Part shown: positions 1 to 64,000 of the stretch, one piece after another
Layout: the number at the start of each line of letters is the position of its first letter
How positions within the stretch are numbered: the stretch's first letter is position 1
Assembly: GCA_023823795.1 (NCBI GenBank)
Contig: CP085710.1
Coordinates: 2,258,001 to 2,322,000 of the forward strand
DNA: 64,000 bases
Source: Bacillus sp. F19
GTDB taxonomy: Bacteria; Bacillota; Bacilli; Bacillales; Bacillaceae
Direction of reading: 5' to 3'
Position numbers and translations under genes: made by a program
The notes under the pieces: generated by a model
What the model was told of the DNA's origin: nothing
What the model saw: the letters and a program-made list of their open reading frames with translations, nothing else
Database searches by the model: none

Positions 1-345
1 TTTGGAGTAGGAAATATTAGACCAAAGTACAGAAGAGAGCACATAAATGCACATCTAGCTTTATATAATGATTTATTAAAAAAGCTAGATTCTTTTGAAA
101 AACCTTACCAATCTTGGATTGAGTTAAACGAAAAAGATGCTGCTGTAGATGCCGTCTATATTCATACTCCAAATCCCAATGAAAATAACTTTCCATTGGA
201 AATTACAGACTTAATTTTAAACTCCTCTATTCCTGATTATTTAAATGGCTTAATAAACCAGGAAGAATTTAATGTGGGGTATTATAAGTGGGGCTCTGAC
301 GGCAACTACATAGTGCAGTATAAAGATAAAGGTATTACTTTTTAA
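1..345 (+). CDS. hypothetical protein, 3' part only
   Basis: The reading frame is open from the first base of the window and ends at a TAA at 343-345, so only the last 114 residues of a longer protein are visible. The visible part is soluble, rich in aromatic and acidic residues, and ends in a Tyr/Trp-rich stretch (GYYKWGSDGNYIVQYKDKG). I do not recognise a family. A second small + strand gene starts 59 bp downstream and could be in the same transcript. Paired small proteins of this kind are often toxin-immunity type genes in Bacillus, but nothing here proves that. Confidence 0.6.
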   Translation, partial: FGVGNIRPKYRREHINAHLALYNDLLKKLDSFEKPYQSWIELNEKDAAVDAVYIHTPNPNENNFPLEITDLILNSSIPDYLNGLINQEEFNVGYYKWGSDGNYIVQYKDKGITF

Positions 346-404
346 AAGTTCTTTAATTAAAGGGGGCTTTTGTGGCACAATTTGAATTTTAAAGAGGTGA
401 CGCG

Positions 405-698
405 GTGAACACTTTACAATATGTTGAAATTGGTAGGGTGAAAATATATTTTCCTGATGAATCAATTTCTTACTTTTACATTGATCAGGATTTTGTCTCA
501 ACACTAAGTGTAGAATCAAATACAGAAGCCTTAAAATTAATAAAAGTAACTCTAAGGAAAGAGTTAAATGCAAAAGCATATAGAAAAATTGATTTCGATT
601 CAGAAAGTGATGCTACCATTATATCCACTAGAAGTGCGGAACTAATTAAACATAGCTGGTTTTGTGGAACAAGAAAAAATCCTACATTACCACAATAG
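405..698 (+). CDS. hypothetical protein, 97 aa
   Basis: GTG start at 405 preceded by a good ribosome binding site (AAAGAGGTGA, 391-400). The 97-residue product has no signal peptide or membrane segment. It begins with a beta-strand-like segment (YVEIGRVKIYFPDE) followed by charged helices and ends LPQ. I do not recognise it. It follows the truncated gene at 1-345 in the same direction and is followed by a hairpin terminator at 771-800, so it is probably the last gene of its transcript. The coding call rests on the start context and codon use. Confidence 0.55.
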   Translation: MNTLQYVEIGRVKIYFPDESISYFYIDQDFVSTLSVESNTEALKLIKVTLRKELNAKAYRKIDFDSESDATIISTRSAELIKHSWFCGTRKNPTLPQ

Positions 699-770
699 GA
701 CTTTTCAATTAAAATTTCATTGCACTGAACTTCCCCCCTATAGACAGCACCCATACTTGGCGCACGTCGA

Positions 771-800
771 AAACAGACGACCAATTTGGCCGTCTGTTTT
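771..800. terminator. bidirectional hairpin terminator
   Basis: AAACAGACG and CGTCTGTTT pair across a 12-base loop, with an A-run on the left and a T-run on the right. It lies between convergent genes (405-698 on + and 811-1536 on -), so it can serve both. Confidence 0.8.
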
Positions 801-810
801 AATCATTACA

Positions 811-1536
811 TTATTCGTATAGAGCACCATCGTCTTTTTGTTTAGCTTTAACAGAAAAATCAGCAGAGTATTTCACACCTTGATAATCATTTGACGCTGA
901 TTCATCGAGCTTTACACCGAATAAAAGATCAATGTATTCATCTGTTTTTAAATTCCAGAATTTATTGCCTTTTCCTGATTCCGCACCATCACCCAATAAA
1001 AATTCATTTTCACCAACAACTGCTGCAGAACGTGCCTCAGGAGCATTTAGGAAACCTGTAATCATTTCTACGCCTTCTGCAATTTTAACAGGTTCGTCCG
1101 AATCTAGAGAACGACTTACTACATTCGTAGTTCCTTCGTATAATTCTTCAAGTTTAATTAGAGATTCTTTGAATACATCTTCAGTTGGCTTCACTTTATA
1201 TTTAAGTGCAATATAACCCACTTTGTAAGTATCTAAGGAAAGGTCTTTGTCTAATGTTTGATTTAATTTTGCTTGTAAGAATGTGTTGACAGTACCTGTG
1301 TTATCGATTGTCAACCAATCTCCAAACACAAGTTGTGAAGGAGCAAAATTTTCCTGTGCCACAATTTTCTCTTGAATGTTTTGTCCATTATTAATTTGGA
1401 CGACTGCGTTTGTAATTTCACCTTGCGCAGTTGTTTCAGAAGTAAACCAAGAATAAGTTCCATAGCTTGTTGCAACAGCAATTACTCCTGCAATTGTAGT
1501 ACCTAATAATGCTTTTTTTACTTTGACTAATTTCAT
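811..1536 (-). CDS. TasA/CalY (camelysin, M73-type) family surface protein
   Basis: 241 residues. The N-terminus is a signal peptide (Lys-rich start, then LLGTTIAGVIAVATSYGTYS) followed by WFTSETTAQG, the usual arrangement in TasA/camelysin proteins, which are exported, cleaved by the SipW peptidase and assemble into biofilm matrix fibres or a cell-surface protein. The body is the expected beta-rich domain (VQINNGQ, FGDWLTIDNTGTVNTFLQAKLNQ). The gene lies 30 bp downstream of sipW on the same strand, the classical pairing, and ends at the shared terminator 771-800. Family assignment is firm. Whether it is closer to TasA or to CalY cannot be settled by eye, and the M73 protease activity claimed for camelysin is not shown by any motif I can see. 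Confidence 0.85.
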   Translation of the reverse strand: MKLVKVKKALLGTTIAGVIAVATSYGTYSWFTSETTAQGEITNAVVQINNGQNIQEKIVAQENFAPSQLVFGDWLTIDNTGTVNTFLQAKLNQTLDKDLSLDTYKVGYIALKYKVKPTEDVFKESLIKLEELYEGTTNVVSRSLDSDEPVKIAEGVEMITGFLNAPEARSAAVVGENEFLLGDGAESGKGNKFWNLKTDEYIDLLFGVKLDESASNDYQGVKYSADFSVKAKQKDDGALYE

Positions 1537-1566
1537 AAAATAATTCCCCCAATTATAAAAAAAAAT

Positions 1567-2124
1567 TTATTTAGATACAATCTCTTCATTCTTATGCTGC
1601 TTTTCTTGGCGGGAGAGACGTTCAAAAACCGTTAGACAGATGTAGCCTGTAAGCGGAATAGTAATAAATAATAGAAATCCTATTGGTCCGCTTGCAAAGT
1701 CAGAAACATACCCAAGTTTCGGGATTGATGCAACTTGTTTTCCAACTAGATGATCTTTCATGACGATCATCGAGTCCTCAACATTGTTGTTGTCACCTTT
1801 TGTTACAAAACCTGCTTGTCCATTTTGTTCTTTTTCATCAATTACTCTATGTGTAATAAATTTTGTATCCGATTCTTTAAAGGTAATAACATCATTCACT
1901 TCTATATCTTTAAATTCTACTCTTTTAATCAATACGAGATCTCCTGATTGAAGATGGGGCTGCATACTATTAGAGAGAACGGTTAACGGTGTATATCCAA
2001 AAAAACTCGGTAAGCTTCCAGGAGTTTTACTAGATTGGTATACCGTAACACCGATATAGACGATTAATAGAACAAAAATAACGATAAAAAATTTCGAAAA
2101 CCATTTTGTTGTTCTTCTTTTCAA
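1567..2124 (-). CDS. sipW: signal peptidase I, SipW type
   Basis: 185 residues. TM segment near residues 10-30, then the catalytic serine in LSNSMQPHL (about residue 53) and the second catalytic region FITHRVI, where a histidine replaces the lysine of ordinary bacterial SPase I. This Ser/His pair marks the ER-type SipW branch. A second TM segment near residues 150-170 (IGFLLFITIPLTGYICLTVF) and a charged tail complete the protein. It processes TasA/CalY-type exports, in line with its position directly upstream of the 811-1536 gene. The start is a TTG with RBS AGGAGGG. That TTG overlaps the stop of a broken upstream reading frame (TTGA), so translation was probably once coupled to it. Confidence 0.9.
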   Translation of the reverse strand: MKRRTTKWFSKFFIVIFVLLIVYIGVTVYQSSKTPGSLPSFFGYTPLTVLSNSMQPHLQSGDLVLIKRVEFKDIEVNDVITFKESDTKFITHRVIDEKEQNGQAGFVTKGDNNNVEDSMIVMKDHLVGKQVASIPKLGYVSDFASGPIGFLLFITIPLTGYICLTVFERLSRQEKQHKNEEIVSK

Positions 2125-2363
2125 AAAATCCCTCCTGTTGATTCATTTGTAGTCATCTGGTTAAGTGCTGCTCTTTGTTCTGGTGTTAAATTAGCAAGTA
2201 AATTTTCAGTATTCGAATAACTAACCGCTTTCGCAGTAGTTGGTACTTGTCCAATAGAACCTAAAATAAAACTAGATGATAGAGCAAATACAGCTAAGCT
2301 TTTTAAGACCTTACTTTTGTTGTTTGCTTTTTTCCTATTTTCTTCCTCTGTATCTCTGTCTCT
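2121..2363 (-). pseudogene. N-terminal remnant of a secreted protein, possibly a subtilisin-like protease
   Basis: Minus-strand frame ending in a TGA that overlaps the sipW start. It encodes a signal peptide (KVLKSLAVFALSSSFILGSIG, ending near TAKA) and then NLLANLTPEQRAALNQM, a pro-region motif I associate with secreted S8 proteases of the B. cereus group. There is no start codon in frame. After the RBS-like GAGGAAG the sequence reads AAAATAGG, which would be AAA ATG AGG with one added G, so a one-base loss probably removed the start. Nothing of a catalytic domain follows. This is a deletion remnant fused upstream of sipW. Confidence 0.5.
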
Positions 2364-2964
2364 TTATTACATATGTAGTGCAATGATTTACGAAACAATG
2401 ATTCTAATAGGTTTTAAGTATTTATTTAGAATTCATCTATTTTCGTTGATTCATAATAATTACATAATACTTACAATCATTAACTATATTTGGAATTTTG
2501 TAAATTGGGGGAATATTTCATAAATACATGATTCAAAATACGATTTTTTCATCAGTTTTTTTAAAATAATTGTCGTTTAATGTAGAACTTTGATTTCATC
2601 ATTAATATTATGTTATTTATTGTGTCAAAATGATGAATGAAGGGAATCTAAATTTGGGGGAATATTGTACAAAACTATTAAATACTGTTGATTTAGTATA
2701 AAATATTTTTTCAATACGATACAAAACTAGGAAACTAAAAACGATTTTGATATTAATCGACAATTTACTTCATAAAAATGCTAAAGAAATATGCGTTCTT
2801 TTGAAAACTCCAATTCACAATATTTCAAATACATATATAATTATAAATACATAAGTAATTTGTTGCGGAAAAAACGAAGGGCAGGAAGTCTAAAACTATC
2901 TTTTAAAATCGTTTCGTTATCTATCAGCACTTACATATGTAATAAAGTGACTTGGAGGAAAAAA

Positions 2965-3039
2965 ATGAAAAAAAAAGCACGCAAAAGTAGGATTGTCAAA
3001 AGCTTAGTTATTGATACGAAAATTCCTAAGTACAATTAA
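2965..3039 (+). CDS. possible small basic protein, 24 aa
   Basis: ATG at 2965 sits 7 bases behind a strong GGAGG. The 24-residue product starts MKKKARKSRIVKS and is highly basic. I have no family for it, and such short frames arise by chance in AT-rich DNA. The ribosome binding site is the only support, so a leader peptide or a truncated gene start are equally possible. Confidence 0.25.
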   Translation: MKKKARKSRIVKSLVIDTKIPKYN

Positions 3040-3111
3040 ACAAACAAAGGTATTTATCGAAAAATTCAAAAAAGACACACAAATTATGTCGTTTTTAGGG
3101 GGAGAAGTGCA

Positions 3112-3201
3112 TTGGGGAAAAATAAGTTTAAAAAAATGCTTGCTAAGACAGCAATGAGTTGTATTTTGATGTCTTCTATACAAGAACCACTGAATAAATA
3201 A
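3112..3201 (+). CDS. possible truncated signal-peptide frame, 29 aa
   Basis: A TTG start behind AGGGGGAGAAG opens a 29-residue frame (MGKNKFKKMLAKTAMSCILM...) that looks like the first half of a secretion signal and then stops. It may be the start of a lost secreted protein. Weak evidence: only the RBS and the n-region/h-region pattern. Confidence 0.2.
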   Translation: MGKNKFKKMLAKTAMSCILMSSIQEPLNK

Positions 3202-3806
3202 TGCAATAACAACATATTTTGGTCCTATAACAAAAAGCGCTGTAGTTAGGTTCCAAAAAGCTAATAGTTTAAAAGCAGCATAGAGAAGGCAGATTAGCAG
3301 GAAATAAATTTCGTGTATAATATCCATTTTACGAATAATTGATTATAGAAATCAAAACAAGCGTTTGCTATAATATTGTTAACCAATATATGGATGTATT
3401 TCCATTGGATAATTCTTCACTAAGTAAACAAACTCTACCCTACTTAACTACCTTTTAGATTTTGAGGATTTTTTTAAATGGATACAGACAGAAGGATTTA
3501 CAAATTCTGAAACAATCTATAACGTCCCCCTTTCAGTCTTAGTAACTTTACCTCTTGATGCTGCAAAAAGCCTACTTTAACAAAGTTGCGAATGAGGAGA
3601 TTATTGTTTCTAAACATGAGAAAAAAACAGTATATAAAGCCTTATTCTCATGGTTCTTCTCCTTGTAAATAGTGTTAAACCCTTTTTTATTAACTCTAAT
3701 TATTTTGACTAAAATTCCTCGATAATATGATGGAAATTAGAGGGGGGGTAGAATGATTCCTCACGAATAACACAAACTACTTTAAAATGAACGGGGGAAA
3801 TAATTC

Positions 3807-5145
3807 GTGATAAAGGTACTTTTCTTGCCATTCTTGCAGATATCCTCTGGCCACCATCATGTAGCAGATGGAATGATAGAATCCCTATCCAGAAAAAATG
3901 GCTTATTTGACTGTGAAAAAGTTGATATCTTATCTTATCGTTTCGGGAAGATAGAAGCTTTAGTGTCATCAATTTATTTGAAATGGATCCATCTCTTTCC
4001 AAGATTGTAGTTACAAAGGCCGTGAAGTGGTTCTATCAGATGGAACCATGATCAAAAAGAATGATGTCCTCGTGAAAATTCATCTTCATAATGTTCAATT
4101 ATTAAAAGAGCTCCTAACTGTTAACAATGATATAAAAAAAGCCATGATATTATATAAAAGGGTAAAAGAATCATTACCTCATTTAGCGTCATATGTTTAC
4201 CAGCATAAAGATATAGATGAGATTAAAGGGATTATTGGCATATCCTTGCTTAACAAGGGGTGTACAAGGTTAGGATTTGAGATTTTCACTATTTTAAGTC
4301 CCACCTATAACCTCTTCAAACAATTGGCGTTTTTTCCCATATATTACATTTCAACAACAAGACGATCAACAAAAGGGCAAAAAATTCCTTCTCCAAACTA
4401 CTTATTATAGTTGGATTTATCGAAAATCAGTTTTTGAAAATGAAATGGACCATAATCGATACCGCATGTATGAACTCTTGTTTTTACTTTCGATGGAAAA
4501 ATTAATTGAAGAAAAGAAACCTCACCTCATAATATGCACGCATGCATTGCCTTCTTATATGCTGAGCCAATTAAAAAGGAGGAAAAAGCAAACGATTCCT
4601 GTCGTCAATGTTTATACCGATTATTTCATTAATCACATATGGGGAATCGAGGAGATCGATTATCATTTTGTACCAAGCAGAGAGTTAATGGACTATTTAA
4701 TAGACAGGGGAATTGAATCTGAGCGGATTTTTGTAACTGGGATACCAATCCATTCAAAGTTAAAGGAATTGAAAAAGGAAACGTAACCAATTTTCGATAC
4801 TAATTTCAGGGGGTAACCTTGGTGCCGGAGCCATCCAATCATTAATTCAAAAGCTTCAACCGGCAGGTAATATTCATTACCGGGTTTTATGCGGAAAAAA
4901 CAAAAAACTTTTTCAATTTATTGCAGAGATTTATAATCAGATGATCATCCCAATATCATACATTTCATCAAAAGAGGAAATGAATCAGTTATATCATGAG
5001 GCGGATGCGATTATAACAAAGCCTGGCGGAGTCACGATTAGCGAATGTTTATACAAAAAAATTCCGATTTTTGTGTATCATGCCTTGCCTGGTCAGGAGG
5101 AAATCAATTTATGCTATCTGAAGAAGCAAGGTCTCATTCTGCTGG
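3807..5145 (+). pseudogene. broken MGDG-synthase-like glycosyltransferase (YkoN/UgtP type)
   Basis: The N-terminal piece (3807-4003) reads MIKVLFLPFLQISSGHHHVADG, the SGHH glycine-loop start of the diacylglycerol glucosyltransferase family. The remainder resumes near 4391 with YSWIYRKSVFENEMDHNRY, passes PHLIICTHALPSYM and VNVYTDYF, and shifts frame at about 4785. It continues with ISGGNLGAGAIQSLIQKL, ITKPGGVTISECL (the donor-sugar region) and LPGQEEIN, then ends abruptly near 5140 at an IS110 remnant. It cannot make an active enzyme: it has an insertion after residue 66, at least one frameshift and no C-terminus. Joining LFPRL to YSWIYRK restores a continuous family sequence, so the 4005-4390 block is foreign to it. 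Confidence 0.75.
4005..4390 (+). pseudogene. YkoP-like fragment inserted in the glycosyltransferase gene
   Basis: Frame 4007-4345 encodes SYKGREVVLSDGTMIKKNDVLVKIHLHNVQLLKEL-type sequence, then CTRLGFEIFTI, resembling B. subtilis YkoP, which lies next to the ykoN glycosyltransferase in that species. It has no start codon or RBS and is flanked on both sides by the interrupted glycosyltransferase frame. The junctions share TAGTT (left TTGTAGTTAC, right TTATAGTTGG), so microhomology or a small target duplication is possible. No transposase is present. A duplication and misjoining of neighbouring ykoN/ykoP-type genes is the simplest explanation. Confidence 0.5.
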
Positions 5146-5625
5146 ATCCTCTTTTGGTTATGCGGTTCATAGTGGCTCTGAATTTGCCAGATTCAAAGAC
5201 ACTTGGGTCAACTCCAGCGAACGCCACAAGTTTTTGGGGAGCACTGAATCGTTCAATTTCCCCAATTTCGGAGATAATCGTTGCAGCGATTTTTTCTCCA
5301 ATGCCGGGAATTGATTGAATGATTTCATATTACTCTACTTCTTTAGCGAGAGCATCTATTTCATCTGCCAACTTTGATAGATGCTCTTTGTACTGAAGAA
5401 GCAGATCACTGTACATATGCAGGCTTAGAATATGGCTGTGGTAAAGGGCTTTCTGAAACGGATTTCGGATCGCAGCCTCTTTAAGCTGTGTGGCTTTTTC
5501 TTTCGCCCACTTTTTAGACCGGCTATTACATAATTCAGCTATAGTACCTGCCAGAGCCTCTTCATCCGTATTTAGGATCTCTTCAGAAGAAGAGAATCTT
5601 CGTAAAGTGAGAAGGGAAACGACGG
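5137..5625 (-). mobile_element. IS110-family transposase remnant
   Basis: Read on the minus strand: SLLTLRRFSSSEEILNTDEE, LKEAAIRNPFQKALYHSHI, a stop codon after KEVE, then YEIIQSIPGIGEKIAATIIS, FAGVDPS and MNRITKRGSS. These are the middle and C-terminal (transposase 20) parts of an IS110 enzyme. The N-terminal RuvC-like half and the element ends are missing. It has truncated the glycosyltransferase gene at its right side. The protein resembles the decayed IS110 copy at 46363-47187 (shared NPFQ/DPFQ-LYHSH block), but the two are clearly not the same element. Confidence 0.8.
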
Positions 5626-5649
5626 AATAAAAAGAACTTAAAATAAAAA

Positions 5650-5692
5650 GCTGACTCAAAAATGTTGTTATTCAACGACCTTTTGAGTCAGC
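5650..5692. terminator. strong hairpin, likely bidirectional terminator
   Basis: GCTGACTCAAAA (5650-5661) pairs perfectly with TTTTGAGTCAGC (5681-5692) around a 19-base loop, followed by CTCTTTTATTTT. It isolates the remnant region from the carbohydrate locus that begins at 5862. Confidence 0.7.
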
Positions 5693-5861
5693 CTCTTTTA
5701 TTTTATTGGATAATTAAACTGAGCAATTTTTTTCTAGGGAATAAATGGGCTATCCACTCTAAAGGAAATCATTTCTAAGTATATTTTGTGTAAAAAGGGT
5801 TTTATTGAGGTCGCGGGAGTTTGCTATTATGATAATAGAATAATAGAAAAGGTTGGGGGAT

Positions 5862-7598
5862 ATGATGTTCAAAGTTTATAAGAATATAATGGAAAAAATT
5901 GAACGTCAATTTTATGGGAGCATTCGTACTAAGATGGTGCTGTTTTTTATTATGGTGGCACTGATACCGCTCTTTTTGTTCGGTTATCTCTCCTATCAAA
6001 AATCCTCATCCATTGTGAATAAGCAATTTAATGAATATGAGAATTTTGCTGTTTCCCAGTTAGAGAAGCAGATTGAAAATACGATTGACCAGATGTATGT
6101 TGTTTCAAACGACATCAACCACTATTTATCCGACCCTACTTTAATTGTCATTAAAGAGGAGCTCCCGCGGACGTATGCAGGATTCATCGAGAAAAAGAAC
6201 TTTGAAAGATTCCTTGAAGCCCATAAAACGTTTAATACAAAAGGAATCTATCTTATAACCAGCTCAGGCTATTATTACGGTGGAGACCATCTGAATACTC
6301 AAAAGCTATTTCAAAAGCCCTTTTGGAAAGAAGCAGGCACATTAAAACAAGGAGAGCGCTGGGTCGGATTCTACAAAGCGGATCATTATGATGACAACAA
6401 TCCGCCTCAACAAACTATTGGCCTCGTTTTGCCGATTCAGAGCCAATATGGAATATTAAAGGGAAGCAAGCTGTTAATTGAGACCAATGCGGAAGAGCTA
6501 TTTTCATATATTGAATTTTTGGAAAGAGATGTCCATTCCTTTGTGACAATACATGATAATAGGCATAAGGTTATTTATCAAACAGAGAACAAAATGAAAT
6601 CGCTACCAAACGATATTGTCAGGGTCACCACAATTGATGCCTATGACTGGGAAATTGAGGTCCGTGTCCCTGAAAAACTATTTTATCAGTCTTCGAAAGT
6701 CATTTTTAATTATACTATACTAGCCATTTTCTTCTCGATTTTACTTGCTAGTATACTTGCTATGGTCTTTTCTGCTCAAATAGCAAAGAGAATTAGAAGA
6801 CTTAAAGATTCGATGGAACGAGTTAGTGCCGGCCATTTGCAAACACAGGTAGCTGTAAAAGAATATGACGAAATTGGGAAACTGACGATCAGCTTTAATC
6901 AGATGGTCCAACAAATAAAGGAATTAATCGATGAAATTAGTGAAACGGAAAGATTAAAAAGGAAAGCAGAGTTAAGGGCGTTTCATTATCAAATAAACCC
7001 CCATTTATTGTTTAATACATTGAATTCCATACAATGGAAGGCAAGGCTTTCTAACGCGAATGAAGTACAGCAGATGATCTACCATCTTACAGAGGTCCTG
7101 CATGAAAATCTTAATTTTTTGGATGAATTGATTCCGTTGAAAAAGGAGCTGGATACCATCCAGCATTTTTTGAAGGTACAGGAAATCCGTTATGGTCATA
7201 CGTTTGATTATGAGGAGATGGTCAGACCGGAATGCTCAGAGTATTTAGTGCCAAGATTGTCCCTCCAGCCTTTATTTGAAAATATCTTTTTTCATGCATT
7301 TGATGATGGAAGGGGAAAGATCCAATTAACAGTTGAGGACAAATCTGATTTCATTCTGTTAACATTGATTGATAATGGAAAAGGGATGAATGAAGAAAAT
7401 GCACTTAATCTACTGAAAGCTCAATTACCAAATGAAAAAGCACGAGGAATTGGCGTGAACAATGTTGATCAACGGTTGAAGCTTCATTTTGGGAATGAAT
7501 ATGGTCTTACGATTGAATCCAAGCAAGGAATAGGAACAACCCTCAAAATGCGCTGGCCGAAAAGGAGGCAGACAAATGATCAAAGTCATAGTGATTGA
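5862..7598 (+). CDS. sensor histidine kinase, YesM type
   Basis: 578 residues with ATG at 5862 (or 5865) behind GGGGGA. TM1 at about residues 25-43, an extracytoplasmic Cache-like sensor domain, TM2 at about 280-304, HAMP linker, then the His_kinase domain with phospho-acceptor His375 in FHYQINPHLLFN. The HATPase domain carries LIDNGKGM and GIGVNNVDQRL. This is the architecture of YesM-type kinases, which sense extracellular sugars and phosphorylate an AraC-type partner. The partner gene overlaps its 3' end by 23 bp. The neighbouring ABC importer, beta-galactosidase and second glycosidase suggest that the signal is an oligosaccharide, but the ligand is unknown. Confidence 0.93.
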   Translation: MMFKVYKNIMEKIERQFYGSIRTKMVLFFIMVALIPLFLFGYLSYQKSSSIVNKQFNEYENFAVSQLEKQIENTIDQMYVVSNDINHYLSDPTLIVIKEELPRTYAGFIEKKNFERFLEAHKTFNTKGIYLITSSGYYYGGDHLNTQKLFQKPFWKEAGTLKQGERWVGFYKADHYDDNNPPQQTIGLVLPIQSQYGILKGSKLLIETNAEELFSYIEFLERDVHSFVTIHDNRHKVIYQTENKMKSLPNDIVRVTTIDAYDWEIEVRVPEKLFYQSSKVIFNYTILAIFFSILLASILAMVFSAQIAKRIRRLKDSMERVSAGHLQTQVAVKEYDEIGKLTISFNQMVQQIKELIDEISETERLKRKAELRAFHYQINPHLLFNTLNSIQWKARLSNANEVQQMIYHLTEVLHENLNFLDELIPLKKELDTIQHFLKVQEIRYGHTFDYEEMVRPECSEYLVPRLSLQPLFENIFFHAFDDGRGKIQLTVEDKSDFILLTLIDNGKGMNEENALNLLKAQLPNEKARGIGVNNVDQRLKLHFGNEYGLTIESKQGIGTTLKMRWPKRRQTNDQSHSD

Positions 7599-8757
7599 TG
7601 ATGAATATATCGTACGAAAAGGGTTAATGGCAACAATAAATTGGCAGAAATTTAATATGGAAGTGGTTGCGGATGCTGCAAACGGCAAGAAAGGCTGGGA
7701 ACAGTTTCTTGAACACTCCCCAGATGTGGTGATTACTGATATTGTCATGCCAGAACTGAATGGAATTGAACTGGCTCGAAAAATAAAACAAGCTGCCCCA
7801 AGTACCAAAATATTGCTGTTAAGCTGTCACCGTGATTTTGAATATGCACAGGAAGGCTTAAATCTTGGAGCTTCTGGCTATATTTTAAAAACGGCATTTC
7901 AGGATCATGAATTTGAAGAATATCTCAAGCGGTTTACAGAGGAAATTGAAAAATCAGAAACAAAAAAACAGGCTTCTGCAGATTCTTCTACACTTACAAA
8001 AGTGTTTTATGAATGGCTGTGCGGTTTTGAAAACTCGTTTTCCGACTTGTTAAAGGAAAAGTGCCAATCGGAATGGGAGTGGATTGAGAAGCCATTTTTT
8101 ATCTACCATCTAAATCGCCTAAACAATGGGGATATTTCAGTAGAAAAACAAATTGAAACCTTGTTTCCGGACATAACGGAGAAAATCATCTGCGGCCAGG
8201 ATCAATGTTTTATGTTTATTTCCGAGCCGTACGGGCCCCATTTTGAGCAAAAACTAATGATAGCCAAAAAAAATATCCCGTCACTCCAGTGGAATGTGAG
8301 CGGCCCGAATAAAGGTGTCGAGGAGTGGATGAATGGTGTTAAATTTTTGTACAACCAGTTAAAAATCGAACAACAATTTAAGGTTTCCCTAAAGGAATGG
8401 CCTGATCCGATTCGAAAGGCAGTGTATCTGATCACGAAATACCTGTCAGAATCTTTTTCATCGGTTGAAATAGCTCATAAAGTGGGACTAAGCAGGAGCC
8501 ATTTTAGTACACTTTTTAAAAAATCAGTTGGTGAAAGTTTTTACACATTTTCGGAAAAATTAAAACTCAGTGCTGCTTGCGAACTGCTTGAAATGACTTC
8601 CCTCACTTTGCAGGAAATAGGTGAGAAGATCGGGATACAGGACGGCAAATATTTCAGTAAGTGGTTTAAAAAATGTATGGGACAGACTCCTTCTGAATAT
8701 CGCCAAACAAAAAGGAGAAAAAGCCCGGACAATGTTACACCTGCTTCGTATATTTGA
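7576..8757 (+). CDS. response regulator with AraC-type DNA-binding domain, YesN type
   Basis: 393 residues. The N-terminal receiver has the acidic pair in VIDDEY, phospho-acceptor Asp55 in ITDIVMPELNG and Lys in YILKTAF. The C-terminal about 100 residues are an AraC HTH pair (IAHKVGLSRSHFSTLFKKSVGESF... IQDGKYFSKWFKKCMGQTPSEYR). It is the cognate regulator of the overlapping kinase and most likely activates the transport and hydrolase genes that follow. It is separated from them by a hairpin at 8809-8840, so the downstream operon may start from its own, regulator-dependent promoter. No clear operator was identified. Confidence 0.93.
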   Translation: MIKVIVIDDEYIVRKGLMATINWQKFNMEVVADAANGKKGWEQFLEHSPDVVITDIVMPELNGIELARKIKQAAPSTKILLLSCHRDFEYAQEGLNLGASGYILKTAFQDHEFEEYLKRFTEEIEKSETKKQASADSSTLTKVFYEWLCGFENSFSDLLKEKCQSEWEWIEKPFFIYHLNRLNNGDISVEKQIETLFPDITEKIICGQDQCFMFISEPYGPHFEQKLMIAKKNIPSLQWNVSGPNKGVEEWMNGVKFLYNQLKIEQQFKVSLKEWPDPIRKAVYLITKYLSESFSSVEIAHKVGLSRSHFSTLFKKSVGESFYTFSEKLKLSAACELLEMTSLTLQEIGEKIGIQDGKYFSKWFKKCMGQTPSEYRQTKRRKSPDNVTPASYI

Positions 8758-8808
8758 CAGAAAATTAAAACAATATGACGACCAATTTAAGATGGATTTA
8801 TGTATGAG

Positions 8809-8840
8809 ACCGCTTTCATTATAGGTAAAATGAAAGCGGT
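8809..8840 (+). terminator. hairpin between regulator and importer genes
   Basis: ACCGCTTTCATT (8809-8820) and AATGAAAGCGGT (8829-8840) form a perfect 12-bp stem with an 8-base loop, followed by TATATTTTTATA. It is a probable intrinsic terminator or a processing/stability hairpin ahead of the binding-protein gene. Confidence 0.75.
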
Positions 8841-8874
8841 TATATTTTTATATAAAAAAAGGGGGAAATTCAAA

Positions 8875-10152
8875 ATGAAGAAAATCAGCATTACAGCATT
8901 AATTTTATTATTGGTTAGTATATTCTCCTTGGCAGCTTGTTCGAACAGCAGTTCAGGTGAAAATGCTTCGGAAAGCAAGAGTGAAGAGACAGAAGGGAAA
9001 GGGAATACAACTCTTCGCTTTGCTACATGGGACTCCGGGGAGGAACTGAAAATCCAACAAGAGATTGCAAAAAGGTTTGAAGAAAAGAATCCTGGAGTAA
9101 AGGTTCAGGTTGAAGCTTACGGTGATGGTTTTGACCAGAAGTTGGCAGCATCATTCGGGGCAAAAAATCCTCCTGATGTGATGTATATGTGGAATTTTCC
9201 TGCGTATTACGAATCCCTTGAGCCTTTGGATGAGTACATCGAAGGTGACGCGGTTATGGACATGGACGATTTTTACCAAGGGTTATTTAATTATTCAAGC
9301 ATGAATGGCAAAGTTTACGGAATGCCTGCTGGATTTACAACTAGGGTTGTGTATTATAACAAGGATTTATTTGATGCAGCAAACATCCCTTATCCTAAGG
9401 ATGGCTGGACATGGGGTGAATTCAAAAAAATAGCCCAAAAATTATCAGATCCGAGCAAGAAACAATATGGCTTTGGGGTAGTGCCGGAGCCAGATACGTA
9501 TGATCTCCAAGGGTTGGTCTGGAGCAATGGCGGCAGGTTCATCAGTGAAGATGGCCAAAAAATTAAGGGGTATATGAACAGCCCTGAAACAATCGAATCA
9601 ATTCAACTATTAAGTGATCTTATTAAGGATAAAAGCGCTGTTCTAGTTGGCGGACAAAACCAGCAAAGCGGCGATGATATTTTCAAGGCAGGAAAAATTG
9701 CAATGTGGGAAAGCGGTATTTGGCCTTTAGAAGGTTTTAAAGAAGCTGGAATAAATGTTGGAACGGTTGAGGTTCCGTCCTTTGGCGACAAACCGGCTAA
9801 AGGTGTTATCGCTTCATCTGCCATTTCTGTAGCGAAGGATTCTAAAAATAAGGATCTTGCCTATGAATTTGTGAAATTTTATTCATCAGCGGAAGCGATT
9901 AAAATGCGTACAGCTGATTTACCAGTAAGGATCAGTGTTGTAAAAGAAATGAATATGGAGCAGGACCCATTATTAAGTCCGTTTTATAAAATGCTGGAAC
10001 GCTCTGACGATACACCTGCATTTCTTTTAAACAGCAATTGGAATGAAATTAACCGTAATCTTTCCGCGGCAGTGAATGCAATCATGCTGGGACAAGATGC
10101 GGAAAAACTTCTAGATAAAGCCGGTCAGGACTCAGAGAAATACATCAAGTAA
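8875..10152 (+). CDS. sugar ABC transporter substrate-binding lipoprotein
   Basis: 425 residues. ATG at 8875 is preferred over upstream in-frame starts because it has GGGGGAAA upstream and begins a lipoprotein signal, MKKISITALILLLVSIFSLAAC with lipobox LAAC. After a Ser/Glu-rich linker the mature part is a family 1 extracellular solute-binding fold (TLRFATWDSGEELKIQQEIA, PDVMYMWNFPAYYESLEPLDEYI, GKIAMWESGIWPL). It captures an oligosaccharide outside the membrane and hands it to the two permeases directly downstream. No ATPase gene is present in this operon, so a shared MsmX-type ATPase is probably used, perhaps like that at 41853-42998. Confidence 0.93.
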   Translation: MKKISITALILLLVSIFSLAACSNSSSGENASESKSEETEGKGNTTLRFATWDSGEELKIQQEIAKRFEEKNPGVKVQVEAYGDGFDQKLAASFGAKNPPDVMYMWNFPAYYESLEPLDEYIEGDAVMDMDDFYQGLFNYSSMNGKVYGMPAGFTTRVVYYNKDLFDAANIPYPKDGWTWGEFKKIAQKLSDPSKKQYGFGVVPEPDTYDLQGLVWSNGGRFISEDGQKIKGYMNSPETIESIQLLSDLIKDKSAVLVGGQNQQSGDDIFKAGKIAMWESGIWPLEGFKEAGINVGTVEVPSFGDKPAKGVIASSAISVAKDSKNKDLAYEFVKFYSSAEAIKMRTADLPVRISVVKEMNMEQDPLLSPFYKMLERSDDTPAFLLNSNWNEINRNLSAAVNAIMLGQDAEKLLDKAGQDSEKYIK

Positions 10153-10179
10153 TATGACTAAAAAAATGAGGTGTTATTG

Positions 10180-11121
10180 TTGAAATCTATACCAGCATCT
10201 TCAGCACCATATAGGGAATTAAGCAAGAAAAGGAAAATAAAGTGGGACAGTATTGTCCCCTTTCTTTTTATCTCCCCATGGATCATCGGATTTCTAGCAT
10301 TCACGCTTGGTCCCTTATTATTTTCTCTTTTTATTAGCTTTTTTGACTGGCCAGTTGTCGGTGAGGCGACATTCGTCGGCCTTGATAACTATAAGACTAT
10401 GTTTACAGAAGACCCGCTGTTCTGGAAATCACTATGGGTAACAGTAAAATTTGCTGCGCTTTTCGTCCCGTTAAATATCATTACAGCTCTGGTTTTGGCC
10501 ATTTTACTGAATCAGAATGTCAAAGGGCATTCTTTTTTCCGAACCTTTTTCTACCTTCCATCAGTTATTTCCGGTGTCGCACTTGCGATGATTTGGGCTT
10601 GGGTCTACAACGGTGAATACGGGATTCTAAATTACGTTCTTTCCTTGATTGGAGTCCAGGGGCCCGACTGGCTGAATGATACGAGCTGGGCGCTATTAGC
10701 GATGGTCATTGCAAGCTTGTGGGGGCAAGGAACGATGATGCTGATCTTCCTAGCCGGTTTAAAAGGAATTCCGAAAGAGCTTTATGAGGCGTCATCGATC
10801 GATGGAGCCAAGAAGCTGCACCAGTTTTTTAAAATCACATTGCCATTGCTGACGCCTACCATTCTGTTTAATTTAATCACAACGATTATCACCGCCTTCC
10901 AGCAATTGACTTTAGCTCTGCTTTTAACTGGAGGAGGACCGCTTAATTCAACGTACTTCTATGCGATGTATGTGTACGAGAATGCTTTTAAATACTTTAA
11001 AATGGGCTATTCTTCTGCGAATGCGTGGTTTATGTTTTTAATTGTTTTGGGTCTGAGCATGCTTGTGTTTAAATCCTCGGCAGCATGGGTGTACTACGAA
11101 GGAGAAGTGAAGAATAAATAG
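10180..11121 (+). CDS. sugar ABC transporter permease, MalF/UgpA type
   Basis: About 313 residues. TTG at 10180 is chosen because GAGG lies 8-10 bases upstream; a GTG at 10171 is an alternative. Six TM segments are visible, from FLFISPWIIGFLAFTLGPLLF onwards. The cytoplasmic EAA loop reads YEASSIDGAKKLHQFFKITLPLL, the contact site for the ATPase. It follows the binding-protein gene by about 27 bp and precedes the second permease by about 36 bp, forming a standard CUT1 importer with them. Confidence 0.92.
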   Translation: MKSIPASSAPYRELSKKRKIKWDSIVPFLFISPWIIGFLAFTLGPLLFSLFISFFDWPVVGEATFVGLDNYKTMFTEDPLFWKSLWVTVKFAALFVPLNIITALVLAILLNQNVKGHSFFRTFFYLPSVISGVALAMIWAWVYNGEYGILNYVLSLIGVQGPDWLNDTSWALLAMVIASLWGQGTMMLIFLAGLKGIPKELYEASSIDGAKKLHQFFKITLPLLTPTILFNLITTIITAFQQLTLALLLTGGGPLNSTYFYAMYVYENAFKYFKMGYSSANAWFMFLIVLGLSMLVFKSSAAWVYYEGEVKNK

Positions 11122-11157
11122 ATTTGCATCAATCTATGAAAACGAGGGGTTTTTACT

Positions 11158-11988
11158 ATGAAAATGAAAAGAAGGGTCGAAAAAACCTTTATATATGGTC
11201 TCTTAATCTTGTTTTCACTGTTGTTTTTGGCACCGTTTTTTTGGATGGCAACGACATCGCTGAAATCACCGGACGAATTATACCTTTTTCCGCCAAAATG
11301 GATACCGTCCAATCTAGAGTTTGAGAATTTTAAAGAAGCATGGCTTTCACAGCCGTTCACGCAATTTCTGACGAATTCAATCGTGGTGACAGCCTTGGCA
11401 ACTATTGGCCAGCTTGTTTCTTCTTCACTGGTAGCTTACGGGTTTGCGAGATTTACTTTTAAAGGAAGAGACTTTTTGTTTATGGTGCTTCTTGCGACGA
11501 TGATGATTCCATGGGAAGTAACGATGATCCCTTTATATATGGAATTTAACTTCCTGGGCTGGATTAATTCGCTGAAGCCGTTGATTGTGCCCTCCTGGTT
11601 CGGGGCGCCATTTTATATCTTCCTGCTCCGCCAGTTTATTATGTCGATACCGAAAGAGCTGGATGAAGCGGCAAAAATGGACGGTGCCAACCAGTTCCAG
11701 ATTTTTTATAAAATTTACCTTCCGCTGATGAAGCCAGCGTTAATCCTGGTAGGAGTGTTCAGTATTCTGGCTTGCTGGAACGATTACCTTGGTCCGCTCG
11801 TATTTTTGAATGACCAGAGCAAATACACATTGACATTGGGCCTTGCACAATTTAAAGGAATGTTCGGCGTAGATATGGAGGGGATCATGGCGATTACTTT
11901 CCTAATCAGCTTGCCGCCGCTTATTCTCTTCTTTGTTGCGCAGCGCTATATCGTTGACGATATTACTAAGACCGGAGTAAAAGGGTAA
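11158..11988 (+). CDS. sugar ABC transporter permease, MalG/UgpE type
   Basis: 276 residues with ATG at 11158 behind GAGGGG. Six TM segments, typical opening LILFSLLFLAPFFWMATTSLK, and the EAA loop DEAAKMDGANQFQIFYKIYLPLM. It is the second membrane subunit of the CUT1 importer encoded from 8875. The next gene is an MFS transporter 122 bp downstream, with a small remnant-like frame between them. Confidence 0.92.
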   Translation: MKMKRRVEKTFIYGLLILFSLLFLAPFFWMATTSLKSPDELYLFPPKWIPSNLEFENFKEAWLSQPFTQFLTNSIVVTALATIGQLVSSSLVAYGFARFTFKGRDFLFMVLLATMMIPWEVTMIPLYMEFNFLGWINSLKPLIVPSWFGAPFYIFLLRQFIMSIPKELDEAAKMDGANQFQIFYKIYLPLMKPALILVGVFSILACWNDYLGPLVFLNDQSKYTLTLGLAQFKGMFGVDMEGIMAITFLISLPPLILFFVAQRYIVDDITKTGVKG

Positions 11989-11996
11989 CTGCTAAA

Positions 11997-12101
11997 TTGA
12001 AAAATAGATTAGAGAACGGATCAGAAGGACACCAATCCTATGATCAGTCAGCTTCTATCAACGCGGAGCTGAACACCAAGTTTTTTAAAATGAAAGGTTG
12101 A
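11997..12101 (+). pseudogene. short 3' remnant of an unidentified gene
   Basis: An open frame in the permease-MFS gap encodes LKNRLENGSEGHQSYDQ... and ends FFKMKG at a TGA at 12099-12101. Composition looks protein-like, but there is no RBS or credible start. It may be the tail of a gene deleted from the operon. I do not recognise the family. Confidence 0.3.
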
Positions 12102-12110
12102 AAAAGCGCT

Positions 12111-18226
<6,116 letters not shown>

Positions 18227-18387
18227 CTACGTTTTTTTGCAGGGTTAGGATATGAAGAAATAAAGGTGCACAGAATCTCGAAAATTCCATTATTTTAGGT
18301 TCTTGTGCAAAGATTCCACTCGTTTGAAAGAAGCAGATAGATTTCTAATAAAATCTGGACTTATGCAGCAATAGAAGTTGCTATTTT

Positions 18388-18531
18388 ATGCAAAAAGAAC
18401 AGAGAGAGATTAGAGGCTATGAAGGACTTTATAACATTTCTAGTTCAGTTAGAGTAATTTCTTTAAGGATACAGATGCCGTTGTTGCCAAAGCTCTTCGT
18501 CTCGAACAACCTAAGTCAAAAAAAAAGGTAG
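18388..18531 (+). pseudogene. NUMOD4-type fragment of an HNH homing endonuclease
   Basis: A 47-codon frame from ATG 18388 reads EIRGYEGLYNISSSVRVISL, matching the NUMOD4 motif (I-x-G-Y-E-G-x-Y-x-I/V-S-x-x-G-R-V-x-S-L) found at the start of phage HNH endonucleases. The following sequence drifts out of family and stops, and no HNH motif follows. It is a decayed relic, probably phage-derived. Confidence 0.5.
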
Positions 18532-19022
18532 ATATTTTTTACTCATCTTATGCAGCTTAATGCTGTCATTAATAAAAAGCTGTCTTTCTTTTGTGATAAA
18601 GTAAAATTTATTCATGCTGGGGTCGGTTATTTCAAAGATGTGATACCCAAAAAGATTTAAGATAGGATTTGTGTAGATCATGTTTGACTTCACGTAGTTA
18701 ATCCCCATCTCGAGGAATAGAAGTGACATGGAAAGCAAGTCTTTTGGATTGCTAGATTAATAGGTAAAAACGGAAAAATGTTAGACAAGATGTTGTTAAT
18801 GGCAACACCGTCATGTGAGGTAATTTCTGATACTGTTGTCCGGCTAGGGGAAATTGATTTTGTTTTCCTAATAATACCTAGCAATATCAAGATTGAACTT
18901 AAGGCTAGCCCTAGCAATGTGCCAGTAATCCACAAATAATCTAGCGGAGCTTTAATTACAAAAATTAAAAACATGGGTGAATACGAACTTAAAAATAGAA
19001 TCATTTTTACAAAAGGTCCCAT
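18511..19022 (-). pseudogene. frameshifted small membrane protein of unknown function
   Basis: Minus strand. The first part (from ATG at 19022) encodes MILFLSSYSPMFLIFVIKAPL and a second hydrophobic segment TGTLLGLALSSILILLGII. Near 18740-18750 the frame shifts by one base (the CAATCCAAAAG region), after which SMSLLFLEMGINYVKSNM and NPILNLFGYHIFEITDPSMNKF continue in the next frame to the stop near 18511. Joined, this gives about 170 residues with four hydrophobic segments and a soluble tail, plausible as one protein. I do not know the family. A sequencing error instead of a real frameshift cannot be excluded. Confidence 0.55.
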
Positions 19023-19133
19023 GTTTTCATCGCCTTACTTCCTTTCTAATGGGAGTGAATGTTCTGACATATAGTACCATCAAAAGAATACTAGAATAAA
19101 AAATCACAAAAAAACCACTGTGAATGTTCCAGA

Positions 19134-19169
19134 ACGATCTTTAACAATCGGGCGCCTTTCTTGAATAGA
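19134..19169 (+). repeat. cassette-boundary repeat R1 (centre GGGCGC at 19150)
   Basis: Left arm ACGATCTTTAACAATC, centre GGGCGC (19150-19155), right arm CTTTCTTGAATAG. It is the left boundary of the duplicated ABM-gene unit: the second copy of the unit starts with the same GGGCGC at 35357 but has a different left arm. Confidence 0.75.
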
Positions 19170-19610
19170 GAAGGGCTCTTTTTGAAGGGATTATTAATCA
19201 TAAAAAGAAGATATAGAGTGAAAATATTCATTCTATAATTGGACACAGAAGGGGAGCTTTGATGATATTAGAAGCTGTTATGCTTCAAGTTAAAAAAGGT
19301 ATGGAACAGGAATATGAAGAAGCTTTTCGTAAGGCATCTAAAATTATTTCAGCAATGAAGGGCTATATATCCCACGAACTACAGCGTTGTATGAAAGCTG
19401 AGGGGAAATATTTGTTATTAGTAAGGTGGGAAACTTTAGAAGATCATACAGTTGGATTTAGACAATCAGACGAATATCAAGAATGGAAAAATCAACTCCA
19501 TCATTTTTATGAACCATTCCCGACAGTTGAACACTTTCAAAAAGTTGATCTTTCGTAAAAGTTTTACTTTACAAACGGTTGGCGTAAGGTGAGCATCTTC
19601 AACAAACGGG
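19150..19610 (+). repeat. duplicated 461-bp unit, copy 1 (ABM gene)
   Basis: This segment recurs at 35357-36599. Copy 2 carries a 779-bp IS3-type insertion plus a 3-bp target duplication. Apart from that I found one mismatch (A at 19250, G at 36239). Outside the unit the two loci are unrelated. Identity begins exactly at the GGG of centre R1 and ends at the GGG of the next centre (19608), where copy 1 has GGGCGC and copy 2 GGGGGC. Confidence 0.9.
19262..19558 (+). CDS. ABM-domain (antibiotic biosynthesis monooxygenase-like) protein, copy 1
   Basis: 98 residues from ATG 19262, with GGGGAG five bases upstream. The sequence (MILEAVMLQVKKGMEQEYEE..., GYISHELQRCMKAEGKYLLLVRWETLEDH, FRQSDEYQEWKNQLHHFYEPFP) is a single dimeric alpha/beta ABM barrel, with the conserved H in SHEL and W in VRWETLEDH. 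Members include heme-degrading and quinol monooxygenases as well as many of unknown activity. No heme-binding signature can be assigned with confidence. It is the only gene in a repeat-bounded unit and has an identical second copy at 36251-36547. Confidence 0.85.
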   Translation: MILEAVMLQVKKGMEQEYEEAFRKASKIISAMKGYISHELQRCMKAEGKYLLLVRWETLEDHTVGFRQSDEYQEWKNQLHHFYEPFPTVEHFQKVDLS

Positions 19611-19684
19611 CGCTTTTCTTGAATATCCTTGCAGCGTGGATGTTCCAGGACGATCTTCAACAATCGGGCAGCATTCCTGTAATG
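19593..19684 (+). repeat. repeats R2 and R3 with a 58-bp unit lacking a gene
   Basis: Centre R2 is GGGCGC at 19608 (left arm GCATCTTCAACAAAC, right arm TTTTCTTGAATATCC). Centre R3 is GGGCAG at 19666 (left arm ACGATCTTCAACAATC, right arm CATTCCTGTAATGA). The 58 bp from one centre to the next carry no ORF. A unit of the same length and near-identical sequence occurs at 23516-23573 and 27391-27448. Confidence 0.75.
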
Positions 19685-19788
19685 AAGAAAAATGAGGTTT
19701 GAACAAAAAAATAACCTCTTGGTATGATATGAGTGTCCTGAAGCGGGCTGCGAAAAGGACAAAACATATATACCAGGAGGCCATCAAT

Positions 19789-21075
19789 ATGAATTATAAC
19801 CAAAATGAAAAGATTGCTCAAATTACTTCTGAAACACTGATTATAGGTGTAGATATTGCGAAGTACAAGCATGTAGCTCGTGCTCAAGACTTTAGAGGCC
19901 TAGAGTTTGGTGCACCATGTCACTTTGAAAATACCAAATCACATTTTGATCTTTTTTTAGGCTGGATAAAACATTTGATGGAACAACAAGGCATGGATAA
20001 GGTGATTATTGGAATGGAGCCGACAGGTCATTATTGGCTCAACCTCGCTCATTTTCTGAAAGAAGAGGAGATTAAGTTTGTCGTGGTAAATCCTATGCAT
20101 GTGAAGAAGTCTAAAGAATTAGATGATAATTCTCCAACCAAAAATGATGTGAAGGACGCAAAAGTCATTGCACAGCTAGTCAAAGATGGAAGATATGCCG
20201 AACCTAATATTCCACAAGGAGTTTATGCAGAACTTCGTGTGGCAAGGAAAATACGCGATCTCTTATTTGTTGACTTACAAGCTGTGCAGGGGCAAATTCA
20301 TAACTGGTTAGATCGATATTTCCCTGAATTCTTAACAGTGTTTAAAGATTGGGAAGGAAAATCAGCACTACAATTATTAAAGTTAAATGTATTACCACAT
20401 GAGTTAGAGATAGTCTCGGAACAAGAGATCCTCATTCATCTCAGAAAAGCTGTAAAACGTGCGGTTGGACTCAGTAAAATTCAAGAACTTAAACGAGTAG
20501 CCAAAGACTCTATTGGTATTCGTGAAGGTTCAAGGATGGCTAAATTAGAGCTTCGCACTTTACTAGACAAGTATGAATTAATAAATGAAAAGTTCGAAGA
20601 ACTAGAATCTGATATTGATGGACTCCTTGAACGGATACCAGGTGTTCAACAAATGTTGGCCATCACAGGAATCGGCAAGGACACTGTAGCTGGCTTCTTT
20701 TCAGAAGTAGGGAATTTAAGTTACTATTCTCACCCTCGACAAATCATCAAGTTAGCTGGATTAAGCTTAAAGGAGAATACCTCTGGAAAGCACAAAGGGC
20801 AAACGAAGATTACAAAGAGAGGAAGGAAGACACTGAGGGCTCTCCTCTTCCGAGTAGCGATGCCTTTGGTAGCTAAGAACACTGCTTTTAAAGCTTTACA
20901 TGAGTATTTTACAACACGTAAAACAAATCCTCTAAAGAAAATGCAGTCTCTTATAGCGATATGTAATAAGCTGATACGAATTCTTTTTACGATTGGTACA
21001 AAACAATGTGAATTTAGTGAAGATAGAATGTTGAAGGATATTCCCCATATGGCACCATTACAGAAAGCAGCTTAG
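19789..21075 (+). CDS. IS110-family transposase
   Basis: 428 residues. ATG at 19789 follows AGGAGG; a longer frame from 19699 lacks an RBS. The N-terminal DEDD RuvC-like domain starts with IIGVDIAKYKHVA and includes GMEPTGHYW, VVVNPMHVKK and KNDVKDAKVIA. A coiled central part follows. The C-terminal Tnp-20 domain has IPGVQQMLAITGIGKDT, KLAGLSLKENTSGKHKGQT, which holds the candidate serine nucleophile, and KRGRKTLRALLF. Intact and probably functional. These enzymes recombine DNA under guidance of a noncoding RNA from the element. Confidence 0.93.
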   Translation: MNYNQNEKIAQITSETLIIGVDIAKYKHVARAQDFRGLEFGAPCHFENTKSHFDLFLGWIKHLMEQQGMDKVIIGMEPTGHYWLNLAHFLKEEEIKFVVVNPMHVKKSKELDDNSPTKNDVKDAKVIAQLVKDGRYAEPNIPQGVYAELRVARKIRDLLFVDLQAVQGQIHNWLDRYFPEFLTVFKDWEGKSALQLLKLNVLPHELEIVSEQEILIHLRKAVKRAVGLSKIQELKRVAKDSIGIREGSRMAKLELRTLLDKYELINEKFEELESDIDGLLERIPGVQQMLAITGIGKDTVAGFFSEVGNLSYYSHPRQIIKLAGLSLKENTSGKHKGQTKITKRGRKTLRALLFRVAMPLVAKNTAFKALHEYFTTRKTNPLKKMQSLIAICNKLIRILFTIGTKQCEFSEDRMLKDIPHMAPLQKAA

Positions 21076-21440
21076 AATTCATTTAGTTGGTTATTTATTT
21101 AGTTTTATTAGGTTTATTATTTTAGACATTTGAAGCACGGATTAGTCAGTAAAACAACAATACTACGGACTTTGATCCTGTCGGGCAGCATCACTGACAT
21201 CCACCTCATGGAAAGGTTGGACGAAGGAATTTTGGAGCATAGACTCTGTGAGACATGGGAGGGTTGACCTCCATGAGACATGTGGACATCCACCAGTGCA
21301 ACCATACTTTTACTAGGTAACCACTTTTTGGATAGGAGTGGTTAGGCAGTTAAGGACTTTTTTTCTCTGACACTCCAAAAATATCCTTATTTTCAACTTA
21401 CATCCATAGCTTTGATGTCTAATTAAAATAAACCATGATG
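21076..21440 (+). ncRNA. candidate bridge RNA region of the IS110 element
   Basis: The stretch after the transposase stop has higher GC and short complementary blocks (GGACATCCACC near 21280 with GGTTGGACG/GGTTGACC-type partners, CATGGAAAGGTTGG, GGGAGGGTTGACCTCC) and ends in a T-rich tract near 21358. IS1111-type elements encode their guide RNA at this place. The assignment rests on position and apparent secondary structure only. Confidence 0.35.
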
Positions 21441-21597
21441 AAATCTTAAGAAAAAGCTAGAAATCCAGAGTTATTCCTTTCTTTATAGAGGGAGGATTGT
21501 TGAATAAGCCTTTTAGTAATTGTAATTATTAGAAAAGTGAAACTTTTTAATATTGAATTACGTATTATAAATAATTTAATTATAACGGGGGTGTAAA

Positions 21598-21912
21598 ATG
21601 AAGAAGTACATTTTTTTTGTCTTATTAACATTGGTAATTGAGTCTTTATTAATTACTGGGACAATAGTTATTTGGGATACGCGTTTTCCAGAAACAATGT
21701 TCTTCGGTTCCTGTTTATTCATTTTCATTGCATTTTTACTAAGTTCTTCAGGAGATTTTTTATCTAAGAATTCTGAATACTCTGTTTTTGGGGCGGTGGC
21801 AGGAAGTTATCAACCCAAGCGTGAAGAAACTTATTTGATTATTAGTCCATTTTTAGTTGGTTCTATTTTGTTTCTCATCAGCTATTTTATAATATATTAT
21901 TTTATTTATTGA
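21598..21912 (+). CDS. small membrane protein, unknown function
   Basis: 104 residues from ATG 21598 with GGGGGTG upstream. Two N-terminal TM segments (YIFFVLLTLVIESLLITGTIVIW and MFFGSCLFIFIAFLLSSSG), a soluble stretch (SEYSVFGAVAGSYQPKREETY) and a C-terminal TM segment (FLVGSILFLISYFIIYYFIY). The family is unknown to me. It is the only gene between the IS110 element and repeat R4, so it behaves like a unit of the repeat-bounded array. Confidence 0.65.
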   Translation: MKKYIFFVLLTLVIESLLITGTIVIWDTRFPETMFFGSCLFIFIAFLLSSSGDFLSKNSEYSVFGAVAGSYQPKREETYLIISPFLVGSILFLISYFIIYYFIY

Positions 21913-21970
21913 ATGTTTTCCAGCAAAAAGATGCACTTAAATGCAACAGTAATAAACCTTATTCGTAGTG

Positions 21971-22004
21971 TGTTACTCCATTATAGGGGGCGTTAATCGA
22001 AGAT
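21971..22004 (+). repeat. cassette-boundary repeat R4 (centre GGGGGC at 21986)
   Basis: Left arm GTGTTACTCCATTATA, centre GGGGGC (21986-21991), right arm GTTAATCGAAGATGG. The arms are more diverged than in other copies, but the centre and the spacing behind a gene are kept. Confidence 0.55.
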
Positions 22005-22078
22005 GGAATAGTACATTTCTTGTTGAAGTTCCTAAACTTTAGAAAATATTATATAGATGCCACCAGGAGGGAAATGCA

Positions 22079-22264
22079 TTGAAGTATAACGATAAAGTTA
22101 AAATAATATTTGTTTTTTTATTATTTAGTTCCGTCGGCACTTTTACAATTGGTGAACTTGGACTATTTATAGGGATTATTATTGGTACCCTATATATGAT
22201 ACTTATTGAGTTATCTAAAATTTCTTCTTATTTAAAGGGTATTTCATCTAAAGATATTTCGTGA
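22079..22264 (+). CDS. small membrane protein, 61 aa
   Basis: TTG start at 22079, seven bases behind AGGAGGG. Two hydrophobic segments (IIFVFLLFSSVGTFTIGELG and LFIGIIIGTLYMILIEL) separated by a short turn, then SKISSYLKGISSKDIS. Unknown family. It is the only gene between centres R4 and R5 (309 bp apart) and shows no sign of being co-transcribed with its neighbours by design. Confidence 0.55.
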   Translation: MKYNDKVKIIFVFLLFSSVGTFTIGELGLFIGIIIGTLYMILIELSKISSYLKGISSKDIS

Positions 22265-22279
22265 AAATAGTTTTTAATG

Positions 22280-22318
22280 TGTTATTCCACAATCGGGGGC
22301 GATTGCTTAACAAAGTGT
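22280..22318 (+). repeat. cassette-boundary repeat R5 (centre GGGGGC at 22295)
   Basis: Left arm GTTATTCCACAATC, centre GGGGGC (22295-22300), right arm GATTGCTTAACAAAG. CAATC and GATTG pair across the centre, giving a small stem-loop with GGGGGC in the loop. Confidence 0.7.
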
Positions 22319-22406
22319 CGTCTCTTCTTACTGAGTAAAGGGACAGGTTAGTTCAAGAAGGACTATGATAAGATAGAGTCAAAATATCTTATAAAGGACG
22401 ACTTTT

Positions 22407-22703
22407 ATGGATAAAAGATACTTTGAACTAGAAAATTACAAGGGTCCCCATATTCATATAGATAATTGGGAACCTTTTTGGGCAGAGGCGATTGCTTGGA
22501 AACGGTTAGACGGAAGCTGGGATGTTATGTTTTATGATTTCCAGAGTCAAGAAGAATTTGGCTTACTCTTCGGAACAAAAGAATACTATAAAGATGAAGT
22601 TGGAGGAGTTTTTCTCTTTGATACTCAAACGGACGAGGAGTGTACAGAAAAATTCATTAAATGGGTTCATTCTAACTTACTACCTTTAAGAACAAATAAG
22701 TGA
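22407..22703 (+). CDS. hypothetical protein, 98 aa
   Basis: 98 residues from ATG 22407, with AAAGGACG upstream. Soluble, with many aromatic and acidic residues (HIHIDNWEPFWAEAIAWKRLDGSWDVMFYDF, FGTKEYYKDEVGGVFLFD). No motif that I recognise. It is the sole gene between centres R5 and R6, a 428-bp unit, and reads in the same direction as its neighbours. Confidence 0.6.
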   Translation: MDKRYFELENYKGPHIHIDNWEPFWAEAIAWKRLDGSWDVMFYDFQSQEEFGLLFGTKEYYKDEVGGVFLFDTQTDEECTEKFIKWVHSNLLPLRTNK

Positions 22704-22707
22704 TTAT

Positions 22708-22740
22708 CCTTGTTGCACTAACGGGTAGCGTTTGTTTAAG
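22708..22740 (+). repeat. cassette-boundary repeat R6 (centre GGGTAGC at 22723)
   Basis: Left arm TTGTTGCACTAAC, centre GGGTAGC, right arm GTTTGTTTAAGAAG. A variant with one extra base in the centre. It lies 20 bp behind the stop of the 22407 gene. Confidence 0.5.
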
Positions 22741-22787
22741 AAGAATTGTGAATTGAGTGAACAATTTTAGGACTGAATCCAAGTTGT

Positions 22788-22832
22788 AGCTATTCAATTA
22801 AAGGGGGCGATTGCTTAACAAAGAGTCGCCCT
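22788..22832 (+). repeat. cassette-boundary repeat R7 (centre GGGGGC at 22803)
   Basis: Left arm TATTCAATTAAA, centre GGGGGC (22803-22808), right arm GATTGCTTAACAAAG followed by AGTCGCCC. GGGCGA and TCGCCC can pair into a second hairpin. Together with R6 it encloses an 80-bp interval without a gene. Confidence 0.65.
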
Positions 22833-22912
22833 TACCTCAGAAAGCTATATAAATTTAAGAAAAGCGATTTAATGATTATGCTAATGAAAATAACAAAAAA
22901 GGTGAATTTTTG

Positions 22913-23467
22913 ATGGAACAATCAGATCCTTTAATAATAAAAATTGAGAATCAAAGATGGCTTTACAATGATGAAGAAGACTTATGTTCTCACGGTGAAA
23001 TTATCTTGAGCGTTAATGGAACTACCATTACACAATCTTATATAGACGAAGAATGGGGAATTAGTGAGTCTGCTTTGGCATTGTTAAGAACCCTTGATAA
23101 AGATTATATTTGTGACCCCGATAATGAGGAAGGTCTAATCCTCCACGGATGCGGTACAATTTTAATGATGGGTTGCCCTATTTCAATACATTGGACCGTA
23201 AAACACATTGACGACCAAGTGATTTTATCGGATTTTGTTAAAGTTACTACAACCAACCCAAAAACGGGAAGTATATATTATCCTGGACTAGAAATCAAAT
23301 TAAGCAAAAACGAATATAAAAACCAAATTGTTTCGTTTGCCCTTCAAGCTAAAAAACTCTTTGATAATTCGAAAAAAAAGCTGATTTCTGATGACTTTGA
23401 TAAAGAAATGTATGAAGAATTTTGGGATGAATACATCCAGCTATTAAAAAGTAATTCGCATTGGTAA
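22913..23467 (+). CDS. hypothetical protein, 184 aa
   Basis: 184 residues from ATG 22913 (TTG at 22910 is possible) with AAAGGTG upstream. Soluble and acidic: IIKIENQRWLYNDEEDLCSHG, WGISESALALLRTLDKDY, HGCGTILMMGCPISIHWTVKHID, then a charged helical C-terminus. The cysteines in HGCG and MGC could be structural. I do not recognise the family. It is the only gene between centres R7 and R8 (713 bp apart). Confidence 0.65.
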   Translation: MEQSDPLIIKIENQRWLYNDEEDLCSHGEIILSVNGTTITQSYIDEEWGISESALALLRTLDKDYICDPDNEEGLILHGCGTILMMGCPISIHWTVKHIDDQVILSDFVKVTTTNPKTGSIYYPGLEIKLSKNEYKNQIVSFALQAKKLFDNSKKKLISDDFDKEMYEEFWDEYIQLLKSNSHW

Positions 23468-23500
23468 AGTTCTTATTATTGGCGACTATAATTATCAAAC

Positions 23501-23581
23501 TCTTATTCAACAATCGGGGGCTTATCTGGAATATCAATGCAGCGTGGATGTTCTAGGACGATCTTCAACAATCGGGCGCGT
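23501..23581 (+). repeat. repeats R8 and R9 with a 58-bp unit lacking a gene
   Basis: Centre R8 GGGGGC at 23516 (left arm CTTATTCAACAATC, right arm TTATCTGGAATATC) and centre R9 GGGCGC at 23574 (left arm ACGATCTTCAACAATC). The right arm of R9 is replaced by the group II intron-like RNA, which begins at 23582 after two bases. Confidence 0.75.
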
Positions 23582-24597
23582 GTGCGGCCGAGCTTAGGTC
23601 GTATCATATAACGGGTGGGATTCCCGTCGAGTAAGAACTAGCCATTCGCTCGTAGCGAGTCTTGGAGGACTAAAGGTAACTTTAGTCTTTAAGCGTAGAC
23701 AGTTAGGTGGAGCAGCCGTCAAGGCTGAAAATCTGATGGAGTGAAAGTCTCCTGTCATCAATTGGTCGATTCAGATGAATAGCATATCCAATGCGTGGGG
23801 AGGTAACAAACCACGTTCTGCTTGGAAGTAGAAGTCACGGCGGCCTGTTCTACACAGAGGGAACAGGGTCGGAACAGCCTGCGTGGCGAGCAAACACAGA
23901 GGCCGGAAGGCTTTAACGAATACTGCAGTCCCGAAATCTACGCCCCTCATTAGAAGCTGTTGGAGGGATTGTTGCTTAGCGTCGACCTTTGTCTAACGGG
24001 GGAAGACCGATGTCCTACAGGAAGAAACGATCAAAAGCACTGTAGGAGCAGCCGGGATATGGGTTCTAGCATTTGTGGAAAGATTTTCAGAGATAACGAC
24101 GGGAAGGTCCTACTTCAAATTGAGAAGGTATTTATCAATAAAGACTTTCCATATAAGAGGCAAAATAGAAAATGGGAAGATGATTTAGGACTGGCGCATG
24201 AGGTCGTAGTAGCTATGAGGGAAGAGTAATGTCTTCTTAAGTATAAGTAAATTATACTCCTAGTCAAGGTAACACCTCTGATAGGGCAAAGGGCCTCTGG
24301 GCACTTGGAAAGTTCGAACATTATAGACACTGAGCTATATAGTATGTTCAGAACTAGCTTACTAGTAAACCTACAAACGATGGGGGAATATGTGTACCGA
24401 CATTTAAGCCTGCGGTTGTATGGGAAGGCTTGTATGTGATTACCAAGGTCAGAACCGGACTCGGGAAATCCGACCGTCCGGGATCGTAGGGGGGCTACAG
24501 GAAACGTGATTCAATCGAATAAGCGCGCCTGTTTTCTACCCGACGGCGGGCCGAAAGCCAACCGGTTGAAGGGATTGAGCTCCATAATTGATTGTAA
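23582..24597 (+). ncRNA. group II intron-like RNA without a reverse transcriptase gene (3' end approximate)
   Basis: Starts GTGCGGCCGAGC, the GUGYG 5' end of group II introns, followed by stem segments GGGTGGGATTCCCG and GTCGAGTAAGAACTAGCC and long GC-rich structured sequence typical of domain I. A hairpin near 24454-24482 (lower stem CCGGAC/GTCCGG, GAAA loop, AC bulge) could be domain V. No reverse-transcriptase motif is present; the longest frame (23960-24229) is not RT-like. So it is ORF-less or has lost its ORF. A second copy of the first 65 bp, with three mismatches, lies at 28341-28405, also directly behind a repeat centre. The identification of domains is by eye. Confidence 0.6.
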
Positions 24598-24891
24598 ATC
24601 GAGAGGGCTGATGCTTTACGCAATTTAGAACTGGGAGATGCAGATAATTATTGGGCAGTCTTTGAACCATACTTACAAGAAGTACCTGTTCCTTGCAGTT
24701 TGAACGACGATCTCAAAGACATCTATAAAGATGTAAAAGAAGGAATTCTTTTGTATCAGAAAGATGAACGCTTAGAAGCCATTTGGCATTGGAAGTTCAA
24801 CTTTGAAATTCATTGGGGTAGACACGCTTTGAATGCAATGCGTGCTTTACATTCAAATATTCTTAAGCAAACGGAGGCATTTCTTGAATAA
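24598..24891 (+). pseudogene. C-terminal part of a DUF5063-type protein
   Basis: The frame is open from 24598 to the stop at 24891, but it has no proper start and its 5' end abuts the intron-like RNA. Product: DALRNLELGDADNYWAVFEP, SLNDDLKDIYKDVKEGILLY, AIWHWKFNFEIHWGRHALNA, MRALHS. This matches the C-terminal half of DUF5063 proteins as I know them. The N-terminal half is not found upstream of the intron, so the gene was truncated instead of being split by the intron. Confidence 0.6.
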
Positions 24892-24981
24892 AGTTATGCC
24901 CCTCATACAATTACATTACTTTAGTGAAATCCAATAATCAACTTGTCAATCTAAACGTAAAAGTTTTGAGTTCACTGCTTC

Positions 24982-25964
24982 TCATGAGCCCCTGATTATC
25001 AGTTCTCCTTTGTAGACCTTTCTAATAGTGGAAAATTCATGACCGGCAAGCCTGTCTAACAAACAAGCAACTACGTCCTTCACCATTTTATCAGTCTGGT
25101 TCTCAATACTTGAAAGTGCTGGAGAAGTTGTTAAACAAATTGGGTGGTTATCAAAACCGATTATGAATAAATTTTCGTTCAAAAGAACATTATGCTTTAT
25201 TGCTGAAGTAACAATTCCCGCTGCTAAAAAGTCACTCCCCGAAATAATTCCGTCATATCTGCTTTGTTCTGAAAAAATTTCATCACCAAGCAAAATACCA
25301 TCTTCAATTGAGGAATAACCACTTATCTTTTGGTCTTTGGTAATAGTTATATTTAAATCTCGATGGGCTCGAACAAACCCTTCCCATCTTTGTTTTTGGA
25401 GTTGAGTTCTTTCATCATCTGCACAGAACAACAAGTGGCTAAGTCCTTTTTTAAGCAGGTATCGTGTAGCCGAATAGACCGCCTCATCTTCATCTAGTGA
25501 AAAAACATCAAATTTTTTTGTTTTCAGTGGCTCATTACAAACAACTGCCACTTTATCTCTTACCCTCTCTTTTAATTCATCCTCTTCTAATAAAGTATGG
25601 GTAATAATAATTGCATCTAACTCATTTCTAGTTAATTGATTGTAAATCTCGCATTCCTCACTAAGTGAATAAGAGGTTTCGAAGACGACTATCTTAAATC
25701 CATTTTTCTACATTCTTTCGCTATTTTACTTACAAGAGGACTGAAATAAGGGTGATCCATTATAGGAATAGTTACACCAATGGTTTTAGAAGACTTAGTT
25801 CTTAGGCTAACCCCTCTTGCATTTCGAACGAAGGACAACTCCTCAATTGCTTTCATTACTCTTTTTCTGCTGTCTACTGAAACATGAGGATGATTATTAA
25901 TAACACGAGATACGGTTGATTTGGAAACGCCACTTAAACGTGCTATATCAAGAATGGTAGCCAT
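24982..25964 (-). pseudogene. LacI-family regulator (NtdR-like) with one frameshift
   Basis: Minus strand from ATG at 25962-25964 with AGAGGTG upstream. The HTH reads MATILDIARLSGVSKSTVSRVINNHPHVS. The frame then breaks near 25705 in an A-run: one extra A after TGTAGAAAAA would restore NGFKIVVFETSYSLSEECEIYNQLTRNE and link to the sugar-binding domain (FDVFSLDEDEAVYSATRYLLKKGLSHLLFC..., SGSDFLAAGIVTSAI). It is divergent from an NtdB-like gene with a palindromic operator between them, so it should repress that gene. A sequencing or polymerase slip in the A-run is an alternative to a true pseudogene. Confidence 0.8.
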
Positions 25965-25987
25965 TAATATCACCTCTAAAAAAAGAT

Positions 25988-26016
25988 TTGACATGGGAAC
26001 GTTCCCTGCCTGTAAC
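25988..26016 (+). promoter_or_regulatory. promoter of the ntdB-like gene with a LacI-type operator in the spacer
   Basis: TTGACA (25988-25993) and TGTAAC (26011-26016) are 17 bp apart. The spacer holds the perfect 12-bp palindrome GGGAACGTTCCC (25995-26006) with a central CG, the hallmark of LacI-family operators. Bound repressor would block the promoter directly. Confidence 0.75.
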
Positions 26017-26048
26017 CTATAAACCATATTGTACAGGGGGGATTAAAA

Positions 26049-26876
26049 GTGCCACTAAAAGTTTACCATTCAAACGGAAAGCCTGACTACTTATTATTAT
26101 TAGATTTTGATGAGACATACTATCCTCACGAATTAAAAAGATGGCAGTTGAAAAATTTATATGAGCTTGAGGATTACTTAGAAAACCTTCTTTATGAAAA
26201 AAATATTTTAATCGGCTGGGTAACAGGTAGTAGCTTGGTTGACATTCATAAAAAGATGAAAGCAGCTGGAATGAATTACCTTCCACACTTTATTGCTTCC
26301 AATTTAGGTACCGAATACTGGGAACTTAATCAAGACGGGGAATACATCCAAAATAAAACATGGTGTAAGAAAATAAAAACCTCTGGATTTTGTCAAAAGA
26401 AAGTAGAAGATTTGGTTCTTGATTTAAAGCAAATATATGGGATAGATCTACAGAAACAGACGCAATTTGGTCAACAAACGCTAAAGATGAACTATTATTA
26501 TTTTATTGAGAATAGCGTAAAGACCAAATACGCTATTGATATCATCAGGACAATAGGAGCCTCTAACGGAGTATATATAAATATTAACCGTTGTAATCCT
26601 TTGGCCGGAGACCCAGACAATGCTTATGATGTAGACTTTATTCCACAAAACACAGGTAAACGAGCAGTTGCTCAATTTGCTATGGAACAGTTTAGAATTC
26701 CATATGAGAATACACTTGCGTTTGGGGATAGCGGTAATGATATTGAAATGCTAAAGGCAGTAAAACATGGATACTTATTACAAAATGCTACTGAGGAAGC
26801 AAAGCAATTACATTTATCTCTAACGTCAGAACCATATGCAAATGGAATAAAAAAGGTTTGTATGGATCTCTTCTAA
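26049..26876 (+). CDS. ntdB: HAD phosphatase, NtdB-like (kanosamine-6-phosphate phosphatase family)
   Basis: 275 residues from a GTG at 26049 behind CAGGGGGG. HAD motif I is DFDETYYPH, motif II GWVTGSS, motif III/IV include GKRAVAQF and FGDSGNDIEML, the subclass IIB pattern. Blocks YLPHFIASNLGTE and ININRCNPLAGDPDNAYDVDFIP agree closely with my memory of B. subtilis NtdB, the last enzyme of the NtdCAB kanosamine pathway. The divergent LacI-type gene fits NtdR. Genes for NtdA and NtdC are not in the window, so it may salvage or detoxify a related sugar phosphate. The family call is strong; the exact substrate is inferred. Confidence 0.75.
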   Translation: MPLKVYHSNGKPDYLLLLDFDETYYPHELKRWQLKNLYELEDYLENLLYEKNILIGWVTGSSLVDIHKKMKAAGMNYLPHFIASNLGTEYWELNQDGEYIQNKTWCKKIKTSGFCQKKVEDLVLDLKQIYGIDLQKQTQFGQQTLKMNYYYFIENSVKTKYAIDIIRTIGASNGVYININRCNPLAGDPDNAYDVDFIPQNTGKRAVAQFAMEQFRIPYENTLAFGDSGNDIEMLKAVKHGYLLQNATEEAKQLHLSLTSEPYANGIKKVCMDLF

Positions 26877-26941
26877 TTTACAATAATCTGTAGCCCTTAA
26901 AACATCGTTTGTTCGCCTTATTTCTTAATTGGGTTAATTAA

Positions 26942-26968
26942 AAAGGAACTTCATTGGAGTTCCCTTTC
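26942..26968 (+). terminator. intrinsic terminator after the ntdB-like gene
   Basis: AAAGGAACT pairs with AGTTCCCTTT (one bulged C) around a short loop TCATTGG, followed by CTTTATTTC. Confidence 0.75.
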
Positions 26969-27051
26969 TTTATTTCGTTAATCATTAAAGATTATATAAA
27001 TCTTTCATTTTATTGTTAAACTTAAGGTATGAATTGGAGGTTAGATAAAAA

Positions 27052-27372
27052 ATGAATGTCACTGAATTTCAACAATGGGTCAAGGAGTATTATGAAAGTA
27101 GGGGCTGGTCTGAGTTAGACATTTTTATTCGGATTGGCTTTTTAGCTGAAGAAACTGGCGAAGTTGCGCGAGCTATAAGAGCCCTTGAGATAGGCAGGGA
27201 TAGGCCTGATGAAGTAAAGGTATCTTATGAGGAAAATAAACAAGAGTTAACTGAAGAATTAGGAGATGTATTAGGTAATTTAATTGTGATTGCAAACAAG
27301 TACAATATCCCTTTAGAAGAAGTGTTTCAGTCACATAAAAAGAAACTGTCAGAGCGTTATTCTAATGATTAA
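27052..27372 (+). CDS. MazG-like nucleotide pyrophosphohydrolase
   Basis: 106 residues, ATG 27052 behind TTGGAGG. All-alpha NTP-PPase fold with metal ligands in FLAEETGEVARAI (ExxE) and EELGDVLGNLIVIA (ExxD), plus the C-terminal helix VFQSHKKKLSERY. Such small house-cleaning enzymes hydrolyse non-canonical or excess NTPs to NMP and PPi. Its stop is followed 18 bp later by repeat R10, so it looks like another single-gene unit, though its left boundary is the ntdB terminator and not a repeat. Confidence 0.85.
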   Translation: MNVTEFQQWVKEYYESRGWSELDIFIRIGFLAEETGEVARAIRALEIGRDRPDEVKVSYEENKQELTEELGDVLGNLIVIANKYNIPLEEVFQSHKKKLSERYSND

Positions 27373-27379
27373 AGCCTTT

Positions 27380-27470
27380 ATTCAACAATAGGGGGCTTTT
27401 CTGGAATATCCATTCAGTGCGGATGTTCCAGGACGATCTTCAACAATCGGGCCAGATAATTGAATAAGCT
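27380..27470 (+). repeat. repeats R10 and R11 with a 58-bp unit lacking a gene
   Basis: Centre R10 GGGGGC at 27391 (left arm TTTATTCAACAATA, right arm TTTTCTGGAATATCC). Centre R11 GGGCCA at 27449 (left arm ACGATCTTCAACAATC, right arm GATAATTGAATAAGC). Third copy of the 58-bp empty unit. Confidence 0.75.
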
Positions 27471-27525
27471 TCCCCTTACTTTTACAGTATGATAGAGGGA
27501 AATAAAATAAGTCTCTGGAGGTATT

Positions 27526-28275
27526 ATGGATAGAAACAGATATTCAGCAATAGCCCATCAAAGCCATACTTTTTATAATCCGATTAATCCATCAAAGATA
27601 GACAAAGTTATTGAGTTACTTGCTTTAAAAGATAATGACAAAGTAATAGATATAGGTGCTGGGAAAGGTGAAATTCTTCTTCGGATTATTGAAAGATATA
27701 GATCTAAATGTATTGCTATCGAAAAATATGGTGATTTCACGGAACAACTTCAAGTAAATGCTAAAAATAGAGGGGTTTTAAATAATATTGAAATCATTAC
27801 AGAAGATGCTAAAGTAGCAATTAAGACAATAAATGAGCAGTTTGATGTAGCGATTTGTATTGGTTCAACTCACGCATTAGGCGGATTGCATGAAACGTTG
27901 GATACGCTGAGGAAGTGTGTAAAAAAGGGTGGATATGTGCTCATCGGTGAAGGCTACTGGAAGCAGCAGCCAAGTTACGAATATTTGGAGGCGCTCGGAG
28001 GAGCGGAAGAATCCGAATTACGAAGCCACTTCGAGAATGTGAAGGTTGGCGAAAAACTAGGCCTAATTCCACTCTGGTCTTACACTACTAACGACGATGA
28101 ATGGGATGAATATGAGTGGCTTTATGCTATGTCCATTGAGAATTATTGCTACGAACATCCTGATGATCCGGATTGCGATGCAATGTTACAAAAGATCCGA
28201 ACTTGGAGAAGTACATATCTGAAATGGGGCAGAGATACCCTTGGGTTTGGGATATATCTTTTTAGGAATATGTAA
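27526..28275 (+). CDS. class I SAM-dependent methyltransferase
   Basis: 249 residues, ATG 27526 with TGGAGG upstream. Rossmann motif I is VIDIGAGKGEIL, the acidic residue of motif II is in AIEKYGD, and the post-I region is IITEDAKVAI with FDVAICIGSTHALGG. YVLIGEGYW is the next strand. The C-terminal part (WSYTTNDDEWDEYEW..., HPDDPDCDAMLQK) is acidic and probably determines substrate choice, which is unknown. It is the sole gene between centres R11 and R12 (839 bp). Confidence 0.82.
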   Translation: MDRNRYSAIAHQSHTFYNPINPSKIDKVIELLALKDNDKVIDIGAGKGEILLRIIERYRSKCIAIEKYGDFTEQLQVNAKNRGVLNNIEIITEDAKVAIKTINEQFDVAICIGSTHALGGLHETLDTLRKCVKKGGYVLIGEGYWKQQPSYEYLEALGGAEESELRSHFENVKVGEKLGLIPLWSYTTNDDEWDEYEWLYAMSIENYCYEHPDDPDCDAMLQKIRTWRSTYLKWGRDTLGFGIYLFRNM

Positions 28276-28340
28276 AATTCAATTAAAGGACGCTATTCTT
28301 CGATAAGACAACATAAATGATCTTCAACAATCGGGGGCGA
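28274..28340 (+). repeat. repeats R12 and R13 with a 45-bp interval lacking a gene
   Basis: Centre R12 GGACGC at 28288 (left arm AATTCAATTAAA, right arm TATTCTTCGATAAG). Centre R13 GGGGGC at 28333 (left arm ATGATCTTCAACAATC). After R13 two bases (GA) precede a second group II intron-like 5' end. Confidence 0.65.
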
Positions 28341-28405
28341 GTGCGGCTGAGCCTAGGTCGTATCATATAGCGGGTGGGATTCCCGTCGAGTAAGAACTAG
28401 CCATT
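28341..28405 (+). ncRNA. 5' fragment of the group II intron-like RNA
   Basis: 65 bp that match 23582-23646 except for three substitutions, ending at AGCCATT where a truncated IS3-type element begins. It shows that the same RNA had inserted behind a second repeat centre before being cut off. Confidence 0.7.
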
Positions 28406-29008
28406 TTAGCTCTTTATAAAGATGGTCATCATTCAATAGCTGATATTACGGCCAAGTTTTCTGTTGATCCTGGTACGATTAAAGATTGGAAGAGAAGATA
28501 TGAAATGAATGGTGAAGACGGTTTAACAGACGCGACTTCTTGGAAGTCTTATTCAAAAGAGCTAAAGTTAGCTGCCGTCAATGATTATCTATCAGAACAC
28601 TATTCGTTATGCAAGGTTATCCAAAAATACAATATATCCAGTACTGCGGTTTTGAGAAAATGGATTAAAAAGTATAATAGTCATAGAGAATTAAATGATA
28701 CCGGTAAAGGAATGACAAACTCTATGACAAATAGAAGAAAAGCAACTTTAGAAGAACGAATTCAAATTGTAAATTACTGTCTACAACATCAGAAAAACTA
28801 TCAGCTCGCAGCCGAAAGCTATGAAGTTTCTTATCAACAGGTATATCAATGGGTCAAGAAGTTTGAAGCGCATGGTGAAGAAGCACTACAAGATAAACGC
28901 GGTCGAAAGAAAGAGGAATATGAATTAACAGAGGAAGCAAAGTTTAAGCTGGAAATGAAACGTTTAGAGCAAGAAAATGAACGATTACGTGCAGAAAATG
29001 CTTTTTAA
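28406..29008 (+). pseudogene. IS3-family transposase OrfA, 5' truncated
   Basis: Open from 28406 (LALYKDGHHSIADITAKFSV...) without start codon. Two helix-turn-helix segments (IADITAKFSVDPGTIKDWKRR and CKVIQKYNISSTAVLRKWIKK) and a third near QLAAESYEVSYQQVYQWVKKF, then a leucine-zipper-like end (ELEMKRLEQENERLRAENAF). It stops at a TAA directly before an A7G run. A T in place of the first A of the stop's AA would continue KKLEELERRRR, so the stop may be a point mutation. Confidence 0.8.
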
Positions 29009-29927
29009 AAAAAGTTGGAGGAACTCGAAAGGAGGCGTCGTTAACAAGCTTCTTCGTCTACACAATAAATATAGAGCGATTCAAGATTTACATGCGAATG
29101 AAAATCTACCAGTAATCCTTTTATGTGAAATTTCCGGTGTATCTCGTGCTGCTTATTATAAATGGCTACAGCGTACGCCAACAGCTAGAGAATTAGAGAA
29201 TGAAGCAATTCTTCAGGATATTCAAGCTATTTATGCACGAGTAGGAGGCATTTATGGGTACCGAAGAATGAAATTAAATATTAATTGGATATATCATAAA
29301 AAGTTTAATCACAAACGTATTTATCGCTTAATGCACATCGCTGGATTACAGTCCGTGATTCGTCGGAAAAGAAAGCGCTATGTTCCCTCATCTGCGCAAT
29401 ATGTCGCTGAAAATCGACTCAATCGTGAATTTACTGCAAGCAAGCCCAATGAAAAATGGGTAACAGATGTCACGGAGTTCAAATTAGGAAATGGAAGGAA
29501 AACGTATTTAAGTGCCATTTTAGATCTTTACGATGGCTCCATTATTAGTTATGTATTGGGACATTCAAACAATAATAAACTGGTATTTCGAACATTGGAT
29601 CAAGCTATCGCTATATTAAAAGAGAATGAACATCCATTGATTCATAGTGATCGAGGGTATCAATATACGTCACATGGGTTTAAGAGAAAAATAGAAAAGG
29701 CAAAAATGATTCATAGCATGTCACGTGTAGGAAAATGTATAGATAATGGACCAATGGAATCGTTTTGGGGAACGTTGAAGTGTGAAAAATATTACCTACA
29801 TAAGTATGAAACATTTGAAGCGTTACAACAAGCAATAGATGATTATATCCAGTTTTACAATAACGAACGTTACCAAGAAAGATTAAACGGCTTGAGCCCA
29901 TTGGAATACAGGGTTCAAGCCGCTTAA
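28977..29927 (+). CDS. IS3-family transposase OrfB
   Basis: 316 residues overlapping OrfA by 32 bp. HTH_21 region (CEISGVSRAAYYKWLQR), then the rve integrase core with the DDE residues in WVTDVTEF, LIHSDRGYQYTS and GPMESFWGTLKCE, and the usual YNNERYQERLNGLSPLEYR end. OrfB lies in the +1 frame relative to OrfA, not the -1 frame expected for programmed shifting in IS3 elements, which is another sign of decay around the A-run. Confidence 0.88.
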   Translation: MNDYVQKMLFKKSWRNSKGGVVNKLLRLHNKYRAIQDLHANENLPVILLCEISGVSRAAYYKWLQRTPTARELENEAILQDIQAIYARVGGIYGYRRMKLNINWIYHKKFNHKRIYRLMHIAGLQSVIRRKRKRYVPSSAQYVAENRLNREFTASKPNEKWVTDVTEFKLGNGRKTYLSAILDLYDGSIISYVLGHSNNNKLVFRTLDQAIAILKENEHPLIHSDRGYQYTSHGFKRKIEKAKMIHSMSRVGKCIDNGPMESFWGTLKCEKYYLHKYETFEALQQAIDDYIQFYNNERYQERLNGLSPLEYRVQAA

Positions 29928-30041
29928 AGTATTTTTATTATTTCCACTGTCTACTTGAAAGGGAGCTGTTCATCTTTTTTCAAAATGGATTCTTTTTATT
30001 TATCGTAAAATACTGGTTCGTGAGTTATTTTTGATCAAACT

Positions 30042-30731
30042 TTATTTCAAAGCAACAGCAGATATTAATTTTTCGTTTTGTTCAGCATAAAACTCATCAA
30101 TAGCACGAATCCAATTCTTTCGGGCAAGACTTGCAGCTTTCTCTTTATTTTTATTTTCAAAGGCCTGTAAAATAGCTTCATGTTCCTGTATTGAATCATT
30201 TGTAAGAATGATTGATTGATGAAAATACAGGCGAAGAACATGAGCCTGGAGATTTGAAACTGAATTCGTGATATATTGATTCTGTGCATTCTCCACAATG
30301 ATATTATGAAACTGTTCATCTTGCTTTAATGCTGAATAAAAATCGCCTTTTTTAATGGCCTCAGCAAATTTAGTATTAATTTCACGCAATGAATCAATCG
30401 TTTCCTGACTTATAACCGGTGTTGCCAATTCGGCAGCTAAGGCTTGCAAGACACCTAAAGGAGGCAAAATTTTGTTAATATCCTCTTTATTAACAGATGT
30501 GACTTGAGTTCCAACCCCTGGAAACATTTCAACAAATCCTTGAACATTAAGTAATTGCAGTGCTTCCCGAATAGGAGTCCTGCTTACTCCTAACGCTTGC
30601 GCAAGATCAGCATCATTAAGCTTTTCTTTAGGCTGAAGAGTGCCATCAATGATCCATTCTTGAATTTGAGCAAATGCACGATTTTTTGCAGATACACGAG
30701 TAGGGGATGAAAAATTGGTAGGTATGGGCAT
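30042..30731 (-). CDS. GntR-family regulator with FCD domain
   Basis: 229 residues from ATG at 30731 with AAAGGTGG upstream. N-terminal winged helix (LNDADLAQALGVSRTPIREALQLLNVQGFVEM) and an all-helical FCD ligand domain with metal-site type residues (EQFHNIIVENAQN, QEHEAILQAFENKN). FadR-type regulators of this class sense carboxylic acids or amino acids. It is divergent from brnQ with a perfect inverted repeat between them, so it most likely controls brnQ and itself. Confidence 0.88.
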   Translation of the reverse strand: MPIPTNFSSPTRVSAKNRAFAQIQEWIIDGTLQPKEKLNDADLAQALGVSRTPIREALQLLNVQGFVEMFPGVGTQVTSVNKEDINKILPPLGVLQALAAELATPVISQETIDSLREINTKFAEAIKKGDFYSALKQDEQFHNIIVENAQNQYITNSVSNLQAHVLRLYFHQSIILTNDSIQEHEAILQAFENKNKEKAASLARKNWIRAIDEFYAEQNEKLISAVALK

Positions 30732-30849
30732 GATAAAACCACCTTTTGATTTTTCATAAGGTAAATTGAAATACTTAAAACTCTGTCTTCATTTAATAGT
30801 AGAATATTCTAGATAGATATATTGAAAGTGTATATGATTCTCCTTAAAA

Positions 30850-30941
30850 ATGCAATATATTACATAAAAGAACAAAAAACGTGTAATATATTGCATAAAT
30901 ATTTTGTATATGATATCTTTTGGTAAGCGATATATTACATA
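30850..30941. promoter_or_regulatory. operator for the GntR/FCD regulator
   Basis: ATGCAATATATTACA (30850-30864) and TGTAATATATTGCAT (30882-30896) are perfect 15-bp inverted repeats 17 bp apart, and a third half-like copy GCGATATATTACATA lies at 30927-30941. Each arm contains a TGTAATATATTGCA-like FadR/GntR half-site pattern. The array lies between the divergent regulator and brnQ genes. Confidence 0.75.
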
Positions 30942-31155
30942 CGTATAACAGAAGGAGGAATATAGCAAAATAAATTAGTACAAGCTAAATAATTTGAAAA
31001 TTTTAATTAAAATAAGAATTGCGATAACATCAAATGGATTTTTTAGTATTTTTCGATTATAAAGATTATTTTAAATATAATTAAGAAAAATGTTTAAATG
31101 CTTTTTTTAAGAAACTTAATCATTCCAGATCAATAGACTTCTAGGAGGAAATCAT

Positions 31156-32505
31156 ATGACTAATAAAATATCATTTTCATTTATAGTTGCAGTTGGTTTT
31201 ATGCTATTCGCTTTATTCTTTGGCGCAGGAAATTTAATTTTCCCTGCAATGCTTGGTCAATCAGCGGGAACGAATGTGTGGTCAGCTAATGCCGGATTTG
31301 TCGTTACTGGAGTTGGCTTACCTTTGCTTGGTGTAATTGCATTAGGAATATCAGGAAAAAGTGATTTACAATCATTAGCAAGCCGTGTACATCCTATTTT
31401 CGGTATCATCTTTACTGTTGCTCTTTATTTATCAATAGGACCTTTGTTTGCAATCCCAAGAACAGGTACTGTTTCATTTGAAATCGGGGTGAAGCCTTTT
31501 ATATCTGAAGAATACAGTGTTATTGGTTTAATAATCTTTACCATTATCTTTTTTGGAATTACAGCCTTTTTTTCATTAAAGTCTTCTAAGATTGTTGATA
31601 TTGTTGGAAAATTCTTAACTCCACTTTTATTACTTTTTATTGCGATTCTTATCATAACAGCATTTTTTAATCCTATTGGGCAATTTCAAGCGCCTGCTGA
31701 AAACTATATGAATAATGCCTTCTTTAAAGGATTCCAAGAGGGATATCTTACAATGGATGCCCTTGCAGCCTTTGTTTTTGGAATTATTGTTATCAATGCG
31801 GTAAAAGAAAAGGGTGCCTCTACTAAGAAGGAAATTATGATCGCTGTTACCAAAGCAGGAGTAATTGCAGCGGCACTTCTAGGAATCATTTACACATCTC
31901 TTTCCTTTATTGGGGCTTCAAGTGTAGAAGGTCTTGGACTTTTAGATAATGGGGGAGCCGTTCTTTCAGGTGCATCAAATCATTACTTCGGTTCATTTGG
32001 CGGGATTCTGCTTAGCTTAATTGTTTTTGGAGCTTGTTTAACAACTAGTATTGGACTTATCACTTCTTGTTCTTCATATTTCTCTAAAGTGATGCCAAGT
32101 ATTTCTTACAATAAATTCGTCATTATTTTCTCTGTTTTTAGTGCTGGTTTAGCCAACTTCGGCTTAAATGAATTAATTGCTGTCTCTGTTCCAGTTTTAG
32201 TAGCCATTTATCCATTAGCTATCTGTTTAATGGCTTTAACATTTTTACATCCATTATTTAAGGGTAAAAAAGAGGTTTATCAAGGAAGTATGTTATTAAC
32301 TCTAATTGTAGCTATATTTGACGGATTAAACGCAGCGGGAATTACCATTGCTCCAATCAATGACCTATTAGCCACTGTCCTTCCATTGTATGAAGTAGGC
32401 TTAGGCTGGATCGTACCAGCTATTATCGGCGGGGTTTTAGGATATGTATTCGGGATGGTGATAAAAAGCAAATCCCCTTCTGCTCAAGTTGAGAAATATA
32501 TCTAA
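31156..32505 (+). CDS. brnQ: branched-chain amino acid transporter, BrnQ (LIVCS family)
   Basis: 449 residues, ATG 31156 behind AGGAGG. Twelve TM segments, opening with FSFIVAVGFMLFALFFGAGNLIFPAMLGQSAG, the diagnostic FGAGNLIFP motif of LIVCS carriers, and GPLFAIPRTGTVSFE. It imports Leu, Ile and Val with Na+ or H+. The 200-bp region upstream holds the GntR-type operator, and a strong terminator follows, so it is a single-gene transcript. The regulator beside it suggests control by an amino acid or its keto acid. Confidence 0.93.
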   Translation: MTNKISFSFIVAVGFMLFALFFGAGNLIFPAMLGQSAGTNVWSANAGFVVTGVGLPLLGVIALGISGKSDLQSLASRVHPIFGIIFTVALYLSIGPLFAIPRTGTVSFEIGVKPFISEEYSVIGLIIFTIIFFGITAFFSLKSSKIVDIVGKFLTPLLLLFIAILIITAFFNPIGQFQAPAENYMNNAFFKGFQEGYLTMDALAAFVFGIIVINAVKEKGASTKKEIMIAVTKAGVIAAALLGIIYTSLSFIGASSVEGLGLLDNGGAVLSGASNHYFGSFGGILLSLIVFGACLTTSIGLITSCSSYFSKVMPSISYNKFVIIFSVFSAGLANFGLNELIAVSVPVLVAIYPLAICLMALTFLHPLFKGKKEVYQGSMLLTLIVAIFDGLNAAGITIAPINDLLATVLPLYEVGLGWIVPAIIGGVLGYVFGMVIKSKSPSAQVEKYI

Positions 32506-32513
32506 ATTGTAAT

Positions 32514-32554
32514 AAAAAGGTCAGCCAGTTATATGAAACTGGCTGACCTTTTTT
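32514..32554 (+). terminator. intrinsic terminator of brnQ
   Basis: AAAAAGGTCAGCCAGTT pairs perfectly with AACTGGCTGACCTTTTT around ATATGA, followed by further T residues. Confidence 0.92.
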
Positions 32555-32666
32555 CGGTTTAGCTTTTGTTAAAAGGTATTGTTGTTTTGTGTTTTTACAG
32601 TAAAAGAGCGTTGATTAATGGCTTAAATTTAGTAATGATTGAACCAGTTAAAGAATAGAAAATATT

Positions 32667-32894
32667 GTGTTATATGCAGGAATTATGGTCGATATTATTG
32701 TGCCTGTTTTCGGACGAAAGTATTTAATTAAAGCCCCGAACAATATAGCTCATTTATTAGAACGTTTTGCATTATTTACATTTTTCCTTTTTGGAGTATC
32801 GGTCGTCAGCACCCTTTCTGTACAGGTGTGCAAAATAGCACTTAAAAATATGCGGAATAAATCTTCTAAAGTGGCAACAGCAGGTTATTTTTAG
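32667..32894 (+). pseudogene. fragment of an LtrA-like (low temperature requirement A) membrane protein
   Basis: A 75-codon frame reads LYAGIMVDIIVPVFGRKYLIK, then NNIAHLLERFALFTFFLFGVSVV, which matches the HLxERFGLF...LGES region of LtrA proteins. The full protein has about 380 residues, so only one loop and one or two TM segments remain. The tail is not family-like. Repeat R14 follows 78 bp downstream. Confidence 0.55.
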
Positions 32895-32956
32895 CAGTAT
32901 AAATGTCTGTTTATAAAATCTAATTTATGAACTTAAAAATAGATTGCTAAAAAAGT

Positions 32957-32995
32957 GCTTTGTTCAACAATCGGGCCAGATTGTGGAAGATCATT
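32957..32995 (+). repeat. cassette-boundary repeat R14 (centre GGGCCA at 32973)
   Basis: TTCAACAATC, centre GGGCCA (32973-32978), GATTGTGGAAGATC. ACAATC and GATTGT pair perfectly; this copy shows best that the element is an inverted repeat with the centre in the loop. Confidence 0.7.
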
Positions 32996-33212
32996 TTAAA
33001 AGAAAATTCGATATTTGTCGGTGAGATTTTGAAGGATTGTACTTAAGCTAAAGGACAGAATAGTTGAAGAAAGAAATCATTTATTTATATTTTGTCCATC
33101 AACTTTTCATTGTAATGTAATCCTTCTTTCTATCGTTTTATAAGATTAAAATGGAATTATTACATCAATTGGGTTCTAACTTCTCCAAAAGTAGCAAGAT
33201 AAGCGAATAAAA

Positions 33213-33250
33213 AAAGCAGTATCACCGCTATAAAAGTGTTGGTACTGCTA
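33213..33250 (-). terminator. terminator of the azoR operon (minus strand)
   Basis: On the minus strand AGCAGTACCAACAC pairs with GTGATACTGCT-type sequence (G-U pairs allowed) and is followed by TTTTTTTATT. It lies 26 bp beyond the azoR stop. Confidence 0.7.
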
Positions 33251-33275
33251 TATTGAGTGACAAGTTTTTTATTAA

Positions 33276-33902
33276 TTAGAACGTACTTGCTACTTTAACA
33301 GCTTTTTCAAGCCCTGCAGCAATAATTTCTTCTGCTTTATCTGGGAATTGATTGTGACCTTCAATCACTACTTTCTCTATATTTTTTACACCGAAGAAGC
33401 TCATCATACATGCTACATATTTAACAGCCATTTCTACTTCAGCTTTTGGTCCTTCAGAATATACACCGCCACTTGCGTTTAATAATACAATTTTCTTATC
33501 TCCAATCAGACCTACTGGACCTTCTGGCGTATATTTAAATGTTTTGCCCGCGCGGTTTAAATAATCAATATATGTGTGCAGTACAGCCGGAATTGTTAAG
33601 TTCCATAATGGGAATCCAAACACAACTTTATCAGCTGCAAGGAATTGTTCTAAATATTTATCAGCAACAGTTACTGCTTTTGCTTCTGCTGCTGTTAAAT
33701 CAAGTCCTCTACTAGCCTTAAATGTACCGTTAATCATATCTACTCCTACATATGGCAATTCTTCCTTGTATAAATCAAGTTCTACCACTGTATCATTTGG
33801 ATGTGATTCTTTATAGCTTGCTAAAAAAGCCTCATATAATTTCACACTCACCGCTTGGTTTGCGGGGCGATTGTTTGCTTTTACAAATAAAACTGTTGTC
33901 AT
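33276..33902 (-). CDS. azoR: FMN-dependent NADH-azoreductase
   Basis: 208 residues, ATG at 33902 with AGGAGG upstream. Flavodoxin-like fold. FGFPLWNLTIPAVLHTYIDYLNRAGKTFKYT is the FMN and dimer-interface signature of AzoR, and LNASGGVYS is the second flavin loop. It reduces azo compounds and quinones by two-electron transfer and commonly protects against thiol-reactive quinones. It lies 71 bp downstream of the DUF3238 gene on the same strand, and both are divergent from a MarR regulator, which matches the quinone/diamide-sensing MarR modules of Bacillus. Confidence 0.92.
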   Translation of the reverse strand: MTTVLFVKANNRPANQAVSVKLYEAFLASYKESHPNDTVVELDLYKEELPYVGVDMINGTFKASRGLDLTAAEAKAVTVADKYLEQFLAADKVVFGFPLWNLTIPAVLHTYIDYLNRAGKTFKYTPEGPVGLIGDKKIVLLNASGGVYSEGPKAEVEMAVKYVACMMSFFGVKNIEKVVIEGHNQFPDKAEEIIAAGLEKAVKVASTF

Positions 33903-33973
33903 TCTCTTTTCCTCCTGTTACTCACTCTTATGTTGTTATATATTTATTCACTAAAAAGGGAATCCTATTATCT

Positions 33974-34558
33974 TTACAATATCTTTTTAAAACTATATTC
34001 CATATCTCCACCTAGAGCTTCAGCTGTATCACCAGTTTCTCTGAAGTCATGTGTATGAATCTTTTCAAACGGACCAAAGTTTACTTGCTTATAAAATTCA
34101 AAACAAGGGAATCCGTCATGTGCACCTTGAATATCGATAGTACCATCTTTTTTGACATGTACAGTTAATAGATAATCAACGGGAGGTGCATATACATTTA
34201 ATGGGTTACTAGCACTAGCACTCATTTGAAATTTGACGTCATCTGACCTCCATACAACATCAGTGCACAAAATACCTTCCGTACTAGCTTTTCCTGTTTT
34301 TTTATTAACGGAACCATCAGGAGTTGTTATTCTTTCTGTTGTTATGCCAGTATTCGCATATGTGAAGATTTCTTTTTTATAAAAATCTACAACTACTTCT
34401 TGTTCAATTCTGGAACGCATAGCGTTTACAGCATATGGTGTAAATTCACGTGAGTCACCTTCGAATTGAATCACGTTTCCTGTTTGAGTATCCTTCTTAG
34501 GTTCAGTCCAAGACATTGGAATAAATACACTTGCTCTAACTTTAACGATATTAGTCAT
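33974..34558 (-). CDS. DUF3238-type protein
   Basis: 194 residues, ATG at 34558 with GGAGGG upstream. VKVRASVFIPMSW, FEGDSREFTPYAV and a C-terminal GPFEKIHTHDFRETG block match DUF3238 as I remember it, a family of unknown function common in Bacillus. No signal peptide is visible. It is the first gene behind the MarR-controlled divergent promoter and is followed by azoR, so it may belong to the same stress response. Confidence 0.7.
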   Translation of the reverse strand: MTNIVKVRASVFIPMSWTEPKKDTQTGNVIQFEGDSREFTPYAVNAMRSRIEQEVVVDFYKKEIFTYANTGITTERITTPDGSVNKKTGKASTEGILCTDVVWRSDDVKFQMSASASNPLNVYAPPVDYLLTVHVKKDGTIDIQGAHDGFPCFEFYKQVNFGPFEKIHTHDFRETGDTAEALGGDMEYSFKKIL

Positions 34559-34622
34559 GAGAACCCTCCATAATGTATTAATTTTGTTTCGGTGAATCCA
34601 ATTTCTTTTATAATTGAACTGT

Positions 34623-34692
34623 GGTCAACTTGATTGACTACATTGTGTATAGTACAATGGTCTTCAAATAAAGTCAACCTAATTGACTTTAT
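34623..34692. promoter_or_regulatory. overlapping divergent promoters with two MarR-type operators
   Basis: Minus-strand promoter: TTGACT (complement of 34672-34677), 17-bp spacer, TACTAT (complement of 34649-34654). Plus-strand promoter: TTGATT (34630-34635), 17-bp spacer, TACAAT (34653-34658). Two palindromes built from GTCAA/TTGAC lie on them: 34625-34638 (GTCAACTTGATTGAC type) and 34671-34690 (AAGTCAA...TTGACTT). One bound dimer at each site would shut both directions. Confidence 0.8.
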
Positions 34693-34709
34693 TTAAGGAG
34701 GTTTTATGT

Positions 34710-35183
34710 ATGAATCATGAAGTATTTAGTGAATTGGATCTTACATCACTTTTATCATTATCCTTTAGTACATCAATTAATGAATTACATGACAGATTGA
34801 GTGAATTGGGATTTGGAGATATTAGACCTGCACATGGTTTTATGTTTAAATGCATTACTCCCAATGGAGCAACAGGTATAGAACTAGCCGAATATTTAGG
34901 AATTACAAAGCAAGCTGTGAGTAAAATGGTGGATTATCTTGAGAAAAGTGGCTATGTAATGCGCAAAGCTCATCCCACTGATAAGAGAGGGAAAATTATT
35001 GTTTTGACCGAACGAGGTTGGTTAGTAGTGAAAGCAAAAGAGAAGATACTAACTGAGATTGAGCAACGTTGGATTGAAAACATAGGTGCTGAACGCCTGC
35101 AAATGCTCAAAGAAGATTTAACAAAATTAGTTTATGAAGAAAATGAAGATAAACTATCATCGAGGTTAAGACCTGTCTGGTAA
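34710..35183 (+). CDS. MarR-family regulator
   Basis: 157 residues. ATG at 34710 is preferred because AAGGAGG lies 8 bases upstream; an in-frame TTG at 34683 is inside the operator. The winged helix is TGIELAEYLGITKQAVSKMVDYLEKSGYVMRKAHPTDKRGKIIVLTERG, with the D-x-R-G wing. One cysteine is visible in FMFKCITPNG, which could serve redox sensing. It is divergent from DUF3238-azoR with operator palindromes over both promoters, and is therefore most likely their repressor and self-regulated. Confidence 0.9.
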   Translation: MNHEVFSELDLTSLLSLSFSTSINELHDRLSELGFGDIRPAHGFMFKCITPNGATGIELAEYLGITKQAVSKMVDYLEKSGYVMRKAHPTDKRGKIIVLTERGWLVVKAKEKILTEIEQRWIENIGAERLQMLKEDLTKLVYEENEDKLSSRLRPVW

Positions 35184-35217
35184 TTATAGAATTTATAAAG
35201 GGAACTTTTAATCGTGC

Positions 35218-35252
35218 TTAAATTCGTACTAACAGTACAGCATTCCTGTAAT
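35218..35252 (+). repeat. possible repeat R15a (variant centre near 35227)
   Basis: TTCGTACTAAC, then AGTACAGC, then ATTCCTGTAATGA. The right arm is the same as that of R3 (19666), and CTAAC before the centre also occurs at R6. A diverged copy. Confidence 0.4.
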
Positions 35253-35274
35253 GATATAAATTAGCAGCAAGGTT

Positions 35275-35312
35275 TGTGAAGGATTGTACGGGAGCGTTAG
35301 TTCAAGAAAAAC
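35275..35312 (+). repeat. possible repeat R15b (centre GGGAGC at 35290)
   Basis: Left arm GAAGGATTGTAC, centre GGGAGC, right arm GTTAGTTCAAGAAA. The left arm GAAGGATTGTAC recurs near 33032. A diverged copy; with R16 it encloses 67 bp without a gene. Confidence 0.45.
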
Positions 35313-35341
35313 AAGCTAAATTGCATTTGTGTTTCTATTTT

Positions 35342-35373
35342 CGTTGTTCCATTAAAGGGCGCCTTTCTTGAAT
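35342..35373 (+). repeat. cassette-boundary repeat R16 (centre GGGCGC at 35357)
   Basis: Left arm GTTGTTCCATTAAA, centre GGGCGC (35357-35362), right arm CTTTCTTGAAT, then interrupted by an IS3-type element at 35374. Centre and right arm equal those of R1, the left arm does not. This is the left boundary of copy 2 of the ABM unit. Confidence 0.75.
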
Positions 35374-35458
35374 TGGAGAGACCCAGTTAAGTGAGACAAG
35401 GAAAAAGCACCCCCTGAAACGTATTAGTAAACTAAACGATTTTGGAGGTGTTTTTCTT

Positions 35459-35782
35459 ATGGGGAAAATAGTTCATTACCCTGAAGAAATAAAGTGGGAA
35501 GCAGTTCAATTAAGACAAAAAGGATTAACTTATAAAATCATTCAAGAAAAGTTAAATATAAAAAATAAAAGACAAATTCAAAACTGGATGAAATGGTATG
35601 AAAATGGAGAAACTTATCGGTTTTCTCAAGGGGTGGGAAAACAATATTCCTATGGTAAAGGAATGGAAGAATTAAGTGAAGTGGAGCAGTTAAAAAAGAG
35701 AAATAAACAATTAAGTATCCAAGTAGAAATTCTAAAAAAGTACCAAGAAATCGAAAGGAGTTGGTACCAAAAGTTATTCTAG
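35459..35782 (+). CDS. IS3-type transposase OrfA
   Basis: 107 residues, ATG 35459 with TTGGAGG upstream. Helix-turn-helix EIKWEAVQLRQKGLTYKIIQEKLNIKNKRQIQNWMKWYE and a C-terminal coiled coil (EVEQLKKRNKQLSIQVEILKKY). It binds the element ends. OrfB overlaps its end by 22 bp. Because OrfB is deleted, OrfA alone may at most act as a repressor. Confidence 0.8.
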   Translation: MGKIVHYPEEIKWEAVQLRQKGLTYKIIQEKLNIKNKRQIQNWMKWYENGETYRFSQGVGKQYSYGKGMEELSEVEQLKKRNKQLSIQVEILKKYQEIERSWYQKLF

Positions 35783-36115
35783 AACTCGTAAAAATTTTGA
35801 AATATCCCATTCAATTAATATGTGAATGTATGGGAGTTGCTAGGTCTAGCTACTATCGTTGGTTAAAGAAAGGTATTAAGTTAATAACGAAGTTGGAAAA
35901 CAAGATAAAAGAAATTTGTATCAAACATAAGTATCTCATTGGTCACCGAACAGTGAAAGCTTGGCTTTTAAGAGAATACTCAGCCACGAGAGGATCTTAC
36001 AAACCCTATTGTAGTGGAAAAAGTAAGAAAATTCATCTATTATTACAATACAATACGACTTCAGGCAAAATTAAACTACCTGTCCCCGATAGAATTTCGG
36101 GAACAGGCAGCATAG
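35761..36115 (+). pseudogene. IS3-type transposase OrfB with internal deletion
   Basis: The N-terminal part (VILELVKILKYPIQLICECMG, ARSSYYRWLKKG, GHRTVKAWLLREY) is in one frame to about 35975. The C-terminal end, NPIVVEKVRKFIYYYNTIRL and LNYLSPIEFREQAA, follows in another frame and stops at 36113-36115. The rve core with its DDE residues is absent. Confidence 0.8.
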
Positions 36116-36250
36116 GTGTTTTTTTCATGTCTCATTTCTGTGGGCCAGTTCAAATAGAGAAGGGCTCTTTTTGAAGGGATTATTAATCATAAAAAGAAGA
36201 TATAGAGTGAAAATATTCATTCTATAATTGGACACAGAGGGGGAGCTTTG

Positions 36251-36547
36251 ATGATATTAGAAGCTGTTATGCTTCAAGTTAAAAAAGGTATGGAACAGGA
36301 ATATGAAGAAGCTTTTCGTAAGGCATCTAAAATTATTTCAGCAATGAAGGGCTATATATCCCACGAACTACAGCGTTGTATGAAAGCTGAGGGGAAATAT
36401 TTGTTATTAGTAAGGTGGGAAACTTTAGAAGATCATACAGTTGGATTTAGACAATCAGACGAATATCAAGAATGGAAAAATCAACTCCATCATTTTTATG
36501 AACCATTCCCGACAGTTGAACACTTTCAAAAAGTTGATCTTTCGTAA
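36251..36547 (+). CDS. ABM-domain protein, copy 2
   Basis: Identical in sequence to 19262-19558, with the same RBS context (here GGGGGAG because of the single A/G difference). As in copy 1, it encodes a 98-residue dimeric ABM barrel of unknown activity. It is the only gene of its repeat-bounded unit. Perfect conservation of the coding part implies a recent duplication or ongoing gene conversion. Confidence 0.85.
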   Translation: MILEAVMLQVKKGMEQEYEEAFRKASKIISAMKGYISHELQRCMKAEGKYLLLVRWETLEDHTVGFRQSDEYQEWKNQLHHFYEPFPTVEHFQKVDLS

Positions 36548-36581
36548 AAGTTTTACTTTACAAACGGTTGGCGTAAGGTGA

Positions 36582-36620
36582 GCATCTTCAACAAACGGGG
36601 GCGATTGCTGAACAATGAGC
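36582..36620 (+). repeat. cassette-boundary repeat R17 (centre GGGGGC at 36597)
   Basis: Left arm GCATCTTCAACAAAC (equal to R2), centre GGGGGC, right arm GATTGCTGAACAATG, followed by AGCAGTC. TTCAACAAAC/GATTGCTGAA can pair at 8 of 10 positions. Right boundary of copy 2 of the ABM unit. Confidence 0.75.
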
Positions 36621-36663
36621 AGTCTCTACTAGGCGTATCCGAATAGTTCTATAAATAATTAAG

Positions 36664-36703
36664 AAACCCTGCTAATCTTCTGATGTGAAGGTAGCTGGGT
36701 TTT
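36664..36703. terminator. hairpin, probable terminator
   Basis: AAACCC(T)GCTA pairs with TAGC(T)GGGTTT around ATCTTCTGATGTGAAGG, followed by TTTT. It may terminate transcription from the array. Confidence 0.6.
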
Positions 36704-36719
36704 TAAAGTTGGATGTGCA

Positions 36720-37451
36720 AAATAACACTTAAACGTAAATTGAATGTGTACTATCATCGAGGCAAGATACCAAAACCGGATTTGGAACTGGGAGGAACGG
36801 TCTATTGGAGCAGGGCATCGGTTGAGACATTTTGTGTACAAGAAAAAAGCCGTTTGAAAACGGATTAAACGGTAAGGGGAAGGGTCTTGTCTTAAGGGAA
36901 TGGCTATATCTGAATCCTAGAAAGATCGTGGCAAAGGGTATGTATTATCATGTTCTTGTTGATGTGCGTTTTTAACCAGGAGTCTAGGGTACCTGTTCTA
37001 TTTACTGCACAAATAAAAAGGTAAAGAACGTAAGCAAAGGATATAAAACTAAGTTCATTAAAGCCATGGTACTTTTGGGGAGACCTAAAGGGACTGCTCA
37101 TCGATTGTAAGGCTGCAAAAAACGCATCCTAACATTCTCTGGCATCGCGCTTCACTCTTAAATTCAAGCGAACAACATTCTGTAAGAATGATAGCCATCA
37201 TTCAACATTCTGTTTGTTCCACTTTGATAATGGAGAGAAGTAACTTTCATCATAATTTGTCAATTGTATCCAGGTGGTAACCAGAATGCATTTTTTCTGG
37301 AATAATACGTTCTCTTTTCTTCAATTTAAAAATCTACTTAAGGAATCATGAAGGTTTGAATGATTCTCATATTAATATTTACTAGATTTAATTAACTAAT
37401 AAGTCGAAAGAACCATGATCATCTCCTTATTTTTCTTTACTATTTCTAATC
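36720..37451. other. stretch without an intact gene
   Basis: About 730 bp. A + frame at 36752-36868 reads YYHRGKIPKPDLELGGTVYW and SRASVETF, faintly like a small AlpA/excisionase-type HTH protein, but has no start signal. Near 36715 GTGCAAAATAACACTTAAA resembles sequence at 32828 (GTGCAAAATAGCACTTAAA), perhaps another short repeat. The remainder shows nothing I can name. Confidence 0.4.
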
Positions 37452-37550
37452 TTATGGAATTCCACAATCGTGTCCTTTTTTCAAGCACTAGAACTCGGTG
37501 TGAGCACACTTGAACTCAACGTGCAAATCATCGAGGACCATCAATCATGA
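37452..37550 (+). pseudogene. N-terminal fragment of a glycerophosphodiester phosphodiesterase
   Basis: Frame 37452-37550 reads NSTIVSFFQALELGVSTLELNVQI, matching the start of GDPD enzymes (ENTxxAFxxALExGVDxLELDVQ). It then stops at TGA. No catalytic C-terminal part follows, and a strong terminator is next, so most of the gene has been deleted. Confidence 0.6.
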
Positions 37551-37562
37551 ACATCCAGTTCA

Positions 37563-37602
37563 CACCTGAAATCCATAAAACGGAATTTCAGGTGTTTTTT
37601 TA
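37563..37602 (+). terminator. intrinsic terminator
   Basis: CACCTGAAAT (37563-37572) pairs with ATTTCAGGTG (37585-37594), followed by TTTTTTTATTTTTTT. Probably the original terminator of the decayed GDPD gene. Confidence 0.85.
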
Positions 37603-37722
37603 TTTTTTTCACGAGCAATGAATCGTTGATGAGGAGATAAGAAGAATTTTATAGCAATCTCATTTAAGCACAGGCCTCAAATAGTTTTCAATTGGACTTA
37701 ATATAAGATTTTATATAATCCA

Positions 37723-37754
37723 TCTAGACAAATTAAAAATAGTCTAGACAAATT
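37723..37754 (+). promoter_or_regulatory. two TCTAGAC boxes, probable GntR operator
   Basis: TCTAGACAAATT occurs twice, at 37723-37734 and 37743-37754, exactly 20 bp (two helical turns) apart. GTCTAGAC-type palindromes are typical targets of HutC-type GntR regulators. The regulator gene starts 88 bp downstream, so autoregulation of the whole sugar operon is likely. Confidence 0.65.
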
Positions 37755-37841
37755 TACGAATCTTTTAGAAAATCAACCACGTTTATTAATACGCCCTTTA
37801 TAAAGCGTTTATATAATTATTTTTGAAAGGAAGGTGAGGGA

Positions 37842-38549
37842 TTGAGAAATGTTAAGTATTTAGACATTAGCGAGCAAATTGAAAAGATGTATGTAGATCA
37901 AGCCCATGAAAAAAAATTGCCAAAAGAAATGGAGCTCGCAAACCAATTTAATGTTAGTCGAGAAACAATTCGAAAAGCATTAAACCAACTTATAACGAGT
38001 GGAAAATTATATAGTATTCAAGGATCTGGATACTATGTAAAGAAAGATGGTATTTCCATTGTAAATCCATTAAATAAATTAAGTAGTGTCACTGAAATGA
38101 TTCAAAATGCATGCCTTGTTGAGGGGGATATGGATACCAAAATTTATCTTGGTCATCCAACGGAAATGGAAAGGGAACAACTTGATTTAAATGAAGGCGA
38201 TGAAGTGTATTTCATTGAAAGGATTCGAACGGCAAAAGGAGAGCCTGTTGTGTATTCGAAAAACTTACTTCCTTTCAAGTTAGTAGGGGAAAGCTTCCAA
38301 GAGTATTATCATCAAGGGTCATTATCACGTTTCCTAGAAGTATTTTATAAGATTGAAATTACAGAAGCGTTAGCTGAGGTACAAGCGATTTCTTCTGGAG
38401 AATTTTTGCCTGAGGTTTTTGTTGAAATGGATATTCATGTACTAAAATTTACCCAGTTACACAGAACGATTAAAGGAGAGCCGGTTTTGCTTTCCTATGA
38501 TTACATGAGAAATGATACAATACGTTTTTTTATTCAACGACAAAAATAA
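37842..38549 (+). CDS. GntR-family regulator, HutC type with UTRA domain
   Basis: 235 residues from a TTG at 37842 behind AAGGAAGGTGAGG. Winged helix LPKEMELANQFNVSRETIRKALNQLITSGKLYSIQGSGYYV, then a UTRA effector domain (DEVYFIERIRTAKGEPVVYSKNLLPFKL, FTQLHRTIKGEPVLLSYDYMRNDTIRFF). UTRA regulators bind sugar phosphates or similar small molecules. It is the first gene of an apparent seven-gene operon and the TCTAGAC boxes upstream are the probable operator. Ligand unknown, but a phosphorylated product of the imported sugar is plausible. Confidence 0.9.
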   Translation: MRNVKYLDISEQIEKMYVDQAHEKKLPKEMELANQFNVSRETIRKALNQLITSGKLYSIQGSGYYVKKDGISIVNPLNKLSSVTEMIQNACLVEGDMDTKIYLGHPTEMEREQLDLNEGDEVYFIERIRTAKGEPVVYSKNLLPFKLVGESFQEYYHQGSLSRFLEVFYKIEITEALAEVQAISSGEFLPEVFVEMDIHVLKFTQLHRTIKGEPVLLSYDYMRNDTIRFFIQRQK

Positions 38550-38570
38550 ACTCAATGATGAGGTGCACAA

Positions 38571-39974
38571 ATGAAGAAAAATTGGATATTCGTACTCGCG
38601 ATGCTTTTCGTTCTAATGTTAGCAGGATGTTCTGGAAAGACAGCAGATACAAAGGGCTCAGAGGCTGAAAACGTATCAGTTGATGAAAATGGAAATAAAA
38701 TTATTACATTAAAAATATTAACACGCGACGCTTCTGCTCCTACTCGTGTAACGAACTTTGAAGGTGCAGTCAAAAAAATGAATGAAGATTTAGAGAAAGC
38801 TGGAGAAGATTATCGCGTACAAGCTGAAGCAATTGTAAAACCTTCGGACCAGGGTGTGTTCGATCAAAACTTTATTTTTGCTTCACAATCTGGTAATGCA
38901 GCTGATATCTACACAACACCTTATACGTCCATTGGTTGGATGGCAGATGGTGGATATATTCAAAAGTTGAATGGAATTGAAAAGGATCCAGCCTTTGCAA
39001 ACATCATGGAAGGATATTGGAAACCAGTTACGTTGGATGGAAATATTTATGGAGTAATTCAAGATACTGAAGCTCGAGTTGTCTACTTTAACAAGGAGCG
39101 TTTACGACAATTCGGTTGGTCAGAAGAAGACATCAATAACTTGCCTGAAAAAGCATTATCTGGTGAATTTAAGTTATCAGATATGATGGATGTTGCTAAA
39201 AATGCTCAAGCACAAAATATTGTGAAAAATGGTTATGAGTTTGATGGTGGATCAAATGATAATCCAATGAATTTCTACAATTTTGGTGCAGCTTTTTACG
39301 ATTGGGACAATAAAAAGTTTATCTTAGATAAAGAGAATACGTTAAAAACTTTCAAGTGGTTAAAAGAAAGTGTTGAATCTGGTGTGACTCCAGAAAATAC
39401 CATTACGATAGATAAAGATGAGAAATTAGCAAATTTGATTAATGGTGAATCACTCTTCGTTCAAGCTGGTATTTGGGATGAAGCAAAATTTAGAGCAAAC
39501 GGTTATCATAAAGAGCTTGGCAATGTAACGACAGATTGGATTAAAGAAAACATCGGTGTCATGAACTTACCAGTTGTAAAAAGTGGTGATAAGCCATTGA
39601 CAGTTTCCAATCCTTGGGTGTATGTGATTTCAAAAGATACTCCACATAGCGATGTTGCAAAGAAATTATTGACATATGTGAGTGAAGCTGAGTTTCAAGC
39701 GAAGCATGCTGTCGATACAAGTCATATCCCATTCACAAAAGAAGGACAAGAACATGAAAAAGTTCTTGCAAATGAGTGGATTAACTCTGTGAAGCACTTT
39801 ACGAATTATTCTCAATTTAACGGAAATCATCCAGACCAAGGAAAGTATGACAAAATCATCGCTGATGCTACTAACTATGTAATGACTGGTGAAATGACGC
39901 CAGAAGATGCTGTTAAATACATGGAGGAACAACTAGCATTAAACATCGATGAAAAAAATTATGTCATCAAATAA
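38571..39974 (+). CDS. sugar ABC transporter substrate-binding lipoprotein
   Basis: 467 residues, ATG 38571 with GATGAGGTG upstream. Lipoprotein signal MKKNWIFVLAMLFVLMLAGC with lipobox LAGC, then a Thr/Ser/Glu linker and a family 1 solute-binding fold (IITLKILTRDASAPTRV, NAADIYTTPYTSIGWMADGGYI, EARVVYFNKERLRQFGWSEEDI, ESLFVQAGIWDEAKF). It is the receptor of the importer encoded by the next three genes. Different in sequence from the 8875-10152 receptor, so its sugar is probably different. Confidence 0.92.
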   Translation: MKKNWIFVLAMLFVLMLAGCSGKTADTKGSEAENVSVDENGNKIITLKILTRDASAPTRVTNFEGAVKKMNEDLEKAGEDYRVQAEAIVKPSDQGVFDQNFIFASQSGNAADIYTTPYTSIGWMADGGYIQKLNGIEKDPAFANIMEGYWKPVTLDGNIYGVIQDTEARVVYFNKERLRQFGWSEEDINNLPEKALSGEFKLSDMMDVAKNAQAQNIVKNGYEFDGGSNDNPMNFYNFGAAFYDWDNKKFILDKENTLKTFKWLKESVESGVTPENTITIDKDEKLANLINGESLFVQAGIWDEAKFRANGYHKELGNVTTDWIKENIGVMNLPVVKSGDKPLTVSNPWVYVISKDTPHSDVAKKLLTYVSEAEFQAKHAVDTSHIPFTKEGQEHEKVLANEWINSVKHFTNYSQFNGNHPDQGKYDKIIADATNYVMTGEMTPEDAVKYMEEQLALNIDEKNYVIK

Positions 39975-40005
39975 AGTTCTGACGATCGAGAGGTTTAATA
40001 AAAAG

Positions 40006-40965
40006 ATGTCTAAAGATAAATCTAAGTTGGAACAATCAATCATCCAGAGAGAATTTTATCAAAAAAAATCAGTATTTCGTCAAATGAAGGAAAATAAATA
40101 TTGGGGCTTGATCTTAAGCCCCTACCTCTTTAATCAATTTATCCTTTTTCCGATTACAGTTGTCATTGTCATTTTAATTTCTTTTACATCTATGGATTAT
40201 AGTATGAAATGGGATTTTAATGGTTGGACCAACTATCGTAAAGTACTAGCCGATCCGAAAATCAGCATGATTTTCTGGAATACAATCATTTTTATTATTT
40301 CTACTTTAGTCATTAAGATGTTTCTAGGATTTCTCATTGCAGTGACGACGACTTACTTTATGAGAAACTCTAGAGCCGGTACTTTGTTCCGAGCTATTTG
40401 GTTATTACCGAAAGTGTCTCCGTCAGTCGTTGAAGCACTTTTGTGGACTTGGATTTTCAGTCCAACAGATAAAGGGATCTTGAATATGCTGTTATTTGAG
40501 TTTAATGGAAGTGAACCGGTTGCCTGGCTGACGGAATATCCATTATTAATCAATGTGTTGCTTGCAGGAGTTATGGGAACGACCATTACAACGATTATAT
40601 TGTCTTCAGCGATTCAATCAATCGATCCAAATCTGTTTCGAATCGCTAAAATCGATGGAGCTTCCGATCTGACGATTATTCGTCGCTTGATCCTCCCGCA
40701 TTTACGTTGGCCCATTACATTTTTAACCCTTTGGCAAGGAATCTCATTACTAACTTCATATGAATCTATCTTATTGTTAACGGATGGAGGTCCTAATTAT
40801 CATTCAGAAGTATGGTCGCTATATTCCTTCCATACGGCGTTTTCCACATTAGATTTTGGATATGGATCAGCTATTTCATTGTATATGCTTCCAATTATTT
40901 TCCTAATTATCTTTTTAGCGTATAAGCGTTTTGGATTTAAGAAATTGATGGATGGAGAGAAATGA
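40006..40965 (+). CDS. sugar ABC transporter permease, MalF/UgpA type
   Basis: About 319 residues from ATG 40006, which has GAGAGG upstream; an earlier ATG at 39949 overlaps the previous gene but lacks an RBS. Six TM segments starting at YWGLILSPYLFNQFILFPITVVIVILISF. EAA loop FRIAKIDGASDLTIIRRLILPHL. It forms the membrane channel with the next permease, whose ATG overlaps its stop (ATGA at 40962). Confidence 0.9.
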   Translation: MSKDKSKLEQSIIQREFYQKKSVFRQMKENKYWGLILSPYLFNQFILFPITVVIVILISFTSMDYSMKWDFNGWTNYRKVLADPKISMIFWNTIIFIISTLVIKMFLGFLIAVTTTYFMRNSRAGTLFRAIWLLPKVSPSVVEALLWTWIFSPTDKGILNMLLFEFNGSEPVAWLTEYPLLINVLLAGVMGTTITTIILSSAIQSIDPNLFRIAKIDGASDLTIIRRLILPHLRWPITFLTLWQGISLLTSYESILLLTDGGPNYHSEVWSLYSFHTAFSTLDFGYGSAISLYMLPIIFLIIFLAYKRFGFKKLMDGEK

Positions 40966-41840
40966 TGGTACCTCAAATGATGAATAGAAAAAAGGAATAT
41001 TTCTTGAAGGACCAGTTAACTGAAAATTGGCTGAAGTATTGTACCATCCTTTTTATTACAGTCATGTCTCTCTTACTGCTTTGCCTCTATGTCGGCATGG
41101 TGGTGTATAGCTTAGGAGAAGTAAAAGGTGGGAAAATTACTGGTTTCACATTCGATAACTGGGATTTTCTTTTCAGTCCAAATTTGGTGGTGGGGAATAA
41201 TGTGTATCCAGGAATTTGGAAAATTTTCTCGAATACGATGATCATTGCAATTGGCAGCATGGTCCTAGAAGTCGGAATCAGTGTTCTATCTGGTTATGCT
41301 TTAGCAAAAGGCTCATTTCCTGGTAAGCAGTTTCTAATTCAATCAACATTATTTTCAAGAATTATTCCTTCAATTACGACGCTTATTGCAAGCTTTTACA
41401 TTTTGAAAACGGTCGGTCTTTTAGATACGATGATTGGTATCATCTTGATTAAAGGATTTGCAGAGGTTGGTATGTCAACTTGGATTATGAAAGGCTTTTT
41501 TGATGAAATTCCGAAACATTTAGACTATGCTTCCGAAATTGATGGGGCTTCAATGTTAAAAAAGTTTTTTAAAATTTATGTTCCGATCGTTTGGCCTGGT
41601 ATAGCAGCAATCTCTTTATTCGCTTTTTTAAACGGATGGGGAGAGTATGTCATCGTATCTGTATTTACATTTGACGAAGCAAAAGTAACATTACCAATCA
41701 TCTTAAATACACTTTTAGAACAGCAATCAACAGGAACTGTTAATTACGGCATGATTATGGCATTGGCAACCTTCTATATGTTACCAGCTATCGCTTTGTA
41801 TCTATTCTCTCAAAAATATATTTCCAAAATGAAAGTTTAA
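40962..41840 (+). CDS. sugar ABC transporter permease, MalG type
   Basis: 292 residues; the ATG overlaps the stop of the preceding permease by four bases, so the two are coupled. Six TM segments, EAA loop LDYASEIDGASMLKKFFKIYVPIV. A longer N-terminal cytoplasmic part (MMVPQMMNRKKEYFLKDQLTE...) precedes TM1. Together with the preceding permease and the following ATPase it completes a CUT1 importer. Confidence 0.9.
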   Translation: MMVPQMMNRKKEYFLKDQLTENWLKYCTILFITVMSLLLLCLYVGMVVYSLGEVKGGKITGFTFDNWDFLFSPNLVVGNNVYPGIWKIFSNTMIIAIGSMVLEVGISVLSGYALAKGSFPGKQFLIQSTLFSRIIPSITTLIASFYILKTVGLLDTMIGIILIKGFAEVGMSTWIMKGFFDEIPKHLDYASEIDGASMLKKFFKIYVPIVWPGIAAISLFAFLNGWGEYVIVSVFTFDEAKVTLPIILNTLLEQQSTGTVNYGMIMALATFYMLPAIALYLFSQKYISKMKV

Positions 41841-41852
41841 GGGGGCCACATC

Positions 41853-42998
41853 ATGCAAATAGTTTTGCAAGAAATTTACAAATATTTTGATCCAAAAAAG
41901 CCTGCCGTTCGAGATATAAATTTGACAATCCCATCAGGAAAATTGACGACGTTTTTAGGTCCATCAGGGTGTGGGAAGACAACGACAATGCTTATGATTG
42001 CAGGATTAGAAAAGCCATCTAATGGAGAAATCTTTTTCGGTGATCGCAATGTAAAAAACGTCTCTCCAAAACTTCGGAATATCGGAATGGTTTTTCAAAA
42101 CTCTGCGTTGTATCCGAGTATGACCGTTGAAGAGAATATCGCATTTCCATTGCAAAATATAAAATTGTCGAAAAATGAGATTGAGCCAAAAGTAAAAAAA
42201 GTGTTGGAACTAGTAAACATGCAAGGCTACGAGAACAGAAAACCCCATCAATTATCTGGGGGACAAAGACAACGTGTTGCGATTGCTAGAGCATTAGTGA
42301 AGGAACCAGACTTACTTATTTTAGATGAACCTCTATCAGCCTTGGATGCTTCATTACGAATGAAGTTGAGAGAAGAAATACGTAAAATTCAACAACAGCT
42401 TGGAATTACGACGATCATGGTTACTCATGATCAAGAAGAAGCGATATCAATGTCTGATTATATTGCAGTCATGAAGGATGGGACATTGCAACAGTTTTCT
42501 ACGGCATCGACTATCATCCAAAATCCAGAAAATTGGTTTGTTGCAAGCTTTATGGGAATGCCATATATGAACCGGCTTGAATGTCAGTATGATTATTCTT
42601 CCCATTCTCTTGTCCTGTCAGATTATCAAAAATTACTTTCATTCGATACGGCGAGAATTAAACCTGAAAAATTGAAACCGAAAAATAGACTAATTGTTGG
42701 CTTTAGACCCCATCATGCTGACCTGTATATAGAAGAGCCGTTGGATGTATTGAGTTTAAAAGGGAAGGTTTTGTATGCCGAACATACAGGAAGGGAATTG
42801 ATGGTGACCGTTGAATTGAACGATCGAGAAAAGACAACTTGTAAAATCTTATGTGAAGAACATTTGCCAATCTGCGAGAACTTAGATGTTTGGATCGCAA
42901 TCAAAAATGATCAATTTATCTTCGAGAGTGAGGGTAAACAGCAAAATCTTCAACTAACTAGCTTTGAAAGGAAAATAGGAGAAGTATGTGGTGTGTAA
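41853..42998 (+). CDS. sugar ABC transporter ATP-binding protein, MsmX/UgpC type
   Basis: 381 residues, ATG 41853 with AAGGGGGC upstream. Walker A GPSGCGKTT (residues 36-44), Q-loop VFQNSALYPSMTV, signature LSGGQRQRVAIARAL, Walker B LLILDEPLSALD and the switch His in MVTHDQEEA. The C-terminal TOBE-type regulatory domain (VGFRPHHADLYIEEP...) marks the MalK/UgpC class. It energises the 40006/40962 permeases and could also serve the importer at 8875-11988, which has no ATPase gene. It overlaps the next gene by 13 bp. Confidence 0.93.
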   Translation: MQIVLQEIYKYFDPKKPAVRDINLTIPSGKLTTFLGPSGCGKTTTMLMIAGLEKPSNGEIFFGDRNVKNVSPKLRNIGMVFQNSALYPSMTVEENIAFPLQNIKLSKNEIEPKVKKVLELVNMQGYENRKPHQLSGGQRQRVAIARALVKEPDLLILDEPLSALDASLRMKLREEIRKIQQQLGITTIMVTHDQEEAISMSDYIAVMKDGTLQQFSTASTIIQNPENWFVASFMGMPYMNRLECQYDYSSHSLVLSDYQKLLSFDTARIKPEKLKPKNRLIVGFRPHHADLYIEEPLDVLSLKGKVLYAEHTGRELMVTVELNDREKTTCKILCEEHLPICENLDVWIAIKNDQFIFESEGKQQNLQLTSFERKIGEVCGV

Positions 42999-43783
42999 TT
43001 TCGGATTTAGATGGCACTTTATTAACAGGTAAGCAGGAAATTTCAAACGAGACGTATGACTGTATTACGAGTTATATCGAAAAGGGAGGCTATTTTACTT
43101 TTGCAACTGGCCGCTCTCTTCAAAGTGCCTTACCTTTTATAAAACAATTAAATATTCAACTTCCTGTTATTTTATACAATGGGGCGAGAATTTATCATCC
43201 CATCACCAAACAATATATTTATCAGCAATCAATTGAAGCAGAAAAAGTCCAACAAGTAATGGATCTATATAATGAGCTAAAAAAAGTGAAGGAAGTTAGT
43301 ATGTTGGCATTTGATCAGAATGGAGCATACTATTTAGATTTTAATCCTTATATTGAAAGACAAGTAAAGAAAGATGGTATTTTAGCAGAGAAAGTGACAG
43401 AACAACAAATCATGAGAAAAGAGATTATAAAACTTTTGTTTATTGATGATCCAGAAACAATCCAGTTTTATCTATCATTTTTTCATTCATTTAATACTGT
43501 AAACTCTGAACCGGAATTGCTCGAAATACTTCCGTATAACGCAAATAAAGGTATAGCATGTGAGTTTTTAATTAACTATTTACAGCTATCAATCGATCAA
43601 TTAGTCACGGTTGGTGATAATTGCAATGATGTGGAGATGATTCGTTTAGCAAAATACGGAGTGGCAGTGAACAACGCCAATTTGTATGTCAAAAAAATTG
43701 CTAAACATGTCACGACACAGACAAATGAAGAAAATGCAATTGGAGAACTGCTGAATTGGCTTCCAAAAAAAATAAACATTTGA
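42986..43783 (+). CDS. Cof-type HAD phosphatase (HAD-IIB)
   Basis: 265 residues overlapping the ATPase gene by 13 bp. Motif I SDLDGTLLTGKQEIS, motif II FATGRSLQSALPF, motif III LPYNANKGIACEFL (Lys) and motif IV VTVGDNCNDVEMIRLAKYGVAVNNA. Class IIB Cof proteins dephosphorylate sugar phosphates and flavin-type phosphates in the cytoplasm. Its place in the sugar operon suggests that it acts on a phosphorylated product of the imported compound, possibly the effector of the UTRA regulator. Confidence 0.9.
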   Translation: MWCVISDLDGTLLTGKQEISNETYDCITSYIEKGGYFTFATGRSLQSALPFIKQLNIQLPVILYNGARIYHPITKQYIYQQSIEAEKVQQVMDLYNELKKVKEVSMLAFDQNGAYYLDFNPYIERQVKKDGILAEKVTEQQIMRKEIIKLLFIDDPETIQFYLSFFHSFNTVNSEPELLEILPYNANKGIACEFLINYLQLSIDQLVTVGDNCNDVEMIRLAKYGVAVNNANLYVKKIAKHVTTQTNEENAIGELLNWLPKKINI

Positions 43784-43793
43784 GGTGTTAACT

Positions 43794-44468
43794 ATGCTAA
43801 CAAAACTACCAAATAGAGATAATTTCCCTAATTCTGCGCCGAGATATCCGAACCTTTGGCTCCTCGTTTCTGTAGAGTTTGCGAAAACATATGCGCATGC
43901 CATGAAGTTTGTCACCGATCGTTTAGAAGAAACCGTTGAAATGATTGATGACTATGGGTATTTACATACAGCTGAAGGATGTGACGCTGTAGGAAGAAGA
44001 AGGGGATTGCAGTACATTGAAATGGGTGAGAATGGAGAGTTCACACATGACCATGCCCTTCATTATCGCTTTTATACGCATTACCTTAAACAGCAAGGTA
44101 CGATAGAGTGGGAAGGTGCAACTTATTATCCAATCGCAATCAGTGTTCATTTCGAAGTAGACCGTCCGAGCAAATTGCACCCTTATATAGATGATTGCCC
44201 GATCTGTGGTTGTCATGGGGGATACGAACATCTTTATGAAAAAGAGTTTCACGATCGATCTTCTAAACGAAAAAATGAATTTCTACATGACCCGTTTGGA
44301 GTTGAAGCGACTCTTAATGGAACGGTTAAAGGTAATAAAATTCCTCTTTTGACGGGATTGTTAACATTAGAGGATGAGTATGAAATTTCAGTTGAACAAT
44401 ATGAAGCAAATGAACTTCGAGAAGATATGAACACTGGAAGATTAGCCATTGTTAAATTCACTTCGTAG
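43794..44468 (+). CDS. hypothetical protein with a CPICGCHG motif
   Basis: 224 residues from ATG 43794 (TGAGGTG upstream), 10 bp after the HAD gene. Soluble, histidine- and cysteine-containing: TEDGYLHTAEG-like start, FTHDHALHYRFYTHYL, then DDCPICGCHGGYEHLYEKEFH, a cluster of three Cys and several His that looks like a metal site. I do not recognise the family. As the last gene of a GntR-UTRA/ABC/HAD operon it may be the enzyme that acts on the imported compound. That is inference from position only. Confidence 0.7.
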   Translation: MLTKLPNRDNFPNSAPRYPNLWLLVSVEFAKTYAHAMKFVTDRLEETVEMIDDYGYLHTAEGCDAVGRRRGLQYIEMGENGEFTHDHALHYRFYTHYLKQQGTIEWEGATYYPIAISVHFEVDRPSKLHPYIDDCPICGCHGGYEHLYEKEFHDRSSKRKNEFLHDPFGVEATLNGTVKGNKIPLLTGLLTLEDEYEISVEQYEANELREDMNTGRLAIVKFTS

Positions 44469-44558
44469 CAGAACAATAAAAACGGGTTTTTTATGTTGTT
44501 TAATGTCTTTTTTGAACTGTATGTAAACTTGAAGATTCGTTGTTTTTAATGGATAGGA

Positions 44559-44591
44559 AACCGAACCCTTTCTTATGAGGAGGGTTCGGTT
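44559..44591. terminator. hairpin after the sugar operon
   Basis: AACCGAACCCT (44559-44569) and AGGGTTCGGTT (44581-44591) form a perfect 11-bp stem around TTCTTATGAGG. There is no clean T-run, so it may be a weak terminator or an RNA-processing hairpin. Confidence 0.6.
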
Positions 44592-44677
44592 CTATATGTA
44601 TCGTATTAAATTTCAAATGAAGTGTAGACAGGATCGATGAATGTTGTCAGTTCCTTTTTTGATTTTAAGGAGAATTT

Positions 44678-46066
44678 ATGAAAGCGATTAAGAATAAACA
44701 TAATCAATTTTCAATTTTTCATTTAACATGGCCCATTTTTTTAGAGCTTTTTCTGTTCATGCTAATGGGTTTGATGGACACGTTTATGCTGAGTGCCGTT
44801 TCCGACGAGGCAGCAGCAGGGGTCGGCGCAGCGAATCAATATATACAAATTGCGATATTACTTTTAGAAGTGGTCGGCATCGGTGCAGCGATTGTTGTGG
44901 CACAGTACCTCGGCTCACGAAAATTTCAAGAAGCTTCACAAATTTCAGCACTTGCCATAACGATGAACATTCTACTTGGTTTATTGATCAGTAGTTATTT
45001 TATTTTTTTTGCAGATGAATTGATGTCCGTCTTACATGTACAAGGCGATGTATATAATTACGCATCTCAATATTTGTTCATCGTTGGTGGAGGGATCTTT
45101 CTTCAAGCACTGATTAATGTAAGTGCTGCGATTATTCGAGTACATGGTGCAACGAAACAAGTGATGTATGTCTCATTTGGTATGAACATTATTCACGTTA
45201 TCTTGAACTATCTATTAATTTTTGGGACGCTTGGTTTTCCAGAACTTGGTGTGAAAGGTGCGGCGATATCATCCATTGTCAGTCGTTTGATTATACTACT
45301 TGTTTTTATTTGGATGCTGTACAATACGATGGAAGTTCGCATTCAATTACATGATTATAAAAATTTCTCTAAGGACTATGTGAAGAAAATACTATCAATT
45401 GGATTTCCTGCAGCAATTGAGCAGGTCATGTATCAAGCTTGTCAGTTAGTCTTTTTATTTTATGCCACTTTCTTAGGGGCAGAAGCTTTAGCTGCTCGGC
45501 AGTATGCGATGAATATTTCGATGTTTACGTATCTTTTCGCAGCCGCTATTGGCATGGGAACAGCAATTATCGTCGGGAGAAGAGTTGGGGCGAATGAAAA
45601 GATGGAGGCGTATGAACAAGTTTGGAAAAGTGTTAAATGGGCATTTGGAGTAACCGTTTTGATGGTTTTGCTCGTTGCCATCTTCCGTTATCCACTAATG
45701 GATTTGTTTACAGATAATCCAACAGTGATTGAAATGGGTGTTTCTGTCTTGTTGCTAAGCGTTCTTTTAGAGACTGGCCGCACCTTTAATATCGTTATTA
45801 TTAACTCATTGAGAGCTGCAGGTGATGCAAAGTTTCCGGTCATTGTAGGCGGTTTTTCAATGGTATTAGGGAGTTTATCTTTAGGGTATTTATTCACCTT
45901 TCATTTTCACATGGGATTGACTGGCATTTGGCTCGCCATCGCAATCGACGAATGGACGAGGGGGATTATCATGTCTTTCAGATGGCGAAGTAAAAAGTGG
46001 GAAAAATACGCACTCGTCTCTACTGAGAATAAATCAGCTCCAACGGTTGGAATAGAGTCTGCCTAG
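44678..46066 (+). CDS. MATE-family efflux transporter
   Basis: 462 residues, ATG 44678 with AAGGAG upstream. Twelve TM segments in two similar halves. The start (FHLTWPIFLELFLFMLMGLMDTFMLS) and GAANQYIQIAILLLEVVGIG, FPAAIEQVMYQACQLVFLFYATFLG are typical of NorM/MepA-type MATE proteins, which export cationic drugs or metabolites in exchange for Na+ or H+. It stands alone between two terminators. The substrate cannot be predicted. Confidence 0.92.
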   Translation: MKAIKNKHNQFSIFHLTWPIFLELFLFMLMGLMDTFMLSAVSDEAAAGVGAANQYIQIAILLLEVVGIGAAIVVAQYLGSRKFQEASQISALAITMNILLGLLISSYFIFFADELMSVLHVQGDVYNYASQYLFIVGGGIFLQALINVSAAIIRVHGATKQVMYVSFGMNIIHVILNYLLIFGTLGFPELGVKGAAISSIVSRLIILLVFIWMLYNTMEVRIQLHDYKNFSKDYVKKILSIGFPAAIEQVMYQACQLVFLFYATFLGAEALAARQYAMNISMFTYLFAAAIGMGTAIIVGRRVGANEKMEAYEQVWKSVKWAFGVTVLMVLLVAIFRYPLMDLFTDNPTVIEMGVSVLLLSVLLETGRTFNIVIINSLRAAGDAKFPVIVGGFSMVLGSLSLGYLFTFHFHMGLTGIWLAIAIDEWTRGIIMSFRWRSKKWEKYALVSTENKSAPTVGIESA

Positions 46067-46115
46067 ATCTTTACCCTATGTCGTTTTCGTCTGTTTAATA
46101 GAAGAATTATTCAAT

Positions 46116-46166
46116 AAAGGAACAGGATAGCAAAGCGCTTTTTCGTTAGCCATTCCTGTTCTTTTT
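46116..46166 (+). terminator. intrinsic terminator of the MATE gene
   Basis: AAAGGAACAGGATAGC pairs with GCCATTCCTGTTCTTT with one mismatch around AAAGCGCTTTTTCGTTA, followed by TTTGTTTTC. Confidence 0.85.
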
Positions 46167-46189
46167 GTTTTCTGTGATTAGGATTAAAT

Positions 46190-46362
46190 GACAAAATAAA
46201 GGACGTTCACAAGCGAAAATCATATGTAAATAGACCTTAACACTATGAGTTAAGGTGTTTGTTTGTAATGGGCAATAGATGCTAACAAGCGAAGAAATGA
46301 CACTACCTACAAGGGTGTTTAGGGGTACCGGCAATAACCAATGGGAAAGGAAGTATTAGGAC
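46190..46362 (+). ncRNA. candidate guide RNA region upstream of a decayed IS110 transposase
   Basis: The 170 bp before the transposase start contain the hairpin ACCTTAAC-(ACTATGA)-GTTAAGGT (46233-46255) and further structured sequence. In IS110-group elements the bridge RNA is encoded here. No further proof. Confidence 0.3.
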
Positions 46363-47187
46363 ATGGATCCAGTCATAGGTGTGGACATTGCAAAAGAAGA
46401 AAGCCAGGTTCAAGCCTTTTTACGAAGGAAACAACCTTATAAAAAGAGTTTTAAATTTGAGCATATTTAGAAGGGCTGAATGAATTTCACAAGTTTTATA
46501 AAGAAGTAGAAGCTGAGGCCGAAAAACCACCTATTGTAATCTTGGAGTCTACAGGTCACTATCATGAACCAGTGGTACAATTCCTGGAAAGGGAAGAATT
46601 CGTTTATATCATGATAAATCCTATTGTTTCTCATGGAGCAAAGAAGTCGAGTATGAGAAAGGTGAAAACAGATGCCATTGATGCTTCTCATTTATGTGAG
46701 CTGTACTATAAAGAGGACTTAGAACCTTATCAAAAGAAAAGTGTTCAGATTTTAAATCTACGTAATTTGACTAGGCAACATGATGCGATAACGGGTTCCT
46801 ATGTTCAAATGAAACTTCAATTTCAAACCAATTTAGATCAGGTATTTCCAGAGTACAAGAAGGTGTTTGGAGACACGTAGGGTTTCGTTAAAGACTTTAT
46901 TATTATTTCCTACCGCAGAAAAGGTATTAAGCGAGGATATTAATTGCTTAGCTGAAAAGATCAAAGAGCTTTGTCCAACGAGGTCTTATAATTGGGCATT
47001 GAAGAAGGCTGAAGTATTGAAAGGAGCTGCATCAAGGGATCCATTTCAACAGAATCTTTACCACAGTCACCTAATCAGTCTGAAAATGTATATTCAAATT
47101 CTATTGGAATACCAAGAGCATGTATACGCTGAAACTGAGATGCATAACGATGAGAAAGAGCCTGATAAGTTTGTATCTTCTGAGTAA
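46363..47187 (+). pseudogene. IS110-family transposase, frameshifted and 3' truncated
   Basis: Begins MDPVIGVDIAKEESQVQAF (RuvC-like motif I). The frame breaks near 46467 after FKFEHI and resumes GLNEFHKFYKEVEAEAE, ILESTGHYHEPVV, MINPIVSHGAKKSSMRKVKTDAIDASHL. It breaks again near 46878 and continues VSLKTLLLFPTAEKVL, ASRDPFQQNLYHSHLIS, ending FVSSE near 47187. The C-terminal Tnp-20 domain with its nucleophile is missing. Sequence joins directly to an IS4-type remnant on the other strand. Confidence 0.85.
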
Positions 47188-47505
47188 GTAAGGAAGTGAA
47201 TACGTTTCGTAGGAGCCTGACTGCTGAAGGATTGAATCGTTGATTGAGTCCTTCGGGACTCATTAATACACCAGTTGAAGATTCTAGACAGCAACATAGC
47301 TGAGTTAAGGAAGTATTCGCTACCTTTTGGCTTAACCATACGCACAAAGCAACTAAATCTTTCGCTTGATACTTACTGGACCTCTTAACAAAATCTACCT
47401 TTTTGGCCAATTGTTTGAGGACATGAGGGATAAAGATTGTTGTAATTCTAGCGAAAACAGGTTCAATTCATCTGAAACATCACGAGACATAAAAAGCACC
47501 ATCCT
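47188..47505 (-). pseudogene. N-terminal fragment of an IS4-family transposase
   Basis: Minus strand from about 47493 (MSRDVSDELNLFSLELQQSLS). After a frameshift near 47420 it continues KQLAKKVDFVKRSSKYQAKDLVALCVWL and SPEGLNQRFNPSAVRLLRNVF, the N-terminal domain of IS4-type transposases of Bacillus. It ends where the IS110 remnant begins, so the DDE core is lost. Confidence 0.8.
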
Positions 47506-47539
47506 TTCCATCATATTACAGAAAGGATAGCGCTTTTTT
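47491..47539. terminator. IS-end hairpin/terminator
   Basis: AAAAAGC..ATCCTTTC (47491-47508) pairs with GAAAGGAT.GCGCTTTTTT (47521-47539) apart from small mismatches. It lies just outside the IS4-type start and probably keeps outside transcription from entering the element. Confidence 0.65.
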
Positions 47540-47857
47540 CGTTTAGGGGGTAACAATTTGCCTTCGCTTGATGGGCATGTGGTTACCCTTATTTATAAAG
47601 ACTAATTGATAAACGATAAAGGGCACTTTTCGCAAACCATTTAAGTATTGGATTAAAATGTTGCGGGAGAAGACCAAATAGGGGTTAAAGGGCCCCTTAT
47701 TTGCCATCATAAATCTTAAAACTATAGAGATTTCGGTTTTTTGTTAACTGAAAATTCGGAAAAATGTGTTGACAATATTCAATAAATATTATATTTTTTA
47801 AACAGAGATTCAAAAAAATACTCTTTGTTTGAATTTTTATTATAGGGAGGTTTGGAA
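47540..47857 (+). promoter_or_regulatory. intergenic region with the promoter of the acyl-CoA cluster
   Basis: TTGACA at 47769-47774 and TATTTT at 47792-47797 with a 17-bp spacer form a good SigA-type promoter 61 bp ahead of the thiolase start. Between 47615 and 47695 the sequence GGGCACTTTTCGCAAACC resembles AGGCTCTTTTCGTAAACC near 60833, perhaps another short dispersed repeat. No gene is seen. Confidence 0.6.
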
Positions 47858-49036
47858 GTGAAAGAAGCTGTAATTGTTTCTTATGCAAGAACACCTATAG
47901 GTAGGTTTGGTGGTGTTTTAAAAGACTTATCTGCAGTTAATTTGGGTACAATTGCAATTTCAGGAGTATTAGAGAGATCAAAAGTAAGCGCTAATGATAT
48001 TGATGAAGTTATCATGGGGGTTGTATGGCAAGCAGGACAAAAAGCAAATCCAGCAAGACAGGCTGCAATTCGAGCAGGTATTAGTGAGGAAGCATCTGCA
48101 ATAACAATTAACCAGCAATGTTCTTCAGGAATTCGTGCTATTGATATGGCTGCTGATCAAATTAGACTAGGAAAGTCTAAAGTTGTGATTGCAGGTGGTT
48201 TTGAAAGTATGAGTAATGTTCCCTATATTGATATTAATGGCCGATGGGGGTACAAACGAGGTAGTAAGAGTTTAGAAGACGGGCTTTATTATGATGGTTT
48301 AGACGATGCATTTAATGGTACTCATATGGGGACTACTGCTGAGACTGTAGGTAGAAATGCGGCTTTGACAAGAGAGGAAGTCGATGCATTTGCTTTAGCA
48401 AGTCAGCAAAAAGCTTCCAGGGCTATACAAAAAGGACGGTTTGTTGAAGAAATTATTCCGATTAAATTAATGACTAAGATTGGTGAGATTGTTGTTGAAA
48501 AAGACGAATGTCCTCGTCTTAGTACTACTTATAATGATTTGCAAAAATTGAAACCTGTTTTTGAAATTAACGGGATATCAACAGCAGGAAATTCCCCGCC
48601 ATTAAGTGACGGTGCTTCTGCACTTGTACTAATGGAAAAATGTTATGCAATAGAAAAGGGGTATCAAATCCAAGGTACTATTATTGATACGGTCTCTATC
48701 GGGGTTGCTCCAGAAATTATGGGTTATGGACCAGTTCCAGCTATTAACAAATTATTAAAAAGAAACAAATTAACAATTGATGATATTGACTTATTAGAAA
48801 TTAATGAAGCTTTTGGGGCTCAGGCTCTAGCTTGTATAAAAGAAATTAAAATTCCTATCAAAAAGGTCAACGTAAATGGTGGTGCAATTGCTCTTGGTCA
48901 TCCGCCAGGGAATACTGGAGCAAGGTTAGTAGGTACCTTGATGACTGAGTTACGTATTAAAAATAAAAAGTTAGGAATCGCTACTTTATGTGCTGGAGGA
49001 GGACCTGCAATTGCAACATTATTAAGAAATGGGTGA
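47858..49036 (+). CDS. thiolase (acetyl-CoA C-acyltransferase)
   Basis: 392 residues. GTG at 47858 is preferred because GGGAGGT lies 7 bases upstream; the in-frame TTG at 47852 is too close to it. Catalytic residues are all present: Cys88 in NQQCSSGIRA, His348 in ALGHPPGNTGARL and Cys378 in TLCAGGGPA. It cleaves 3-oxoacyl-CoA to acetyl- or propionyl-CoA plus a shortened acyl-CoA, the last step of beta-oxidation. First gene of the + strand catabolic region and probably read from the promoter at 47769. Confidence 0.92.
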   Translation: MKEAVIVSYARTPIGRFGGVLKDLSAVNLGTIAISGVLERSKVSANDIDEVIMGVVWQAGQKANPARQAAIRAGISEEASAITINQQCSSGIRAIDMAADQIRLGKSKVVIAGGFESMSNVPYIDINGRWGYKRGSKSLEDGLYYDGLDDAFNGTHMGTTAETVGRNAALTREEVDAFALASQQKASRAIQKGRFVEEIIPIKLMTKIGEIVVEKDECPRLSTTYNDLQKLKPVFEINGISTAGNSPPLSDGASALVLMEKCYAIEKGYQIQGTIIDTVSIGVAPEIMGYGPVPAINKLLKRNKLTIDDIDLLEINEAFGAQALACIKEIKIPIKKVNVNGGAIALGHPPGNTGARLVGTLMTELRIKNKKLGIATLCAGGGPAIATLLRNG

Positions 49037-49124
49037 ACCATGTTGAAAGCGTAGATAGTTTTTTGAATATGAATATTTATTCGATATCATTTAAATTACT
49101 ATGAATAAGGGAGGTTTCAACTAT

Positions 49125-50087
49125 TTGGAATTTTTAGAAATTATTGATGGTATTAAATCTGGTAATAAAAGAGCACTAGCAAGAGCAATAACAATCGTTG
49201 AAAACAATCAAGAAAATTATTTGGAGTTGGTTTCAAAAATATATTTGAGTTCAGGTAAAGCACATATTATTGGAATAACGGGCTCACCTGGCACAGGGAA
49301 AAGTACATTAGTAGACAAAGTTGCTTCCAAATTACAAATGGACGGAAAATCTATTGCAATAATAGCAATTGATCCTAGTAGCCCGTTTTCTAATGGTGCA
49401 ATTTTAGGTGATAGAATACGAATGTCTAATTCTCAGAAAACGCCTGATATTTTCGTTAGAAGCATAGCGTCTAGAGGTCAAGTTGGCGGATTGTCCAAAT
49501 CAGTTCGAAACATAATTACACTTATGGATGTCTTTGGGTATGACTGCATTTTAATAGAAACAGTTGGTTCAGGGCAGTCAGAAATAGAAATCATGAATTT
49601 GGCACATACAACGATAGTAGTTACTGCACCAGGTTTAGGGGATGAAATTCAGGCACAAAAAGCAGGTATTATGGAGATTGCCAATTTATTTGTAGTTAAC
49701 AAAGCTGATTTACCAAGTGCTGAAATAACTGCTAACCAGATTCAACAAATGCTTCATACTGAATCAGTTATTAAGAGAAAGAAGGTACCAGTATTATTAA
49801 CTTCTGCACTGGAAGATAAAGGAATAGTAAATCTTATTGAAAAAATTGAGGTAAGGTGGGATGAAATTAACAAAACAGGTGAAAGAGCAAGGATTGAAAA
49901 CGCACATGCAAAGTATAAGCTAACAGAGAGTTTGAATGAGAAGTTTTTGAGTTATATAGAAAACGAAATATTGAATGGGGCTGAATGGAATGACATTTTT
50001 AAACAAGTAATTGATAGGAAAATAAACCCTGAATGTGCCGCTAGCAAATTATTCACCCGATTTCTTAAAAAGGAATCTGACGTTTGA
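49125..50087 (+). CDS. MeaB/ArgK-type G-protein chaperone of a B12-dependent mutase
   Basis: 320 residues. TTG 49125 is chosen because GGGAGG lies upstream and the product then starts like family members (LEIIDGIKSGNKRALARAITIVEN); an ATG at 49101 is the alternative. P-loop GSPGTGKST, switch region DPSSPFSNGAILGDRIRM, and the base motif NKAD. MeaB proteins load and protect adenosylcobalamin in acyl-CoA mutases. The mutase subunits are encoded just downstream, separated by a decayed gene. Confidence 0.92.
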   Translation: MEFLEIIDGIKSGNKRALARAITIVENNQENYLELVSKIYLSSGKAHIIGITGSPGTGKSTLVDKVASKLQMDGKSIAIIAIDPSSPFSNGAILGDRIRMSNSQKTPDIFVRSIASRGQVGGLSKSVRNIITLMDVFGYDCILIETVGSGQSEIEIMNLAHTTIVVTAPGLGDEIQAQKAGIMEIANLFVVNKADLPSAEITANQIQQMLHTESVIKRKKVPVLLTSALEDKGIVNLIEKIEVRWDEINKTGERARIENAHAKYKLTESLNEKFLSYIENEILNGAEWNDIFKQVIDRKINPECAASKLFTRFLKKESDV

Positions 50088-50149
50088 TTTAATATTCTAA
50101 TTATTAATAACGCTTTCTCTTTTGTGTGGGATCTCTAATCAAAATATTT

Positions 50150-50770
50150 ATATGTTAATTTTGGCCGCTTGTACAAGTCAGAATGCAGATAACAATGGAA
50201 ATCAAAAGGATTCTAATCAAAGAGAGTCAAATTGATGCAGATGTTTTTTTTGTATTTACCTAAGCAAATCTAGCTGCAAACTTAAAGAAAGAAATGCTTG
50301 AATTGGTTTAACATACACTCCTATTTAGTTACCTCTACTGGTGGGAACGAGATAAATTTATATCATTCAGCTGGTGAAGATGTATGGACGTGGACGATTA
50401 GTTCTGCATCCTTTCCTAACCCCAAATAGATACAGATAATCCTCAATAACAGATTTATGTTGAAAAGTTAGGGAAATGTTATCCTATTATTCCTCCATCA
50501 GGCTTTGTTCATATAGGTTGGGGCGCAGGCCAAGTGTTTGTTGAAGCGTTTGAACGTACCGGTCCAGAATGAGCTTAGTAATAACTTCGATGTATACGTT
50601 TGATAATTGGAATGGTTCCATTTATGAATCGGTAACGTTTTCTCCAAAAATCATTACGGAGTAACATCCTTATTTATGACAGAATTTCACCAAACTTAGA
50701 TACTATTACTTTTGATCCCGCTACTGGAAAAGTTAAATATAAATTTTCTAGACTATTATTAAACAACTAT
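50150..50770 (+). pseudogene. decayed LivK-type substrate-binding lipoprotein gene
   Basis: Begins with a lipobox-like LAACTSQNADNNGNQ, then stops. Later fragments in shifting frames read EKLGKCYPIIPPSGFVHIGWGAGQVFVEAFERTGPE and NNFDVYTFDNWNGSIYESVTFSPKNHYG, which match the C-terminal part of branched-chain amino acid/amide type binding proteins (Peripla_BP_6). Large central parts are deleted. It suggests that the cluster once had its own ABC importer gene for its substrate. Confidence 0.6.
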
Positions 50771-50786
50771 TAGAGGAGAGTGAAAA

Positions 50787-51191
50787 ATGGAAAGACCGAT
50801 AAAAGTTTTAGTAACAAAGATTGGATTAGATGGTCACGATAGAGGTGCACGTGTTATAGCCAGTGCATTTCGAAATGCAGGAATGGAAGTAATCTATACT
50901 AGTCCTTGGCAGAAGTTAGAGGATGTAGTAAATATCACTCTTCAGGAAGATGTAGATATTGTTGCCATTAGTTCTTTAGCATATGATCATCTAATTGTTC
51001 CTAAATTAATTGAAGCTCTGCAAAGTGAAGGGTTAGGGGACAAAAAAGTTCTTGTTGGAGGGATTATTCCAAGTGAAGATGAAGAAATGCTATTGAATGC
51101 TGGCGTTAAAAAGATCTTCCATCCAGGAGATACATTGGACTCTATTGTTGAATATGTAGAAAATCTCATGGACAAAAAAAGTTTGAAATGA
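50787..51191 (+). CDS. acyl-CoA mutase small subunit, B12-binding
   Basis: 134 residues, ATG 50787 with GAGGAGAG upstream. The whole protein is a cobalamin-binding Rossmann domain: IKVLVTKIGLDGHDRGARVIA carries DxHxxG with the cobalt ligand His17, ISSLAYDHL and VLVGGIIPSEDEEML follow. This separate small subunit is typical of isobutyryl-CoA and 2-hydroxyisobutyryl-CoA mutases, not of the fused methylmalonyl-CoA enzyme. The large subunit starts 9 bp after its stop. Confidence 0.92.
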   Translation: MERPIKVLVTKIGLDGHDRGARVIASAFRNAGMEVIYTSPWQKLEDVVNITLQEDVDIVAISSLAYDHLIVPKLIEALQSEGLGDKKVLVGGIIPSEDEEMLLNAGVKKIFHPGDTLDSIVEYVENLMDKKSLK

Positions 51192-51200
51192 GGTGTTTGA

Positions 51201-52853
51201 ATGGAGAAAATCAAACAAGATAATTATCAGCAATGGGCAAAAGAATATAAGAATATGAGAGGAGTTCCTGCAGAGCAAGACTTAAAGTATAACCTGTCAG
51301 GAATACCGATAAAACCAATTTACACTGCTCACGATATTAAAGAAGAAACACTGTCATATCCTGGGGAATATCCATATACTCGTGGTTTGTACCCTACAAT
51401 GTATCGAGGCAGAGGGTGGAGTAGAAGACAATTAATAGGACTGGATACTCCTGAAAGATTTAATGAACGGCAAAGAGAATTAATAAAGACAGGGTCAAAT
51501 GCTATAAGTTTAATATTTTGTAACAGTTTTTATCGAGGTTATGATGCCGATGAAGTGGATTCTCTTCTCGTTGGAACGTGCGGAACACCGATTAATACAA
51601 TAGAGGACATGGAAATTGCTTTTGATCAGATCCCAATAGATAAAATCAGTATTGCTCTAAATGATCCAATCGGTTTTACTGGATTGGCAATGTTATTAGT
51701 CATAGCAGATCGTCGAGGGATTCCATATTCCAAAATAACAGGTACAAGTAACCAATCCGATTTTATATCACACTTTGTTGCTAACCATATGTTTTATCGT
51801 ATTTCTCTTGATGGAAGTTTAAAGATTTTGTTAGACCACATAAAGTACACAAACAAATATGTTCCAAATTGGAATCCAGTGAGTATTGTTGGGCAACATA
51901 TGCAACAGGCTGGTGCTACTCCTGCCCAAGCATTAGCATTTACGATTTCGACAGGTATTACTTATATAGAAGAAACATTAAAACAGGGATTATCTATTGA
52001 TACTTTTGCACCTCGTTTTACATTTTTCTATGATATCAGTATTAGTATGTTCGAAGAAGTTGCAAAATTCCGTGCGGGACGACGAATATGGGCGAAGTTA
52101 TTAAAGGAACGGTTTGGAGCAAAAGATCCACGCTCAATGCGGTTTAAATTTCATGGTCAAACATCTGGGGCTGAGTTGACTAGACAACAACCATTAAACA
52201 ATATTGTACGAGTAACTATTCAAGCTATGGCAGGGATTCTTGGAGGTGCACAATCACTTCATACAGATTCATATGACGAAGCGTTAGGGACACCGATAGA
52301 GCAAGCAGCTAGAATTGCTATTAATACACAAAATATTTTAGCGGAGGAATCGGGTATTGCCGATGTAATTGATCCGATGGGCGGCTCATATTATTTAGAA
52401 AGATTAACAGATCAAATGGAAGAAGAAGTCTGGGGATACATTCAAAAAATTGATGAAATGGGCGGTATGTTAGAAGCAGTTAGAAAGGGTTATGTTCAAA
52501 AAGTCATAGGTGAATCAGCTGAAAAATATCAACGACAAGTTGATAGTAAACACAGAGTAATTGTTGGAGTAAATAAATATCAAATCGATGAGAGTGAAGA
52601 TAAACGACCAAATCTTACAAGGGTAGATCAAAAACTAATTCAAAAACATTTAAAACGTTTAGAAAACTTCAAAAAAAGAAGAGATAAAAGCAAAGTTGAT
52701 GAAGCTTTAAGTAGAATTGTAGCTGCAACAAATAATGACGATTTAAATATTTTCGCTGAAACAATTTCAGCTATAGAGGCAGGATGTACACACGGTGAAA
52801 TAATTGAAAAACTAAGAGAATGTTACGGTTTTGGACACCCGAATATTGTTTGA
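51201..52853 (+). CDS. divergent adenosylcobalamin-dependent acyl-CoA mutase, large subunit
   Basis: 550 residues, ATG 51201 with GAGGTG upstream. TIM-barrel substrate domain of the MCM family: YPTMYRGRGWSRRQ, GQHMQQAGATPAQALAF (conserved His), FKFHGQTSGAELTRQQPLNN, GGAQSLHTDSYDEALG, EESGIADVIDPMGGSYY. Length and lack of a B12 domain fit Icm/Hcm-type large subunits. By hand alignment, Tyr89 of methylmalonyl-CoA mutase is Leu78 here, Arg207 is Ala194, and the usual FDLPT block is FCNSF (106-110). So the dicarboxylate contacts are lost and the substrate is probably a different, maybe bulkier, acyl-CoA. Catalyses a carbon-skeleton 1,2-rearrangement with the small subunit. Confidence 0.88.
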   Translation: MEKIKQDNYQQWAKEYKNMRGVPAEQDLKYNLSGIPIKPIYTAHDIKEETLSYPGEYPYTRGLYPTMYRGRGWSRRQLIGLDTPERFNERQRELIKTGSNAISLIFCNSFYRGYDADEVDSLLVGTCGTPINTIEDMEIAFDQIPIDKISIALNDPIGFTGLAMLLVIADRRGIPYSKITGTSNQSDFISHFVANHMFYRISLDGSLKILLDHIKYTNKYVPNWNPVSIVGQHMQQAGATPAQALAFTISTGITYIEETLKQGLSIDTFAPRFTFFYDISISMFEEVAKFRAGRRIWAKLLKERFGAKDPRSMRFKFHGQTSGAELTRQQPLNNIVRVTIQAMAGILGGAQSLHTDSYDEALGTPIEQAARIAINTQNILAEESGIADVIDPMGGSYYLERLTDQMEEEVWGYIQKIDEMGGMLEAVRKGYVQKVIGESAEKYQRQVDSKHRVIVGVNKYQIDESEDKRPNLTRVDQKLIQKHLKRLENFKKRRDKSKVDEALSRIVAATNNDDLNIFAETISAIEAGCTHGEIIEKLRECYGFGHPNIV

Positions 52854-52944
52854 TTATTCAACCAAAATCAATTTGATTAAAGTTAATAAATAAATATAAG
52901 AAAGTCTTATTGACAAATTATTGGGAACGGTAGGGTATTTATCG

Positions 52945-53085
52945 CAGATTAACGGGCAGTAAGACCCCCAATTCAAGAAGTCGAAGAAACAAAGAATTCT
53001 AAGTGGGCGATCAACTGCCCGTAAAAGCCCGATTGGTTCAACTAACCATCAGTGGGGGATGAACAAAACCCCCACTAATGGAAAT
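52945..53085. repeat. structured repeat, possibly an IS200/IS605 end or bcr-like element
   Basis: ACGGGCAGT (near 52951) and ACTGCCCGT (near 53014) are perfect inverted repeats. Next to them AGTGGGGG/CCCCCACT (53050-53077) form a hairpin. I recall closely similar sequence dispersed in Bacillus genomes. No ORF inside. The remaining part of the 52854-53470 gap shows no gene. Confidence 0.5.
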
Positions 53086-53470
53086 TTCACTTTATGAATG
53101 CCCTGCTATCCTCTTTATCTGCTTAAAGTATATTGAAGGAATACACCTTCTGTTAGAATCCGAGATTATTATAAATTCCCATAAGAAACTATCATGAGTT
53201 TTAATATACTACTCAGTAAGGAATTTGAATGAGCTTATGCAGAATCTAACTAATTAGAACGGAATAAGCAGAGCCGGGCTTTGTGAAATTACCAAGGAAA
53301 ACAAAATATTTTCTTTTGTTATGTTAGAAAGTATTGACCAGATTAGTGATGTTCCGTCCCTTTTTCCATAAAAAGAAATTGTTTATTTCGGTAATCAATC
53401 CTTAGCGTGGCTGCGTAAGACGTTTACACTCTTTTTTTCATGATCTAAAAAAGAATGGTGGGATATTTCT

Positions 53471-54607
53471 ATGGCATATTTACTAGAGGAACACCAAATC
53501 CTTCGAACATCTTTAAGGAAGTTTCTAGAGAAGGAAGCTTATCCTTATTATGATGAATGGGAAAAAAATCGTATGATCCCACGTGATTTTTGGAAAAATA
53601 TGGGAAAAAATGGTTTTCTTTGCCCATATGTGGATGAAAAATATGGAGGCATGAATGCTGACTTTGGATATTCTGTTGTTTTAATAGAAGAGTTAGAAAA
53701 GGTTGGTTCTAGTTTAATTGGAGTATCCAATCACAATGATATTGTAGTACCTTATTTAAATACATTTGGAACAGAAGAGCAAAAGTTGAAATGGTTGCCT
53801 GGTTGTCTAAATGGAGATTTGATAACAGCAATTGCAATGACAGAACCCGGGACTGGATCAGACCTAGGCAGTATTAAAACAACAGCTGTAAAAGATAGAG
53901 ATCATTATATCATAAATGGAGAAAAAACATTTATTACAAATGGCATTCAATCAGATTTGATTCTTGTTGCATGTAAAACAGATCCAAATGTAAATGATCA
54001 TAAAGGGATAAGTCTAATAGTAGTAGAGCGTGATACAGTTGGCTTTAAGAGAGGGAAAAAACTAGATAAAGTCGGTCTTCATAGCCAAGATACTGCAGAA
54101 CTAATTTTTGAGGATGCAAAAGTTCCAGCTTCAAACCTATTAGGTGAAGAAGGGAAAGGTTTTTATTATTTAATGGAAAAACTTCAGCAAGAACGTCTAG
54201 TTGTTGCCATTGCAGCACAAGTAGCAGCTGAAAAAATGTTAGAGTTAACTATTAAATATACGAAAGAAAGAACTACTTTTGGAAAACCTATCAGCAAGTT
54301 TCAAAATACACAGTTTAAGCTTGCGGAAATGGCAACGGAAATCGAATTAGGACGAAACTTTATAAATAATTTAATTGAAAATCATATAAATAATAGAGAA
54401 ATTGTAAAACAGGTATCTATGGCTAAATGGTGGAACACTGAGATGGCCAAACGAGTAGCATCTCAATGTATGCAATTGTTTGGTGGTTACGGGTATATGG
54501 AAGAATATGAAATTGCTAGAAGGTATAGAGATATTCCTGTGGCTGCAATCTATGCTGGGACAAACGAAATTATGAAACTAATTATTGCTAAGAATATGGA
54601 ATTATAG
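53471..54607 (+). CDS. acyl-CoA dehydrogenase
   Basis: 378 residues, ATG 53471, with only a weak RBS-like GGTGGGA upstream. N-terminal helical domain, middle beta domain with AMTEPGTGSDLGS and ITNGIQSD, C-terminal domain with RTTFGKPISKFQNTQF and QLFGGYGYMEEY. The usual catalytic Glu position of short/medium-chain enzymes is Ala here (YAGTNEI). The isovaleryl/long-chain type Glu is present instead, at Glu241 in QQERLVVA. So it is an IVD/LCAD-like dehydrogenase that makes a 2-enoyl-CoA from a branched or long substrate, with electrons passing to ETF. Confidence 0.92.
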   Translation: MAYLLEEHQILRTSLRKFLEKEAYPYYDEWEKNRMIPRDFWKNMGKNGFLCPYVDEKYGGMNADFGYSVVLIEELEKVGSSLIGVSNHNDIVVPYLNTFGTEEQKLKWLPGCLNGDLITAIAMTEPGTGSDLGSIKTTAVKDRDHYIINGEKTFITNGIQSDLILVACKTDPNVNDHKGISLIVVERDTVGFKRGKKLDKVGLHSQDTAELIFEDAKVPASNLLGEEGKGFYYLMEKLQQERLVVAIAAQVAAEKMLELTIKYTKERTTFGKPISKFQNTQFKLAEMATEIELGRNFINNLIENHINNREIVKQVSMAKWWNTEMAKRVASQCMQLFGGYGYMEEYEIARRYRDIPVAAIYAGTNEIMKLIIAKNMEL

Positions 54608-54661
54608 GGTCTTTAACGTACGAAAATAAATCCTAGCTCTTAATTAAAGGAGTGATTATTC

Positions 54662-56251
54662 GTGTTAATGAGTAACATAATTGAAAATGTTGTCATGGAA
54701 TACCCAGCTAAGTTAGCAACAATATATAAAGGCGTTGAAAGGACATATCGGCAATTTTATGAAAGGTCAAGAAAAATCGCTTATGGATTACAACAATTAA
54801 ATTTTTACAAGGGTGATCGAATAGCCATTCTTTTAAATAATCGACCGGAATACTTTGAACTTTATTTTGGAATTTTCAGCTTTGGCGGGATTGCTGTACC
54901 TTTAAATACAAGGCTTTCTACTGAAGAATTAAAGTATATTATTATTCATTCAGGAGCAAATACAGTCGTATATGAAGATTCATTTAAGGAAAAAATCTTC
55001 TCTTTGCAGAGTGAATTAAAAGGAGTTAAAAATTATATTAGTATTGGGGAAAAGAATGATTTAAGTTTAAATCTTGAAGAAATCATTCATTCTGCACAAA
55101 ATTATGTTGTAAAAAGTGAAGTAGAAGAAAATGATGTCGCATTTCTATGCTATACAAGCGGTACAACTGGAAAGCCAAAAGGAGCTATGATTACACACAA
55201 AAATATGACATCAATGTGTGGTTATCAGTTAATAGAGTTACCTCGTTATAGGTCTTATGTAGGGATGTGTTTATTCCCGTTTTTTCATATCGGGGTAATG
55301 ATGGGCCTTAACAAAATAGCATTAGGCATGACTTGTGTTTTCTCAGACTTTTCCATAGCAAATGTAGCAGAGGTAGCTGAATTAATTGAAAAACATAAAA
55401 TTAATGATTTAGATATTACTGCGACACAATTGAAAATCTTTTCGAACGACCCGCTAACTAAAAATTATGATCTTACTAGTTTAAAGACTGTTTCAACTGG
55501 TGGTGGATTTACTTTAGATTCTACGATGAGAAAATTCTTTTCAATGTTTCCAATGGGACATGAAGTTGTCTTAGCAAATATATACGGTATGACAGAAAAT
55601 ACTGCACATGTCATGAGTAAGATAATTAGTAAGAGCACGTTAGAAAAAGAGATAGAAAAATTAGACTTATTACCAGGAATAAAAGCATCTGGTATGAGTG
55701 CAGGTAAGCCGATATATGGTATGTTAGTGAAAATTGTTGATAACTATGGTAACCAAGTTCCCGACAATCAAGTTGGGGAGATACTTGTTAAAGGAGATAC
55801 TGTATTGAAGGGGTATTGGCAAGAGCCTGAAAAGACAAACGAGGCCGTTATTGATGGATGGTACTATACTGGTGATCTAGGTATTCGATTAAAAAGTGGA
55901 GATTATTTTGTAGTAGATAGAAAAAAAGATATGGTGCTTACTGGTGATGAAAATGTTTATGCAGCAGAAGTGGAAAATGTATTATCTACCCATCCATTTG
56001 TAAAAGAAGTAGCAATTATTGGTGTCCCTCATGAATTATATGGAGAAACTGTTACAGCAATCGTCGTTCCAAATGATAATAGTAATATAAAAGAAGAAGA
56101 GCTAATAGATTTTTGCAGAGATAAAATAGGCGGATACAAAATACCAAAATTTATATATTTCATTGATCAATTACCTAGAAATGCTGCTGGTAAAATACTA
56201 AAACATAAATTAAAAGATAATATGAATAAAATAGCAACATCATACAATTGA
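54662..56251 (+). CDS. acyl-CoA synthetase (AMP-forming)
   Basis: 529 residues, GTG 54662 with AAAGGAG nine bases upstream. ANL-family adenylating enzyme: P-loop-like YTSGTTGKPKGAMITH, A5 motif NIYGMTEN, A7/A8 region WYYTGDLG and DRKKDMVLTGDENVYAAEVE, and the A10 catalytic lysine in PRNAAGKILK. It activates a carboxylic acid to its CoA ester with ATP, the entry step of the cluster. Chain-length preference cannot be read from sequence; the cluster suggests a branched or cyclic acid. Confidence 0.92.
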   Translation: MLMSNIIENVVMEYPAKLATIYKGVERTYRQFYERSRKIAYGLQQLNFYKGDRIAILLNNRPEYFELYFGIFSFGGIAVPLNTRLSTEELKYIIIHSGANTVVYEDSFKEKIFSLQSELKGVKNYISIGEKNDLSLNLEEIIHSAQNYVVKSEVEENDVAFLCYTSGTTGKPKGAMITHKNMTSMCGYQLIELPRYRSYVGMCLFPFFHIGVMMGLNKIALGMTCVFSDFSIANVAEVAELIEKHKINDLDITATQLKIFSNDPLTKNYDLTSLKTVSTGGGFTLDSTMRKFFSMFPMGHEVVLANIYGMTENTAHVMSKIISKSTLEKEIEKLDLLPGIKASGMSAGKPIYGMLVKIVDNYGNQVPDNQVGEILVKGDTVLKGYWQEPEKTNEAVIDGWYYTGDLGIRLKSGDYFVVDRKKDMVLTGDENVYAAEVENVLSTHPFVKEVAIIGVPHELYGETVTAIVVPNDNSNIKEEELIDFCRDKIGGYKIPKFIYFIDQLPRNAAGKILKHKLKDNMNKIATSYN

Positions 56252-56395
56252 TAGGAATCATTTTTAGTTTAGGTAGAATAAAACAAAAATAATCAAGCAG
56301 AAGTATCTCGTTTTACGAAGAAAGGTAAAATTATTGATATACGTAAACTAGGTGATTATCCAATTCATTTGTCTATGTTTTCTGGAGGGAAAATA

Positions 56396-57604
56396 GTGGT
56401 TGAAAAATTGACTAAAGCTGTTGACAATGTTAGTTGTGAATTTACTAATAGAATTAAGAAACTTCAAAGACGACTGCAAAATGAAAATATAGATGGCGCC
56501 ATTTTTTTTCAACAGGAAGAAATTTATTATTATTCAGGTACTGGAGTAAATAGTGTATTAATAGTACCAAGTGATCAAAACCCAATTTTATTAGTAAGAA
56601 TTAATTATAAACTCGGAAAGAAAGACAGCTATATATCAGATGTGAGACCATCAATGGGGATTAGAAGTATTATAGAAACGTTAAAAGAAGTTTACGCAGA
56701 AAGAAAGATAGTATTAGGGCTTTCTTTTGATGTAATTAATATTAATTTATTTCATAATTTGCAAAGAAACATACCAAATGCTTCATTTGTTGATGTTCAA
56801 CCTTTTGTATGGTCACAAAGAATGATTAAATCCGATTTTGAAATCGCACAAATTAATATGGCAGCCGATATTTCCATTAAAGGGTTTGATCATGCTCTTT
56901 CAATATTATACGAAGGAATGACAGAAATACAGCTTCAAAAGTTAATTGAAGAAGTGACATATTCTTATGGTGATGAAGGTAATATGATCCAGCGAGGGTC
57001 AAATAATAGATTAAGCTTTGGGGTTGTAGTATCAGGAGAAAATACAAGTATTATTTCAGGTAATTGGATGACAATGACGGGATTAGGTAGGAGTGCTATT
57101 AGGCCTTATGGCGCAGGAAACCGCCAAATTTCAAAAGGTGATTTGATAATTATTGACAAAGGCACCATATATCAAGGATATCATGCAGACGAAGCCCGTT
57201 CCTTTGTGCTTGGAAAGGCTAATGATAGACAAAAGAATTTACAAAAAATATTAATTGAAGTACTTGATTCTACAATTGACTTGATACGTCCAGGAGTATT
57301 GGTTTCAGATATTTACCAGAAAGCAGAAGCTACAGCAACTTCGAATGGATATAAAGAAGAATTTATGGGATTAGGGCAATATGGATTTAAATATGTAGGT
57401 CATGGTATAGGGTTAGAAATCGATGAGCCTCCTTTAATCTCTGCTTTTAATCATACAGCACTAAAACCGGGTATGGTACTTGCTATAGAACCTAAGTTTA
57501 TTTTTCCTAACGAATTTGGTTTAACGATGGAAGAATCCGTGCTTGTAACTGATTCTGGATATGAGATATTGACGAAATTCCCTCGCGACAGATTTGAAGT
57601 TTAA
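56396..57604 (+). CDS. M24 family (Xaa-Pro peptidase-like) metallohydrolase
   Basis: 402 residues. GTG 56396 is preferred because GGAGGG lies six bases upstream; a longer frame from 56369 reads through the RBS. Creatinase-like N-terminal domain, then the pita-bread domain with metal ligands in DKGTIYQGYHADEAR, GHGIGLEIDEPP, AIEPKF and EESVLVTD. Such proteins cleave Xaa-Pro bonds or, in catabolic clusters, other amide or C-N bonds (creatinase, DMSP lyase DddP type). Its place inside an acyl-CoA degradation cluster is unusual and hints that the growth substrate might be an amide or a conjugate. That is speculation. Confidence 0.85.
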   Translation: MVEKLTKAVDNVSCEFTNRIKKLQRRLQNENIDGAIFFQQEEIYYYSGTGVNSVLIVPSDQNPILLVRINYKLGKKDSYISDVRPSMGIRSIIETLKEVYAERKIVLGLSFDVININLFHNLQRNIPNASFVDVQPFVWSQRMIKSDFEIAQINMAADISIKGFDHALSILYEGMTEIQLQKLIEEVTYSYGDEGNMIQRGSNNRLSFGVVVSGENTSIISGNWMTMTGLGRSAIRPYGAGNRQISKGDLIIIDKGTIYQGYHADEARSFVLGKANDRQKNLQKILIEVLDSTIDLIRPGVLVSDIYQKAEATATSNGYKEEFMGLGQYGFKYVGHGIGLEIDEPPLISAFNHTALKPGMVLAIEPKFIFPNEFGLTMEESVLVTDSGYEILTKFPRDRFEV

Positions 57605-57749
57605 GTTATACAATTATTTATACTTTTTTCTAAAGAATAATGACACTTTTATATCCAGGATTCAATATAAAAAGCCCTTTCATATGATAAGGTAAATTGG
57701 ATAGATTCAAAATCTTTTAAAATACTAATTTCAAAAGGCAGTGATCAAC

Positions 57750-58337
57750 ATGGCATCATTTCGACAAGAAAGAGCAATTCAAAAGAAACTAAATATATTA
57801 AGAACTGCAGCAAATTTATTTATCAAAAAAGGGTACCATGAAACAACAATTGAAGACATTTCTAATGAGCTTAAAGTGACAAAAGGTGCTATATATTATT
57901 ATGTAAGTAGTAAGGAAGATTTATTATTTCAATGCCATGATATGGTAGCTTCAGCTTGTATTGAAGAACTTCAGATGATTGTTGAAAGTAGCGATCATCC
58001 TTCAATAAAGTTAAAGAATGCAATTAAATCTTTAGTATTATTTATAATTGAAGAAAATGCTGTTTTTAGTGTTATTAATAGAACAAATATGCTATCAGAT
58101 GATACTCGTAAAGCGGTTTTAGAACAACGCGATAGTTATGAAAAACTTTTCCAATCAATTATTGAAGAGGGTGTTCAAAAAGGAGTTTTTGAAACAAATA
58201 ATATTAAATTAGCCAGGTTATTAATTATGGGAGCAGTTAATTATTTGCCTTTTTGGATCAAACCCCGTGATAATCAATCAAATGATGAGATCGCTGAATT
58301 TTTCTCATGTAGCTTGCTTAAATCATTAATCAAATAA
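57750..58337 (+). CDS. TetR-family regulator
   Basis: 195 residues, ATG 57750 (GTG 57741 possible) with AAAAGGCAG upstream. N-terminal HTH ILRTAANLFIKKGYHETTIEDISNELKVTKGAIYYYVSSKEDLLFQ, the canonical TetR start, then a helical ligand domain. FadR/FabR-like members respond to acyl-CoAs, which suits this cluster. A near-perfect 34-bp palindrome at 63142-63175 with a central ACCGGT is a plausible operator for it. Confidence 0.9.
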   Translation: MASFRQERAIQKKLNILRTAANLFIKKGYHETTIEDISNELKVTKGAIYYYVSSKEDLLFQCHDMVASACIEELQMIVESSDHPSIKLKNAIKSLVLFIIEENAVFSVINRTNMLSDDTRKAVLEQRDSYEKLFQSIIEEGVQKGVFETNNIKLARLLIMGAVNYLPFWIKPRDNQSNDEIAEFFSCSLLKSLIK

Positions 58338-58481
58338 TCATTTTTATATAAAGAAGTATAACTAGTCAAAATCGATTTCCAATTACCGATAAATTTGCTT
58401 TTTTATAAGTTTTAGTGTTTGTTAAGTAGTTTGATTATTATGATTACCATTATTTATTGAAGTTTTTAATTTATTATTTAA

Positions 58482-58880
58482 GTGGGTGTTAGGAATTTGT
58501 TTATTAAACAAGCATTTGATGAATTTCTAAGTTTAGAGTATACAAGAGTAGACTTCGATCAAATAAAAGTAAAATTGCCTATAGTTCCCTTGTATTTAAA
58601 CAGCATAGGTGTTGTTCACGGTGGAATTATTGCTACTTTAGCCGATGTTGCTATTGGAAATCTATTGCCAATAACTAATCAAGAATGTACTCAAGAGGTT
58701 GTTACTCTTGATATGAATATTACTTACCTTGAACCTGCTACAGGAGAGTATTTAATAGCAGTAGCTTCTCCTGTAAGAATTGGTAAAACAATTATTCATG
58801 GAGAATGTAAAATCTATGATGACAAAAATAATATTGTAGCAAATTCTTCAGCGATATTAAAAAAGATAAGGGGATCATAG
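58482..58880 (+). CDS. PaaI-type hotdog thioesterase
   Basis: 132 residues if GTG 58482 is the start (TTG 58497 is possible; neither has a strong RBS). Hotdog fold with the PaaI signature VVHGGIIATLADVAIGN, where the His-Gly-Gly and the Asp/Glu on the helix form the active site, followed by VTLDMNITYLEPATGEYL. It hydrolyses acyl-CoA thioesters, probably rescuing CoA from dead-end intermediates of this pathway. Confidence 0.85.
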   Translation: MGVRNLFIKQAFDEFLSLEYTRVDFDQIKVKLPIVPLYLNSIGVVHGGIIATLADVAIGNLLPITNQECTQEVVTLDMNITYLEPATGEYLIAVASPVRIGKTIIHGECKIYDDKNNIVANSSAILKKIRGS

Positions 58881-59000
58881 AATATAAAAGAATAAAGAAT
58901 ACAATATACTTTTTTCATATATGCCCCTAGTCTAAGAATATTAATTCTCATTTCACTCGCTTTAGAAAAAATCCTTAATATTTTAAGAGGGTGTTAGAAA

Positions 59001-59435
59001 GTGAAGAGATTACTTCATACATTCAAATATGATGTTCATTCCAATAAAATTATGGAATTTGCAAATGCCACTCAGGAAGATGATGAAATTTACTACAATC
59101 GCGAAATAGCAATTAAACATGGATATCGAGATATCCCGATAACAAATACATTTGGAACAGCTATCGAAATGTGGTCAGGATTTGACTTTCCGAAGCTCGT
59201 AGAAATGCTTGAAGTCGACCCAAGTCAAGTATTACATGGGAATCAATCTTTTGAATATTATGATGATATTTGTTCAAATGATGTCCTTTATGGTGAGATA
59301 AATCTAATATCAACTTTAACAAAAGGGAAATTAAAATTTTTTAATTTGGAAACTAGATTTTACAATAATGAAGAGAAGCTTATCCTATTAGCTTGTTCAA
59401 CAATTATTGAAAAAAAGAGTAGAGAAAGCAGGTAG
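59001..59435 (+). CDS. MaoC-like dehydratase, N-terminal type (hotdog)
   Basis: 144 residues, GTG 59001 with GAGGGTG upstream. MaoC_dehydrat_N-like: KIMEFANATQEDDEIYYNREIAIKHGYRDIPITNTFG, lacking the catalytic D-x-N-P-x-H motif. LHGNQSFEYYDDI is the usual second block. Such proteins form a heterodimer with a catalytic MaoC partner. The partner is the next gene, 6 bp downstream. The pair should be an R-specific enoyl-CoA hydratase. Confidence 0.88.
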   Translation: MKRLLHTFKYDVHSNKIMEFANATQEDDEIYYNREIAIKHGYRDIPITNTFGTAIEMWSGFDFPKLVEMLEVDPSQVLHGNQSFEYYDDICSNDVLYGEINLISTLTKGKLKFFNLETRFYNNEEKLILLACSTIIEKKSRESR

Positions 59436-59441
59436 TGTCTA

Positions 59442-59816
59442 ATGGATAATGTATATTCTAGTCCATTGATTGAGATTACTTATGAAATGTTGGTACGTTA
59501 TGCAGGGGCGTCCGGTGATTTTAATCCAATTCACACAGTGGAAACCAAGGCTGTTGATGCTGGGTTACCAGATGTGATTGCTCATGGAATGCTTATCATG
59601 GGGATAACGAGCAAATTCATTAGATCATGGTTTCCTAATAAAAAATTTTTAAATTTTAATGTACGCTTTGTCGATATGACGTTACGTGGAGAAAAAATAA
59701 AAATAGTTGGAAAGATACAAGCACAAAATGATCAGGAGAGAATTAAAGTGGATGTGGTAGTTATTAACGAAAAAGGTGATAAAAAAATGAAAGGTTATTG
59801 TGAGTTAAAATATTAA
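59442..59816 (+). CDS. MaoC-like (R)-specific enoyl-CoA hydratase, catalytic subunit
   Basis: 124 residues, ATG 59442. The hydratase-2 motif is complete: YAGASGDFNPIHTVETKAVDAGLPDVIAHGMLIMG, with catalytic Asp and His in DFNPIH. Together with the preceding non-catalytic hotdog it would hydrate 2-enoyl-CoA to (R)-3-hydroxyacyl-CoA. Heterodimeric hydratases of this kind are known for bulky substrates such as steroid side chains in actinobacteria, which is relevant to the unknown substrate here. Confidence 0.92.
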   Translation: MDNVYSSPLIEITYEMLVRYAGASGDFNPIHTVETKAVDAGLPDVIAHGMLIMGITSKFIRSWFPNKKFLNFNVRFVDMTLRGEKIKIVGKIQAQNDQERIKVDVVVINEKGDKKMKGYCELKY

Positions 59817-59836
59817 AAGGAGGGTACTCAACGCGA

Positions 59837-60646
59837 ATGTTTAAAGATAAAACGATATTAATTACAGGTGCTGGAAGAGGGATAGGAAGAAATTTAGCAA
59901 TAATGATGGCAGAGAATGGTGCTGAGTTGATGTTAACTGATAGAGATGAAGAACCTATTAGAAAACTTGTTGACGATCTAGAAGCGTACGAATGTAAAGT
60001 GTCTTTCTATACAGGGGACCTTACGGATCAAAAGTTTCCTGATCAATTAGTAAAAGAAACAATTTCTTCTTTTGGAAAGCTTGATATTCTAGTAAATAAT
60101 GCAGGATATACTTGGGATGGTATGATTCATAAAATGTCTGATGAACAATTTCAGGCTATGATCGATATTCACTTATTTGCACCATTTAGATTAATAAGAG
60201 CTTCGGCTCCATATATGCGAGAAGTTGCAAAGCAGGAAATAGAAAAAGGAATTACTAATTATAGGAAGATCGTCAATGTTTCTTCTGTTGCTGGGGTAAT
60301 GGGGAACGTTGGCCAAGCTAACTATGCATCAGCAAAAGCAGGTGTTATTGGACTAACCAAAACAATTGCTAGAGAATGGGGTCAGTTTAATATTAACTGT
60401 AATGCTGTTGCTTTTGGTTTAATAGATACTCGATTAACTAAAGCAAAGGAAAAAATAGAAGATAGTGATGAAAAAATATCACTTGGTATCCCTGAAAAGG
60501 TCCGAACAATGTTTGAAAAATCTATTCCACAACGAAGAGCTGGTACAGCTGAAGAAGCTGCACAGGGAATTTTTTATTTGGCGTCTCCACTTTCAAATTA
60601 TATAAATGGTCAAGTGTTGCATCTAAATGGGGGATGGTACACTTAA
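59837..60646 (+). CDS. SDR-family dehydrogenase, probable (R)-3-hydroxyacyl-CoA dehydrogenase
   Basis: 269 residues, ATG 59837 with AGGAGGG upstream. NAD(P)-binding TGAGRGIG (residues 10-17), NNAG, catalytic Ser150, Tyr163 and Lys167 (YASAK), and a C-terminal NGQVLHLNGGW. An acidic residue after strand 2 (LTDRDEE) favours NAD over NADP. It follows the MaoC pair by 20 bp. The three genes correspond to the hydratase and dehydrogenase parts of peroxisomal multifunctional enzyme 2, so the pathway runs through (R)-hydroxyacyl-CoA. Confidence 0.9.
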   Translation: MFKDKTILITGAGRGIGRNLAIMMAENGAELMLTDRDEEPIRKLVDDLEAYECKVSFYTGDLTDQKFPDQLVKETISSFGKLDILVNNAGYTWDGMIHKMSDEQFQAMIDIHLFAPFRLIRASAPYMREVAKQEIEKGITNYRKIVNVSSVAGVMGNVGQANYASAKAGVIGLTKTIAREWGQFNINCNAVAFGLIDTRLTKAKEKIEDSDEKISLGIPEKVRTMFEKSIPQRRAGTAEEAAQGIFYLASPLSNYINGQVLHLNGGWYT

Positions 60647-61001
60647 GTTAATGAACTAGCTAGGTCTTATCGAGGCATTAATAAAATTGTTAAAAACAGT
60701 CACTATATCTTAGAAAAATTTCTTGATATATCTCCCTTTAATTACTTATAAGCTTTGAATTGGAAATTAAATAGTCGGAATATTATGTAATTTAAGCTAT
60801 CAATGTTACTAAAAAATAAACAAGTATTAACTAGGCTCTTTTCGTAAACCTTGTTGCATGCTTTGGAGAAGATCCTTAAACACCAATAGTAACGTGTAAA
60901 TTACAATTGGGATGATTTTTGCATAGCCAAGATTAAAAATGAATTTAGATTTTAAAAATAATAGATTGATCGTGTTGGTACTACTTAATAGGAGGAATAC
61001 G
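60647..61001. other. gap without a gene
   Basis: About 350 bp between the SDR and PaaK-like genes. AGGCTCTTTTCGTAAACC near 60833 resembles GGGCACTTTTCGCAAACC near 47620, perhaps a short dispersed repeat. I see no gene and no clear terminator. Confidence 0.4.
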
Positions 61002-62345
61002 ATGATTACGACTGGGTACAAGAAATATTGGAATGAAGAAAGAGAAACATTAAATCCGATAAAAAGAGATCGTCTTATTTTGGGAAAAATAAAAGAACAA
61101 TTAGATTACGTTTACAATCACTTACCATTTTATCGTAAGCATTATGATAATCACAATTTTAAGCCTTCCGATGTGAAAACGTTAGAAGATTTCACCACCA
61201 AAGTACCGGTGATAACAAAAAAAATGTTAGTAGAGGACCAAAAGATTAATCCCATCTTCGGAAGTTATGCAGGTGATTTCGCCCCAGAAGATATCGCTAG
61301 ATTACAAGGTTCAAGCGGAACTTCAGGCACGCCCACATTCTATCAAGTAAGTAAAGCAGACTGGGAACGAGCGGCAGAGGTCCATGCGATGGCATTGTGG
61401 TCTACTGGTTTAAGACCAAATGATGTTGTCCAAATTGGATTTCCCTTTTCCATTTTCTTTGGGGGCTGGGGAGTTTTGCAAGGTGCTGAACGAATTGGAT
61501 CCGCCGTTTTTCCATTGGGAGCGATAGAATCAGATAAGCATTTAGATATGATAGAAAAAGTAAAGCCTACTGCTTTTTCAGCTACAGTGTCATATTGTAT
61601 GCATCTCCTTATGAAAGCTAGGGAAAGAGGGGTTGACTTATCAGAGAGTTCTGTAATGAGATTAATTGCTGCAGGAGAAATTGGTGCTTCTTTACCTAGT
61701 ACAAAAGAGATTTTGACAAAAGGCTGGGGTGCTAGTTTACATGATACAGGGTCTACTTCAGAGATGTATCCATTTATGACAAGTACAGCTTGTGAGGCTC
61801 AAGCAGGCGTACACCTTTATCAAGATGAAGTATTTACAGAAATTGTAAGCAAGAGTGATCCTAATATTCCCATTCAAGTAGGGGAAAGAGGAGCGACTGT
61901 GTATACCCACCTCTGGAGAAAATCACAGCCGATGATCCGCTTTTGGTCAGGGGATGAAAGCTTTATGACAGAAGAAATTTGTTCCTGTGGTCGGACTTAT
62001 CCACGTTTACCTCATGGGGTGCTTGGCCGCTTAGATGATATGCTTGTCATCCGGGGGGCAAATGTCTATCCAAGCGCGATTGAAAATGTTGTTCGCTCAT
62101 TAAATTGGAGTGGTGCGGAATATCAAATTATCGTGGATAAAAAAGGTGCATTAGATGAAATGACGGTCAATATGGAGTATCAAAATCAATATAAAACAAG
62201 GAATCTCGATGATTTGATAAACGAGGCAAAAGAGTTGTTTAAAAATAAAATTGGCATTCGAGTGAGCATTAATCTTGTAGAACAAGGTTCTATGCCTGAA
62301 ACGATTTTCAAAGCTCGTAGAGTAATAGATAACCGAAAAAAATAG
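61002..62345 (+). CDS. PaaK-like (phenylacetate-CoA ligase family) AMP-forming ligase
   Basis: 447 residues. ATG 61002 has AGGAGG upstream and starts MITTGYKKYWNEERET; an earlier in-frame ATG at 60939 has no RBS. Family features: LRFYRKHY-type YNHLPFYRKHY, P-loop QGSSGTSGTPTFYQ, GETGAS-like IAAGEIGASLPSTK, CSCGRTYPRL near the C-terminal domain, GRLDDMLVIRGANVYPSAIE. The four-residue C-S-C-G motif is typical of PaaK. It activates an aryl-acetate-like or other carboxylic acid. A second ligase in the cluster suggests two different acids, or an acid released by the broken P450 step. Confidence 0.88.
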   Translation: MITTGYKKYWNEERETLNPIKRDRLILGKIKEQLDYVYNHLPFYRKHYDNHNFKPSDVKTLEDFTTKVPVITKKMLVEDQKINPIFGSYAGDFAPEDIARLQGSSGTSGTPTFYQVSKADWERAAEVHAMALWSTGLRPNDVVQIGFPFSIFFGGWGVLQGAERIGSAVFPLGAIESDKHLDMIEKVKPTAFSATVSYCMHLLMKARERGVDLSESSVMRLIAAGEIGASLPSTKEILTKGWGASLHDTGSTSEMYPFMTSTACEAQAGVHLYQDEVFTEIVSKSDPNIPIQVGERGATVYTHLWRKSQPMIRFWSGDESFMTEEICSCGRTYPRLPHGVLGRLDDMLVIRGANVYPSAIENVVRSLNWSGAEYQIIVDKKGALDEMTVNMEYQNQYKTRNLDDLINEAKELFKNKIGIRVSINLVEQGSMPETIFKARRVIDNRKK

Positions 62346-62359
62346 CATGTATGTAATAA

Positions 62360-62898
62360 GTGGGTGAAAATTTATTAGCGCCAGAAGGAGTAAAGAAACC
62401 CTTTCCATATTTTAAACAACTTCGTTCGGAGGAACCTGTTTATTTTAACAAAAAGTAGAATGGCTGGATTCTTAACCGTTATGAGGATATTAATCTTGCA
62501 TTAATGAATCCTAAATTAAGTTATGCAAGAATCAAGCCATCTAAAAGTGCCTTAAATGAGATGAAATTGGATATGGCTTCTACTTATGAAATCCTTTCTA
62601 AATGGATCGTGTTTAATGATCCTCCTAATCATACGAGGCTGCGGATGTTGGTAATTAGGCTTTTACTCCAAAGGCCGTTGAGAAAATGCGGCCGTTTATG
62701 TATGAAATTACCGATTATTTGTTGGATCAAGTAAAGGATTCAAAGCGGATTGATGTGATTCTCGACTATGCTTTTGTATTACCGATTTTAGTGATCTCGA
62801 AAATGTTAGGACTGCCAGATGAAGATAGAAATTTATTAAAACAATGGTCTGATAAGTTGTTACTGCTTGTTTTCGGTGCGGTAAAAATGTTGTGGTAA
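62360..62898 (+). pseudogene. N-terminal remnant of a cytochrome P450
   Basis: GTG near 62360 starts VGENLLAPEGVKKPFPYFKQLRSEEPVYFN, an ordinary bacterial CYP start. An in-frame TAG follows, then NGWILNRYEDINLALMNPKLSY and KWIVFNDPPNHTRLRMLV. A frameshift near 62656 leads to VEKMRPFMYEITDYLLDQVKDSKRIDVILDYA and LPILVISKMLGLPDEDR, and the frame ends at 62898. The I-helix and the heme-binding Cys region are gone. So the cluster once included a hydroxylation step that is lost in this strain. Confidence 0.8.
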
Positions 62899-62914
62899 TA
62901 AATGAGGTCAATAG

Positions 62915-63025
62915 ATGGGAAGTCATGAATATAGAAATGGTCGTCTTATCCAAACCGATAAAAAGTTTTCTGCTTTAACCAAAAAGCAAACAGATTGGAT
63001 TACAAAAGAATTGAAAGAAAGATAA
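62915..63025 (+). CDS. small protein, 36 aa, unknown
   Basis: ATG 62915 lies seven bases behind GAGG. The product MGSHEYRNGRLIQTDKKFSAL... is hydrophilic and ends KELKER. The clean RBS and even composition suggest a real small gene, but I have no family for it and it follows a decayed P450. Confidence 0.4.
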   Translation: MGSHEYRNGRLIQTDKKFSALTKKQTDWITKELKER

Positions 63026-63141
63026 ATCCAAACGATGAAATATTCAGATGTAAAACTTCGTCCTAAAGCCCCTTTTTAGAAAATTCCGTATAAATTTGTA
63101 TAAATTTCACATTTTGCATTCCGAAATATGGTGTTTTAAAG

Positions 63142-63175
63142 TATAATAAATACAAACCGGTTGGTATTTATTATA
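63142..63175. promoter_or_regulatory. 34-bp palindrome, probable TetR-type operator over a promoter
   Basis: Centred on CCGG at 63157-63160, the two 17-base halves are complementary at 16 of 17 positions. Its inner part, AACCGGTT, is a common core of TetR-family operators. TATAAT at 63142-63147 forms the left edge and could be a -10 box. It lies upstream of the 63241 frame. The TetR gene at 57750 is the only candidate regulator in the window. Confidence 0.65.
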
Positions 63176-63240
63176 ACTGTAACTATATTTAAATGGTGTG
63201 TAATTTATGAATAGGGAGTGGTTGAAGTGTTTACAGTCTC

Positions 63241-63483
63241 ATGTTTACTGTTGCTGTTACCTTCTTAGCGATTTTCTCCTTTTCTAATGTATCTTTTGCG
63301 GCCGGGGAAAGTCAGTACGATTTAATTGATGGGAAACAGGTATCGACAAATGCAAATGATCCCAAAGTCAAACATATTTACTATACAGGGGACGAACAGG
63401 GGAATGAAGTTCGTTTAGGGTTTACAACAAATCAAAAAATAGATGATTATATCAAAAATGAAAAGAAAGAAGAGAAAGAATGA
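63241..63483 (+). CDS. small secreted protein, probably truncated
   Basis: 80 residues from ATG 63241: signal peptide MFTVAVTFLAIFSFSNVSFAA, then GESQYDLIDGKQVSTNAND and a charged end EKKEEKE. There is no clear RBS. After the stop another frame near 63508-63570 reads TKFSNGVSANNNASSVYVYN, which looks like the missing C-terminus in a different frame, so the gene is likely frameshifted. Family unknown. A palindromic operator lies upstream. Confidence 0.45.
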   Translation: MFTVAVTFLAIFSFSNVSFAAGESQYDLIDGKQVSTNANDPKVKHIYYTGDEQGNEVRLGFTTNQKIDDYIKNEKKEEKE

Positions 63484-63717
63484 TAGCATATCCTACCCTG
63501 ACAGCACGGTACGAAATTTAGCAATGGTGTTTCGGCAAATAATAATGCATCTTCCGTATACGTTTATAATTAAATTCCACTAGATTAATGGAACATAATT
63601 TGGTTTAAATAAACACAAGCTAGATGTGGGAGAACACTTAGTTTTTAAATGACTTTATTGATGTTCATTTTGAGAAAAATGGGTATAGGATAGAGAAAAT
63701 TAAACAACTATTTTTTC

Positions 63718-63744
63718 AACACCGTTCTGAAATGGAACGGTGTT
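63718..63744. terminator. hairpin terminator
   Basis: AACACCGTTC (63718-63727) and GAACGGTGTT (63735-63744) form a perfect 10-bp stem around TGAAATG, with T-runs on the left (TTTTTT before) and ATTTGTATTT on the right. The remaining 63745-64000 shows no gene. Confidence 0.75.
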
Positions 63745-64000
63745 ATTTGTATTTAGAGTGTTAGGATTTAACAACTTTGATGTGAAGAAATACTACTACA
63801 GTAATATTTCTTCCTTTATTCGTAGTCACTGAAAACAACAAAGCGAAGAATGAGATGTATATAGCTGATGAATTTTGTATCGAACGATAGTTAGTACACA
63901 AAAAGCATTTCTAAATTTCGTTCTAGAGCGTTTCTCAAGCATCAAAGTTTAAAATAATGATAGGAAAAAGCCTTTGTTTTAGGTATTTTAATCCTTAGCG

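Follow-up and report, generated by a model that had tools for sequence, protein, structure and literature searches.

What maintains the array of short repeats and + strand genes in the middle of this window (the whole stretch of 64,000 nucleotides that was analysed), and do the repeats mark places where genes are exchanged? The initial annotation described an element with a left arm, a 6-base centre and a variable right arm, placed ~17 copies at 19.1-36.6 kb and none elsewhere in the window, and proposed cassette-type shuffling with exchange at the centre. Our analysis suggests that the array is probably one of many cassette arrays belonging to a site-specific recombination system, the likely enzyme of which is a clade of 280-aa Xer/XerA-like recombinases.

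Architecture and abundance of the site

A position matrix resolved the repeat as a 32-bp dyad site, TTATTCAACAATC-GGGNNN-GATTGTTGAATAA. The window holds 19 matrix sites, 18 of them from 19,152 to 36,599, close to the number first counted, and one isolated at 364 that had been missed. The arm-centre-arm plan holds as described, with GGAGGC, GGACAG and GGACGC as further centres, and the sites bound mostly one-gene, same-strand cassettes together with ORF-less units of 45, 46 and 58 bp. The features along the window are as follows.

349..380, +, isolated site outside the array, centre GGGGGC (midpoint 364), score 24.9
19137..19168, +, site, centre GGGCGC (midpoint 19152), score 30.5
19153..19610, +, 458-bp ABM cassette, gene 19259-19558, Pfam ABM
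19595..19626, +, site, centre GGGCGC (19610), score 37.5
19611..19668, +, 58-bp ORF-less cassette
19653..19671, +, left arm and GGGCAG centre of a site (19,668) split by an IS110-family element
19672..21494, +, IS110-family element in the site centre, transposase 19699-21075, Pfam DEDD_Tnp_IS110, ends approximate
~21495..21507, +, right arm of the IS110-split site
21598..21912, +, cassette ORF, 104 aa, a membrane protein according to the initial annotation
21973..22004, +, site, centre GGGGGC (21988), score 28.4
22079..22264, +, cassette ORF, 61 aa
22282..22313, +, site, centre GGGGGC (22297), score 38.6
22328..22359, +, site closing a 46-bp ORF-less unit, centre GGACAG (22343), score 19.0
22407..22703, +, cassette ORF, 98 aa
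22790..22821, +, site, centre GGGGGC (22805), score 31.8
22806..23518, +, 713-bp cassette, ORF 22910-23467, 185 aa
23503..23534, +, site, centre GGGGGC (23518), score 36.4
23561..23592, +, site, centre GGGCGC (23576), followed 2 nt past the centre by the start of a group II intron, Rfam RF02005 23618-23734
24860..24891, +, site, centre GGAGGC (24875), score 28.5
27052..27372, +, MazG-family gene (Pfam MazG), the last before the site at 27393
27378..27409, +, site opening a 58-bp ORF-less unit, centre GGGGGC (27393), score 36.4
27436..27467, +, site, centre GGGCCA (27451), score 38.4
27452..28335, +, module common to G045 and G050: 839-bp methyltransferase cassette (gene 27526-28275) and 45-bp unit
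28275..28306, +, site, centre GGACGC (28290), score 20.0
28320..28351, +, site, centre GGGGGC (28335), score 24.4, then an apparently truncated group II intron start
32960..32991, +, site, centre GGGCCA (32975), score 39.1
33040..33071, +, site, centre GGACAG (33055), score 20.2
35344..35375, +, site, centre GGGCGC (35359), score 27.3
36153..36599, +, second ABM cassette copy, gene 36248-36547, 99.6% identical to 19164-19613
36584..36615, +, site at the array end, centre GGGGGC (36599), score 38.3

No matrix-accepted site (lowest accepted score 13.0) was found at the 5' border of the second ABM cassette, and Pfam at E 0.001 returned no family for the 104-aa, 61-aa and 98-aa cassette ORFs. By eye, the 46-bp unit contains a weak GGCGA...TCGCC stem.

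The two arms and the 6-bp centre were free of gaps in 119 sites. Both arms share one motif, innermost GATTGTTGAAT, with a correlation of 0.97 in a matrix whose training on both strands of palindromic hits favours symmetric arms; the right-arm motif was still identical in a check that took only the left arm and centre as its starting point. The arms had also been read as a hairpin. Their dyad symmetry stands, but no conserved fold accompanies it: 62.7% of arm positions pair within a site, falling to 33-42% when the arms are slid, as against 61.9 +- 0.9% when arms are shuffled between sites. Because pairing equals the shuffled-arm level, none is conserved within individual sites, and this lack of covariation indicates a double-stranded dyad, neither a hairpin nor an attC. 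It also bears on the alternative named in the initial annotation, conserved transcription terminators belonging to vertically inherited genes, and on the related reading as RNA hairpins of such genes. Dyad symmetry, the location after + strand genes and the weak stem of the 46-bp unit would suit that reading, but the arms do not covary, homologous cassettes lie in different surroundings, the dyad bounds ORF-less units and precedes genes as well, and the stretches compared contained no syntenic gene order in which the repeats formed constant 3' ends; we regard it as exceedingly improbable.

The sites are spread genome-wide, beyond this window, at an abundance far above chance. A short site pattern matched the whole host genome 77 times (37 on the + and 40 on the - strand) and its reversed version 0 times. 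The matrix gave 1518 raw and 766 unique hits, versus 4 raw hits in reversed sequence, over 1.23 Mb of the host and three congeners, these being stretches picked around sites with densities that are not genome averages. Orientation is nearly uniform within arrays (69 + and 2 - on contig C2 of G045; 57 - and 1 + on contig C17 of G049), with one direction per replichore or replicon. This single orientation counts against REP/RAYT or MITE-like elements transposing as units, for which the dispersed short palindromes and the 45-bp ORF-less units found in many places might speak; furthermore, the conserved block breaks off midway through the palindrome, whose halves are parts of different cassettes. 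We give this explanation hardly any credence.

Cassette content and exchange at the centre

Among 301 distinct cassettes of 250-2000 bp, the main ORF lay on the site strand in 224 and on the opposite strand in 36, with no ORF in 41. Mobile elements also sit at the sites: of those ends that were found, IS110-family elements had 9 of 9 left and 11 of 11 right ends at sites, and all eight group II intron starts lay 2 nt past a site centre.

Comparison of homologous cassettes bears out the proposal that exchange takes place at the centre. Of 25 pairs, 18 differed in both neighbours over the adjacent 26 bp (with a 70% cut for "different" and one of the 18 pairs at 0.69), while the other seven shared a short adjacent stretch, often a 45-58-bp unit, on one side (5) or on both (2). 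From 65 bp outward both flanks were unrelated in 24 of the 25 pairs, and flanks taken 20-120 bp out likewise differed on both sides in 24. Identity between homologous cassettes steps at the centre, within the 6 bp, and at either end of a cassette the final three bases of the centre are conserved (0.83-1.0 versus 0.43-0.45 for random site pairs), so that the centre type is kept at both ends, as tyrosine recombinases need. Once HSPs with a median multiplicity >3 (mobile elements) had been removed, 69 of 323 homology-block ends lay <=20 bp from a site in both copies, versus 0.3 +- 0.6 for shifted sites (maximum 3 in 200), with the remaining 254 away from a site in one or both copies; the contrary outcome, junctions unrelated to the centre, is not what the comparisons gave.

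Individual loci illustrate the pattern. Near-identical copies (98.6-99.8%) of the ABM cassette at 19153..19610 occur at 36.15-36.60 kb of the window and at G000 C1:3190460-3190918, the stretch at 21529-21942 with the 104-aa ORF is 93% identical to a stretch of G045, and the 713-bp cassette has homologues in G045 and G050 with different neighbours on both sides. The methyltransferase module is 97.1% and 98.7% identical in G045 and G050, and its homology blocks span 27439/27440 to 28344, so that the block ends are the two centres. At an orthologous locus (host C1:430816 and G045 C1:458239), firm homology begins 55-88 bp to the right of the site and there is none to the left. Against 143 kb of G045 and 199 kb of G050, the window's only matches above 120 bp are cassettes, mobile elements and a pair of small stretches; its right-flank gene is present in one of eight genomes of the genus at E 1e-60. 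No excision products or circles were seen.

Repeated sites, cassettes and 45-58-bp units, and the seven pairs with a shared adjacent stretch, would also be expected if RecA-mediated homologous recombination exchanged blocks between dispersed repeats that serve another role. Junction identity in most pairs nevertheless extends little beyond the site, with its step at the centre. In addition, centre type is kept at both ends and the two arms within a site show no covariation, which makes this route very unlikely.

Site-specific exchange would instead work as follows. A cassette would span centre to centre, beginning at the 5' end with the right half of one site and finishing at the 3' end with the left half of the next, and the site would be a double-stranded dyad in which two arms of one motif flank a 6-bp overlap, GGGNNN. 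Recombination inside this overlap between sites of like centre type (GGC, CGC, CCA, CAG or TGC) would allow cassettes or runs of them, often with a short unit, to leave, enter or swap with their orientation kept. Like centre types at both ends were found in 103 of 365 gene-size cassettes (shuffled, 74.9 +- 6.5), and the 262 with unlike end centres would have no solo exit by same-centre exchange. Cassette exchange at the centre thus emerges from the comparison of genomes, and the biochemistry sketched here is what we infer from it.

A candidate recombinase within the arrays

The initial annotation saw no integron integrase. That remains correct in so far as IntI models fail, but the arrays themselves encode a candidate, a 280-aa Xer/XerA-like tyrosine recombinase of a distinct clade. 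Its catalytic domain matches PF00589 (E 7.2e-40), and R138, H229, R232, H255 and Y264, which we take to be the catalytic residues of a tyrosine recombinase, are invariant in the five rows of recombinase alignment A2. It scores 225.8 with NF040815 (XerA/integron integrase; cut-off 220), which host XerD (254.4) and XerC (231.9) also pass, and falls below the IntI models TIGR02249 (106.5 bits, cut-off 265) and NF011946 (68.1, cut-off 435). The closest solved relative by sequence is 4a8e, named XerC-like. In a tree of 38 recombinases picked from 80 plus the host's own (L185, L196 and L210, which have stops, left out, as were L051, L139 and L143 of eleven other recombinases, which yielded no usable frame), the clade is separate from XerC, XerD and XerS with support of 100/100.

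A recombinase co-occurring with the repeats had been suggested as something to look for, and this clade lies among sites in 76 of 80 loci, two of which (L153 and L164) come from a training genome, with 595 sites versus 2 in reversed sequence; in group A, 4 of 46 loci were without a site. In group A, 317 of 327 sites point the same way as the recombinase gene, and in group B 261 of 268 point the opposite way. The gene has a site no more than 300 bp away on one side or both in 57 of the 80 loci (A 35/46, B 22/34) and on both sides in 18 (A 12, B 6), the chance values being 12-16% per side and 2-3% for both. Sixteen loci from the recombinase search included five without a site, namely a fragment and four relatives at 38-42% identity, and at 6 of 15 loci of other tyrosine recombinases in the host genome one or two sites, or weak versions of the site, were present. 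Taken together, the adjacency, which is observed, makes this clade most likely the enzyme acting on the sites, an activity that we infer. With recombinase genes among sites, and most loci having a site near the gene, the enzyme would itself move in cassette form; as such it could also be a passenger.

The main alternative is that host XerC/XerD (CodV/RipX) or plasmid XerS moves the cassettes, which would then be dif modules of Bacillales with the array recombinase as a passenger. The outer arm TGTTRAAT is similar to the E. coli XerD arm, and the arm-6-arm layout is that of the host's own dif, ACTGCCTATAA-TATATA-TTATGTAAACT at C1:2486815. Matches of XerC and XerD type (by size and score) occur in all eight genomes of the genus, a XerS gene is confirmed on large replicons of the host and G045, and XerS-sized matches occur in the array-rich G046, G049 and G050, with none among the matches listed for the array-poor G047, G048 and G051. 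Arrays also occur without an array-borne recombinase. The gene is found in only three of the eight genus genomes (two intact, one broken), and G050, with the most site-pattern hits of them (99), is without it, which leaves XerCD or XerS as rival enzymes. In addition, the right-arm type TTTTCTTGAATAA, which belongs to centre class CGC, is similar to the right half of difSL, the XerS site of streptococci, given as TTTTCTTGAAA in PMC5357621.

Several observations nevertheless render this alternative rather unlikely. The central region of difSL is described there as 11 bp versus 6 here. Both arms of the site are one motif whereas XerC and XerD arms are unequal, the host dif scores -35.8 with the site matrix versus 13.0 for the lowest site, site direction is uniform without the alternation of dif modules, and no site lay within ~1.5 kb of the 8 XerD-, 8 XerC- and 2 XerS-type genes scanned. 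Plasmid XerS (L046, L146) was ranked lower as the enzyme, with no sites nearby and a conserved motif before the gene that fails the matrix, and recombinases of the L138 and L044 types were set aside with no sites nearby. If the array-borne clade is the enzyme, arrays would outlast loss of its gene, by analogy with integron-less attC clusters.

Relation to known systems and distribution

In its working the system resembles an integron, but it does not belong to that class. Both integrons (and CALINs) and the present arrays consist of mostly one-gene mobile cassettes in one orientation, with a tyrosine recombinase, ORF-less cassettes, enzyme-less arrays and group II introns at sites. Unlike the folded single strand of conserved structure that defines attC, the site here is a double-stranded dyad that lacks a conserved fold and has a typed 6-bp overlap. 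Half-sites stand at both cassette ends, and the enzyme, whose gene lies among the sites, scores below the IntI models. Acinetobacter dif/pdif modules likewise have arm-6-arm sites around gene modules chained into islands (PMC12907356 and PMC6449649) and IS elements that seek sites (PMC10132070). They use host XerCD and inversely oriented sites, according to the title of a reference cited in PMC6449649, whereas adjacent sites here are in direct order, the arms are of one motif unlike host dif, the centres are GC-rich and typed, and the recombinase forms a separate clade. The XerA, XerC, XerD, XerS and XerH systems share the recombinase family (NF040815 above cut-off), but they differ in clade and have one dif per replicon as opposed to hundreds of gene-bounding sites.

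Somewhat less firmly than for the array itself, we favour the view that Bacillales possess a widespread integron equivalent of their own, with typed double-stranded sites whose centres have to match in the manner of dominoes. It would have a recombinase clade of its own that travels as a cassette within the arrays it shuffles, without a fixed platform. Our literature search found no description of such a system. PMC9024848 describes integrons as extremely rare among Firmicutes and the reasons as unclear. If the view is correct, integron-like living evolved on more than one occasion, here with the folded strand replaced by a double-stranded site, and the Bacillales have a genome-wide source of gene turnover. 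A Metabacillus-type host would carry integron-like single-gene cassettes that use sites of another kind and probably another enzyme. The site model would also permit annotation of cassette arrays where genomes now show scattered hypothetical genes.

The proposed search of the genome and its relatives showed that site-like sequences reach far beyond one genome. The exact 16-base pattern matched 45 of 397 genomes of the order and was too strict for other genera, so a profile, whose counts saturate at ~17 per genome, was used instead. With kinship ignored, all 80 genomes with a recombinase match at E <= 1e-75 (a self-chosen cut; 1e-100 gave a similar outcome) had site hits, with a median of 11, and the other 317 had a median of 5 with 45 zeros; at least 10 site hits occurred in 94 of these 317. 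At E <= 1e-60, 97 genomes had a recombinase match and one of them (G214) was without a site hit. A 151-bp query found no match in a phage collection, and among plasmids it matched pBY2G20 in 17 places and, weakly, Peribacillus asahii.

Structure, spread and orientation of the sites

The site is a 32-bp dyad in which a 6-bp centre separates two arms carrying the same 13-bp motif, consensus GATTGTTGAATAA read outward; in the 654 sites with a centre starting GGG, the matrices of the two arms correlated at 0.97 and at no more than 0.41 once shifted by 1-6 bases. Since palindromic hits from either strand had served to train the matrix, we relied additionally on 109 sites picked by left arm and centre only, in which the right arm still read [GT][AT]TT...GAATAA. 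The initial annotation had placed the centre in a hairpin loop, a view that these data do not bear out: the arms of one site fit each other no better than the arms of different sites, which argues for the dyad of a double-stranded site bound by protein rather than for a selected hairpin. Centres start with GGG in 656 of 766 sites, and sites are typed by the three bases that follow (GGC 233, CGC 162, CCA 122, CAG 107, TGC 38, and rarer others).

The position matrix located 18 sites between 19.15 and 36.6 kb of the window, which spans C1:2258001-2322000, and a further one at 364, so that the array of about 17 copies first described stands while its confinement to that stretch does not. The whole genome (5.59 Mb; two contigs, C1 of 5.085 Mb and C2 of 0.507 Mb) holds 77 matches to a short pattern when one mismatch is allowed, the reversed pattern giving 0. 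The proposed search of relatives found a 16-base pattern in all eight genus genomes examined (71, 60, 25, 6, 16, 38, 99, and 8 matches) and in 42 of 81 genomes of the family, the former counted in. Scanning 1.23 Mb in 69 pieces, taken from four genomes, yielded 766 unique sites (1518 raw hits vs. 4 in the control). When 397 genomes of the order were scanned with a sequence-only profile built from 119 sites of many genera, 352 had one or more hits at E <= 0.1; chance supplies about 0.1 hits per genome, so lone hits mean little, and hit numbers saturate near 17.

Site orientation is strongly fixed by replicon or replichore. In congener G045, contig C1 has 117 plus and 2 minus sites below 2.5 Mb and 29 minus and 1 plus above 3 Mb, and C2 has 69 plus and 2 minus; C17 of congener G049 has 57 minus and 1 plus. 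Contig C1 of F19 has 51 plus and 15 minus sites below 2.5 Mb and 14 plus and 86 minus above, with dif at 2.487 Mb. In F19, G045, G049, and congener G050 direction tracks the contig half, most strictly in G045 (146 of 149 sites on C1), as if dictated by the direction of replication, the origin position being assumed.

Cassettes and exchange at the centre

Between consecutive same-strand sites lay 610 units with lengths of 35-4000 bp and a median of 464 bp. Among 301 distinct units 250-2000 bp long, 224 had the main ORF on the site strand, 36 had it on the other strand, and 41 had none; with the existence of short ORF-less units, this fits the view that mostly one gene or nothing lies between centres. 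The window contains:

19-23.5 kb: tidy run of ABM, then ORFs of 104, 61, 98, and 185 aa
24-27.4 kb and 28.3-36 kb: units of larger size that include a HAD-type hydrolase, a MazG-type gene, an IS3-type transposase, and other genes

G045 has the site coordinates of the Metabacillus dongyingensis plasmid pBY2G20, and we accordingly take the genus to be Metabacillus. On this plasmid, site coordinates matched by eye to the annotation gave units of mostly one gene each, among them GNAT, NUDIX, proline dehydrogenase, glyoxalase, metG, lipid II flippase Amj, and many hypothetical proteins. One larger unit of this array holds an annotated catA-type chloramphenicol acetyltransferase gene (296766-297413). 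Long stretches of single-gene units on C17 of G049 run GGC-to-GGC.

Site-specific exchange at the centre, as first proposed, is very strongly indicated. We compared 25 homologous cassette pairs (at least 85% coverage and 80% identity). In the first 26 bp past the arm, with neighbours called at a 70% cut, 18 pairs were unlike on both sides (one of them at 0.69), 5 alike on one, and 2 on both, the stretch common to pair partners often being a 45-58-bp unit. Farther out, at 65-145 bp, 24 pairs had no related sequence on either side (0.27-0.42), and the remaining pair reached 0.55 upstream. Across the 24 pairs unlike at 20-120 bp, identity was high within the cassette and near the background of unrelated sites outside, stepping at the hexamer, whose last three bases were kept on both cassette sides. 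This hexamer pattern is the expected trace of a tyrosine recombinase requiring overlap identity.

A test made independently of the cassette definition agreed, and bears on the question of whether gain and loss junctions fall at the centre: 69 of 323 homology-block ends had a site no more than 20 bp away in both copies, against 0.3 +- 0.6 for shifted maps (maximum 3 in 200), and 105 had one in either copy (shifted, 17 +- 5). The other 254 block ends did not have a site this near in each of the two copies. At one locus shared with G045, firm homology starts 55-88 bp right of a site, and the left side is unrelated. The methyltransferase cassette of the window and its 45-bp unit form a 97-99% identical block in G045 and G050, in different surroundings. 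Because these genomes are closely related (93.7-98.8% at two core loci), such identity need not imply transfer between distant hosts but does mean movement. The ABM cassette has at least three copies in F19, with three different downstream neighbours.

Ends of like type occurred in 103 of 365 gene-size units (shuffled, 74.9 +- 6.5). ORF-less units of the four genomes were sharply fixed in length (45 bp, 82 units; 46 bp, 51; 58 bp, 20; 93 bp, 14; 68 bp, 12) and nearly so in end types: the 82 units of 45 bp included 33 running CGC to GGC and 35 CAG to CCA, those of 46-57 bp ran GGC to CAG in 34 of 58 cases, and those of 58 bp ran GGC to CGC in 11 of 20. These units may be composite or accessory sites. 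Unlike-ended units would be movable only along with type-restoring short units or via double exchange, and the short neighbours common to cassette pairs fit such joint movement.

The candidate recombinase

Tyrosine recombinase domains matched 19 times in F19, and one of these proteins (280 aa, C1:3179435-3180274) lies within an array. It scored 225.8 bits on NF040815 (cut-off 220, also passed by host XerD and XerC) and 209.9 on the XerD model, under 329.6, and its family by model is Xer/XerA; among solved structures, 4a8e is closest in sequence (E 1.6e-34). Of 166 relatives, 80 were retained by a family scan; they come from Bacillus, Neobacillus, Sutcliffiella, Lysinibacillus, Fictibacillus, Rossellomorea, Sporosarcina, Virgibacillus, and others. 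With the four-genome matrix (2 of the 80 loci come from a training genome), 76 of the 80 loci had sites, 595 in all vs. 2 in reversed sequence, supplying a candidate for the co-occurring recombinase that the initial annotation had proposed to look for. The genes fall into group A, running along with the sites (317 of 327 sites), and group B, opposed to them (261 of 268 sites). In a tree of 36 of the 80 genes, A and B make one fully supported clade separate from XerC, XerD, and XerS, with B a single clade inside it; the group B gene (loci L199-L232) was apparently inverted relative to the array once in its history. At 35 of 46 group A and 22 of 34 group B loci, a site lay no more than 300 bp from the gene on one side or both (chance 12-16% per side); 12 and 6 of these loci had sites that close on both sides (chance 2-3%). 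A gene that is itself a cassette would adjoin sites whatever its function. In the order sample, all 80 genomes with a recombinase match at E <= 1e-75 had site hits (median 11), and the other 317 had a median of 5, 45 of them having zero (Mann-Whitney p 8e-11, phylogeny ignored).

Taken together, we consider the array-borne 280-aa recombinase probably the main enzyme of exchange. Against this, it occurs in only 3 of 8 genus genomes, one copy being broken, and was not found in G050, which has the most pattern hits in the genus; 94 of the 317 order genomes lacking a match have at least 10 site hits. Either arrays outlive the gene, or a second enzyme, host XerCD or plasmid XerS, also acts on them. 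The right half of the streptococcal XerS site, TTTTCTTGAAA, resembles one right-arm type here, but the centre of that site is 11 bp (PMC5357621). No sites appeared in a scan of 8 XerD-, 8 XerC-, and 2 XerS-type loci, the types being assigned from size and score and in some cases from a model or annotation. Of 16 loci of the array recombinase and its relatives, 11 had sites; one or two, some weak, were also seen at 6 among 15 further recombinase loci in F19.

XerS-type recombinases are encoded on the large replicons of F19 (C2:426424) and G045 (pBY2G20, 128455-129576), with XerS-sized matches also in G046, G049, and G050. Some 50-65 bp upstream of the F19 and G045 genes lies a conserved TTATTATGTAAAC motif, perhaps their own resolution site.

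Known systems and inserted elements

Integrons work in a similar way, their cassettes being shuffled by a tyrosine recombinase, and Acinetobacter dif modules have a similar site geometry (PMC12907356, PMC6449649). Neither category applied: the 280-aa recombinase scored 106.5 on the integron integrase model, under the cut-off of 265, and arms do not fit within a site as in a folded attC; for dif modules, host-type arms and inverse site orientation both failed. In the literature examined, with preprints and most subscription journals outside its scope, the site letters occurred only in two unrelated papers, and among the papers listed on cassettes, integron-like systems, or tyrosine recombinases in Bacillus, Bacillaceae, Bacillales, Firmicutes, or Bacillota no title or abstract opening described such a system, in agreement with the initial annotation. 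We regard the make-up as new, the shuffling principle being common to integrons and dif modules.

Elements tied to integron or dif-module sites are already known (PMC7923331, PMC10132070). Here, GGGCAG centres are occupied by an IS110-family element: every left end found (9 of 9) comes after a left arm and GGGCA, and every right end found (11 of 11) before a right arm. It is possibly a guide-RNA-directed IS selecting one centre type. It was seen at 19672-21494 of the window, at loci L025 and L023, and at loci in G045, G049, and G050. Additionally, a group II intron starts two bases past GGG[CGT]GC in all eight cases found (23583 and 28342 of the window and six more).
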